A program made the translations under genes and the position numbers. From contig NC_092581.1 of the NCBI RefSeq assembly GCF_037975245.1, forward strand, positions 8,929,303-8,993,302: DNA of 64,000 nucleotides, read 5' to 3'. The notes under the pieces were generated by a model, which was not told the DNA's origin, did no database searches, and saw only the letters and a program-made list of their open reading frames with translations. This stretch comes from Apostichopus japonicus (taxonomy: Eukaryota; Echinodermata; Holothuroidea; Aspidochirotida; Stichopodidae). This document shows, one piece after another, positions 1 through 64,000 of the stretch. The number at the start of each line of letters is the position of its first letter. The first letter of the stretch is position 1.

Positions 1-52
1 CGCTGTTTGGGGCGAGTCTTAAATGCCTTTAAAGGTCTGCTGTATAGACCTC

Positions 53-316
53 AACTATAGCACGCTATCATGGAAAATTTTCTTGAGATTACGTAATCGA
101 CCTGCCTTGGTCGTAAAATGACCTCATTTTACGAATTAGACTTGCCTAGCCTGCCACATATTTTTTCTTGTACGAGGTCATTTGTGTAAACGCTGTATGA
201 TTAACTATGTAATTTATTATCTATGTTGGCTAATTGTGGAGCCTGAGGGCGTTTTACAACCGTGGTTGGTCGATTACATAATCACAAAACTGTCCAAGAT
301 ATAGCATGCTATAATT
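53..316. mobile_element. Foldback/MITE-like element with ~70-bp inverted arms
   Basis: The left arm (about 53-123) and right arm (about 247-316) are imperfect reverse complements. The left arm reads from actatagcacgctat through attacgtaatcgacc. The right arm, read backwards, gives attatagcatgctat through attatgtaatcgacc. The left arm also contains a small perfect palindrome (111-134, arms TCGTAAAATGA). No open reading frame lies inside. It sits in the apparent intron before the SON-like terminal exon. Family and exact ends are uncertain. Confidence 0.5.
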
Positions 317-557
317 TGGAGCCAATAAAGCAGATCTTTAATGAATTAGAATAATGATGTGTTTAAACCAAGTGTGAAAAGTGTCTCATGATCTCATCAA
401 TTCATTAATTACTCACTCATTAATCTGTATTTCAGTGGCACAATTGAGTCAGTCGTCTATTTTGCTCAAATCCAATTTTTGTTTCTTAATAATACTCGGG
501 TAGGTTTGGTAAAAATGCCCACCAAAGCACAAAGCGGTTGCTGTAGAGGAGTCAGTT

Positions 558-765
558 GCATTTGACAGTTTCATTCCACACAGGTTCACTCCTGTTGTGG
601 TGTGTTGTTGCATTTGACAGTTTCATTCCACACAGGTTCACTCCTGTTGTGGTGTGTTGTTGCATTTGACAGTTTCATTCCACACAGGTTCACTCCTGTT
701 GTGGTGTGTTGTTGCATTTGACAGTTTCATTCCACACAGGTTCACTCCTGTTGTAGTGTGTTGTT
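558..765. repeat. 52-bp minisatellite, four copies
   Basis: Four direct copies start at 558, 610, 662 and 714. Each begins gcatttgacagtttcattcc and ends in a ttgtggtgtgttgtt segment. Copies are nearly identical; the fourth has one G-to-A change. The array is intronic relative to the downstream exon at 1315. Confidence 0.9.
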
Positions 766-1314
766 CTTTCTGTGAACTCTATGAAAGCTGTCTTCTTATT
801 CAGAACAGGCATAGTTAGCTGTTTATTAGCCTCAGTAGTTCATGTCAGTTTTAGTTCCAATTCTAATATGGAAAGTAGGCTAGGATGCTGTGAAAGTGTG
901 ATAGTCTATGCTCAGTTTTCATGTTGTTTTGCAAAGTAATTGAGTTTGTGTAGATGTCTGCTGCCACCATTGACATTATTTTAGGGTTTTAAGACAGTCG
1001 CTCAAGATATGCTTCTGGTTTACATTGGAAGCTTCTCAATACCATGATACAACACATAGTTAACATGTCAAAGAATATAGTAAATTATAATTTGATTTGA
1101 ACTTCTGGTGTGACTGGTTGCCATGACAACATAAAGTATACACAAGGAAATATGCCCATTTCATTGCTATAGCAGTGAGGGTTGTATTCATAGACCCTGT
1201 GTGACTACAGACAAATGTATTTCATTAGTTCAACAATACACATAAAATAAAACAATGTCAAAAATAACTGAAATTTAGAAAATGTTGCATATCTTGTATT
1301 CTTTATATCGACAG

Positions 1315-1443
1315 GTTATTCTAAATGGAGAGGAATTTAAAGGATCTGTGTCTTGCAATAATAAAAAGGAAGCAAAAGCTCTGGCTGCAGAGACAGCTCT
1401 TATCAAGATGGGCCTTCTACCAAACCCTTCTCAAGCTACCTGA
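1315..1443 (+). CDS. SON: Terminal exon of a dsRNA-binding protein, probably SON
   Basis: The exon starts after a canonical acceptor (ctttatatcgacag|GTT) and reads 42 codons to a TGA. The residues begin VILNGEEFKG and continue through KKEAKALAAETALIKMG. This is the second half of a double-stranded RNA-binding domain: the beta strand with a G-x-x-F-x-G turn, then the KK-x-A-K-x-x-AA-x-x-AL helix. The first half of the domain must lie in an exon beyond the left edge. Vertebrate SON is an RNA-binding splicing co-factor of nuclear speckles that ends in such a domain and lies convergent to DONSON, which follows here on the opposite strand. The symbol rests mainly on that neighbourhood; another dsRBD protein cannot be excluded. 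The last eleven codons coincide with the first unit of a tandem array that continues into the 3' UTR. Confidence 0.7.
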   Translation, partial: VILNGEEFKGSVSCNNKKEAKALAAETALIKMGLLPNPSQAT

Positions 1444-1850
1444 AAAGAAATTGTTGATTGGCCAGCTGGGCCCTCCACCAAACCCTTCCCCAGCGACTTA
1501 AAAGAAAATTCTTGACTGGTCAGCTGGGACCCTCCATTAGACACTTCCCACGTTACCTTGGCTAGTCAAGCTGGGCCCTCCAGCAAACATTTCCCAACCT
1601 ACCTGAAAGAAAACACTTGACTGGCAAGCTGTGCCCTCCACTAACCCTGTCCTAGCTACCTGAAAGGAAATGCTTGGCTAACCAGCTGGGCCTTCTACCA
1701 AATACTTTGCAAGTTTACCTTGGCTATTCCAGCTGGGCCATCCACCAAACTCTTCGCAAGTTACCTTGGCTTGTCATGCTAGGCCCTGCACCAACACTTC
1801 CCAATTTACCTCGAAGAAATCTCTCTTCTGGTCATGCTGTTCCATCCATC
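1408..1850 (+). repeat. Degenerate ~50-60-bp tandem array spanning stop codon and 3' UTR
   Basis: A motif close to gctgggccctccaccaaacc recurs near 1409, 1467, 1525, 1573, 1630, 1688, 1735, 1780 and 1837. The spacers resemble ttcccaagctacctgaaaga. The first unit is inside the coding exon and supplies the C-terminal residues and the stop codon. The copies are diverged and differ in length. Confidence 0.75.
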
Positions 1851-2361
1851 AAATCAATCTCAAACTGCCTGACAACATTAACTGGACAGCCGAAAGAAGA
1901 GCCTACTATTGGTCACTTCCTTGTAACATGTCAGAAATTTATAAATGAATTCAAAGAAAGTGTCCATGGGAACCTATGATGCCAACCCAGGAACCCGTCT
2001 TATACTTTTTGTTTACCGTCCAAATTGGCACTAACTTACATAAACTGTTGTTCTTTTGAAGAATATAATTTATTATAAAATTAGAAGAATAGAAATATTA
2101 TTGATGATGATAATATTTAGAATATTATTGATAATGACAACTTGTTGTTTCTTGTAAGGAGTCTTTGAAAAGTATGTTTTTAATCAGCATAGGGGTCTCT
2201 ACAGCTAGTATTCAGTAACCTTGGTAATTGTTTCTAAACAGTGCTCTATTTTCTCATCTATACTAAAAATAAGTTAATCCACCGGAGTACAACGACACAT
2301 ACTCCTTGCATTGCAGTGTTGTGATGTTCATTGTTCTGCTATTAGCATATCTGACTGGCTT

Positions 2362-2367
2362 AATAAA
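2362..2367 (+). terminator. Possible polyadenylation signal of the SON-like gene
   Basis: AATAAA on the + strand about 0.9 kb after the stop codon. A second AATAAA at 2957-2962 is followed by a T-rich stretch and is an equally good candidate. Neither can be chosen without transcript data. Confidence 0.3.
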
Positions 2368-2967
2368 AACTGGACTAATTCCACCCTACCTCCTACCCCT
2401 AATTCCATTTTCTGACTACACCCACTGATTGTCTGTCAGGGGTGGTGGTGCCAGGGGGTGGGGGGCACAAGAGGAATATGACTACCAGTTAGAACACCTT
2501 GGGTGCGCCTTTTCATAAAGTAGAAGTACCCACTTGGGTAATAAGGAGTACTACCCATTTACATATTTGCAATTAAAAAAGTGCCCTTTTGTGGTTTTTA
2601 ATTGTTGACTTTTTTGTTGAAAAATGAGTGCTATTGTGAGATCAAACTTTCAAAATGGTTGTACGCTTGCTGGTTGTGTTAGAGGAATTTTATACTACTC
2701 CTTTTTCTTTCACTAAAGTAACTGAATTGCATTCTTCTGTTGAATGCTATGAAATATCTTCACCAAAGTAGTGGAGCAGTCGGTTGGAAGACTGCCTAAT
2801 CTACATAAAATGTTTAGGCCAGATATTTAAATGCAAATTTAGATGTATCTGTGTCAGTCTGTTTGGAAACTGAGCAAGTTTACACTAAGTGTCAATTCTT
2901 GAAATGGACAGATCAAAACTTGCTCTTCTACACAAGGGTGGCCTTAGGTCATATTCAATAAAAAGAA

Positions 2968-4439
2968 ATGAAACATCAGTTTTGATTATCCAGTTTTCTT
3001 TATTTTGCTTTTTGGCTCCCTCTCCCGTCAGGCCGTGAAGCATCATCGGTCAACATCCAAAATACGTTACACCACAACAAGGACCATCAATTAGAAAGTG
3101 GTGTTTCCAATCAGATCAGATACCCCAGCAGTCGGCCAACCTAGGCCTACAGCCCAGTATCTTCCATGAGGAGTGCGTCACCAGGCCCTCATCCCTCAGA
3201 ATAGATGTTCATTGATTTTGAACTTTGATGTTAAACAAAATAATGATCTGATTGATCTCCGTTAGCAAGCTCCAAAACTTAGATCAATTTTTTTACTTCT
3301 GTAAAATCTTGCGACAACCCGCAAAACTTTTTGCAACCCTCAAATGGGTAGCACCCCATACCATGTGGCCTATGAGTGTAACAGGAACCTGATGTGCCCC
3401 CAAGTATGCTCAACAGTCAAATGTTTGTCAATCATGTTCAAACTTGGATAGTTCTTCTGCCACCATTTTCCTTGTCTGAGGCATCTCTGTGTCTATATTT
3501 TTATTATCGGAAAAATGTAGTGAACTTGCATGAAAAGTCTTTATTTTGTTGAAAACTTTGGGCGATTATTAGCACATTAAAGTGGGGACTACACCGGTTG
3601 ACAGTTAAAACAGTAGATGAATTGTCCTTGGGACTACTGACGACGACTTTGGTGTGAAATTTCATCATCTCACCAGCCCTCTAATTTTGATTTTTATGAG
3701 ATTTGAATTTTTCCTTTTTAGCATCTGCATAACATTATGACAAGAATGATTTTTAAAATGTATTTTCTAGTGCTGGGTTGCATTAAAATAGAATGCAATG
3801 TAAACTATTTTACCAGCATAGCCTAGGTTTCCCACCTTTGCTGACCTGAATTTTTGGGCATGTTCAAAATAAAGTTGAACAGAAAAATGACTTACATATT
3901 TTGAATTATTTATGTAAGGCAAAATAAGACTTAAAATGAGATGGACATGTGGATGAATACACTTTCAAAAGGAAAAATTTATTCACATGGTTAGACTAAA
4001 TATAAAATTTCAAATTATATACATATAAGTTTAATATTAAAGGCATAAAATAAATTCATTTGGAATGTTCTCAACAATTCATAAAATTTCTCTGAGAAGA
4101 AATGTAACTCTTAATTGTGGCAGTTTGATATTGATCTGTCAGCAAATATTGTAAATTAGATAAAACTGGGATCAACAACTGTTTTGAATTCTATCCAAAA
4201 ATTTACCAATTATCAATGAATAACTTTTTGGATCAGTAGAATATTTAGCATAATGATATTACTAATGAAGTTCTTTCAAGTCTCTCAAATCATTTTGGTA
4301 ACATTGATAACTGGACAGAATGTAGAATTGGGTTTGGTAAAATCAGACCCCTTTAAGCAGTAACATTCTCTATATTGCTGTTGGAAACACTCTAGACATG
4401 AGGCTTACAGTCCTGAGGCTGACATGAAATGCGCTTGAG
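2968..4439. other. Convergent intergenic region, no gene seen
   Basis: AT-rich sequence between the two convergent genes, with no exon-like reading frame with splice signals on either strand. A minus-strand AATAAA lies at 3978-3983 and could end the DONSON transcript, giving it a 3' UTR of about 1 kb. This is a guess from the motif only. Confidence 0.4.
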
Positions 4440-4870
4440 TATCAAGTCATGCCACGTTTGTCTACATACATGCCACTATCCTTCAGACATGTCTGTTCAC
4501 ATGCCACAATAGTGTACAAACATGCCACCCTAGGGTAGAAACATGTCACTATGACTGCACACATGCCACTATCATTCAGACATGTCTGCAACATGCCACA
4601 CTAGGGTACAAACATGCCACACAAATGCCACTACAAGTGCACACATGCCGTTGTGGCTGCAAAAATTTCATTCAAGTTCAAACATGTTAATATGATTGCA
4701 CAAACAATGCCAAGAAGCCAGACATGCCACTGTGACTGCACACATGCCACCAGCATTTAGAAATGCCATTATGGCTGCAAACATGCCACTAGAGTTCAGA
4801 CACACTTCTATAACTGAACAAATGAAATTGAGAGTCCTGGCATCACACTTTGCAATGCAACACACATGCC
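4440..4870. repeat. Degenerate short-period minisatellite (acatgccac motif)
   Basis: Roughly 20 spaced copies of acatgccac or acatgtcac alternate with variable spacers such as tatgactgcac, agggtacaa and tcattcag, giving a period of about 21-24 bp. The array ends about 190 bp from the DONSON stop codon, so it probably lies in the DONSON 3' UTR. Confidence 0.75.
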
Positions 4871-5058
4871 AACTACAGTAATTATCCAAACCTGGACTTA
4901 ATTCCCCGAAATAGGACCTAAGCCTCTCCACACACAATGGAGATTCTTGACATTGCACAGTATGACCTAAGTATGACCTTGGTCTTGTCAATAACTATGA
5001 TCCCAGATATCATCTCCACTTGTTTTGCACTTCAAAAAATATCACACACAGTAAACAC

Positions 5059-8000
5059 TTACGTCCACTCGTACATTGTATTAACAAATTTCATGTCTTT
5101 ACATGACTTCTGCAAAATGTCCTTTGGGGTGAAAAGTCGTCTGGCAAAATCTCTTGGAAAACTGTCTAACTTCAAATTTGGACTAACATCGTCTGTTGGG
5201 GCAGTGAAGAGCGTGTGTGATGCCGATGTAAAACAAGCTGTTGGTTCGTGGGCCTGGAAAGTCAATGAGAATTGTCCCTGCTGCGTTTCTGATAACAGGT
5301 CCGTCAGAAGGTGTACGTTGTGCGGTAAAATAGGCCCTGAGACTTCAAGAGTGTGAATATCATGAATCTGATGTCCTATGATCTGACGCATACAGCCCGA
5401 TTTGATCTGAAAATAAACATCATCGTACAAAAAAATTAATTAAGGCAGCTTTCAAGAGTTTAAATTTTGAATGACATTGTTTATGCTTTGCAATGCTCAT
5501 ACATGTTAACACTGCTGTGTCTTTCATGCCATCATTAGTACTTGTCAGAAAATAAATACATATTTTTGTTCTTTTGCTAGTCTTATACAAAGTACACTGA
5601 GTAGCAAAACACTTTAAAGGGTGTGAAGACTCGCGCAAAAAGAAACGTCTACGTAATTTGACCTAGTTTCGAATGAGGTGTAACAGAAGTGTTAGACACC
5701 ACCATCGATCCCAGAAAATACACACACAACTTGCTACCGTCGGTAATTAGACACTAGTGTACAGTCAGTACATACAGCTGCTGTCCCACAGCACAGTGTG
5801 TGTACAACGATGGACATCTCAGGTCTAGCTAAAGATAACAAGGTATCACGTTTCATTACTGTCTGCATTTTGTAGCGACAAGCAGAAAACTTCACTTGCA
5901 GGCAATAGAAAGTTAACTTTTTCAGAGCGTGGCACGTGGTTTGGGGCGAGTCTTCAATGCCGTTAATGTCTCATCTGAATTAACTAGAGGATGGCTGCAT
6001 GCTGAACTTTGATGTTGATATGCCATAGTTCAACAAAACAGCAAAATAAGATTTACCTTTGTTATTATAAATTGATCTGTTTTCATGATATTGACAACAA
6101 AGGTGCTCTTCTTATAAACTGAAATAACCTCTCAGGTCAATTTACATGATGATTATCTTCATAACATTCCTTTAACCCTCTTAAACACAATACATCCAAG
6201 CATGGTATCTAACATCTGTTTTACCAAGATAATTTTTGAAATGTGTTGTAAACATTACAACTGAGGCCACATTAAATCTCGCCTTGTACCCATTATACTT
6301 TTGATTTGTTTCCGAAGAGCTACTCTGTTGACTGAGCAGTCCAGCCATTTTCAATGATTAGCTTCTGATTCTTTGAGGATAAATTATCAAATTTTGTCAA
6401 GATATAATAGTGGTTCTAAAATCGAACCCTGCATTGATAGAAATAGCTAAGTAATTTTGGCTTTGGCTATCCAGCCCAAAGTTCAGGGAAAATTCCCATT
6501 TGATGTTGTAATTGATGATTACATGTGTAGAATTAAATAAGTCACATTTCTCTTAAACCTCTTTTCAGTCGTTTTCTCAGTTGTGAAGAATAAAAACTTT
6601 GATATTAATATTTATTTGGATATTAATATTTATTTTGGAAGAGTGAAAGGTTCCATTGCATCTGACTATACAGATGGCTTTGAAACAGTTAACAGGAATT
6701 TCGGGTATGAACTATGAATTCTTCAGTTGGTGGAGCACAGGAATTGTAATTCTTCACTCACTGCTTTCCAAAAACATATCTTGAAACGCATCCTCTACAT
6801 ATTACACCCATCAACCTTTACCTTATTACTTGTAAGCGTAGCCCCATGGAAGGCCATCGGTGCCAGAATGGTGGGTGGAATTCCTGCCTGTAATCCTACT
6901 GTCGAGACAATGTTTTTGTAGTTTAGTATAAAGTTGTATAGCGCTTGAACATTTGCGAAACCCTCCACGAATAAGACAGACTGAGGGCGGTTGTCCTGTT
7001 TCACGGTTGGATCTGTCTGCCTGAGAAAGAAAGACGTTCAGGAAAATACCGACGACTTATTGTACCTTCTCATTCACAAAATAAAGGTTTGGTATGTCAC
7101 AGATAATTTAAAACAAATTCAAGTTATTTGCAGGTAACATGAATAGATCACGTCTAGTTCTTGTAAACTGACCCTCGTTTAAACATAAAAGCTCATACAT
7201 GCAAATCGGCCTCGTAACCTTGTCGAGCACAGAGAACTTTTAATTCAGTAGCAACACATTATTCAAATAGTAAACCATCTGATTCTTAATTATGACATCC
7301 ATTCCAATATTAAGTTAAAAAGGTGTTAACAAATTTGCTTAACAAAAAGGTTGTTTTAATTTCATTCTGGTATGCACTGTGCTCTTGGTTAAATTATTAG
7401 AAATTATTAACAGATTAACATCATGAATCCATCATAGGACCCAGGAGCTGATGTCATCATCAATTTGGGTTTGCACAAACGTATCAGAAGCTTTGCATGT
7501 TACGAACGTGAATATCTTGAAATACTGACAAGACATAGAGAGAAACATACGGAAACTGCTCTCAACATATTTCTATTTTTGTGTTGAAACTGTAACTTAT
7601 CAACAATAAATGCTACCTCAAGATTTCTTTCTCCATTTATTAACAGTTTACACACATGAAAAACAATGTCATGATTAGTACAAAGGTATCTCGGCGAATC
7701 GCAATCTTATTTTGAGCAATAATTGCTAGGTCTGGTGAAATTGCTAAATATCGTCTACAATCAATTGAAAAATGGTACCGTTGGAAAGCAAATTTGGAAA
7801 GTAAACAAAACTTTGGAAAGCAAACAAACAAAAAATTTTCTTAGCTTTATACAGCTGTGGCTTGAAGAGAAAAACATTTAAGTCTGGAATAGTTGCTCTG
7901 AATGATGCCATTGTCTGAAACAGCATGGTATTATCAATGACAAAAGATGCCATTGACTGAAACAGAATGGTATTATCAACGACAATAGATGCCATTGTCT

Positions 8001-11000
8001 GAAACAGCATGGTATTATCAACCACAAAAGATGCCATTGTCTGTAACAGCATGGTATTATCATCAACAAAAGATGCCATTGTCTGACACAGCATGGTATG
8101 AGCAACGACAAAAGATGCCATTGTCTGACACAGCATGGTATTATCAACCACAAAAGATGCCATTGTCTGAAACAGCATGGTATCAACCACAAATTTTCCC
8201 TTGACAGTTTTAGTGAAGGATACATTTGTTCTCGATGGGAGTCTATTTCAAGTACGTTTTCTAATCCGATGGATTCCAGCCAAGAGACATCGTCAGAATC
8301 AACCACTCCCTCCTCCTCGTCCGGTTTCAGATCTTCTTCGCCCGAACTATAAAGATGAGAGTATCATGATGAAACGTTTGTAACGTGCGTAATACTGTCA
8401 AATATAACTTAACGTTTATGTGCTTTAGCTATCAAAGTGAAAGAAAATAGGTGCAAAGAAAACAGCATTGTTTCAAAGCCACCCTGAATGGTAACGAAAA
8501 AACCATCACCATGGAACTGTGGGGACAGTTACAATAGATCATTTCTTATTGCTGATAGGGTTTTAATGATGCAGTTTTTATTGTGGGATAGAACATGATG
8601 ATAACACACATACATGTACGCGTACATACAAGGTACACTACTGAAGAGGAAATGTGAATGTTTTTTATCACAACCTGACCAATGCTGGTCCCAACTATCC
8701 TCTGATCTGCACTCAAATGGATTGTGTGGTCATAACAGAGGTATGCAACCTGATGATACCCGTCTTTTATATTGAGATACTGTTTTACAAGAAGAAGGGT
8801 GTCTTACACACACACACAGACACGCATACGTACATATAGACACCATATGCCCCAACACCAACCTATATATAAATACCTTTGTTCTACAGAGATTAGCATG
8901 GGCACAATAATATGACCTGTCACTAATAAGGTTAACAGAAGGGGATGGGGGAGGTTGTTAAAACTCAAAATTAGTAGTTTGTTTACTTCAACAGTACACT
9001 CAACTATTCAAATAACACATGCATTGTCCATAGGAGTTACTATTTTGGATAATGAACCTCTCTGCCTCCAACCCCGCCCCTCTGCCCTGCCCCCTTTTAG
9101 CTATGAGCATTGTAATAAGTACATCGTTGTTCCTACTTTGTTTCTTTACAGAGAGCTGATGAATCCTGGGTTTGAGGTTTTGTGACCTCCTCAATCACTT
9201 GATGAGGATCTTGATACTTCACAGCGTCATCTTTTAGTAGAGGCATCGTAAATGTGATTCCTATCAATGAAAAGAATCAAAACAAAACATGGTACAACAA
9301 TATCCTAATCTTGCTTAGTTTACTGCTTTAGAACACACCATCCATACCTGACAACTGTGTCTAGGAACCACATTTAGGAAAAAGGTAAGGTACGCAAAAA
9401 CTCTAGACTGAAATCAAGCAATTCAAAGGGTCATTCCAATTTCTTCTCTCAATCCTGCAGTCATGAGGTCAGCTTCTGAGTTTGCTGTAAATAATGTTGG
9501 CTTTATACTTTTGCCTGTCCAAGGGTGGCCAAAGCAAAGAAGCAAAAAACGTTTGCTGGGAGTAGATGGCAACTACTGCAAGCAGTTCACTAATTAGATT
9601 ACTTCAATTTGGACACGAAAAAGGGAAAAAGGCAACAATTCTCACAAGATGAATTTCCATGTCATGGTACAGACCTCTATGGGACAACAGTACAATCCAA
9701 GTTATATCACTTACAGGCTATAAATACAATCAGCCGCAGATATATAGCCTTCTTTCTCCCCTTAGTGGAACAAATTACACTCCAGATGGCCTTAAATTCA
9801 TACCCACTTGGTCAACCTCAGGCAAACCAATAATTGGTACATGACAAAGACTGTTCCCTTCCTCAAGAGAGTTCCTAGTATTAAGAAGCAAAACTACACT
9901 ACAAATCGCTATAATATCTGAGGCATAACACAGCAAATCTCAGAGTATGTTAATGGCAGGAGTTTACTCTGGCTTCAGCACCCTCTCATTAAAAGAAAAA
10001 TCCCCACTGACCCCCTCCCCCCACACCGCCTTTTTTACACACCCATCACCAATGCTTCACATCTCACCTTCAGCCTTAAGAGACTCCCGAAACCCTCTTG
10101 TGGTTGGACCCAACAGAGCGTGGATGGACCCGTGTCCACTTATGTGCTTTGCTCTGAACAGGATGGTCAAGTGGTGTGCACAAATGTAAAAATATGGACA
10201 CATTTCTGATCTCAGCAGTTGATATACCGAACAGAAGCTATCACACCTAGCATAGGGGGAGGAACAGAATGGCAATTTGTAAATGACACATGACATCATT
10301 AAGGGTCAGTCTGTCAATCAATAATGAATACCAGCCATCGATCAGTCTCATATTACAGATCCCATACTGAACACTTGGAAGCTGTACAGCTGCATGCAGG
10401 GCATTGAATTTTTTTTTGTCCTTTCAGACAATATTTTACTTATGAATGCAACTTGTCCAAATAAATGTATCATCTATAAATGAGTATTATAAGAAGTTTC
10501 CATAAAGATGGATACGAACGTAAACATTAAGTTATGAATAAACATGTACTGTAGAGCAGATCAAATTCTTATGAGGGGACGCATCACCTGTAAGATGATA
10601 AATATGTAATGCAAACAGCATACCCGTACTTCATATGACATCGACTCTTGAGAGAGGTCGACCCCAACAAGTTACAATATTGAAAGTTAGGATGCTTTAA
10701 TGATTTATACTGATCTATGGTAGCGGTTTACAAGATTGAGACTAACCACTGAGGAGATCATCTAATCGTCTACTGTACACGTTATAGACCATTCACTGCA
10801 GATAAGCTGTACTATGCATGTAGACATGTGCAAAGTAGTATGATGAATAACACTACAGCTATCATTAACAAGTTTCTATTATACAACACCTAATTATATT
10901 CCGGCCATTTGATTGGTCAATCGCTCGTCGATTGCGTGCAAAATCCGCTCTATTGCACTCTATGAAATAGTTATACTTTTTTGATAGCACTTTTTTCAAT

Positions 11001-14000
11001 GGTAAGAGAGCAGAGAAACCTGTCTGTTCAAAACAATCTGTTGCATGAGTGCATTTTACATCCAATTATATCCAAATTTGAAGGTGTTGTATAAAACAAA
11101 TAATGAATGGTTTCCATTCGTGCAATACTGTAGTGCAAATATTTCATTCGTTGAAAGATGTAAATTGTTCCATTCAACTTGGCTGCGCCTCGTTGAATGG
11201 AACATTCCATCTTTCAACTCATGAAATATTTGCACTACAGTATTGCACTCATAACCATTTATTATTTGTTTATTATGCACAGTATTGTAACAGATTCCAT
11301 TATGTAGGAGTACAGCTGGACAAGAATACATTGTATGTTGTGTAACAACACTACAGACTCTCTCCACAATTATAATCTCCCATTTGTTGCAATCTCTGTA
11401 CAGAATCTCATAGAGTTGCTCAGGCTACAAACCTTGACCCCAAATGTTGAGAACTAGTGTATTGTACAAGGAGCACAGACAAAATCTCTTAACTTACCAC
11501 TGTGCCATTAAAGCTTTCTGAGCCACATCCTCGTTGACTATAAAAGAAGTTCTAGGAGAAGGAAGAACAAAAAAGAAATTAATATTCTTTTTCCTTGAAC
11601 AGACCATCAAATTTTGATTGTGTGAAGCGCTACTTTCACAGCTATCTTTTTAGCAATGTTAAAGTCTCAATACCTGTTTGTTGATGAATTTTGGAGAAAA
11701 AAAACTTCTGAAGTAGATTCAATGTTTCTTATTCTAAATGCACTATGACAAGGTAGGTCGCAATTGAAAGAAAGAAATATATTTTCTGTTGCCTTTATGG
11801 CTCGAAAGATTTACTGTCAAATTATTGTGACCGCCCATGTCAGCATATGCATTTCACAAATGTAAACAAAATAGTCTACACATGCGGCCCGATCAAGATT
11901 TTAACGCAGGTCTATGCAATGGAAGGGAATGACAAAAATTTCGCAAGCTACATCGGAGAGACCGAGAGAAAGATACTATTCAAGAGAAGGGACCTTAGAA
12001 AGGCTAGCCATGAAAGTGAAAGTAGTCCTAGGCATAATGGTCATAAACAAAACAGAGAGATTTGATTTGGCGCATGATCTGTTGGGCGGGACTTGCAAAT
12101 TTTGATTGAAATTTGTAGAATATACTGACTTCTTAAAAAATCTGGCGAACATTATTCAGCTCAAAATTTTAAACGACAGATAACTCCATAAAAATAATGA
12201 CTATCGATATAAAAATTAGATAGAACGTTGTAATTTTCGCTGAGCTTTTAGTGCAGTAAGCTGGAAAGGTCAAAGTTTAAATTTGGCAAACAAGTACTGA
12301 GACTTTAAGCTTTTCCAGTAACAAAGAAACATTGTTACATCATGGGAGATGGTTATCCTTATCACTTGAGAAGAATAGGAGGAAACCCTCTTATACAATT
12401 ATCCGTTACTGGAGGTGGTGCATTCAGGGATGATTGGCAAAGTTGCAACTGAACTTATGATCCATCATGAATATTTGTATGTTCTTGTAAATCATGCAGC
12501 CAGTTGGGAGAATTTTGCTAACACCACTCTATACTGTCCTACCATACCTTGCTTCAAAGCACTTGTACTGACAGTATGAACAGTTCGTAAGGTTTATATC
12601 ATAGATACATAATATTCATACTACTTGTACTGTCAGTACAAGTGCTTAAATTTGAGAGACCTCTCTGACATATAAGGAGATAAGAAATAGTTCTGTGATA
12701 CCTCACTTGCATCTGCCAGCATTTTGTTTTTAGTGACACAAGCACACCATACCTAATGCACTAATATATATGTACTATTTAGTATTCAATTTCCAATTTG
12801 CTTCTAAGAACCAACAAGAATGCAAGTAATTCCTAAGAATTGTTTTTTCCTAGTAACCTTTATGCCATCACTTGCCTGATACAAAAGAGTTTGTTGAATC
12901 AATCCCCCCCCCCCTCAAAAAAAAAGGTGATATGAGAGAAAGGAAAGATATAAAGTTTACTTGGCATCTTTAGACTCTGGAACGATCCTTGGAAAGATTT
13001 TGAACCAAGGCAAAGATGGAGATGCCCAAACCATCGCACTCTGCTTCAGCCTCTGTCTGAAGATGGATTCCTGAAAGAGGACAAGAATATGGCGTCAGTG
13101 AAGCAAACTGGATCCTTTGTTTTCTACAATTCTAAATCAAACTACACTCCACTTCTCAACATTCATACAATAAAAACCTATTGCAGATATTTGTGTGATT
13201 CATACCAGGGTTAACTCAAATTGTTAGACCATTAAGAAATGCCCCCAAAATGCTGTTTGGTTGGACCTTTCCTTTTCCTCTGGCCAATGAAATTTGAAGA
13301 AAAAAAGGAAATATTTTGTCATTTTTTGTGTTTAAAAGCCAACCTGGCAACGCTGATTTGTACTGAGTATTTCTTCACACCCCAACAAGAGAAATTAGTT
13401 GGCAAGTTTGCTTGACATCATTTGTAACTTGGTCTAGCTTCATTTACAAATTAGATTGAGAACATTATTTTATTATTCATTATTGTCTATAATGCATTGA
13501 TTGAGAACATTAATTAATTTTCATTAATGTCTAATTAATTATTCATTGTTGTCTATTATGAATTGACCAGATTTGTACTTAGTCTTGACAGCAAATTTAA
13601 GTATTGTTTTACTTTTTTTAAACTGTATTTCCTTTATATTGTATTAATTTTGTTGAGAAAACAATAAAAGAATGACTGAATGGTATTTACCAGCAGGCTC
13701 AGGGAAGTAAGTTAGTGATCAGATTTATAGAAGTTTGGAGGTTATGAAGTTTGCTTTTCATAAAACACTGAACATACTATGGATTTGTTTACAAGAAAAC
13801 ATGTTTTACATCTCTTTGCTTTAATCTAGCGATTTGCTGAGACAGATTATTCCCGAGGCTGACAACAGATATTAAAATTGATAAATAAAGACATTTTTGG
13901 CACTGCATTTACCAGTTGTGGAGGAACTTATTCTCTTTCAGAAGTGTTTGGTGTATATGACTGCAGTATTTGTTCCCGTCCTGTATTGCACCCCACAAGT

Positions 14001-16475
14001 AGAGAAATGCTGCTTTATACAGTCCAACATTCTCCTGTCTATACTGGAACTAACGTAGCTATGACTATATACTATGAGATCAGAGGGTTTGGTCTTAGAT
14101 AAAGAACACCTGTTGGAACTGTACCTCTGACAATGATGACTCATCCTGTGTTGAGGTTTGGTCTTGATATTTGCAAAGAACAAAGTTTGTGATTCCACAG
14201 CTCTCTTCTGAGGAGCTGATCCGATTGCTCCATTCAAATGATGCTTGCGAGGTGAAGCGTACCCGAGTGTGCAGACACCAATCTATGGGGCATGAGCTGC
14301 TCTGAATGGACGGTGGCGGCTCAGAGTCCGAAGCAAAAAACTTCTGTGGGAGAGAATGAATTTATTTATAACATAAATGATACATGACTTCACCAATCAT
14401 GGCTCAAAGTATTACGTCAAGTTATCTTGTACTACAGAGTCCCACATGCCAGAGAATATCTGGTATCACATAGCACAATGTGTCATGCAAAAATGGCCAC
14501 ACAAATGCAAAGATGTATACCAGTTTGTTTACATAGGAATGGCATTTCATGAAAGCAAATTCAGAGCTTTGAAAACTGCTACATAATCTACTCAATCATT
14601 GATTACTTTGAATGTTTTAGACATTTAATACAAATGAAGGTCATCTTGCGCAAGTGAAGAGAACTTGAGGTGAAAACCACAGTATAATCTTTAAGTGTTA
14701 TATGCAGGACAAAGTTTGAGAATTACATGTTCACGATGGAAAAGAAGGTAAAATGGGGTTAGAATTTAGAAAACGCACATTTATGTAGAAAAAAATTCTT
14801 TTGGAGGTATGAGTCACCTGTAATATGGCCGATACAAATGAAAAGGCAAATATGTAGATCTATATATGGCATCTCCTATTTATGAAAGAATAAAGACCAA
14901 CCTATAAAATGCCAAAGCAACAATAAAAATATTAATAGTGAGAAAAACAATATTTTTATTGTTCAATACTAATATATGAGAAGCTGTTTACAAAATTGAG
15001 ACAAAATGACTAACAAGCCCTTTATTCTCACATTACATTAACTAACCACAGGCTTGGTAGCTGTCAAATTCACTATTTGAAGGAAGCCTACATAAAATTG
15101 CTGTATATAATTCAACATGCAGAGCCTACTCTACTTGAAAGTTCTATATCACTATAATAAACTAAACATTCGAGTACTGTTGAACATTAACTTGCACAAG
15201 ACCAAGTTTTGAACATCAGTTACTGTTGCCAGGACAAAAATGTGGTAGATAATATACATGTGCAATCTAGCCTCATGGAAAAGTTGTTATGAAGCTTATG
15301 AATAAACATGACACTAAAGACAAAGAGAAACCAACCTCTGCTTCGTTACCATGGTTACTTTTTCCTTCATCTTCATTGATGACTTCCTGTTTTCTATCAT
15401 CAGCGAGAGATGAGAGAGTCTTTTGAACTGCTTGAAATTTTGCGTCATCGGTCGCTTCAGATTCTTCTTTCTAAAGTAAAGAAACAGATATTATCTGAGC
15501 AAGTTATTAACATAATACATTATTTACAAGGTTACTGTTGTGAATGGTATCTTCTATGATGTAGAACCTGTGTATGAGGAGAATGGAGAGCCATAATCAA
15601 TTTGCTATCTTTAATACATGTATTTCTAAGGTGCGTAGCAACGGCATGCTTTGCAATGCGGAAATACACCAACATGGCTCAGAAGATGGTACGGTAGCCC
15701 ATACACAACTTGAATAGAATACGGCAAACCACATGAGAAAGTCAGCATATTTTACTTTAAAACGGCAGATCAAGAAATATAAAATGTAGACAGTTAACCT
15801 GATCAGGTATCTTTTTTTTAGCAATTTTTACGTTTTTTAGGTTCAATAATATGCAGTGTAATATGTTGAGTTGGGACCGGTAAAAGAAAATTGAAGCTGT
15901 AGCCTATTACTGTACATTATCGTTGTACAGTACCATGTGTTAATTCAAAGATACCATCATGCATTCTGCAGTGAATAAATTAAATAGAGTGAAGAGCAAC
16001 TAAAGTGGGAAAGACTCATTCTGGCTGTAAAAACCACTAAACACATTGTCTCTTGTGTTATTTGAATTATTCCCATTATTGAACACTAGTTATCGGGGAC
16101 TACAGTACACCCTTTTCTTCAAGACATAAAAGTGAAGAGATGTCTTGACAAGAAATGCAGACAGACAGACAAAACCAGAGAAATAAAGAGTAGTTTATCA
16201 GGGTCTAATGTTCTTACCTTTTCATCATATGAATCCTTAGTTCCCACATCACTGGCAATCCTCCTTCTAGCTGATACCGCTCCTCCACATCCGAATGGAT
16301 TTCGCCTTTTCAAGACGATACCGGGTCTTTTTGGAGAGGAACTTGTTGATTTGCTTCTAGTCATCGAAATATCACTGACACTGTCTCTAACTTTCTTCTT
16401 CTTCTTTCTCTTTTTCATCACCTCAGATGGTCTTCTCCATCCTGGAGAATGTCTCTCTTCTTCTACAGCTGACAT
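5059..16475 (-). CDS. DONSON: DONSON, complete, ten coding exons
   Basis: DONSON is a nuclear replisome-associated protein needed for replication fork stability and for loading the replicative helicase. Ten exons join in frame: 16475-16218, 15470-15336, 14343-14125, 13070-12961, 11551-11498, 10246-10068, 9260-9137, 8346-8206, 7020-6822 and 5406-5059 (TAA). The total is 1767 nt, 588 residues, close to the vertebrate length of about 566. Family landmarks in order: HSPGWRRPSEV near the N-terminus, then RRNPFG; DWCLHTRVRFTS; LPWFKIFPRI; KTS and MAQW; CPYFYICAHH with LTILFRA and GPTTRGFRESL; an acidic EEE stretch then SWLESIGL; RPQSVLFVEGF; LQAGIPPTILAP with FHGATL; SGPILPHNVH; HEPTA; and a C-terminal YEWT. 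All splice sites are GT/AG and all phases agree. The exon-8 donor (CT|GTCAAG) is weak but keeps the frame. The chosen start is the first in-frame ATG of exon 1. Confidence 0.93.
5810..5842 (+). other. Candidate isolated first exon inside a DONSON intron
   Basis: An ATG is followed by ten codons (MDISGLAKDNK) and a donor-like AAG|GTATCA. It lies on the strand opposite DONSON, in the intron before the last DONSON exon. About 100 bp downstream (5938 on), the sequence tttggggcgagtctt resembles the first bases of the window (from 5), suggesting a partial duplication of a region beginning left of the window. No continuing exon was found, so this may be a relic or chance. Confidence 0.2.
7904..8195. 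repeat. 42-bp minisatellite, seven copies, next to DONSON exon 8
   Basis: Copies start at 7904, 7946, 7988, 8030, 8072, 8114 and 8156, each beginning gatgccattgtctgaaacag. Because 42 is divisible by three, several frames stay open on both strands, creating repetitive artificial reading frames. The array begins about 10 bp past the DONSON exon-8 donor. Read through on the minus strand, it stays open in the DONSON frame until a stop near 7878. Confidence 0.95.
10875..11097. mobile_element. Short element with tatacaacacc inverted ends
   Basis: The left end (about 10877-10887, attatacaacacc) and right end (about 11082-11094, ggtgttgtataaa) are inverted copies. The right end abuts a separate palindrome. 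The element lies in the DONSON intron between exons 5 and 6 and has no coding content. Boundaries and family are uncertain. Confidence 0.35.
11095..11270. repeat. Long imperfect palindrome (arms ~80 bp)
   Basis: Arm 11095-11178 and arm 11192-11270 are near-perfect reverse complements separated by only about 13 bp. Shared segments include tgcaatactgtagtgcaaat and gttccattcaac. The structure could form a strong hairpin in DNA or in the DONSON pre-mRNA. It is probably a foldback or MITE-type element. Confidence 0.85.
12559..12645. repeat. 18-bp perfect inverted repeat with 51-bp spacer
   Basis: gcacttgtactgacagta at 12559-12576 is the exact reverse complement of 12628-12645. The right arm is also part of a smaller palindrome (12623-12643, arms acttgtactg). 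It lies in the DONSON intron between exons 4 and 5. Confidence 0.85.
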
Positions 16476-16515
16476 CACCTGTTTCGTTATGTCTGGGTGG
16501 ACGAAGTTTGTGATC
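16476..16515 (-). other. DONSON: DONSON 5' UTR part of the first coding exon
   Basis: A minus-strand acceptor (gatgtttgtag|GATCACAAAC) lies 40 bp upstream of the ATG, so at least one non-coding exon probably precedes it. A good minus-strand donor is at 18548/18547 (GGATTTG|GTGAGTT), making 18548 to about 18700 a candidate first exon. Another possible donor is near 18473. The promoter itself is not resolved. Confidence 0.45.
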
Positions 16516-19167
16516 CTACAAACATCATATAAACGAATAAAATAAAAACAAAACTGACGTAATGATTTCATTAAGGGTGCTCATTCAGTTTACCATTAAA
16601 GTGCATGAACATTATGGGGAATGCTATAAGCACATGTAGAAAAAACAGGACCGGTCGGTGTCACATTATTTACTCTAAACATGTTTCACGAAAAGAAGGA
16701 ACATTATTTTCTGTGAGAAAAAAGTGGATTTTAAATTCTAAAAAAATGTTTGTGCAAAATAGTCAGATGCCTTGTGGAAAGAAAATGATTCTGTAAGTGT
16801 TAGGCTAGGAAAATTCCCAATGGGATATTGTTGTATCAGACTAACCCTTAAACTGAAGTAGGATATTTTGTGGCACTTCTTGCAGTGGTCAATCTGCAAT
16901 TAAATTCTTCACACCAAATACAAGACAATTATCAATGCTAATTACTTACCATACCTGCAGAACTACTGTTAAGTACATAAATCTTTTACTTGACATCAAG
17001 ATAAAAATTCAAGATGAAAATATAGAAAATATTTCAAAGTTTCCAGCGTGGTGTTTTGGTACAACTGACTGACAGTCAAGGCTATGTATTACTGCATAGT
17101 TGAGGAACCTGTCATGGTTAGGGTTACCATATTTTGTTTTTATTAAGGAGGACACTGATTGATATACTGAGGGAGGGGTCTAAGGGGAGGGTGTGTCGCC
17201 CTCCCCTTTACAGAAAATAATTTTGTTTAAGGGTGTCTACTGGCAAATGGTGCCATATGTTTTGCCTTATACAGGGCTTCCTGCCACTTGGGTGAAACAA
17301 ACTTTTATGATCCAATCCAAAAATTTAGTTACTTGTTTATGAAAGAAAATATCTCTTGGAAGCAACTAATCATAATTAATTTAGTTCCACCAGAAACACA
17401 ATCTGATGATATATGATAATATGTAGAAATTCATTGCAATATAAATTTCTGGGCAACCTAACTGGGGTAAACCTTTTTGTCACGGAAATTTCTAGCTCAA
17501 GTAACCTAAACCACAAAGGTGTTCTTAGCATTGAGACGTAATAGGTATGGCACTGAAAGCATCTGTTACTATCAATGCTGTCACACATACTTACACGTAT
17601 GCGTGCCAACAATATCTATAATACTGAAAGGGGCTGCCAGCATTATAGCCAAATATCTCGTAAAAATCCAATTATGTTCACTAAAGGCCTATTTGATTGA
17701 TATTACAGCCACATTTGTTTCTAAAATAGCAATTTCCTATGGCACAATTGGTCACATTCGGCAGACTTGGCAAAAGACATTTAAAATCAGGATATTGTAG
17801 GCAATATTATAAATCTGTTCAGACACCAACATATTGAATAATAAATGCACCTTGGAAATTTGACATGGACAGTAAGCCAAACTGGAAGTGTGCTAGCAAT
17901 CTCCGAAAGCATTTTTCACAAGGGTGAAGTCAAACAATGGCAATGCAAATTTGCAAATATCCAAACCATCACTTTCAAGTAACTTGTTTTGTAATTACTT
18001 TCTTACTTTCTTTGTAATTGCTTACTTACAGTAGCCTAGATATTTCTTGCATGTCTTGCATGAATATTCTTGTTTTTTTTTTACTTTTACAGACAAAAAT
18101 AGGATAGTATTTTAACTCCGTTAGGTCATCCAATTGTTTACCAGGCACAATCCAATCATTTTATGGAGACGGTGCCATAATTTACTAAGTTAGGTCTACG
18201 ATTTAAAACAGACCTAGCCTATAGGCTATACCATAATAAACTAGGCTAGGCCTAGGAATTGTCCAGAATTCCTCGTAATATATTTACATGGTGAACAACG
18301 TACTGAATATGTGCATGTAGACCTACTTTTACACATTGATATGTAGAATCTGAGAAAATGTGTTTCAACAATGAGTAAAATTTCCAATTCCAAGTACTTC
18401 ACAACGAACCAACTGCGATGCCTACACAATGCAGCTTATTACTATAGGAACTACGTTGTAGCAAAGGTAATTCACCTTCGGATATCTAACCTAAACAGAA
18501 AAAACTGATGACAAAATAACGTTGTCGAATATTACATTAAAACTCACCAAATCCTTCTAAAACACGTAACCTGTATCACATTTACAAATTAATACTGTTT
18601 CGACTTCAAAAGCCTGCCCGACACTATTACTAGTCTAAGTGAGAGCTGACTACAGTAGGTAATCAAGCTTCTTTAGTGTTCCGTTCAATTTTCGCGGAAA
18701 AGGTGTCAGGGGTGTAATACCGGAGTTAATCTTCAACACTCATATAATTGTACAAAACGACAGAATGATGGTTTCAGGGACAGCGAAACCAGGGATCGAA
18801 GGTTATTCCCCTATCCACACTTTCTTATCATGTTTGAAAAATTTTATATGAAAAAAAAGTGTAGCAAAAATAATATTCATACACTAATGATCACTGCATG
18901 ACTATAAATTAGTATAATTGTTCAAAACGTGAGCAGGCCTAAACTTAACGCAACATTAAACATATGGCTGCATCTCACAGAGGCTACTACTGTAATAGAA
19001 ATTCTGGAAATGGACACCTAAACATCAAAAGATTTTTTCTGTATTGGTATATTTTGTGTGTTTCACATACCCAATAATCCGTCTATAGAAAGTCAACATT
19101 GCTGAAACATCGAAATCTTTGAACAGCCAGTGACCGTTTCGTTGCGCATTTAGTACACGATTTTGTT
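16516..19167. other. DONSON 5' flank, no confident gene
   Basis: AT-rich sequence with scattered short open frames, none with matching splice signals and recognisable domains. It should contain the DONSON promoter and non-coding first exon (see 16476-16515). The tandem array of the modular gene begins at about 19168. Confidence 0.5.
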
Positions 19168-21060
19168 TCAATGACAAGTTCTAGCATATTGTGGTCAAAT
19201 ACTGTTGCTCTGAAATGTTAAAATATTCGTTGTACTCCAGTTTATTTGCTGTAAGATGTTTCGCTTGAAATAATCCTTTTCGACATATATACATGATCTG
19301 TTAGTTCAAATAAGCAAGAGTTGTATTTGTATCATGTGAATCAGTTTTCGCTATGAACTTCATAAAAGAGCAGTGTTTTCATCTATCATGAAACAGTATT
19401 TAAGTTGCCTTAGTTTACTATAGAAAGAACTACATGAAAATTGTTACAAGTGTGTATAAATCAGCACAAACTATGGGACTGGTCGACTTTCTTCTCTACC
19501 GGGCTGCCATTCCCCCTCAACTCTCAACTACCCCCCCCCCCCTTCCCAATAATGCCTTGAAGCATTGTGAATCGACTATGAATCAACGGCAAACAATGAC
19601 TAGCTGGAACGACTTTTCTTGCTGCAGGGGTTGATGAAACAGACAACAGCAACAAAAAACACGAACAAGTGAAATACACATATAATTTTTATTTATTTTG
19701 GAAACAAAACAATACAGGACGAAACTGACAAGTTTTAACCATTTCTGGAGCCTTGAAACAATGTTTTAATTTTTTTTTATTTCTTTATTTAAAAAAATAT
19801 TAATATGGACATTCTGATTTCCTTGAACGACGTCTGGCCTTCTTCTTGCGCTTTTTGGGTTGTTTTGCCTGGATGGCTTGATCAGCCCTCTTTTTAGCTT
19901 CGATTTCATCAGCTAGACGACAGGCTCTTTCCCTTCTGAGTACATAATCTGTTGTATCCTCTACCACCAGTAATGTCCTGAGAGAGACAAGGCACAAAAC
20001 ATTAAAATATAATATGGATACAGAACATGAGAGGAATGCACATATCGTAGATGGGGTTTATGATTGTTCCACGCTATTTGATCTTTGTTTTTACCATTTT
20101 ATAAAATTAATCATTTTAAGGAATTTGAAAATATAATCATATTATTTTTAATGTACTATAAACGTGGCATGTAGCCAAATGCTTTGGTAAAGGCCTGTTT
20201 TCCTATTCGAACGTAACAAAATGGTTCTCCCGTTGAAGGTTTTATGAACGAATTAGAATAACTCACGTGTACTCAGACATGGTCTCGTCAAAGGTTGATT
20301 TGTAGCCGAAGTTAGCCTCGTTAGTGGCAAACATATCACTGACTTCCCAGCTTTCAACCTGTGAATATTAACAATGATAATGAAAAACGTTATATTCACA
20401 GGGGTTTGATGTATTGATAACATTCGCAAGTATGTTATGTTATGTTGTGTAGTGCTATATTTGGAATTGGCAGAAATGGAAATATCATGGTCAACATTGT
20501 AACAGAATGGAAAACATCAAATTAATTGTACTTGTTATTTGCATGTTATGTACCTCATCTAAATCCAGGCCATTGTCGGTTACGTCACTAGGCCCCACCC
20601 ACTTGACCAGTTCTTTTGGTCTGATTGGAACAGGGTGTTGCAGTTCGACAAAATCGTCGTCGTAGAGAAAAGCTGTCGTGAAAAATTAACATATCATTAA
20701 CATTCAAAGAAGCAAGAAAATCTTCCCCTGTCGGTCAGCTGAATATTCGAGGCACTGAACTCGAATGTGACGTCATAATATACCCGGCGTGCTGTGACAC
20801 TAGAAAACTTGGGGCAAATTTACCCCCAATTCCCTTCTCTCACCATTAAAATGAAATGGTGAGATAGTAATGTCACCTGGTAACTTGTGAATATGTATAG
20901 TGAGATGCTCTTAAACTTTCAGTATGTGTGAAAATTAAACTCTTACTATGTTTTACTTCTATCCTAAGAAGTTAAAATAAGTTTAATGACTATTCTGTAA
21001 ATCTGATATTTACATGCAATTTAGTAGTTTCACAAGGAAACCCCACGACTCCCACCTATC

Positions 21061-21755
21061 AACCCACGCATTACACCACACCAAATCATACCATACTACA
21101 CCATACCATACCACATTATATCATATCTTACCATACCGTACCATTTATACATACCATACCATATATTACCATACAATACCACACTAAACCACACCACACT
21201 AAACCACACCACATCATACAATATTACACCATACCACATCACATTACCATACAGTACCCATCTATACAAACCATTCCATATAATACCATACCATACCACA
21301 CTAAACCACACCACATTAAACCACACCACATCATACCATATAACGCCATACTATACCACATCATATCATATCTTACCATACCGTACCATCTATACATACC
21401 ATACCATATAATAACATACAACACTAAACCACACCACACCACATCGTACCATAGCACACCATACCATACTACATCATACCATTCTACACTATACCATACC
21501 ACATCATATCATATCTAACCATACCGTACCATCTATACATACAATACCATACCATGTAACACCATACCATTCCACACTAAACCACACCACACTAAACCAC
21601 ACCAAATTATACCATATTACACCATAGCATACCACAATATATTATATAATACCATACCGTACCATCTATACATACCATACCATATAATACCATACCATAC
21701 CACACTAAACCACACCACACTAAGCCACACCACATCATATCACACAATACCAATC
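21061..21755. repeat. Pentanucleotide-rich satellite (accat/accac) in intron 17 of copy A
   Basis: Long run of imperfect ccata and ccaca units with larger-scale repetition of a cataccgtaccatctatacat block. It lies between exons 17 and 18. Homologous shorter arrays occupy the same intron in copies B (about 33171-33463) and C (about 45891-46172). Apparent reading frames rich in W, Y, M and V across it are artefacts of the repeat. Confidence 0.9.
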
Positions 21756-22013
21756 TTAATCTAGCCAAGCAAAGATATTTCATCTTACCGTGAGAATGTT
21801 CAGTTTCTCCTTTCTCATCACCGTTTTCTTGGGATGTGCCCAGACTAATGACGTCAGTCTGTTGTTGCTTACAGCTGTAAATGATTATAATATAAGCCAT
21901 AAATAATTCAGTCACTGACGTCACGCAGTAATATTAAATTGGGTTCCATTTAGTACGCTGGCAAAAATATTCTTGTGTCGATAAACCTTCAATGAAATAT
22001 ATGATAATAGGGA

Positions 22014-22070
22014 GATGGGGTGGGGTTGGGTGGGGTTTGGTGGGGGGGCGGGGTCGGGGGGAGTGAATCC
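22014..22070 (+). repeat. G-rich tract, possible quadruplex former
   Basis: Many runs of three to seven G on the + strand, which is the template strand of copy A, within the intron after the fourth module. Equivalent tracts lie at about 23232-23262, 33722-33765, 34937-34977, 46428-46462 and 47635-47685, i.e. after modules 3 and 4 of all three gene copies. Tract length differs between copies. Confidence 0.7.
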
Positions 22071-22155
22071 CTCGTTTATCTTCTTTTAACTGTTTTCGAT
22101 ACTACCTTTGAACCACTACCTACACAATCTAGTTTGCATTACTCCTTTTACTTAC

Positions 22156-24060
22156 CTCTCACTGACTGCGGTGGTGTTTAAACTAGATTGTTCTTCGCTG
22201 TCCACAATAACTGTTTCATCAGCGACAATCTGTCATCAAATGAGAAAATATTTCAAAATAACGATTTGCTTAAAACATACTTTAGATTCATTGTGAAAGT
22301 TTAACTCAAACAGTTAAGTAACGATTTTATTCATACGTAACATAACAACTGCAACGTGTAAAAATCGTAAATAAATAACAAATTAACTTTTGCTTCATGT
22401 TAGCTATTAAATTTGACTTTTATCTCATAAAATGCTATATACATCCTAACCTGTGTTTGAGCACCAACAACTTTAAAGAACTCTGCAGGGATGCTTAGTT
22501 CAGTAATCCTGCGGTAATCCATGTAAATCGGGGCAGCAGAGATGGTTTGGCACATCCGGGCAACGTCACAAGCAACTGTTGAAAAGAAGTGACACCAACA
22601 TTAATACTAAATAATACTCCCAAAATATTTGACATGTTAATTAAAAGTAAAATATCGCTTAACTAATTCGTCTGCTTTTCTTCGCTCTTTTACGCTTTTA
22701 TTAAACGTTGACGATGTCAACATTATAAGAAAGATGCGATGGAAAATATTAATATGATAAACTGCGAGACTGACTATTATCTCACCTGTGAGGTCAAGGG
22801 TCAACCCATGGAAGAATCGAGGTCGATAAAGCACAACTTCTTTTCCTGTTGTAAAGCGATCCCTGTGTTTAAAACAAAAAATATACCCAAAGAGTGAAGC
22901 AGCAAAGAAAGTACTTAGATAATAATGCAATGATTAATAAAGTTTTTCCAAATCTTTTTGTGATAATATTTGATCCTATAATTTAACATTACCAGCAATT
23001 ACTCCTGTTCACGAAATTAAGCAAGTGTCATATTTATAGAATACTTGAATATTTTTCAATTTAATGAGTGGTTTTGTTTCAATTCTATGCCATCCGTTTA
23101 CTCAATTATAATATAAGCCATAAATAATTCAATCACTGACGTCACGCAGTAATATTAAATTGGGTTCCATTTAGTACGCTGGCAAAATTATTCGTGTGTC
23201 GATAAACCTTTAATGAGATATATGATAATAGGGAGAGAGGGTGGGGTGGGTGGGGTAGTGAATCCCTCGTTTATCTTCCTTTAACTGTTTTCGATACTAC
23301 CTTTGAACCACTACCTACAGAATGTAGTTTGTATTACTCGTTTTACTTACCTCTCACTGACTGCGGTGGTGTTTAAACTAGATTGTTCTTCGCTGTCCAC
23401 AATAACTGTTTCATCAGCGGCAATCTGTAATCAAATGAGTAAATATTTTAATAAAACGATTTGCTTAAAAGATACTATAGATTTATTGTGAAAGTTAAAC
23501 TCAAACAATTAAGTTACGATTTTGTTCATACGTAACATTACAACTGCAACGTGTAAAAATCGTAAAAAAATTAACAAATTAACTTTTGCTTCATGTTAGC
23601 TATTAAATTTGACTTTTATCTCATAAAATGCTATATACATCCTAACCTGTGTTTGAGCACCAATAACTTTTAAGAATTCTGCAGGGATGCTTAGTTCAGT
23701 AATCCTGCGGTAATCCATGTAAATCGGGGAAGCAGAGATGGTTTGGCACATCCGGGCAACGTCACAAGCAACTGTTGAAAAGAAGTGACACCAACATTAA
23801 TACTTAATAATACTCCCAAAATATTTGACATGTTAATTAAAAGTAAAATATCGCTTAACTAATTCGTCTGCTTTTCTTCGCTCTTTTACGCTTTTATTAA
23901 ACGTTGACGATGTCAACATGATAAGAAAGATGCGACGGAAAGTATATTGATATGATAAACTGCGAGACTGTCTATTATCTCACCTGTGAGGTCAAGGGTC
24001 AGCCCATGGAAGAATCGAGGTCGATAAAGCACAACTTCTTTTCCTGTTGTAAAACGATCC
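22156..24060 (-). repeat. Nested ~1.2-kb tandem duplication of a three-exon module (copy A)
   Basis: Exons 11-13 (24060-23984, 23771-23647, 23424-23351) and exons 14-16 (22862-22786, 22575-22451, 22229-22156) have identical lengths (77, 125, 74 nt). They are offset by about 1195-1198 bp, and the introns are alike too. The same arrangement is in copy B (35775-33858, offset about 1210) and copy C (48468-46559, offset about 1219), so the nested duplication predates the unit triplication. Confidence 0.9.
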
Positions 24061-27000
24061 CTGTGTTTAAAACAAAAATTATACTCAAAGAGTTAAGCAG
24101 CAAAGAAAGTACTAAGATAATAATGCAATGATTAATAAAGTTTTGTCCAAATCTTTTTATGATGAATTTTGATCCTATAATTTAATATTACCAGCAATTA
24201 CTTCTGTTCACGAAATTAAGCATTACGTGCAAGTGTAATATTTATAGAATACTTGAATATTTTCCAATTTAATGAGTGGTGTTGTTTCAATTATATGCCC
24301 ATCCGTGTACTTACCTTGCTGTAGATGGAACAGGAGTCTCCACAAGTCCTTTTTCGTTGTCCACAAAAATTGTTTCATCAACGAGAACCTAAGAAGCAGA
24401 CATAAATTTAAGTACTTTAAAACAAATTTGATAGTCCAACATAACAAGATATGAAATTGAGCACAACTGACGTTAATATCTTCGTCAAACAAAATCTTTT
24501 AACGGTAGTTTAAGATAAAAAATAAGGTTTACCTGTTTAAGATCACCAAAGTATCCAAAGTGAACTAGGGGGATGGTCCGAGGGTGTCTGGTATTGAAGA
24601 CACCAATAGAGGGCAGCAATCATGATATCGAATGCCCGGGCAACGTCACAAGCAGCTGTTGAAAAGAGAAGGCAAGACGTCATGACTCGATAATGGTGAA
24701 GTGACGTACGCATGCTCAGATTATATAAATACTCCTACAATTCATGTAATCTTCTCCGCATTAAAGGCATCCAATTGATCATCACAAATTTCGTATTGTT
24801 TACTCCTAATGTATTCAAAACTATTCTTTTTTTTTACAGTTAATGCTATTAACGTTAGCATGCAGCTGATGAGTGCATTTCATAACTAAAAACACATAAC
24901 TTAAATTAGCTTCAGCAGTTAATCTGTTAATTACAAGACCAACTTCAACACGATAATTCAGGCCTAATATGCCTCTGCTTTCCTGGCCTAAATATAGACA
25001 AGTTGATGATGATATTTCATCTACTGGTAAGGGGTACACTGGTCTAGGTTAAGTAGCTCACCTGAGACGTCAAGAGTCAAGCCAAATAGTAAATGAGGGC
25101 GGTACAGCATCACTGATGTAATTTCATTCCTGGAAAAGGAACGGAATTTTAACAAAAACAGCAATTATAGAAAGAAATAATCTAAACGCTGTATTATACA
25201 AAGTTTCAATAAGTTCATTATATTTGAGCTAGGATGTTCACATATTATTGCTGACTATAACCTTTTCTCCTTACCTGTTAGCAGCTGCATCCCTTCTCTC
25301 AACCAGTTGTTCTTCGCTGTCCACCAAAATTGTTTCATCAGCGACAACCTGCAAAAGCAGAAAAAATATATAATTTGTCATTTTACGTCAATATTTTAGT
25401 TTCAAGTATAATATTCGGCATCACAACATCATATCCATTGATTCTGCAAGTAAACTCAGGCACCTCCCTCACCTTAAAGAGAAGGTTTTCTCTTGTATCA
25501 AGATGGATAGCCTTGGGTTCCTTCAGATCTTGAAGTACTTTACTGACAGCCATGATGGTATCCAAGAACCGAGCAAGGTCAAGAGCAGCTGTGAAGAGAA
25601 ATGGTGACGTCATTAAACACATCTGGATGTCAATGTTTCTGTCGATAATTGTTAACATTAAAACCGTAAATTGTCAAACTTAAATGTTCACTCTTCTCTG
25701 TGATGCTATTACACCTTAGCTATACATATTCACCTGATATGATCCAGCTCTATCTTCACATATAATTAAGTCTATATTATATTTTATTTATTGAATATAT
25801 GGCTGACCTAACAGGTGGAATGGGAGGAAACTAAATTCGAAAAATTAAACAAATTTCCCATATTACCCACCCCCTACATCCCGACACCCTCCCTTGCACT
25901 ACACCCGTCTTAAGTAATTTCCATTCCTACTTCTAACGCTATGCAATGTATTAAAGCATCTTTCCGAGTTAAGTCGTAATTTTGGCAATTTACCAAACTT
26001 ACCGAAAATATGATGAAGGGTAATTATTCTATGATACTTCTTTTTCATTTTTCTCACCAAATGATTAATTAATGGATCAATTTATGGTGTTTTAGTATAT
26101 TAATAGGATATACAAAGCAAATGGGACATATTAAACATATTGTGTTCATTATTTGAACTAAACTTTTAAACTTGTCTTAAGCTTTTTTGAAGGCACGTTT
26201 CGTGGTACAATATTACTTATGTGTATATGACTCACCAGTAACATCAACTCGACGGTGTGGTAAACCGACCGGTGGTCTGTAAAGAACGAGTTCTTTTCCG
26301 GTTGTCAGTATATCGCTAGATATAAATAAAAACATATGAGTAACTACATTTCCTTCAAGCGATTTATTTTCCAAAATGAATGTTCTAGAGTATGAGTTTT
26401 AGAAATAAAGAGACTGAAAATTAAAAAGGAACTCACGTGGTCAAGGTCAATCCTAGGTCAATGGGTGGGAGAGGAAAAAGACAGAAGAGGACTTTCCTTG
26501 CGGCAAACGGGTCCTGTAATATATAGAGAAAATTCAATCAAAATATCTAATTTATAATCCAATGATGAATTGATAAGTTATTGACCATATTGATTGAAAA
26601 GTGAGGGCGCTAGCATTAACTTAATTGGTTAATTTGTTAGTGTTAGTTTGCTATATATATACCGGGACTAAAGACTTTTATAATTTACCAAGATTTCAGG
26701 AAGATCTTCTACTTGAGATGTTGTTCTGTTCATCTTGTTGATTCTGATCTTCTTCAGATAACGAAGAATATGTTTTCTTTGTCGGGCATGAGTCTCCACT
26801 TTTAACAGAAACATAAATATTAAGCTTGTAAATAATGTGCAATAACATCAGTTTATTTACTATATTTTACATAATTAATATGTTAGATTGAGAGAATCGG
26901 AAGGGGTTGGACCTCCCTCATTCACTTATTGTAAAAATACAAAACTGAGACGTGTCCGTCAAGTACTGACAGAATATTTATCTTTGGCCGCTGCAATTAT

Positions 27001-27861
27001 TTCGCCAGTATAGTCATATTATATAATGGCAACTCCATACATAAAATCTACATCTTCAATATACTTTTGTAACACATTATATATGAAAAGAGAACGAAAT
27101 AATTAAATATAAACTTACTTCCTCGGATCTCTCTAAGCAGTCTCTTCGCACACCTCTTCTTAGTCTTCCCGAAGTCGTTGCCTTTTATTAATAAAAGATA
27201 GAGTTATTTATGCTTCGATAACAGGCTCATATATTTATTTTTTTTAATTTGTTAACGATTAAGTTAGGTATGCGCGATTCATTAAAATCCGAGAGCACTT
27301 CATTTATCAAAATTAAGTATCACCTATAGGCCTATAACAAATTTGGGAAATAATATGTGTGCATGGGAAGGGTACTTTATTTGTACCATTCAGATCGATG
27401 GTGCATGTATAAGGTTGCTTACAAGATGGTCAAAAGGCATCAATGCCACCGCTCCCTCCATCTATACCCCATCCCACTCTCACTCCCACCACTCCCACCA
27501 CCCCTACTCTGGCCGCCATCCACTCTTGAGTGCACCTTGTTATTTTAGTGATTGTTGTCCTAGTCTAGCTTCATTCATGTTTATTATATTTCAATTCATG
27601 TAACTCTGGTGCAATATCGATGTCCCATTCCTAATATTACAATAAGATCTACCATTGCAACGAGAACATTCACTGAGGTTAACTTAAAACACTGGCAATT
27701 GTTGAACCACTTTACCTATAATCTCACGTTAAAATAACAAGAAAATTATTCCACTCACCGACTCCATCTCGCCATTTTTCTCGGATGCTGATCATTAATG
27801 CCTCAACGAGAGCAAGAAGCAAGATAATAACTAAAGCTAATAGTTCAATAAGCAGTATCAT

Positions 27862-28480
27862 GATTAAACCTCTTCGAGATAAAACACAACTAGATCGCTG
27901 TATGTATCAATATGAATTGATTGTAAAGTACGTGTTAAGTTTATTTGTACACAAGACTAAAGGTTTTATGTGTGACGAAATAGAGTACTGAGAACTTTGC
28001 GTGATATGCGCGTATCATAGTATGCGTTTGTATATATTGCAAAGATTTTGTATCTGGTTTAGTATACACATGTAGTTTAAACTGGTTGCGTTGATTCGAC
28101 GCAGATTTCTTTATATTGCGTGTGCCCGTGCGTTGCTTGTACTGTCACGGGTTACTAGCGGAGATCGCTAAGGCGCTGTAACATATCGCTGTTTTGAACC
28201 AGTACTGTCAAGCACGCATTCGTGTTTACATAAACCGCGTGCGCGCGTTCTCAACTTTGTAGCGCACAATGTCCGTCACCAAAATTGACGTCATCCAGGA
28301 ACGACACTGGTCATTTGCACGTGATGAGAATATTCTGCAGTTTTCTACATGTTCCAGTTTATTGTGATCTCTGTATGGAATATCCGGTGTCAGTTGGTTA
28401 TTAAAACATGCGGCTGTTACAATGTAATTTTGACGACGATCGAGATATTGTAATGATATAATCAAGAGGTGTTGATATTG
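27862..28480 (-). promoter_or_regulatory. Putative promoter region of copy A
   Basis: Upstream of the ATG the sequence becomes CpG-rich (acataaaccgcgtgcgcgcg near 28229) and contains a perfect palindromic CRE-type site TGACGTCA at 28286-28293. The block is conserved upstream of copies B (site at 40497-40504) and C (site changed to TTACGTCA, 52719-52726). No TATA box or start site was assigned. Confidence 0.4.
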
Positions 28481-29287
28481 ACGTATCGAGAAAGGCTGAG
28501 AATGACAAGTGTTCCAGGTGTAGGAATATGTTTTGTCGCTTCAACAGGTTTCGTGTAAGTACTGTAGTCTATAGCTCACACAGTACTGCTAATTGGCCTA
28601 TTACAAGGTACTAAAATAAGGCCCACCTTTTTCCACAAGAGGGCCTTAACGAAAAGTGGATGAAGCTTATCTATCCGAAGTGACTTATTATTGGCCAAAA
28701 TAAAGCAACAATTGTGAACCTTCTTTTATTTGGCGGAGATGGAATGTTTATCCATAAGATCACAGAATAGTTGTAAATACAAATAAACCTAAAAGAAATT
28801 ACTCACGAATTTCGCGTTGCACATTTAGTCTGACATTTAGCCTGAATTGTTGGGACGTTAAAACCTGTTCAGTTAGTTGTCTTTATTATTGAGAAAGTTG
28901 AGTGGCGCTATAATTTACTACGTTTTTATTGTCTTAGAACGAATAACTTGATTTCTGACATAAGTTTGGATGGTTGAAATGCTCTTACCATCCCTCATCT
29001 CCACGTACCCCCTGCCTCTCAATTGCATCTCCCTTCTATACTCTTCTTTGTTATTTCAGCCACAATTTAAAGAACATTACGGATGCACAGGAACGGTCGA
29101 TATCTTATGTCGGCTAACTTCGATGGTTCTGTCTGATTGGAGTCAGTTAGTATTGTCCGCTAGGTTATAATCAAGCTCCTCTAGATGGGAGCTAACATGC
29201 TCGAAACTAGCGCTATACGATAGGCTCTACTGTACTGCTAGGCTTAGGCTAAGTTGCCAAGAATTCGATTTGTCGGTTGTTATATTC
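28481..29287. other. Spacer upstream of copy A, no gene
   Basis: Duplicated spacer, similar to 40680-41498 upstream of copy B. A short + strand reading frame at 28970-29170 has a counterpart at 41158-41358, but the whole block is duplicated and several amino acids differ, so coding function is not supported. Confidence 0.5.
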
Positions 29288-30108
29288 CAGGGGCGTAGCT
29301 AGACAGCATATTCTTCGGAGGGGGTGGGAGGTGCTTCAGGATCTAATGACCCAACATCGCCGAAGGCGCCGAGGAAGCGCTGTGGGGTCCCCCCGAAGGC
29401 GTGGGCCCAGCTCCGCCTTAAGGTGGGGTCCAAGGCAAAATTGTGGGCATTAGAATGAAGCATTCAACATTTTCAAATGGCAGTGGATGGACAAAGGGCG
29501 CCCTCAGAACGTGGGGCCCAGGCGACCGCCTTAGGGCCCATGATGGGGTCCAGGAGCAACTCTCATGTGGCGGACCAGAGGGAGAAGTCTCTGGAAGCTC
29601 TGGGGTATTTAAAAATTTGTTGGCAATTGAATGAATACCTTCAAATGGCATTTGCTGCGCAATAAGCATACTACGAAAGTCACAATTTGACCATTTTTTT
29701 CCTCAATAATAGCCAATACCTCCGAATAACGGCCTCTCGAATTGATGATGCAGGGGTCTTGCGTGTGGAGAGGATGGATGATGATAGGGATTGCACGGGG
29801 CTTTGTTACAATAATTCTACTGAATTTGTTTAACAGGAAGTAATAATAAGACAACTATTTTCAATGGGTGCGCGCTAAGCACCCCGAAAAATAACATTTT
29901 TAAAGACATTTCAATAAATGTGTTACTTCATTTTATATTAAAAATATATAAAAATATTTTAAAAGTTATCCATTATATTAAAATCCCCTCCTAATTTCTC
30001 TCGTCTTTTTGCCTTTCCCTTTTTATTATTGTTTGATTTTTGGGGGTTGTGACAAGTATGGGGGGGGGGGCACAAGCCCCTACCCTCCCCTCCCGTAGCT
30101 GCGCCCTG
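29288..30108. mobile_element. hAT-like non-autonomous element (unit 1)
   Basis: The left end is CAGGGGCGTAGCTAG. The right end read backwards is CAGGGCGCAGCTACGGGAGG. Flanking 8-bp direct repeats are ttatattc (29280-29287) and ttatattt (30109-30116). CAGGGGCG-type ends with 8-bp target duplications are typical of hAT transposons. No transposase frame is visible. The same insertion is at the equivalent place in unit 2. Confidence 0.8.
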
Positions 30109-30330
30109 TTATATTTGCAGACATTAACCGAAACCAAGAGTATTCAATTAATTCGTATGCTTGACTACTGGTTATCAAATATACCAATTCTCAATATATA
30201 TACATACCAACTCTTGTGCACGTTGTGATGAAAACTACTGACCATAAGGGCATGCATACAATAAACAGTTGGTAAGCTACTTTACTGATTGTTTTGGTTC
30301 TCCAAAATATTAAGGGACATTGGGTGGTGT

Positions 30331-30572
30331 AAGTGGTGTACTAAGCGGGGGAGGGGGGGGGGCGTTCCGCCCGATGTACCAGTCAGGAAGGTGCCACATA
30401 ACTGTTCATATAATCAGTTCAAAGCTTTGCCGAAGATAGCACCATTTTGTATCTAAGCCACCTCACATAAATCCTCCCCTTTCCCTTAGACCCCTTCCCC
30501 AGGTCGGCGTCCCCTACAAGGGTGGAAAGGGAAGCATTCGGCCCGGTGCCCACTTTTTTAGGTACGCCACTG
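30331..30572. mobile_element. Small hAT-like MITE (unit 1)
   Basis: The left end is aagtggtgtactaag and the right end read backwards is CAGTGGCGTACCTAA. Flanks are ggtggtgt and aatggtgt, a degraded 8-bp duplication (gatggtgt/aatggtgt in unit 2). The interior is G/C-rich with homopolymer runs. The counterpart in unit 2 is 43081-43315. Confidence 0.6.
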
Positions 30573-31902
30573 AATGGTGTTAAATTAGACAATTAATTGA
30601 AACAAAAGTGACGGGAAATGTTTCAAGAGTGGTTAAAACTGTTTGTTGATGTTTGAGACCATTATCAATGACTTTCTAGCATATTGTGGTCAAATATTGT
30701 TTGCTCTGAAATGTTAAAATATCCTCTGTACTCCGGTTTATTCGCTGCACGATTTTCGCTTCAAATAATCCTTTTCGACATATATACATCTGTTAGTTCA
30801 AATAAACAAGAGTTGTATTTGTATCATGTGAATCAGTTTTCGTTATGAATTTCATAAAAGAGCAGTGTTTTCGGCTGAATCCGGAACAGGGGCGGAGACC
30901 AGAATTTTTAAAGGAAGGGTCACGCCCGTGGGGTCAATTGCCGACATGTATGGGGTACACATGGGTGTCCTTCCCCAGCCTGAATAAAATCAGAAGGGGG
31001 ATGGTTCCTTCTGAGGCATAGTTTGGCTATAAATTAGGCCTGTAGTTAGGTCTACACGCATGGTTCTGCTAATAACTTTGTTTTTAATTCTGGTGTGGCT
31101 CGGAAAGGACGTGTACACCCCATCGCTCCTACCATATGAACTATTAAAGTCAGAGAGTGCAGGGATGTAATTAAAGCAAACAAATGGACTAAAATATCAT
31201 CAGCTTGATCAAATTTGTAATCAATCGTATTAATCAGCAGCGTATACCATTTCGCAATATTACTGAAATTCGAAGTCACCAAACAAACAAAAAACTGCCA
31301 TATCCCACCACCCTCCCTAACTTCTGTTGAGAAATATGATTTATTTTCAATATTTAACAGCCATATCGATAGAATAAACTGATCATTACAATATAATAAG
31401 TAGCATATTGTTAATGCAAATTATCATAAAATTGTAATTCATAAAGTAAAAAGAAAACATCATGAAACATATATGTAAGTTGCCTTAGTTTACTACAGAA
31501 AGAACTACATGAAAATTGTTACAAGTGTGTATAAATCAGCACAAACTATGGAACTTGTCGACTTCCTTCTCTACCGGGCTGCTATCCCCCCCCCCCTCCG
31601 GCTCTGAGGCAGGCCCCTCCGCGACCCTCTCAGCTACTCCCCCTTTCCCAATAATGCCTTAAAGCATTGTGAATCGACTATGAATCAACGGCAAGCTGCA
31701 ATGACTAGCTGGAACGACTTTTCTTGCTGCAGGGCTTGATGAAACAGACAACAACAACAAAAAACACGAACAACTGAAATACACATATAATTTTAATTTA
31801 TTTTGGAAACAAAACAATACAGGACGAAACTGACAAGTTTTAACCATTTCTGGAGCCTTGAAACAATTTTATTATTTTTTTATTTCTTTATTTTTTTAAA
31901 TA

Positions 31903-34900
31903 TCAATATGGACATTCTGATTTCCTTGATCGACGTCGGGCCTTCTTCTTACGCTTTTTGGGTTGTTTTGCCTGGATGGCTTGATCAGCCCTCTTTTTAG
32001 CTTCGATTTCATCAGCTAGACGACAGGCTCTTTCCCTTCTGAGTACATAATCTGTTGTATCTTCTACCACCAGTAATGTCCTGAGAGAGACAAGGCACAA
32101 AACATTAAAATATAATATGGAGACAGAACATGAGAGGAATGCACATATCGTAGATGAGGTATATGAATGTTCCACGCTATTTGATCTTTGTTTTTACCAT
32201 TTTATAAAATTAATCATTTTAAGGAATTTGAAAATATAATCATATTATTTTAAATGTACTATAAACGTGGCATGTAGCCAAATGCTTTGGTAAAGGCCTG
32301 TTTTCCTATTCGAATGTAACAAAATGGTTCTCCAGTTGATGGTTTTATGAACGAATTAGAATAACTCACGTGTACTCAGACATGGTCTCGTCAAAGGTTG
32401 ATTTGTAGCCGAAGTTAGCCTCGTTAGTGGCAAACATATCACTGACTTCCCAGCTTTCAACCTGTGAATATTAACAATGATAATGAAAAACGTTGTTTTC
32501 ACAGCGGTTTGATGTATTGATAACATTCGCAAGTGTGTTATGTTATGTTGTGTAGTGCTATATTTGGAATTGGCAGAAATGGAAATATCATGGTCAACCT
32601 TTTAACAGAATGGAAAACATCAAAACAATTGTACTTGTTATTTGCATGTTATGTACCTCATCTAAATCCAGGCCATTGTCGGTTACGTCACTAGGCCCCA
32701 CCCACTTGACCAGTTCTCTTGGTCTGATTGGAACGGGGGGTTGCAGTTCGACAAAATCGTCGTCGTAGAGAAAAGCTGTTGTAAAAAATGAAAATATCGT
32801 TAACATTCAAAGAAGCAAGAAAATCTTCCCCTGTCGGTCAGCTGAATGTTCGAGGCACTGAACTCGAATGTGACGTCATAATATACCCGGCGTGCTGTGA
32901 CACTAGAAAACTTGGGGCAAATTTACCCCCAATTCCCTTCTCTCACCATTAAAATGAAATGGTGAGATATTAATGTCGCCTGGTAACTTGTGAATAGGTA
33001 TAGTTAGAGGCTCTAAAACTTTCAGAATGTGTGAAAATAAAACTCTTACTATGTTTTACTTCTATCCTAAGAAGTTAAAATAAGTTTAACGACTATTCTG
33101 TAAATCTGATATTTACATGCAATTTACTAGTTTTACAAGGAAACCTCATGACTCCCACCCATCAACCCACGCATTACATCACACCAAATCCTACCATACC
33201 ATACCATACAACATATCATACCACATCATATAATATTATATTTTGCCATACCGTACCATCTATACATACCATACCATACCACATAATACCATACCACACT
33301 AAACCACACCACACCAAACCACACCATACCATATTATACCGTACCATACCACATCACATCATATCTTACCATACCGTACCATCTATACATACCATACCAC
33401 ATAATACCATACCACATTAAACCACACCACACTAAACCACACCACACCATATCACACAATACCAAACCTTAATCTAGCCAAGCAAAGATATTTTCATCTT
33501 ACCGTGAGAATGTTCAGTTTCTCCTTTCTCATCATCGTTTACTTGGGATGTGCCCAGACTTATGACGTCATTCTGTTGTTGTTTACAGCTGTAATGATTA
33601 TAATATAAGTCATAAATAATCCAGTCACTAACGTTACGCATAATATTTAATTGGGTTCTCATTGAGTAAGCTGGCAAAAATATTCGTGTGTCGATAAACC
33701 TTTAATGACAATTTTGATAGTAGGGAGAGAGGGGTGGGTTGGGTGGGTTGGGTGGGGGGGGTGAGTGAATCCCTCGTTTATCTTCCTTTGACTGCTAACG
33801 CTACTACCTTTGAACCACTACCTACATAATATATTTTGCATTACTCCTTTTACCTACCTCTCACTGACTGCGGTGGTGTTTAAACTAGATTGTTCATCGC
33901 TGTCCACAATAACTGTTTCATCAGCGACAATCTGTCATCAAATGAGAAAATATTTAAAAATAACGATTTTGCTTAAAACATACTTTAGATTCATTGTGAA
34001 AGTTTAACTCAAACAGTTAAGTAACGATTTTATTCATATGTAACATTACAACTGCAACGTGTAAAAATCGTAAATAAATAACAAATTAACTTTTGCTTCA
34101 TGTTAGCTATTAAATTTGACTTTTATCTCATAAAATGCTATTACATCCTAACCTGTGTTTGAGCACCAACAACTTTAAAGAACTCTGCAGGGATGCTTAG
34201 TTCAGTAATCCTGCGGTAATCCATGTAAATCGGGGAAGCAGAGATGGTTTGGCACATTCGGGCAACGTCACAAGCAACTGTTGAAAAGAAGTGACACCAA
34301 CATTAATACTTAATAATACTCCCAAAATATTTGACATGTTAATTAAAAGTAAAATATCGCTTAACTAATTCGTCTGCTTTTCTTCGCTCTTTTACGCTTT
34401 CATTAAGCGTTGATGATGTCAACATTATAAGAAAGATGCGAAGGAAAGTATTGATATGATAAACTGTGAGACTGTCTATTATCTCACCTGTGAGGTCAAG
34501 GTTCAATCCATGGAAGAATCGAGGTCGATAAAGCACAACTTCTTTTCCTGTTGTAAAACGATCCCTGTGTTTAAAACAAAAATTATACCCAAAGAGTGAA
34601 GCAGCTAAGAAAGTACTTAGATAATAATGCAATGATTAATAAAGTTTTTCGAAATCTTTTTGTGATAATATTTGATCCTATAATTTAACATTACCAGCAA
34701 TTACTCCTGTTCACGAAATTAAGCAAGTGTCATGTTTATAGAATACTTGAATATTTTCCAATTTAATGAGTGGTTTTGTTTCAATTCTATGCCCATCCGT
34801 TTACTTAATTATATATGACATTAATAATTCAGTCACTGACGTCACGCAGTAATATTAAATTGGATTCCATTTAGTACGCTGGCAAAATTATTCGTGTGTC

Positions 34901-37900
34901 GATAAACCTTTAATGAGATATATGATAATACGGAGAGAGGGGTTGGGTGCGGTTGGATGGGGGGGGGGGCGGGGGAGTGAATCCCTCGTTTATCTTCCTT
35001 TAACTGTTTTCGATACTACCTTTGAACCACTACCTACAATGTAGTTTGTATTAATCATTTTACTTACCTCTCACTGACTGCGGTGGTGTTTAAACTAGAT
35101 TGTTCATCGCTGTCCACAATAACTGTTTCATCAGCGACAATCTGTCATCAAATGAGACAATATTTAAAAATAACGATATGCTTAAAACATACTTTAGATT
35201 CATTGTGAAAGTTACACTCAAACAGTTAAGTAACCATTTTTTTCCCCATACGTAACATTACAACTGCAACGTGTAAAAATCGTAAATAAATAGCAAATTA
35301 ACTTTGCTTCAATATTAGCTATTAAATTTGACTCTTATCTCTTAAAATGATTTACATCCTAACCTGTGTTTGAGCACCAATTACTTTAAAGAAATCTGCA
35401 GGGATGCTTAGTTCAGTAATTCTGCGGTAATCGATATAAATCGGTGCAACAGAGATGGTTTGGCACATCCGGGCAACGTCACAAGCAACTGTTGAAAAGA
35501 AGTGACACCAACATTAATACTTAATAATACTCCCAAAATATTTGACATGTTAATTAAAAGTAAAATATCGCTTAACTAATTCGTCTGCTTTTCTTCGCTC
35601 TTTTACGCTTTTATTAAACGTTGACGATGTCAACATGATAAGAAAGATGCGACGGAAAGTATTGATATGATAAACTGCGAGACTGTCTATTATCTCACCT
35701 GTGAGGTCAAGGGTCAGCCCATGGGAGAATCGAGGTCGATAAAGCACAACTTCTTTTCCTGTTGTAAAACGATCCCTGTGTTTAAAACAAAAATTATACC
35801 CAAAGAGTTAAGCAGCAAAGAAAGTACTAAGATAATAATGCAATGATTAATAAAGTTTTGTCCAAATCTTTTTATGATGAATTTTGATCCTATAATTTAA
35901 TATTACCAGCAATTACTTCTGTTCACGAAATTAAGCATTACGTGCAAGTGTAATATTTATAAAATATTTTCCAATTTAATGAGTGGTGTTGTTTCAATTA
36001 TATGCCCATCCGTGTACTTACCTTGCTGTAGATGGAACAGGAGTCTCCACAAGTCCTTTTTCGTTGTCCACAAAAATTGTTTCATCAACGAGAACCTAAG
36101 AAGCAGACATAAATTTAAGTACTTTAAAACAAATTTGATAGTCCAACATAACAAGATATGAAATTGAGCACAACTGACGTTAATATCTTCGTCAAACAAA
36201 ATCTTTTAACGATAGTTTAAGATAAAAAATAAGGTTTACCTGTTTAAGATCACCAAAGTATCCAAAGTGAACTAGGGGGATGGTCTGGTCCGAGGGTGTC
36301 TGGCATTGAAGACACCAATAGAGGGCAGCAATCATGATATCGAATGCCCGGGCAACGTCACAAGCAGCTGTTGAAAAGCGAAGGCAAGACGTCATGACTC
36401 GATAATGGTGAAGTGACGTACGCATGCTCAGATTATATAAATACTCCTACAATGCATGTAATCTTCTCCGCATTAATAGCATCCAATTAATCATCACAAA
36501 TTTCGTATTGTTTACTCCTAATGTATTCAAAACTATTCTCTTTTTTTTTTACAGTTAATGCTATTAACGTTAGCATGCAGCTGATGAGTGCATTTCATAA
36601 CTAAAAACACATAACTTAAATTAGCTTCAGCAGTTAATCTGTTAATTACAAGACCAACTTCAACACAATAATTCAGGCCTAATATGCCTCTGCTTTCCTG
36701 GCCTAAATATAGACAAGTTGATGATGATATTTCATCTACTGGTAAAGGGTACGCTGGTCTAGGTTAAGTAGCTCACCTGAGACGTCAAGAGTCAAGCCAA
36801 ATAGTAAATGAGGGCGGTACAGCATCACTGATGTAATTTCATTTCTGGAAAAGGAACGGAATTTTAACAAAAACAGCAATTATAGAAAGAAATAATCTAA
36901 ACGCTGTATTATACAAAGTTTCAATAAGTTCATCATATTTGAGCTAGGATGTTAACATATTATTGCTGACTATAACCTTTTCTCCTTACCTGTTATTGCT
37001 GATTACAATTTTGTCTCCTTACCTGTTAGCAGCTGCATCCCTTCTCTCAACCAGTTTTTCTTCGCTGTCCACAAGAATTGTTTCATCGGCGACAACCTGC
37101 AAGAGCAGAAAAAAATAAAATTGTCATTTTACGTCAATATTTTAGTTTCGAGTATAATATTCGGCGTTACAACATCATATCCATTGTAAACTGCAGGTAA
37201 ACTCAACCACCGCCCTCACCTTAAAGAGAAGGTTTTCTCTTGTATCAAGATGGATAGCCTTGAGTTCCTTCAGATCTTGAAGTACTTTACTGGCAACCAT
37301 GATGGTATCCAAGAACCGAGCAAGGTCAAGAGCAGCTGTGAAGAGAAATGGTGACGTCATTAAACACATCTGGATGTCAATGTTTCTGTCGATAATTGTT
37401 AACATTAAAACCGTAAATGGTCAAACTTAAATGTTCACTCTTCTCTGTGATGCTATTACACCTTAGCTATACATATTCACCTGATATGATCCAGCCCTAT
37501 CTTCACATAGAACTAAGTCTATATTTTATTTTATTTATTGAGTATATGGCTGACCTAACAGGTGGAATGGTAGGAAACTAATTCTTAATATTAAACAAAT
37601 TTCCCGCCAGCTCCCCCCCCCCCCCGACACTCCCCCTCACTTCCCCCGTCTTCAGTCATTTCCATTCTCACTTCTAACACTGTGCGATGTATTAAAGCAA
37701 CTTTCCGAGTTAAGTCGTCATTTTGGCAATTTTACCAAACTTACCGAAAATATGATTAAGGGTCATTATTCTATGATACTTCTTTTTTATTTTTCTCACC
37801 AAATGATTACTTAATGGATCAATTTATAGTGTTTTAGTATATTAATAGGAGATACAAAGCAAATGGGACATATTAAACATATTTGTGCTCATTATTTGAA

Positions 37901-39636
37901 CTAAACCTTTAAACTTGTCAAAAGCTTATTTGAAGGCACGTTTCGTGGTACAATATTACTTATGTGTATAAAGACTCACCAGTAACATCAACTCGACGGT
38001 GTGGTAAACCGACCGGTGGTCTGTAAAGAACGAGTTCCTTTCCGGTTGTCAGTATATCGCTAGATATAAATAAAAACATGTGGTTAACTACATTTCCTTC
38101 CAGCAATTTATTTTTCCAAAATGAATGTTCTAGAGTGTGAGTTTTAGAAATAAAGAGATTGAAAATTAGAAAGGAACTCACGTGGTCAAGGTCAATCCAA
38201 GGTCAATGGGTGGGAGAGGAAAGAGACAGAAGAGGAATTTCCTTGCGGCAAACTGGTCCTGTTGAATATATAGAAAATGCAATCAAAAATATCTAATTTA
38301 TAATCCAATGATGATTGATAAGTTATTGATTATATCGCTTGAAAGTGAGGGCGCTAGCATTAGTTTATTTCATTCCTTGATTAATTGTTAGTGTTATTTT
38401 GCTGTATATAATATACCGGGACTAAAGACTTTTATAATTTACCAAGATTTCAGGAAGATCTTCTACATGAGATGTTGTTCTATTCATCTTGTTGATTCTG
38501 ATCTTCTTCAGATAACGAAGAATATGTTTTCTTTGCCGGGCATGAGTCTCCACTTTTAACAGAAAGATATATATTGAGCTTGTAAATAATGTGTAATAAC
38601 ATCAGTTTGGTACTATATTTAACATAATTAATATGTTTGAATGTGAGAATTGGAATGGGGTTTGACCTCCATCATTCACTTATTTTAAAAATACAGAACT
38701 ATGACGTGTCCGTCAATTACTGACATAATATTTATCTTTGGCTGCTGCAATTCTTTCGCCAGTATAGTACTAGTATATAATGGCAACTCCATACATAAAA
38801 TCTACATCTTCAATATACTTTTGTAACACAATACATATGAAAAGAGAACGAAATAATGAACATAAACTTACTTCCTCGGATCTCTCTGATCAGTCTCTTC
38901 GCACACCTCTTCTTAGTCTTCCCGAAGTCGTTGCCTTTTATTAATAAAAGATAGAGTTATTTATGCTTCGATAACAGGCTCATATACTTATATTTTGAAT
39001 TTGTTTACGATTCAGTTAGGTATGCACGATTCATTAAAATCCGAGAGCACTACATTTATCAAAATTAAGTATCACCAAGGCCTATAACAAATTTGGGAAA
39101 TAATATGTGTGCTTCGGAAGGGTACTTTGTATACTCCAATCAGCTCGATTATGCATGTATAAGGTTGCTAACAAGATAGTCTAGGAGCATCAATGCCACC
39201 GCTCCCTCCATCTATACCCCATTCCCACTCTCACCACTCCCACTCCCACCACTCCATCTCCCACCACCCCAACTCCAACCACCTCCTACTCTAGCCGCCA
39301 TCCACCATTGAGTGCACCATGTTGTTTTAGTGATTATTGTCCTAGTCTATTATATTTATTATATTTCAATTCATGTAACTCTGGTGCAATATCGATGTCC
39401 CAATCTTAATATTACAATAAGACCTACCATCGCAACGGCGACATTCTCTGAGGTTAACTTAAAACACTGGCAAAGGTTGAACCACTTTACCTATAATCTC
39501 ACGTTAAAATAAGAAGAAAATCATTCCACTCACCGACTCCATCTCGCCATTTTTCTCGGATGCTGATCATCAATGCCTCAACGAGAGCAAGAAGCAAGAT
39601 AAGAACTATAGCTAATAGTTCAATAAGCAGTATCAT
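31903..39636 (-). CDS. Uncharacterised modular membrane-anchored protein, copy B (intact)
   Basis: Family not recognised. Twenty exons: 39636-39534, 38934-38872, 38552-38443, 38258-38182, 38059-37980, 37335-37220, 37096-37023, 36844-36777, 36367-36240, 36095-36022, 35775-35699, 35488-35364, 35141-35068, 34564-34488, 34277-34153, 33931-33858, 33588-33503, 32775-32657, 32461-32370, 32080-31903 (TGA). Total 1920 nt, 639 residues, phases consistent. Exon 1 encodes a hydrophobic anchor of about 20 residues (from MILLIELLA). Exons 2-4 are Lys/Arg-rich, then a hydrophobic LPPIDLGLTL segment. Exons 5-16 are four modules of three exons each: (a) GKELVLYRP...DVTG, (b) ALDLAR or ACDVAR start, (c) V-ADET-VDSEE. 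Exons 17-19 are acidic and exon 20 ends in KKRKKKARRR. Positive charge after the anchor suggests a cytoplasmic C-terminus. An in-frame ATG across the exon 2/3 junction could give an anchorless form. Confidence 0.85.
33171..33463. repeat. Pentanucleotide-rich array in intron 17 of copy B
   Basis: Imperfect accat/accac repeats, shorter than in copy A, at the equivalent intronic position. Confidence 0.85.
36984..37049 (-). repeat. 33-bp tandem duplication copying the exon-7 splice donor (copy B)
   Basis: The sequence attgctgactataaccttttctccttacctgtt is repeated directly with small changes, giving two cttacctgtt (minus: AACAG|GTAAG) donors 33 bp apart. Copy C has the same doubling (about 49660-49723); copy A has one donor. 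Using the more intronic donor would add an in-frame TAA right after AACAGG. Confidence 0.8.
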
Positions 39637-40700
39637 GGTTAAAACTCTTCGAGATAAAACACAACTAGATCGCTGTATGTATCAATATGAATTGATTGTA
39701 CAGTACGTGGAAAGATTATTTGTACACAAAACTTAAGGTTTTATGTGTGACGAAATAAAGAGAACTGAGAACTGTGCGTGATCATGCGCTTATCATAGTA
39801 TGCGTTCGTATTGCAAAGATGTTGTATCTGCTTTAGTATACAGTAGTAGTAGTAAGTTGAGTCTCGTCTATTCGACATGCTCAGTGATTAACCTCCGCCA
39901 CGTTTTACGATCTTGCGCAAGGTTTATTGCTTCCTCGAAACTGTTAATATTAATGTCCTTGAATTGCGACTTTATTTTTCCAAGCAAGATAGTCACGGGC
40001 CTTCCAACTGGTTTAGCAGTATGTCTCAGTGCTTCTCTTAGAGCAACCTTTGCTGGAGCGTCCTCTTGGAGTCTTGCTACATGACCGAAAAATCTCAATC
40101 TTCTATGTGCGACTATCGATGACCAAGGTGTTTGGTTGGTTTCGTTGTAGAGCTCATCATTTGATAACCAATTATTATTGGTCCATCTAATGTTGAGAAT
40201 ATTTCGAAGTAGTCTCCTTTGAAAAGTGTCAATTTTGCGATCAAGATCCTTCGTTGTGCCCCACAGTTGTGTTTAGTATACACATGTAGTTTAATCTGGT
40301 TGCGTTGATTCGACGCAGATTAATTATTGCGTGTACCCATGCGTTGCTTGTGCTGTCACTGGTTACTAGTAGTGATCGCTGAGGCGCTGTAACATATCGC
40401 TGCTTTGAACCCGTACTGTCATTCACGCGTTCGTGTTTACAGATACCGCGTGCGCGCGTTCTCAACTTTATAGCGCACAATGTCCGTCACCAAAATTGAC
40501 GTCACTCATGAACGACCCTGGTCATTTACACGTGATGAGAATATTTTGCAGCTTTCTACATGTTCCAGACTATTGTGATCTCTGTATGAACAGCCGGTGT
40601 CAGTTGGTTATAAAAGCATGCGGCTGTTAGAATGTAATTTTGACGACGATCGAGATATTGTAATGATATGATCAAGAGGTGTTGGTATTGACGTATCGAG
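39637..40700 (-). promoter_or_regulatory. Putative promoter region of copy B, split by a LINE fragment
   Basis: Homologous to the copy A upstream region, with CpG-rich ccgcgtgcgcgcgttctc (from 40446) and TGACGTCA at 40497-40504. A 429-bp insertion separates these elements from the ATG-proximal 200 bp, moving the CRE-type site from about 430 bp to about 860 bp upstream of the start codon. Confidence 0.4.
39843..40271 (-). mobile_element. 5'-truncated LINE fragment (reverse transcriptase C-terminal part)
   Basis: The minus strand of 40098-39868 encodes a protein starting RFFGHVARLQED, then KPVGRP and EEAINLAQDRKTWRRL. This is the typical C-terminal segment of LINE ORF2 proteins (FGHV-R motif and LA-DR--WR motif). 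The fragment is flanked by an 11-bp direct repeat tttagtataca (39832-39842 and 40272-40282). On the minus strand its 3' end is an (ACT)n tail instead of poly(A), as in some LINE clades. It is absent from the equivalent places upstream of copies A and C, where the empty site is visible (near 28060 for A). Confidence 0.85.
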
Positions 40701-41498
40701 AAAGGCTGAGAATGACAGGCGTTCCAGGTGTAGGAATATGTTTTTTCGCTTCAACAGGTTTCGTGTAAGCACTGTTAATTGACATATTACAAAGGTACTT
40801 AAAATAAGGCCCTCCTTTTTCCACAAGAGGACCTTAACGAAAAGTGGATGAAGCTCATCTATTCGAAGTGACTTATCATTGGCCAAAATAAAGCAAAAAC
40901 GGGAACATTCTTTTATTTTGCGGAGATGGAATGTTTATCCATAAGATCACAGAATAGTTGTAAATACCAGAAAAAAATAAACCTAAAAATTACTCTGGAA
41001 TTTCACAGTGCACATTTAGCCTGACTTAGAATTGTAGTTGGGACGTTAAAACCTGCTCAGTTAGTTATCTTTATTATTGGGAACGTTCAGTGACGATATA
41101 ATTTACTACGTTTTTATTTTCTTAGAACGAATAAGTTGATTTCTGACATAAATTTGGATGGTTGAAATGCTCTCACCATCCCTCATCTCCACGTGCCCCC
41201 TGCCTCTCAATTGCATCTCCCTTCTATACTCTTCTTTGTTATTTCAGCCACAATTTAAAGAACATTACGGATGCACAGGAACGGTCGATATCTTGTGTCG
41301 GCTAACCTCGATGGTTCAGTCTGATAAGAGTATGTTAGTATTGTCCGCTAGGTTATAATCAATCTCTCCTAGATGGGAGCTAACTTGTTCGAAACTAGCG
41401 TGATAGGTTAAGTGTTAAGCTATACGTGCGATGGGCTATACTGTACTACTAGGCTTATGCTAAGTTGACAAGAATTCGATTTGTGGGTTGTTACATTC

Positions 41499-42289
41499 CA
41501 GGGTCGTAGTTAGACAGCATATTCTTCGGAGAGGGCGGGAGCGATTCAGGATGTAATGACCCAACATCGACGAAGGCGCAGAGGAAGCGGTGCGCTTCCT
41601 CCGAAGGCATGGGGCCCAGACCCGCCTTAAGATGGGGTCCATGGCAAAATTGTGGGCATTAGAATGAAGCATTCAACATTTTCAAATGGCAGTGGATGGG
41701 CGAAGGGCTCCATCAAAACGTGTGGCCCAGGGGACCGCCTTAGGGCCCATGGTGGGGTCCAGGGGCAACTCCCCGGTTGCGGACCATAGGGAAAAGTCTC
41801 CGGAAGATCTGGGGTATTTACAAATTTATGGGCAATACAATGAAGCTGTTTCCAAATGGCATTTCATGCGCAATAAGCAGACCACAAAGGTCACAATTTG
41901 ACAATGTTTTTTATAATAGCCTAAACACCCGACTAACGGCCTGTCGATTTGATGATGCAGGGGGTTGCGTGTGGGGAGGATGGATGCTGATAGGGATTGC
42001 ATGGGGCGTTGGAACAATAATTCCACTGAAGTTGTTCAACAGGAAGTAATAATAAGACAACTATCTTCAATGGGTGCGCGCTAAGCACCCCGAAAAATAA
42101 CATTTTTTATGACATTTTAATATATGTGTTACTTCATTTTATATTACAAAAGTTATCCATTATATTAAAATCCCCTCCTAATTTCTCTCGTCTCTTTGCC
42201 TTTGCCTTTTTATTATTGTTTGATTTTTGGGGGCTGTGACAAGTATGGGGGCACAAGCCCCTACCCTCCCCTCCCGTAGCTGCGCCCTG
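41499..42289. mobile_element. hAT-like non-autonomous element (unit 2)
   Basis: Counterpart of 29288-30108. It starts CAGGGTCGTAG and ends CTGCGCCCTG, flanked by ttacattc (41491-41498) and ttatattc (42290-42297). Its presence at the same spot in both units means that it was inserted before the unit duplication. Confidence 0.8.
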
Positions 42290-43080
42290 TTATATTCGCA
42301 GACATTAACCGAAACCAAGAGTATTCAATTAATTCGTATGCTTGACTACTGGTTATCAAATATACCAATTCTCAATATATATATACATACCAATTCTTGT
42401 GAACGTTGTGATGAAAACTACTGACCATAAGGGCATGCGTACAATATACAGTTGATAAGCTACTATAATGATGGCTTTGGTTCTCCAAATTATTAAGGGA
42501 CATTGGATGGTGTAAGTGGTGTACTAAGCGGGGGAGGGCTAAGCGCCCCGAAAAATAACATTTTATAAGACATTTTAATAACTGTGTTACTTCATTTTAC
42601 ATTACAAAAGTTATCCATTATATTAAAATCCCCCCTTCCTAATTTATCGCGTCTCCTTGCCATTCTTTTTTTTTTTTATGATTGTTTCATTTTTTCGATC
42701 CACTCATGGTGAGGGGGGGGGGGGCTGTGAGAGGTATGTGGGGCACAGGCCCCCTACCATCCCCTCCCGTAACTGCGCCCTGTTTTATTCGCAGAAATTA
42801 CCCGAACCCTTGTTCCTGCAAGATGACACCCAAGTTTTGAGAAAACAAGGAAAGAAAAAAGAGGAAGCGTCCTGTAACCGAACAAGAACAAGACTATTAA
42901 ATTCATTCGTATTCTCGACTACTCGTTACCAAATATACCAATTCTCAATATACATACCAATTCTTGTGTACGTTGTGATGATATCTACTGACCATAAGGG
43001 CATGCGTACAATATACAGTTGGTAAGCTACTTTACTGATGGTTTTGGTTCTCCAAATTATTAAGGGACATTGGATGATGT
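42081..43080. repeat. Local direct duplication in the B-C spacer
   Basis: The segment 42081-42538 (right half of the hAT element plus its flank) recurs with divergence at 42539-43080. Both begin ctaagc-cccgaaaaataac and both run to aagggacattggatg-tgt. Unit 1 has only one copy. The second copy has an extra insert near 42815-42895. Confidence 0.75.
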
Positions 43081-43315
43081 AAGTGGCGTAGTAAGCAGGT
43101 GGGGGGGGGGGCGTTCCGCTCCATGTACCAGTCAGGGAGGTGCAACATAACTGATCATATAATCAGGTCAAAGCTTTGCCGAAGATTTTTGTATTCAAGC
43201 CACCTCACATAAATCCTCCCCTTAGACCCCTTCCCCAGGACAGCATCCCCTACACGGGGTGGAAAAGGAAGCATTCGGCCCGGGTGCCAACTATGCTAGG
43301 CACCGTACGCCACTG
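43081..43315. mobile_element. Small hAT-like MITE (unit 2)
   Basis: Counterpart of 30331-30572, with left end aagtggcgtagtaag and right end ccgtacgccactg followed by aatggtgt. A truncated left end of the same element also stands at about 42510-42538 because of the local duplication. Confidence 0.55.
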
Positions 43316-44627
43316 AATGGTGTTAAATTAGACAATTAATTAAAACAAAAGTGACGGGAAATGTTTCGAGAGTGGTGAAAACTGTTTGTTGATGTTTGAG
43401 GACGGTGACCATTATCAATGACTTTCTAGCATATAGTGATCAAGTATTGCTGCTCTGTAAAGTTAAAATATCCTTTGTACTCCAGTTTATTTGCTGTAAG
43501 ATATTTCGCTTCAAATAATCGTTTTCGACATATGTACATCTGTTCTATAGTTCAAATAAGCAAGAGTCGTATTTGTGTCATGTGAATCAGTTTTCGTTAT
43601 GAACTTCATAAAAGAGCAGTGTTTTCAGCTTAACCCGGAACAGGGGCGGAGACCAGAATTCTTAAAAGGAAGGGTCGCACCCGTGGGGTCATTGCAGCCG
43701 ACATGTATGGGGTACACATGGGTGTCCTTCCCCAGCCTGAATAAAATCAGAAGGGGGATGGTTCCTTCTGAGGCATAGTTTGGCTATAAATTAGGCCTGT
43801 AGTTAGGTCTACACGCATGGTTATGCTAATAACTTTGTTTTTAATTCTGGTGTGGCTTGGAAAGGACGTGTACACCCCATCGCTCCTACCATATGAACTA
43901 TTAAGGTCAGAGAGTGGATGTAATTAAAGCAAACAAATGGACTAAAATATCATCAGCTTGATCAAATTTGTAATCAATCGTATTAATCAGCAGCGTATAC
44001 CATTTCGCAATATTACTGAAATTCGAAGTCACCAAACAAACAAAAAAACTGCCAAATCCCACCACCCTCCCTAACTTCTGTTGAGAAATATGATTTATTT
44101 TCAATATTTAACAGCCATATCGATAGAATAAACTGATCATTACAATATAATAAGTAGCATATTGTTAATGCAAATTATCATAAAATTGTAATTCATAAAG
44201 TAAAACGAAAACATGAAACATATATGTAAGTTGCCTTAGTTTACTACAGAAAGAACTACATGACAATTGTTACAATTGTGTGTGTATAAATCAGCACAAA
44301 CTATGGGACTGGTCGACTTTCTTCTCTACCGGGCTGCCATTCCCCCTCAACTCTCAACTACCCCCCCCCCCTTCCCAATATGACTTGAAGAATTGTGAAT
44401 CGACTATGAATCAACGGCAAGCAATGACTAGCTGGAACGACTTTTCTTGCTGCAGGGCTTGATGAAACAGACAACAACAACAAAAAACACGAACAAGTGA
44501 AATACACATATAATTTTTATTTATTTTGGAAACAAAACAATACAGGACGAAACTGACAAGTTTTAACCATTTCTGGAGCCTTGAAACAATTTTTTAATTT
44601 TTTTTTATTTCTTTATTTAAAAAAATA

Positions 44628-47600
44628 TTAATATGGACATTCTGATTTCCTTGATCGACGTCGGGCCTTCTTCTTACGCTTTTTGGGTTGTTTTGCCTGG
44701 ATGGCTTGATCAGCCCTCTTTTTAGCTTCGATTTCATCAGCTAGACGACAGGCTCTTTCCCTTCTAAGTACATAATCTGTTGTATCTTCTACCACCAATA
44801 ATGTCCTGAGAGAGACAAAACATTAAAATATAATATGGAGACAGAACATGAGAGGAATGCACATATCGTAGATGGGGTTTATGATTGTTCCACGCTATTT
44901 GATCTTTGTTTATGCCATTTTATAAAATTAATCATTTTAAGGAATTTGAAAATATAATCATATTATTTTGAATGTACTATAAACGTGGCATGTAGCCAAA
45001 TGCTTTGGTAAAGGCCTGTTTTCCTATTCGAATGTAACAAAATGGTTCTCCAGTTGAAGGTTTTATGAACGAATTAGAATAACTCACGTGTACTCAGACA
45101 TGGTCTCGTCAAAGGTTGATTTGTAGCCGAAGTTAGCCTCGTTAGTGGCAAACATATCACTGACTTCCCAGCTTTCAACCTGTGAATATTAACAATGATA
45201 ATGAAAAACGTATTCACAGCGGTTTGATGTCTTGATAACATTCGCAACTATGTTATGTAATGTTGTGTTGTGCTATATTTGGAATTGGCAGAAATGGAAA
45301 TATCATGGTCAACATTGTAACAGAATGGAAAACATCAAAACAATTGTACTTGTTATTTGCATGTTATGTACCTCATCTAAATCCAGGCCATTGTCGGTTA
45401 CGTCACTAGGCACCACCCACTTGACCAGTTCTCTTGGTCTGATTGGAACGGGCGGTTGCAGTTCGACAAAATCGTCGTCGTAGAGAAAAGCTGTTGTAAA
45501 GAAAGAAAATATCGTTAACATTCAAAGAAGCAAGAAAATCTTCCCCTGTCGGTCAGCTGAATGTTCGAGGCACTGAACTCGAATGTGGCGTCATAATATA
45601 CCCGGCGTGCTTTGACACTAGAAAACTTGGGGCAATTTTACCCCCAATTCCCTTCTCTCACCATTAAAATGAAATGGTGAGTTAATAATGTCACTTGGTA
45701 ACTTGTGAATAGGTATAGTGAGAGGCTCTTAAACTTTCAGAATGTGTGAAAATAAAACTCTTACTACATGTTTTACCTCTATCCTAAGAAGTTAAAATAA
45801 GTTTAAATGACTTATTCTGTAAATCCGATATTTACATGCAATTTACTAGTTTTACAAGGAAATCTCATGACTCCCACCCATCAACCCACGCATTACACCA
45901 CACCAAATCATACCATACCATACTACACCATACCATACCACATCAAATCATATCTTACCATACCGTACCATCTATACATACCATACCACATAATACCATA
46001 CCACACCGCAGTAAACCACACCACCTCGTACAATATTACTCCGTACCATACCACATCATAACTTATCTTACCATACCGTACAATATTACACCACACCATA
46101 TAATACCATACCATACCACATTAAGCCACACCACACTAAGCCACGCCACATCATATCACAATACCAATCTTAATCCAGCCAAGCCAAGATATTTCATCTT
46201 ACCGTGAGAATGTTCAGTTTCTCCTTTCTCATCATCGTTTACTTGGGATGTGCCCAGACTTATGACGTCAGTCTGTTGTTGTTTGCAACTGTAAATGATT
46301 ATAATATATGCCATAAATAATCCAGTCACTGATGTCACTCATTATATTAAATTGGGTTCTCATTGAGTACGCTGGCAAATTTATTCGTGTGTCGATAGAC
46401 TCTTCATGTAAAGTATGATAATAGGGAGAGAGGGTGGGGTTGGGTGGGGGGGGGGGCTGGAGAGTGAATCCCTCGTTTTTATCTTCCTTTGACTGCTAAC
46501 GCTGCTACCTTTGAACCTCTGCCTACATTATATATTTTGCATTAATCATTTTTCTTACCTCTCACTGACTGCGTTGGTATTTAAACTAGATTGTTCTTCG
46601 CCCTCCACAATAACTGTTTCATCAACGACAATCTGTCATTAAATGAGAAAATTTTTAAAATTAACTATTTGCTTAAAACATTCTTTAGATTTATTGTGAA
46701 AGTCAAACTTAAAAAGTTAAGTTATGATTTTGTTCATACGTAACATTCCAACTGCAACGTGTAAAAATCGTAAATAATTAACAAATTAACTTTTGCTTCA
46801 TGTTAGCTATTAAATTTGACTTTTATCTCTTAAAATGCTATTACATCCTAACCTGTGTTTGAGCACCAATAACTTTTAAGAACTCTGCAGGGATGCTTAG
46901 TTCAGTAATCCTGCGGTAATCCATGTAAATCGGGGCAGCATAGATGGTTTGGCACATCCGGGCAACATCACAAGCAACTGTTGAAAAGAAGTGACACCAA
47001 AATTAATACCAAATAATAATACCAAATATTTGACATGTTAATTAAAAATAAAATATCTCTTAACTAACCCGTCTGCTTTCTTCGATTTCTTATACTTTTA
47101 TTAAACGTTGATGATGTCAACATTATAAGAAAGATGCGAAGGAAAGTATTGATATGATAAACTGCGAGACTGCCTATTATCTCACCTGTGAGGTCAAGGG
47201 TCAACCCATGGAAGAATCGAGGTCGATAAAGCACAACTTCTTTTCCTGTTGTAGAACAATCCCTGTGATTAAAACAAAAATTATACCCACGGCGTGAAGC
47301 AGCAAAGAAAGTACTTAGATAATAACGCAATGATTAATAAAGTTTTTTTTCCAAATCTTTTTGTGATAATTTTTGATCCTATAATTTAACATTACCAGCA
47401 TTTATTCCTGTTCACGAAATTAAGCAAGTGTCATATTTATAGAATACTTGAATATTTTCCAATTTAATGAGTGGTTTTGTTTCAAATCTTTGCCCATCCG
47501 TTTACTTACTTATATATGCCATAAATATTTCAGTCACTGACGTCACGCAGTAATATTAAATTGGGTTCCATTTAGTACGCTGGCAAAATTATTCGTGTGT

Positions 47601-50600
47601 CGATAAACCTTTAATGAAATATATGATATTAGGGAGAGAGGGGTGGGGTTGGGTGGGGTTGGGTGGGGGGGGGGGGTGGGGGGAGTGAATCCCTCGTTTA
47701 TCTTACTTTAACTGTTTTCGATACTACCTTCGAACCACTACCTACAGAATCTAGTTTGCATTACTCATTTTACTTACCTCTCACTGACTGCGGTGGTGTT
47801 TAAACTAGATTGTTCTTCGCTGTCCACAATAACTGTTTCATCAGCGACAATCTGTCATCAAATGAGTAAATATTTAAAAATAACGATTTGCTTAAAACAT
47901 ACTTTGGATGTATTGTGAAAGTTAAACTCAAACAGTAAAGTAACGATTTTTTCATACGTAACATTACAACTGCAACGTTAAAAATCGTAAATAAATAACA
48001 AATTAATTTTGCTTTAGCTATTAAATTTGACTCTTATCTCTTAAAATGATTCACATCTTAACCTGTGTTTGAGCACCAATAACTTTAAAGAACTCTGTAG
48101 GAATGCTTATTTCAGTAACCCTGCAGTAATCCGTGTAAATCGGGGCAGCCGCGATGGTTTGGCACATCCGGAAAACGTCACAAGCAACTGTTGAAAAGAA
48201 GTGACACTAAAATTAATACCAAATAATAATACCAAATATTTGACATTTTCATTAAAGAAAAATATCTCTTAACTAATCCGTCTGCTTTCTTCGGTTTCTT
48301 ATACTATAGTATTAAATATTGATGATGTCAACATTATAAGAAAGATGCGAAGTATTGATATGATAAACTGCGAGATTGCCTATTATCTCACCTGTGAGGT
48401 CAAGGGTCAACCCATGAAAGAAACGAGGTCGATAAAGCACAACTTCTTTTCCTGTTGTAGAACAATCCCTGTGTTTTAAACAAAAATTATACCCAAAATG
48501 TGAAGCAGCAAAGAAAGTACTTAGATAATAATGCAATGATTAATTTTTTTTCCAAAATCTTTTGATGATAAATTTTGATCCTTTAATTTAATATTACCAG
48601 CAATAACTACTGTTCACGAAATTAAGCATTACGTGCAAGTGTAATATTTAAAGAATACTTGAATATTTTCTAATTTAATGAGTGGTGTTGTTTCAATTCT
48701 ATGCCCATCCGTGTACTTACCTTGCTGTAGATGGAATAGGAGTCTCCACAAGTCCTTTTTCGTTGTCCACAAAAATTGTTTCATCAACGAGAACCTAAGA
48801 AGCAGACATAAATTTAAGTACTTTATAACAAAATTGATAGTCTAACATAACAAGATATGAAACTGAGCACAACTGACGTAAATATCTTCGTCAAACAAAA
48901 TCTTTTAACGATAGGTTAAGATAAAAAAAAAAGGTTTACCTGTTTAAGATCACCAAAGTATCCAAAGTGAACTGGGGGGATGGTCTGGTCCGAGGGTGTC
49001 TGGTATTGAAGACACCAATAGAGGGCAGCAATCATGATATCGAATGCCCGGGCAACGTCACAAGCAGCTGTTGAAAAGAGAAGGCAAGACGTTAAGACTG
49101 GATAATGGTGAAGTGACGTACGCATGCTCAGATTATGTAAACACTCCTACAATTCATGTCATCTTCTCTGCATTAATGGCATCCAATTAATCATCACAAA
49201 TATCGTATTGTTAATTGTTTACTCCTAATTTATTCAAGAATATTCTTTACTATAAGTTATGTTATTAACATTAGCATACAGGTGATGGCTGCATTTCATA
49301 ACTAAAAACACATAACTTAATTTGGCTTCAGCAGTTAAACTACCAAGACCAACTTCAACAGAATAATTCAGGCCTAATATGCCTCTGCTTTCCTGACCTA
49401 AATATGGACTAGGTAATGATAATATTTCATCTACTTGTAAAGGGTACACTGGTTTAGGTTAAGTAGCTCACCTGAGACGTCAAGAGTCAAGCCAAATAGT
49501 AAATGAGGGCGGTACAGCACTACTGATGTAATTTCATTCCTGGAAAAGGAACGGAATTTTAACAAATTCAGCAATTATAGAAAAAAGTAATCTAAACGCT
49601 GTATTAGACAAAGTTTCAATAAGTTCATCATATGTGAACTAGGATTTTAACATATGATTGCTGATTACAATATTTTCTCCTTACCTGTTATTGCTGATTA
49701 CAATATTTTCTTCTTACCTGTTAGCAGCTGCATCCCTTCTCTCAACCAGTTGTTCTTCGCTGTCCACAAAAATTGTTTCATCAGCGACAACCTGCAAAAG
49801 CAGAAAAAAATATATAATTTGTCATTTAACGTAAATATTTTAGTTTCAGGTATAATATTCGGCATCACAACATCATATCCATTGATTCTGCAAGTAAACT
49901 CAGGCGCCTCCCTCACCTTAAAGAGAAAGTTTTCTCTTGTATCAAGATGGATAGCCGTGGGTTCCTTCAGATCTTGAAGTACTTTACTGGCAGCCATGAT
50001 GGTATCCAAGAACCGAGCAAGGTCAAGAGCAGCTGTGAAGAGAAATGGTGACGTCATTAACCACGTCTGGATGTCAATGTTTCTGTCGATAATTGTTAAC
50101 ATTAAAACCGTAAATTGTCAAACTTAAATGTTCACTCTTCTCTGTGATGCTATTACACCTGATATGATCCAGCCCTATCTTCACATAGAATTAAGTCTAT
50201 ATTATATTTTATTTATTGAATATATGGCTGACCTAACAGGTGGAATGGGAGGAAACTAAATTCGAAAAATTAAACAAATTTCCCGTATTATACCCACCCC
50301 CTACACCCCGACAACCTCCCTTGCACTACCCCCGTCTTCAGTAATTTCCATTCTTACTTCTAACGCTATGCAATTTAAAGCAACTTTCCGAGTTAAGTCG
50401 TAATTTTGGCAATTTTACCAAACTTATCGAAAATATGATTAAGGGTTATTATTCTATGATACTTCTTTTTTATTTTTCTCACCAAATGATTACTTAATGG
50501 ATCAATTTATAGTGTTTTAGTATATTAATAGGAGATACAAAGCAAATGGGACATATTAAACATATTGTGTTCATTATTTGAACTAAACCTTTAAACTTGT

Positions 50601-52303
50601 CAAAAGCTTATTTGAAGACACGTTTCGTGGAACAATATTACTTATGTTTATAAAGACTCACCAGTAACATCAACTCGACGGTGTGGTAAACCGACCGGTG
50701 GTCTGTTAAGAACGAGTTCCTTTCCGGTTGTCAGTATATCGCTAGATATAAATAAAATCATGTGGTTAACTGCATTTCCTTCAAGCAATTTATTTTTCCA
50801 AAATGAATGTTCTAGAGTGTGAGTTTTAGAAATAAAGAGACTGAAAATTAGAAAGGAACTCACGTGGTCAAGGTCAATCCAAGGTCAATAGATGGGAGAG
50901 GAAAAAGACAGAAGAGGAATTTCCTTGCGGCAAACTGGTCCTGTTGAATATATAGAAAATGCAATCAAAATATCAAATTTATTATCCAATGATGATTGAT
51001 AAGTTATTGATTATATCACTTGAAAGTGAGGGCGCTAGCATTAATTTATTTCATTCTTAGGTTAATTGTTAGTGTTAGTTTGCTATATATATATACCGGG
51101 ACTAAAGACTTTTATAATTTACCAAGATTTCAGGAAGATCTTCTACTTGAGATGTTGTTCTGTTCATCTTGTTGATTCTGATCTTCTTCAGATAACGAAG
51201 AATATGTTTTCTTTGTCGGGCATGAGTCTCCACTTTTAACAGAATGATAAATATTGAGCTTGTAAATAATGTGCAATAACATAATAAAAAAACATAATGT
51301 GCAATAACATTTTATATAATTAATATGTTAGAATGTGAGAATTGGAAGGGGGTTTGACATCCCTCATTCACTTATTGTAAAAATACAAAACTAAGACGTG
51401 TCCGTCAAGTACTGACATAATATTTATCTTTGGCTGCTGCAATTATTTCGCCAGTATAATCATATTATATAATGGCAACACTATACATAAAATTACATCT
51501 TCAATATACTTTTGTGAAACAATATATATGAAAAGAGAACGAAATAATGAAATATAAACTTACTTCCTCGGATCTCTCTGATCAGTCTCTTCGCACACCT
51601 CTTCTTAGTCTTCCCGAAGTCGTTGCCTTTCATTAATAACAGATAGAGTTATTTATGCTTCGATAACAGGCTCATATAGTTATATTTTGAATTTGTTAAC
51701 GATTAAGTTAGGGTATGCACGATTCATTAAAATCCGAGAGCACTTCATTTATCAAAATTAAGTATCACCTAGGCCTATAACAAATTTGGGAAATAATATG
51801 TGTGCATGAGAAGGGTACTTCATTTATACCATTCAGATCGATGGTGCATGTATAAGGTTGCTTACAAGATGGTCAAAGGGCATCAATGCCACCGCTCCCT
51901 CCATCTCCACCCCATCCCACTCCCACAACCCTACTCTAACCACCCCCTACTCAGCCGCCATCCACTGTTGAGTGCACCATATTGTTTTAGTGACTGTTGT
52001 TCTAGTCTACTTTAATTCGTGTTTATTATATTTCAATTCATATAACTCTGGTGCAATATCGATGTCCCATTCTTAATATTACAATAAGACCTACCATCGC
52101 AACGAGAACATTCTCCGAAGTTAACTTAAAACACTGGCAAAGGTTGAACCACTTTACCTATAATCTCACGTTAAAATAAGAAGAAAATCATTCTACTCAC
52201 CGACTCCATCTCGCCATTTTTCTCGGATGCTGATCATTAATGCCTCAACGAGAGCAAGAAGCAAGATAAGAACTAAAGCTAATAGTTCAATAAGCAGTAT
52301 CAT
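44628..52303 (-). CDS. Uncharacterised modular membrane-anchored protein, copy C (intact)
   Basis: Twenty exons with the same lengths and phases as copy B: 52303-52201, 51626-51564, 51232-51123, 50940-50864, 50741-50662, 50032-49917, 49791-49718, 49539-49472, 49067-48940, 48794-48721, 48468-48392, 48187-48063, 47851-47778, 47262-47186, 46977-46853, 46632-46559, 46288-46203, 45490-45372, 45179-45088, 44805-44628 (TAA). Total 639 residues. The third module (exon 12, 48187-48063) is the most divergent: VFRMCQ replaces VARMCQ and DYCRVTEIS replaces DYRRITELS. Exon 16 has VEGEEQ where the others have VDSEEQ or VDSDEQ. Exon 18 has WVVPSD instead of WVGPSD. These differences suggest it is not simply a recent assembly duplicate. 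Function unknown. Confidence 0.85.
45891..46172. repeat. Pentanucleotide-rich array in intron 17 of copy C
   Basis: Imperfect accat/accac repeats at the same intronic place as in copies A and B. Confidence 0.85.
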
Positions 52304-52735
52304 GGTTAAAACTCTTCGAGATAAAACACAACTATATCGCTGTATGTATCAATATGAATTGATTGTACAGTACGTGGAAAGTTTATTTGTACACAAAACT
52401 AAAGGTTTTATGTGTGACGAAATAGAGTACTGAGAACTGTGCGTGATGTGCGCGTATCATAGTATGCGTTTGTATTGCAAAGATTTTGTATCTGGTTTGG
52501 TATACACATGGAAATTAAACTGGTTGATTCGACGCAGATTAATGTTATTGCGTGTACCCATGCGTTGCTTTTGCTGTCACGGGTTACTAGTAGAGATCGC
52601 TGAGGTGCTGTAACATATCGCTGCTTTGAACCCGTACCGTCATGTCACGCGTTCGTGCTTACGTATACCGCGTGCGCGCGTTCTCAACTTTGTAGCGCAC
52701 AATGTCCGTCACCAAAATTTACGTCACTCGGGAAA
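52304..52735 (-). promoter_or_regulatory. Putative promoter region of copy C
   Basis: Homologous to the copy A and B upstream regions, with ccgcgtgcgcgcgttctc near 52668. The CRE-type palindrome is altered to TTACGTCA (52719-52726). Homology to the other promoters ends a few bases later. Confidence 0.35.
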
Positions 52736-52809
52736 TCAGTTATTATCATATATTACGTGCTAGCGCTAACATAACGTGCTAGCGAAACTGATAGTTTCAC
52801 GTGTGCTGA

Positions 52810-53500
52810 AATAAAGAAAACTGAGACCTGTGCCTCATGTGAGCGTATCTTATATAGGCCTATGCGTTTGTAGCAACGATTTTGCATCTGGTTTGTATAC
52901 AGTTTACCTGGTTGTGTTGATTCCACAACTTTTATGTATCGGGTGTGCTCATGTATGCGTTGCTTTTGATGTGAGTGTTACTAGTCTGTCAATTTGAACC
53001 AAATAATTTGTATAGAGTCGCATGTGCGGTAACCTATACCACTGCGTTAAACCCGTAGCCGGTGTGACACTTGACGTCACTCACGACACTGGTCATGTAC
53101 ACGTGGTGAGAATGTCTTGTACTTAATCCCAGCGCATTGCAATCTCTGGCTGTGCTGAAATACGCGAAATGTTATCTAGGGAAGGAGATAGTTTAATGAT
53201 AAAATCACGAGGTAATGGACGATTCAGGTGTAGGAATATATAGATGCTTTTTCGTTTTGACAGGTTTCTGTTAGTACTGTAGGATGTAGCTCATATAGCA
53301 CAGCGATAGGCAGGCATATTACTACTACACATGGCCCCCTTTATTCACTTACCATAAAGGAAACTGCATAAAGCTGTAATCCGAATCGGCTTATTTTTCG
53401 CCAACTTAAAGCAAAAATCGTGAGTCTTCTCTCATAATTAGCTCATAGAAATAACTCTAACAGCCAGACCGTAACAAGCCTACAGGAATTTGTACAGTTA
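52810..53500. repeat. Diverged second copy of the promoter and spacer region
   Basis: Same orientation as the copy C promoter. gaaataaagaaaactgagac (52809) matches the gacgaaatagagtactgaga block, then tatgcgtttgta, gcgttgcttttg, a perfect TGACGTCA at 53072-53079, gacactggtcatg, and tcaggtgtaggaatat at 53223. It is much more diverged than copies A-C from one another. No exon 1 is found below it, so it may be the remnant of an older unit. Confidence 0.65.
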
Positions 53501-53811
53501 GCCTTGCTTGGGACTGTGGGCAATGTAGTTGGGTCGTCATAACATGCTGTACGTTCATACATACAGGCATATGCACACACTCTCCGCCTGCATGAATGCA
53601 TAGGTTACGATTATCATCGAAACCAAAAACGGTAGTGCTAAAAGTACGTAAAGCAATCTTACAGTTAACTGGCACTCGATGTAACCAACTTGGATGGAAT
53701 AAACAAATGCTAGCGCCGTTACAAATTATAAACAGTATCAATAACTCATCAATCATTACTGGATAATAATTTCTCGTTTTTGATGGATTTACTGATTTTT
53801 CCATTCCACAG

Positions 53812-56058
53812 GAACAGTTTACAATAAGGAAAGTCCTTATCTGTCTATTTTCTCTCCCACCCAATTGACCTTGGATTGACCTTTACCACGTGAGTGCTTT
53901 TAATTTTCATTTGCTTCATATATGGTGTCTGACTTTATTTGCATTTTACAGTTATTGGTGATGTTAATGATGACGTCTATTGTCAATTTGTTTCCTTCTG
54001 ATTTTGCAGGTTGTCTCCGATGAAACAATATTTTTTGGGACATCGAAGAACAACCTACTATAAAGACAAGAGATTCAGCTGCTAACAGGTAAGAAAGAAA
54101 AACTAGTGTAATCAACACCAACTTTTCTGCCATCTAACTTAAATGAGATAAAAAAAAGATCAATTTATTGAACCTGTTTCGTTAATTTTTCACAAAACCC
54201 GTTTATTCCTTGCTATAATTGCTACATTTTGCTTGCCATTGATTTATTTTCCAGGAATGAAGTTACTTCAGGATGCTGTACCGCCCTCATTTCCCTATTT
54301 TGCTTGACCCTTGACATGTCACGTGAGCATCACGGATTCTCATTAACTTTCCAATTACATCAATCATCACCTATAGTCTTTAGGCTATAGCAATACGTCC
54401 ATATCAGAGATAATAGGCCTACTCTATGTTCATATAAGAATCGGGTGGAAGTTCGTGTTGTATATTAACTGGTGACGCTAATAATGTGTGATATTTCAAA
54501 AGAAATAAACTTATGTATTTTTGTTTTTGTATTGTTTGTATTATGTGAATAACACCATCGAAATGGTTTTGAAGAATTAAGGTGTTAAACGACACACACA
54601 CACAAAAAAAGTTGTAGGGGTTAATTGGATATCACTAATGCAGAGACGATTACATTTTACAATTTTACAAAATATAATTGTGGGTCTGAGCATGCGTACA
54701 TGACTTCATTAATATCCACTCTTGACGTCATGCCATTTCATTTAACAGGTGCTTGTGACGCTGCCCGGGCGTTCGAAACCATGCATGGTTGCCCTCTATT
54801 TGTGTCTTCACTACCAGACACCATCAGACCAGATCGCCCCCCTAGATCACTTTGGAAGGTTTGGTGAATTTAAGCAGATAAACTTTTCCATTTTAACGAT
54901 CAATAATAACGCGTTTTGTTTGACAAACACATTTTCGACAGATGTTCAAATTTCAAATCTAGTTTAGTTAGTCTGTAATTTAGGGTTCGATTGGGCCCTA
55001 AAGGACTAGTCACGTGGGTGGAGCCTAGTGACGTAATCTTCCACGGACTCGATTTAGATGAGGTACATAACGTGCAATCAACCATTACACTTGTTTCAAT
55101 AATATTCATTCCGTTAATGAGTTGACCATGATATTTTGGGATGAGTAAAGAAACTGACATTATACTTGCATTTCTTTTTCATGCGGTGTGCATCATACTC
55201 TGTAGGGGTTATAGGCTGCAGCTTTGTTCTATTTCTCGGAAGACGTCTTTCTTCATTAATAAGCATCCTTCAGTTCACAATATTCATAATATACAGATTC
55301 ATTGTTTGGGCCCGGGAACATATATAAACTGCTACATCAAAGAAGAATCACAGACATTCGATACTCACAAGTTTAAGGTTGGATAATGGATTCCATTCTG
55401 TTCACGATGCAAATAAAGACAATTTATAGAGGGGTTAAACATCATAAAAGAAATAAAAGAGGTGTTTGAAATCATTGTCTATATTCACAGGTTGAAAGCT
55501 GGGAAGTCGGCGATATGTTTGCTATTAACGAGGCTAACTTCGGCTACAAATCAACCTTTGACGAGACCATGTCTCTGAGTACACGAAAAATAAATGATAT
55601 AAAGACTTTGGAACAAGTTTGTGACTTTCGCAACGGGAAACTACTGACAGTTATCAAAGCATATGGTACATTTGGCTCCATACCACGTTATGTGCATTCA
55701 AGATAAAAGGATGTTATTTTCAAATTCCTAAAAAAGGATCAGCTTCATTAGAAAAAAAGTAAGACAAGGAATAAATAATGTGAACGTTCTTATCCCTTAT
55801 CTACGATTTTGTTGAGCATGCGCATTCCTGCCATGTTGTTTGGCCATATACTGTTTCGTGTCTTGTCTCCCTCAGGACATTACTGGTGGAGGATGAAACA
55901 CCAGATTATGTACTTAGAAGGGTAAAGAGCCTGTCGTCTAGCTGATGAAATCGAAGCTAAAAAGAGGGCTGATCAAGCCATCCAGGCAAAACAACCCAAA
56001 AAAGCGTAAGAAGAAGAAGGCCCGACGTCGTTCAAGGAAATCAGAATGTCGATATTAA
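53812..56058 (+). pseudogene. Inverted, truncated relic of the modular gene (copy D)
   Basis: Exon relics run on the + strand, opposite to copies A-C: exon 4 (53812-53889, 1-bp insertion), exon 7 (54010-54088, 5 bp longer, in-frame TAA), exon 8 (54255-54322), exon 9 (54749-54877, donor GT changed to AT), exon 18 (about 54966-55062), exon 19 (55491-55584, 2-bp insertion, donor destroyed) and exon 20 (55876-56058, indels). Many flanking AG/GT signals persist, so this is an unprocessed, not a retrotransposed, pseudogene. Exons 1-3, 5, 6 and 10-17 are not seen. Exons 9 and 18 are separated by only about 90 bp. Confidence 0.88.
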
Positions 56059-57970
56059 TAAAAAAAATAAAGAATAAAAAAACAATAGAAAAGTTGTTAA
56101 AGACTGCATAAAGAGTGTGTAAACTTTTTCAGTTTTGTCTTGTATTGTGCTTGATGTTTGTTTCCAAAATAAATTACAATTATATTTGTATTTCGTCGTA
56201 TTTCTTCTTATTGTTGTCTGTAACATCTATACACCAGCAAGAAAATACTTTTGTGCATGATTTGCTTACCTTATACTTTACGGTCGTTTCACAATGCTTG
56301 GCGCGATTGCGGGTTGGGGTTTGGGGGGGGGGGGGTTGCGGAGGGGCTGGGACTCAGCACCGGGTCGTTTTGAGGGTTTGTATCGCCAGTGTGCTAACTT
56401 TCTCATACATTTAACAATTGTCATGTCATTTATATAAACATTTTCCATTCTATAAAGAAAGACAAAACCTACATTTAGTAGTCCACGTAACTAGCTTTGT
56501 GATTGGTTGAAAGTTTGTCGTTAATCATCAGCCTCCCTCTATGCATGGAGCGGTACCTTACCCAAATAGTTTTGTGTATAGTTTCAAGACAAGAAAGTTG
56601 CGTGCCATGTACGCAAAAGTTAATTAATTCATGTATCCCTTTAAACAAATTGAATTCAATTAATGAATGACTTATCAGTGGGCACATGGGCACGTACCCT
56701 GGCCGCCATATAAGGCCAGTATGAGACGAGAAACTATGGACATACGAAAAGTGAGTGAAATGAGGAGACAATACGTGTATGTATGTCGCAGGGCACAAGA
56801 AAGTAAACCCCGGTCCTGTCGCTGGGAATAGGCTATATCTCAGGTTTTTAATCAAATGAATAAGGTGAAGGAAGGGTGAAGGAAGGGTGAAGGAAGGGTC
56901 CTCTGAGGGATCCCCTCCCTAGACACAGAATAGGGTAAATACATTTGTAAAGCTAGAGTAGATATAATCACGTTCTAGAATATACTGCTATATTGATAAT
57001 GAAATATGAGCCAGCTTTTATTATATTAAAATAGTAAGAACTATTAACAAGAATTAAATAATTACATCTTTTACGTATTTTTGTTTTACATTCAATGATA
57101 TACAAACAATGTATATGCATGAATCTTGTTGAGAGACCTAACATTTAAACTCCATTCTTGAATATAAGATACAGGTTTTCAATGGTATAGTATATATAGT
57201 ACTAAAATAAATGAGAATGTATGAAATATTTATTTAAATATCTCTTATTATATCCTACCCTTTAAGTTTCAAAAACAAATTGAAAAGCAACAATGGTTAT
57301 AATGCATACATTGTGATATTAATGCTATAAAACTAACTCATATACATATGATATGGTTGGGTTTGATTCTTGGTCATGGTGGCATTTTTATTAAAAATGT
57401 GATGCTTTATTCAGTAATGTAATGTGCATTATCGTATCCATTTAGTTTAGTCTCCGTTACAGTCGTTTCGTCTGTGGAAGTTCCTTTCTCCTGAAACGTT
57501 TGCTCCACGTCAACACCAGTACTAAGGTGCGTTATATCCGACCTATGGAGATTAATGAAGGAAATGACGTCATAGACTATCGTGACACTATGGTGGGAAA
57601 GTACAAGACAGACGAGTTTGCGAATACATTATTTTTTTTAATACAACATCTTCCAATTCGAGGTGACGGTTACGTCATGGAATTTACCCCCCCCCCCAAA
57701 AAAAAATTAAATAAATAAATAAAAAAAAAAAACATTTTGCAATATGACACTATAGATTCGCTGAGTTTTGTCATTTTGCACGTACGTTGTGTTAGTCGTC
57801 CCAAAATGTCTATACTGCCCGCTACTCCCCCTCCCCCACCGCCCGCCGTATCTTCACCCCAGCCACAACCACGCACCTGGTAATTTTTCATCTCGCAGCT
57901 AATATCCTCGCGCGGATGCACATAAATAGAATCGTCATGCATGCATTTGTGTATAAATGGCGTTCCATAC
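56059..57970. other. Intergenic region, no gene seen
   Basis: AT-rich DNA with a G-rich run near 56318-56345 and a short 11-bp tandem repeat (gggtgaaggaa, about three copies, 56863-56900). A short reading frame at 57500-57718 has no recognisable domain or splice context. Confidence 0.5.
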
Positions 57971-59822
57971 TTACATGCTGGTTGCCTCTACGTCATCGAT
58001 AGTTTGTTTTAGTGGTTCACCGCGGGTCTCGGGTAGGAAGAGGACTACTAGAGCTGCTACGATGGAACAGGTCGCAAATATGATCAGATGTAGATCATCG
58101 TAGATATCCCCAAGGACAATCATCAGTGGCGCTAGAATACTTCCAACCCTCGCTACGGTCGAACAAGACCCAAGACCAACACCTCTGGTGATAAAAAATA
58201 ACCGTACGTGGGTCAAAGGTCATGCAGCTAAGTGTGGCTTGTGCCGAGTAATATATTCTATTCCGCTAAGAAGTTAAGAACAGTGAACAAATGTGTGACG
58301 AACGCTAACAGGAAAACAGATAAAGTAATGTGGCTATATGGCAGTAATTTGATCTATTTTATGCCAATTAAAAAAAAAGAAGATAAATTCGTGTTTCTTT
58401 GGAAAGCTTTCGTAAACACATATCTGCTTTTTATGATGCATGTGTGTGATCATTATTCACATTAAGCACTTACATTTTGAGAAGCGTGCATACGGAAGGG
58501 CCATAGTTTATAAGTTACACATTTCACGCAAATTTTATTCCGAATCCATATGAATATGTTTTCAAATTGATGTCTTTTTTACTTTTTGATGACCGTTTTG
58601 GCTATAAACGAACGCAAGTATAGTATTATATTTTTATATTAGTATTTCAATCCCCAAATTAGTATCATACATCTACGTGTGACTTCCACTCTTCATATCG
58701 AAGTTTCGGTCTGTAGAACTTTTTTTTTTTTTAGAAACTGTGGGGTTTTTTTTATGTCGGAATTTCAATTCTTTGTCCCGAAATTCCACTATTCATCTCA
58801 AAATGTTGACTTTTTATCTCAAAGGCTTGTTATTTATTTCTACTTCAAACTGCTGTATAGGAAATAATAATTTACATTACAATTTAATTTGTCGACAATT
58901 TTGAAATCCGTAAGTATAAGTATAGTAGGTCACATAAAAATTTGGCAGCTTGCCCACCCCCTCCCATGCCCCAAGATCACCAACCATTAAGCAGGTATAA
59001 ATAAGTCCGAACCGACAATTTTATCACGGAGCCAACAAGTTGTCAAACAACTGGCCTGGTTTTTTTTTTATAGTCAACTTACCTTAAAGTGGTTGGAAAC
59101 AACTCTGTAGCATAGATGTATATGATTGTATATGCAGCAGTTATACAAAACTTCCCTGTCATTGCAAAAGCTGTTATAGCGGTTAAATTACCTGTAAGGG
59201 TTAATAAAAAATCATCTTCGTGAAAAACAAAACATATTTTTAGGTATATTTCGAGCTTAGGCCTAATGCTTGCAGGGTACGAAGACGTTATATGAGATGG
59301 GGTACGGTAAAATGCTGTTTTGCAGAGCCATGCAGGCCTAGTACCAATATATCATGCGTCATTGTTCGTTTTACATTGGGGAGTGGGATATAGGGAGACA
59401 CAGAGGTCCACCATCCCCCCCCCCCCCACCTAGCCACACGCCACCCTCACAACCCGAAGTGGTTATGCCACTATATAATGTTAGATGTATATACACGCCG
59501 GTTAATATCAACGCAACGTAAAATAAGACGTCTTACTAGGAAAATGAGAAACGCTATTATGTGATTAGAGTGTACTGTTACAATTGAAAAGAAGGTTAAA
59601 CTTTACTCACTCAGAAAGGACGTTATCAGACAACATGCTCCGCCGACGAGATAAAGACCAAATAGAGAATACCGTCTGCCAAGAAATGATTGGGTAAGGG
59701 GAATAACTAGAAGATTGGCGGGAAACTCAACTGCAGCAGATATGAAAAACGTGACGTAGTCGTTGTCACCGAGGTCAGCTGTGTTCAGTGAGAGACCGAA
59801 GTAGATTAGACTGTTGACGAAC
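57971..59822 (-). CDS. SLC22-family organic ion transporter, last three exons
   Basis: Three exons join in frame: 59822-59611, 59191-59083 and 58184-57971 (TAA), giving the last 177 residues. SLC22 proteins are 12-helix plasma-membrane carriers of the major facilitator superfamily that move organic cations, anions or zwitterions such as carnitine. Landmarks: FVNSLIYFGLSLNTADLG and DYVTFFISAAVEFPANLL (helices 7-8), FLGRR (the loop before helix 9), YIYATELFPTTLR (helices 10-11), GLGSCSTVARVGSILAPL, and LFLPETRGEPLKQTIDD at the C-terminus. The first exon follows an acceptor (tttggaag|G) that fits the W of the conserved WFVNSL, with the phase-2 junction TG|G. Upstream exons, including the large extracellular loop, lie beyond the right edge or in unrecognised parts of 59823-64000. 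Cation, anion or carnitine type cannot be decided. Confidence 0.93.
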
Positions 59823-62800
59823 CTTCCAAATGCAACAGATACAATGAAAAACAGATTGAAAGATTAGAAAATATGTTCTTGACGATTGTAATGTGCATAA
59901 TTGATCATTGCTTATGTAGCAAGTCTTTGATTCTCAACTAATTAGAGGCACTCAACTTGCTACTTTATAATTCTATACACCTTCTTATTTCATTATGCAT
60001 ACTTTGTTGTTATGCCCATAAAATGTTAACGCAAACAGTAATTACTGCTTAAGAAGGGCAGATTTTTAGAAATGCAAAGAGAATCGCCAAATAAGGGCAT
60101 TAAAACGAGATAGAAAACAAACGGGTCGATGTAGTAGCGGGCCTATTTCTTACAAAGTATTACGGTCCTGTATTGCTACCACGCCATCTTAATCGAAGTA
60201 ATCATATACTGCTCTTACGTTGATATCCTGAAAATCTATACTATAGTTTATCAGATAAAATTTTGCGTTATCATTTGCAATAGGTAAGCAATTTCTTTAG
60301 ATTTAAAACCATTAGGATTACAGTATGTCTCTTTGGATTTGCTGTTCACGCCGCAACACCAGCACACTTCCACTATCACCCTCAAATGACGTTCATACCA
60401 TGTTACTGTTGTGTATTTGCATATGGAAAGGTGGCGATCATTTGATCCGTGCATAGTCGACCTCGGGCCTTAAGTGTGTGTTTTATACCTTCCAAAACGA
60501 CCGTATCGCGATCTTTTGAAAAATATCAATGTACCGATATCATTTACTGATATCGGCTAAAACAAATTACAGTAGTTTAAACATTTCTCTTTCATAATCT
60601 TTTAACCAATCATCATTAATCTGAACTTTACTGTATGTCGTTTTCCGATTAAAAAAGTTTAAATTTTTAGTCCAGTCGGATTTATGTGCTTGCATATTCG
60701 TTTATTTTACAAGGACGCTAACTTCAAACTACTCGAATTCTCAGACCGTTTGATCAAACTGCATGGCTAAACTTGCGCAACTAACTTCAAATTCTGCTCT
60801 TTCATATTATATAAGCCTATTTCTGATTGGTTAATGTTCACTGTATGTCTTTTTTCCATCAAATGAAAGTTTCCGTTAGAAATTTTTCTTCGAAAACCTC
60901 ATTATAACGCCTCATTATTTATTCATGAGCTACGTCACGAATCAGCTTGTGTATCAACAACATTCTCACTGATGCTTCGTCCGACAATCGTATTGTGATT
61001 TCTGAGGTGAATTTCGAGATTTGTTAAGTAATATGCAATGAAATAAGATGACGACATTGCAATAAACATAAATTAACAAGTTGAGAATCCTATTTCATAG
61101 TTTCCTTTGAAATAGGATGAATATAGTGATATAAATTGCCCACGTAAACGTTTGTAGCGAACGTACAGGCCTACCGTGCTGTATGTATTAATGCATATGA
61201 TTTCGTACAGTTAGGTTAACACTCGTATGTACGTAGGCTAAAGCTATCGTTAGGACTATCACTGGTTGTTTGTTTGGATGATACCACTGTAAGTGGGTAA
61301 CTCTTTATTTTGCTTTTACAACCAATTGATTTGTAACCAAGGGCGTAGGAACCGGGGGGGGGGCTGGGGGGGGGCGCCAGCCCCCCCCAGTGAAAAATGT
61401 GGAGGGGCGGAAGTATCATTCCGCCCCCCCGCTCCGCAAGTCAGAAAACCCCTTTTTCATTTCCAAATGAGAAAAAAATCTCATTTGGAGCACCAAATGA
61501 CATCTAAGGCCAGGTGAAAATACAAAATTAAGTTTACAAAATGGAGTGGGTGTTGAAGTGTGCTATATTGCACCAAATTGCATCTGAGGCCACCTGGAAA
61601 TGCAAAAAATTCCATAGGGGAGGGGGACACTCCCTCCCCTTAGACCCCTCCCCCGGGCCGGCCATCAGTCTTCAGCCCCCCCACTCAAAAGTACCTTCCT
61701 ACGCCACTGTTTGTAACAAATGTTATTTTCTCAAGTTCGATTAAAAGGTGTGCAGACAAATAAATGTATAAACACAACGTCATGTCTCAGTGTTCGTTTA
61801 CATTCACTGCTATAATTATTTTAGCATCAATTCATTTAGAAACAAATACAATCCCCTTGCCGGTAATGAAACAGTCCGCCTGTCAATATGCATATTCATA
61901 CCGGTGACTCATAACATCGGCGGATTTTAGTCTGTGTGGCTTTGTAGAGCAAATGCTCTTTTATAGCCTAAACTTTTCCATATGGATCGCTAGAGTGCGG
62001 GTGAACTCAGCATTAGTGGTATGAAACCCCGCAAGCATGAAGTAAAAACATCTCCGACTTTATGGCTACGAACACCCGCATGGAGCAAATTATCGCGGGT
62101 TAACGCATCAGCGGTGACACAAGAATCGCAGTCTTAAATCAAAGGAATGTTTATGCCGTTACCATGGAACCATACACCGACAGCTTGTCAGAAGATCCGT
62201 TCCTGTAACGGCAGCGATATAAACTCAGTGCCTTGCAGTCTTTATATATATATCAGAATCAAAGAATTTTGTTATCCCGTTTTTTGCAACAAACTTTGAT
62301 TTACGCTTGTTGAAAAAATGATCTAGCCTACTGGCCACGGCACGTAATTACTTAATGACTTGCAGTTTTGTTATATATTCAATGCTAGAACCAAAGAAAA
62401 TCGTGAAGAATCTCACATAACTGTTTAGGAACATATACATACATAAATTATTACAATAATGATGAAAAACTGATGAGAAACTAGAACAACTGTATTTGTA
62501 TACAAGTACATGTCATTGTAGTGCGCGGTGAAGTCCTACGTAGTCAACATGTGAATTTGAGATTGTTATGAAGAGTGTATGTTCAGCTGGCATTCACCAG
62601 TCAGCCATGTACGATGATGGAGCGGGCTAATATTTCCAATATTGTAGCGCGCATGCGCACTACAATAAACATTTCAGTAATGAAACGAACTCATGACATA
62701 GGCTATATACATTCTAATGGCATATATGAATTGAACGAAAAAATAATTACCATACGCAATACAGTAGGAGACTTATTTTGCGTATCTTTGGAGTGCGAAA

Positions 62801-64000
62801 CAAATCAATTATTGTGTAGGTTGTAGTGTTCTGTCTTCTCTTCTACAAAAAAGAACAAGATAAAAAAGAAAAATAAGGTGATGATGATTATATGATGTGA
62901 ATTCAAATTGATACTGTGCTGAGCTAACTTGCCAACAAAGATGAATCAATTTGCCCCAAAATATTATTCCCTCTACCACACCATGCAGTAATATATCTAT
63001 ATCTGTCGGTGGAGAGTGGGGTGGGGTGGGGGGGGGGTTGGGGGAGGGTCTGAGCCCCTGATCGTCATCATGTTTATGAGCCGACCAATAATTTCTAACA
63101 AGAGCTTTACTCCACCACATCGCTGGGTCTCGTTCCTTTGAAACAGAAAGAAGGGTACCAAAGAATCAAGTTATCAATTTCTGGTTCCTATATCTCATAA
63201 TTCTTGGAATATCTTTGCGAATATACCAAAACTATATTGGTTATTAATACACAAGAAATTTATAGCTTTCCTAAAAATATGTTCCCAAGGCTGATATAGT
63301 TGACTTGTTTCCTGCATGCTGTGTACCTACAAAAATAAATGTCTTCAGAGGAATCCCAATTTACCCAACATCCACCCCCCCCCCACCTTCCCACACTTTT
63401 GTCAAGCTTCCAGTACGCAACTTGTTGTGAAGTTCCAATGCATTAATATACTACATGATCATGCACAGTGGCACAGTCTCGATGCGAGGGGATTGAGTGA
63501 ACAGCAGTTTGGTTTTCGTGGCCAGGTTTCTTTCTTGGGTGATTCTCCTTTTAATAGAAGAGCAACGTTCTATATAGTTGTGTGAACAAATGTGGGGTCA
63601 ATGTACTAACATGTGTTAAAGAGTGTGAAGAAAGTGTGAAGAAAGTCCAGTTAGCTCCAAAAGCTTAGCATTATACGGCCGTTGTGACCTGGAATGATTC
63701 AAGAGCATTTACTGTACCGTCTTGTACCAAGGTATATTTACAATAAGGGAGACGAGAAAATGGCAAATTAATGAGCGTTTCTGGTTTTGTCAGAGGCAAA
63801 TCTTACTGAAAATGTTATCATTTGCATTTTTGCATGTTGTGCCCTTTTACACGCTTTTTATATGCCAAACTTTTATCATTCATTCAATGGGTATCTGAGC
63901 ATGCGCCTGAGTAACCGATATATGTAGTGTTGATTTTAGGTAGGCCTAGGTATAACGTATTAGCTGAACTGAGTAATTCGTTTTGCATCTTACCTCCTCT
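59823..64000. other. Probable long intron of the SLC22 gene
   Basis: No further exon with SLC22 motifs was found. It contains a hAT MITE (61338-61709), G-rich runs (63010-63050) and AT-rich sequence. A minus-strand donor-like AGAGGAG|GTAAGA stands at 63994/63993 by the right edge and may end another exon, but only seven bases of it are visible. Confidence 0.4.
61338..61709. mobile_element. hAT-like MITE with perfect 8-bp target duplication
   Basis: The left end is CAAGGGCGTAGGAACC. The right end read backwards is CAGTGGCGTAGGAAGG. The flanks are exact 8-bp repeats tttgtaac (61330-61337 and 61710-61717). The 372-bp interior is rich in C and G runs and lacks a transposase. The TIR sequence and 8-bp duplication point to the hAT superfamily. 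The short reading frames crossing it are not genes. Confidence 0.88.

Follow-up and report, generated by a model that had tools for sequence, protein, structure and literature searches.

A multi-chromosome gene family of Apostichopus japonicus with a repeated module, a putative membrane anchor and an LsmAD tail apparently derived from ataxin-2

Three long, similar units lie side by side in a 64,000-nucleotide stretch of the Apostichopus japonicus genome (NC_092581.1; hereafter the window, positions being counted from its first letter), and the question raised by this locus is what protein they encode and from which known genes, if any, it derives. The original prediction described them as a tandem triplication, in one orientation, of a 20-exon gene whose product could be matched to no named family. 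The three units arose by segmental duplication from a single member of a large gene family spread over several chromosomes. Judging from alignment and intron phases, the gene's last three exons descend from those encoding the linker and LsmAD in ataxin-2, an RNA-regulating gene.

Three direct repeats are present in the window, at spacings of about 11.7-12.1 and 12.7 kb. The minus strand is the coding strand of all three copies and the 20 exon lengths chain there, while the exact 20 lengths give no chain on the plus strand. In copies B and C the lengths chain exactly: splice sites are the canonical AG/GT, phases agree from exon to exon, and the frame opens with ATG and closes with a stop, giving 639 amino acids each. 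The single 20-exon set claimed for all three units thus holds for B and C but not for copy A, where the exact-length chain fails, 19 of the 20 exons retaining the right length, frame and sites. The copies and an accompanying relic are as follows:

19800..27861, minus strand: copy A, the same gene, with exon 9 (from 24655 down) frameshifted and the other 19 exons in order
31903..39636, minus strand: copy B, exon chain of 20 exons with an open 639-residue product (anchor, basic linker, four modules, acidic stretch, LsmAD, Lys/Arg tail)
44628..52303, minus strand: copy C, exon chain of 20 exons with an open 639-residue product, exon lengths and phases as in copy B
53812..56012, plus strand: decayed remnant of a fourth copy in inverted orientation, with matches to exons 4, 9, 19 and 20

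Between copies B and C, 58 indel events fall in introns and none in exons, against 18.9 exon events expected at the intron rate, and the exon structure is therefore not a product of chance; the exon joins themselves are predicted from sequence and conservation. In exon-class columns, copies A and B are separated by two indel events with 11 gap columns in all; both are provisionally placed in exon 9, as the remaining exons keep their lengths. Intron divergence among the three copies is 5.8-7.8% (7.6% between B and C), and further diverged copies are found elsewhere in the genome, so that the units are not one haplotype doubled.

The layout of the protein, with copy B as reference, comprises six parts:

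39534..39636, minus strand: exon 1, hydrophobic segment at the N-terminus (19-residue Kyte-Doolittle peak of 3.29)
38443..38934, minus strand: exons 2-3, linker of basic character, with net charge +11 across residues 36-92
38182..38258, minus strand: exon 4 (77 nt), resembling, by eye, a degenerate version of the module's first exon
33858..38059, minus strand: exons 5-16, the three-exon module in four copies (270, 270, 276 and 276 nt; bounded by phase 2 introns on both sides)
33503..33588, minus strand: exon 17, acidic linker (net charge -4) connecting the final module to the putatively ataxin-2-derived part
31903..32775, minus strand: exons 18-20, the putatively ataxin-2-derived part, with LsmAD in exons 19-20 followed by a Lys/Arg tail ending in SECPY

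The hydrophobic start, the basic linker, the four modules and the Lys/Arg tail given in the original prediction are all borne out. Past residue 25 of copy B, no 19-residue Kyte-Doolittle window exceeds 1.6, leaving a single candidate membrane-spanning segment at the N-terminus, and a single-pass membrane anchor is predicted from hydropathy and charge only.

The statement that the product can be matched to no named family stands for the anchor, linker and modules, for which Pfam, PDB and hhalign tests gave no recognised family, but not for exons 18-20. In a Pfam search, copy B contains LsmAD (PF06741) at 27.0 bits against a cut-off of 25, and the domain also exceeds that cut-off in the tail of copy C (29.4 bits), two tails of subfamily II (33.0 and 36.7 bits) and one of subfamily III (32.2 bits). 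Searches of PDB gave no confident match for either full-length copy B (best E=0.24) or its LsmAD region (best E=0.57). Two other Pfam matches, DUF7382 in copy B (13.8 bits; cut-off 27.4) and Chromo in subfamily III (18.5 bits over 12 residues; cut-off 25.1), were taken as chance.

The canonical ataxin-2 of the same genome is a separate gene on C15 (SM-ATX, 41.5 bits; LsmAD, 50.1 bits), with which copy B shares 52% identity over 61 amino acids (BLASTP, E=2e-18), the significant alignment spanning the LsmAD part only. The relation of exon 18, which aligns with the ataxin-2 exon directly after the Sm exons, is based on a multiple alignment and on intron phases. These phases are 1, 0 and 2 in both genes (in order: upstream of the linker exon, at the junction of linker and LsmAD exons, and within LsmAD); the intron inside LsmAD interrupts the same codon as that of ataxin-2 in a gapless alignment, while introns 17/18 and 18/19 keep the ataxin-2 phase at a position within a few residues, blurred by alignment gaps. 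The multiple alignment, built on exact translations, contains 31 invariant columns. A search of the genome for the LsmAD family lists one candidate, ataxin-2 itself, in our opinion because the domain is here split over two exons.

The family thus resembles ataxin-2 (ATXN2, ATXN2L, Pbp1; SM-ATX, LsmAD and PAM2) in LsmAD, the preceding linker exon, the three phases and the shared LsmAD intron. Unlike ataxin-2, it ends soon after LsmAD and has an N-terminal hydrophobic segment, four or five modules and many loci. SM-ATX and LSM have no Pfam match in full-length copy B, and the strict PAM2 pattern, L.P.A..F.P, is absent from all seven joined products, in which LN..A without Phe occurs at module ends. 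With neither a recognisable Sm domain nor a PAM2 motif detected, the family is not called ataxin-2.

The repeated module is possibly an undescribed domain. Its exons have phases 2-1-0-2, and each copy carries four or five modules. Since a module is a multiple of three in length and has phase 2 at both ends, gaining another leaves the reading frame intact. Exons 17-19 have a module-like phase pattern of 2-1-0-2, as seen from the exon lengths of copies B and C. Derivation of the modules as copies of these exons was considered, but by eye no sequence similarity is present and the pattern is left as a hint. Another origin would be amplification of the whole ataxin-2 core, the modules being diverged SM-ATX domains of Sm fold and the protein a membrane-bound Sm chain ending in LsmAD. 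The position immediately 5' of the linker and LsmAD exons, now taken by the modules, is that of the Sm exons in ataxin-2, and by eye the module (GKEVVLYRPRFFHGL...ACDV...IVADETVIVDS) resembles the Sm1/Sm2 pattern. However, none of nine modules matched any Pfam family at E<=10 (SM-ATX, LSM and adh_short included), in a search where HMMER filters drop most weak matches, and the best PDB match of the module (E=0.49) is a flagellin regulator, not an Sm protein. With hhalign, whose profiles were shallow here, the module scored 8.9 against a three-sequence Sm alignment and 8.3 against the ataxin-2 Sm region, under the respective means of 200 column shuffles (10.0 and 9.5), and its phases differ from those of the ataxin-2 Sm exons (0-0-1). 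This origin is therefore considered unlikely.

The tandem triplication is real as far as three tandem units go, but it is merely one cluster of the family, since one genome search found last-exon matches at 29 places on the five large contigs C12, C15, C17, C19 and C21 (30 of its 93 rows, by manual count). No stop lies inside the matched stretch at 27 of these 29 places, intact and broken copies occur side by side, and among the genome matches none spans several exons without introns or stops, as a retrocopy would. Nine closest loci were compared (A, B, C, X1, X2, Y1, Y2, Y3 and Z), seven of which were joined into products; Y1, which lacked one detected module exon and whose first exon lay beyond the fetched stretch, was left out, as was Z, with damaged exons and with its head and tail on opposite strands.

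The original prediction had argued for selection on the protein; the selection is purifying, in keeping with the indel counts of B and C. On the aligned copies, dN/dS is 0.27-0.63 and below 1 in all 21 pairs, a comparison that omits exons 9-10 of copy A and, as module number varies, whatever modules lie between exon 10 and the final module of each copy. Five pairs between subfamilies give 0.18-0.23 and two subfamily III tails 0.59, and a pooled test of three non-overlapping pairs (A-B, X1-X2 and Y2-Y3), the broken copies A and Y3 included, gives p=9e-8. The dS of B-C (0.047) is below their intron divergence, and the exons may thus have been partly homogenised by gene conversion. These data also bear on the proposal of a fast-turnover host-defence family, in which an arms race would account for the varying module number, the broken copies and the spread of clusters over several chromosomes. 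The birth-and-death pattern, with four or five modules and broken copies, is in line with it, as is the weaker constraint on the N-terminal part (dN/dS up to 0.98, pair C-X1), but no pair exceeds 1 and Pfam finds no immune domain in copy B, which makes host defence improbable.

Derivation of anchor and modules from a short-chain dehydrogenase of SDR16C type (a membrane anchor and a repeated first beta-alpha-beta unit), fused to the ataxin-2 tail, was suggested by an eye-level likeness of anchor and module to the SDR16C N-terminus and by many SDR16C-like matches in the same genome, of which 11 loci were fetched, nine had readable N-termini and eight were used. Only 6 of 150 shuffles attain the hhalign score of the anchor, but 24 of 150 attain that of the modules (12.9 against the eight sequences), which align outside the expected place, and adh_short is absent from all nine modules; the SDR16C Rossmann N-terminal profile is thus not supported for anchor and module, and this origin is highly improbable. 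Finally, an unrelated gene with chance LsmAD likeness, or non-coding duplicates with accidental open frames, can scarcely be credited although copy B is merely 2 bits over the curated cut-off, as LsmAD exceeds that cut-off in three subfamilies, the BLASTP match to ataxin-2 is accompanied by matching intron phases, and copies B and C show no exon indels and dN/dS below 1.

The reading preferred here, and held to be fairly probable, is that of a multi-chromosome family in which ataxin-2 linker and LsmAD exons were joined to an anchor, a basic linker and modules, yielding a putative membrane-tethered adaptor. The N-terminal hydrophobic segment may serve as a signal anchor, and the strongly basic linker after it would leave the rest of the protein in the cytosol. 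The predicted adaptor would present its LsmAD region and Lys/Arg-rich tail at the cytosolic face of the membrane surface, the modules acting, at a guess, as a spacer or binding array of variable repeat number. More tentatively, LsmAD, otherwise the hallmark domain of ataxin-2, may have escaped its parent gene to become the C-terminal head of a membrane-anchored family with a new variable-number repeat domain as yet absent from domain libraries. Members of the family could be membrane-bound platforms that bring in coat machinery or repressors of translation.

One paper describes Ataxin-2 orthologues to which other domains have been added and explains them as probable transcriptional readthrough; its main text does not contain the words "transmembrane" or "echinoderm" (PMC12898128). 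As in those chimeras, ataxin-2 parts are here joined to other domains, but in a stand-alone duplicated gene, with an LsmAD part lacking a recognisable Sm domain. CID16 and CID17 of flowering plants are reported to be ataxin-2 paralogues that keep Lsm and PAM2-related sequences without LsmAD (PMC4105795); a core domain of ataxin-2 is lost in both cases, the present family being the reverse, with LsmAD kept and no recognisable Lsm or PAM2. The same study ties LsmAD of ataxin-2 to DDX6 binding and localisation, and reports one Ataxin-2 gene per examined non-vertebrate animal and LsmAD in all animal orthologues surveyed (PMC4105795), a survey that LsmAD-only genes would escape because the Lsm domain served as bait.

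The symmetrical three-exon module, in four or five copies, represents a clean case of repeat gain. In ataxin-2 (SCA2, ALS), the contributions of membrane and RNA functions are difficult to tell apart. The present family, in which LsmAD is accompanied by neither a recognisable Sm domain nor PAM2 and whose last exon matches at least 29 places, offers a natural experiment on LsmAD acting alone.

The three gene units of the window (C21:8929303-8993302; genome of 671.6 Mb in 35 contigs) are direct repeats, as expected of the tandem triplication originally predicted, and minus is the coding strand throughout the gene. Chains were sought that match the predicted 20 exon lengths exactly, have AG/GT sites, keep their phases consistent and run from an ATG to a stop. 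The plus strand has none with these lengths, and the minus strand has the following:

39636-31903, minus strand: copy B, full 20-exon chain, open 639-aa product
52303-44628, minus strand: copy C, full 20-exon chain, open 639-aa product

At sequence level, the predicted exon set holds in copies B and C. Copy A yields no full minus-strand chain with the exact lengths; its exon 9 carries a frameshift, and all its other exons are in good order. Between B and C, 58 indel events fall in introns and none in exons, where 18.9 are expected, and divergence is 3.65% in exons against 7.58% in introns. In each of the three copies, intron 17 is partly filled by an ACCAT-type minisatellite (21075-21739, 33192-33468 and 45897-46151), which is longest in copy A, where it coincides with the 20-22 kb stretch of strong GC skew. 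In B and C, exon 7 carries at its 3' end a 33-nt unit present about twice in tandem (36960-37028 and 49657-49723). A decayed, inverted relic of a fourth copy, matching exons 4, 9, 19 and 20, lies on the plus strand at 53812-56012. An open stretch between B and C (39868-40272, minus strand) resembles by eye the C-terminus of a reverse transcriptase ORF of LINE type, and exon-like open stretches at 57974-59863 (minus strand) resemble by eye an SLC22-type transporter, three single pieces of which have no Pfam match at E<=0.01.

Besides A, B and C, the close loci found lie on C21 at 10.148-10.172 Mb (two) and 10.292-10.326 Mb (three) and on C15 at 9.8 Mb (one), making nine in all. Gene modelling covered seven of them (A, B, C, X1, X2, Y2 and Y3), and five of the nine (B, C, X1, X2 and Y2) have open products with canonical sites, while A is frameshifted, Y3 has no AG ahead of exon 7 and Z is rearranged. 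Two other subfamilies, on C15 and C17, partly have the architecture of the window gene in common, and remoter members or pieces, often broken, are found on C3, C9, C12, C13 and C19. With a tail of subfamily III as query, at least 93 matches are obtained, the last exon being matched in at least 30 of them, at 29 or more places on C12, C15, C17, C19 and C21; at 27 or more of these places the matched stretch contains no internal stop, although all these counts are lower bounds and a stop-free match is not proof of an intact gene. In a tree of 14 tails, subfamily I (support 100/99) and subfamily III (99/98) are recovered, while subfamily II is unresolved and ataxin-2 sits on a long branch with unsure placement. 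Four exon-18-like matches of equal score, spaced about 6.05 kb apart (C9:4527387, 4533440, 4539505 and 4545545; one unit examined), are perhaps a further tandem array of family parts. The mitochondrial COX1, on contig C35, is an open frame of 517 residues whether codes 5, 9 or 13 are applied; code 9 (AAA=Asn, ATA=Ile; echinoderms and flatworms) is judged the right one because it yields the residues expected at conserved COX1 sites, so that the genome is probably that of an echinoderm, and perhaps of a holothurian. Five further COX1 pieces at C29:14745-31219 may be mitochondrial DNA inserted in the nuclear genome, or the contig may be a fragment left by assembly.

The protein had been considered to match no named family, which is no longer tenable for its tail, as the single Pfam domain above cut-off in copy B is LsmAD (residues 567-622; 27 bits, cut-off 25). 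This domain scores 29.4 bits in the tail of copy C, 33.0 and 36.7 bits in two tails of subfamily II and 32.2 bits in one of subfamily III. The sole canonical ataxin-2 found is located on C15 near 17.594-17.600 Mb, and its core, read from exons of that locus, contains SM-ATX (41.5 bits) and LsmAD (50.1 bits). The tail of the window protein aligns with it over 61 residues (52% identity, E=2e-18), and 31 columns are invariant among five family tails and ataxin-2. Both genes have intron phases 1, 0 and 2 ahead of the linker exon, at the boundary between linker and LsmAD exons and within LsmAD, respectively, and the last intron interrupts the same codon. From this sequence evidence, exons 18-20 and the ataxin-2 exons very probably share common descent. 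The C-terminal end encoded by the last exon (SECPY/SGCPY/EECPY, or DECPY) is kept across the three subfamilies.

The claim that the protein is under selection is borne out, as dN/dS is 0.27-0.63 in 21 pairs among seven copies (0.17-0.67 in the last module plus tail, 0.33-0.98 in the N-terminal part), and pooling three non-overlapping pairs gives differences at 5.06% of the synonymous and 2.00% of the non-synonymous sites (p=9e-8). For the tail, dN/dS is 0.18-0.23 between subfamilies (five pairs) and 0.15, 0.30 and 0.59 within subfamilies II and III (three pairs). A caveat to these values is that synonymous divergence between B and C (0.047) is lower than their intron divergence (0.076), so the exons may be partly homogenised.

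Ahead of the tail, the window gene encodes four modules of about 90 residues, each from three exons totalling 270 or 276 nt and both entered and left in phase 2. Here the original failure to match a named family stands, as the module has no match in Pfam or, by profile search, in PDB. Comparisons with SDR16C (150 shuffles) and with Sm (hhalign, 200 shuffles each) give no support, the profiles being shallow enough for very distant kinship to be possible in either case. There are four modules in A, B, C and X2, and five in X1, Y2 and Y3. As the extra module of X1 is nearest to its own neighbouring modules (97.1 and 96.8%), while those of Y2 and Y3 pair position by position (94.2, 98.3 and 98.5%), the sequences suggest that the gains in X1 and in Y2/Y3 were probably separate events.

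Like ataxin-2, the window family possesses LsmAD, but it differs in that neither an Sm domain nor PAM2 was detected when tested, and it is therefore not filed as ataxin-2; it is an LsmAD protein of new architecture, set apart from ataxin-2. One survey, which used the Lsm domain as search bait, reports one Ataxin-2 gene in each non-vertebrate animal that it covered and places that of sea urchin (PMC4105795), and a figure legend elsewhere gives a single copy in sea urchins (PMC12898128). The retrieved portions of literature on LsmAD in echinoderms, ataxin-2 in sea cucumber and LsmAD/ataxin-2 duplication or expansion describe no such family.

The descent of the tail, the architecture, the selection and the symmetrical modules with changing copy number are counted here as established. 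The N-terminus is strongly hydrophobic, with no such segment starting past residue 25, and net charge is +11 over residues 36-92 and +10 over the final 56 residues. Since the basic residues come after the hydrophobic segment, the latter would act as a signal anchor leaving the bulk of the protein in the cytosol, where LsmAD may be the working end. LsmAD of ataxin-2 is linked to a trans-Golgi signal, localisation and DDX6 binding (PMC4105795), and most ATXN2 is found at rough ER (PMC12898128). The explanation as a whole, with its conditional steps taken as such, seems moderately probable, and our best guess for the role of the family, still a doubtful one, is that it may provide membrane-tethered LsmAD adaptors.
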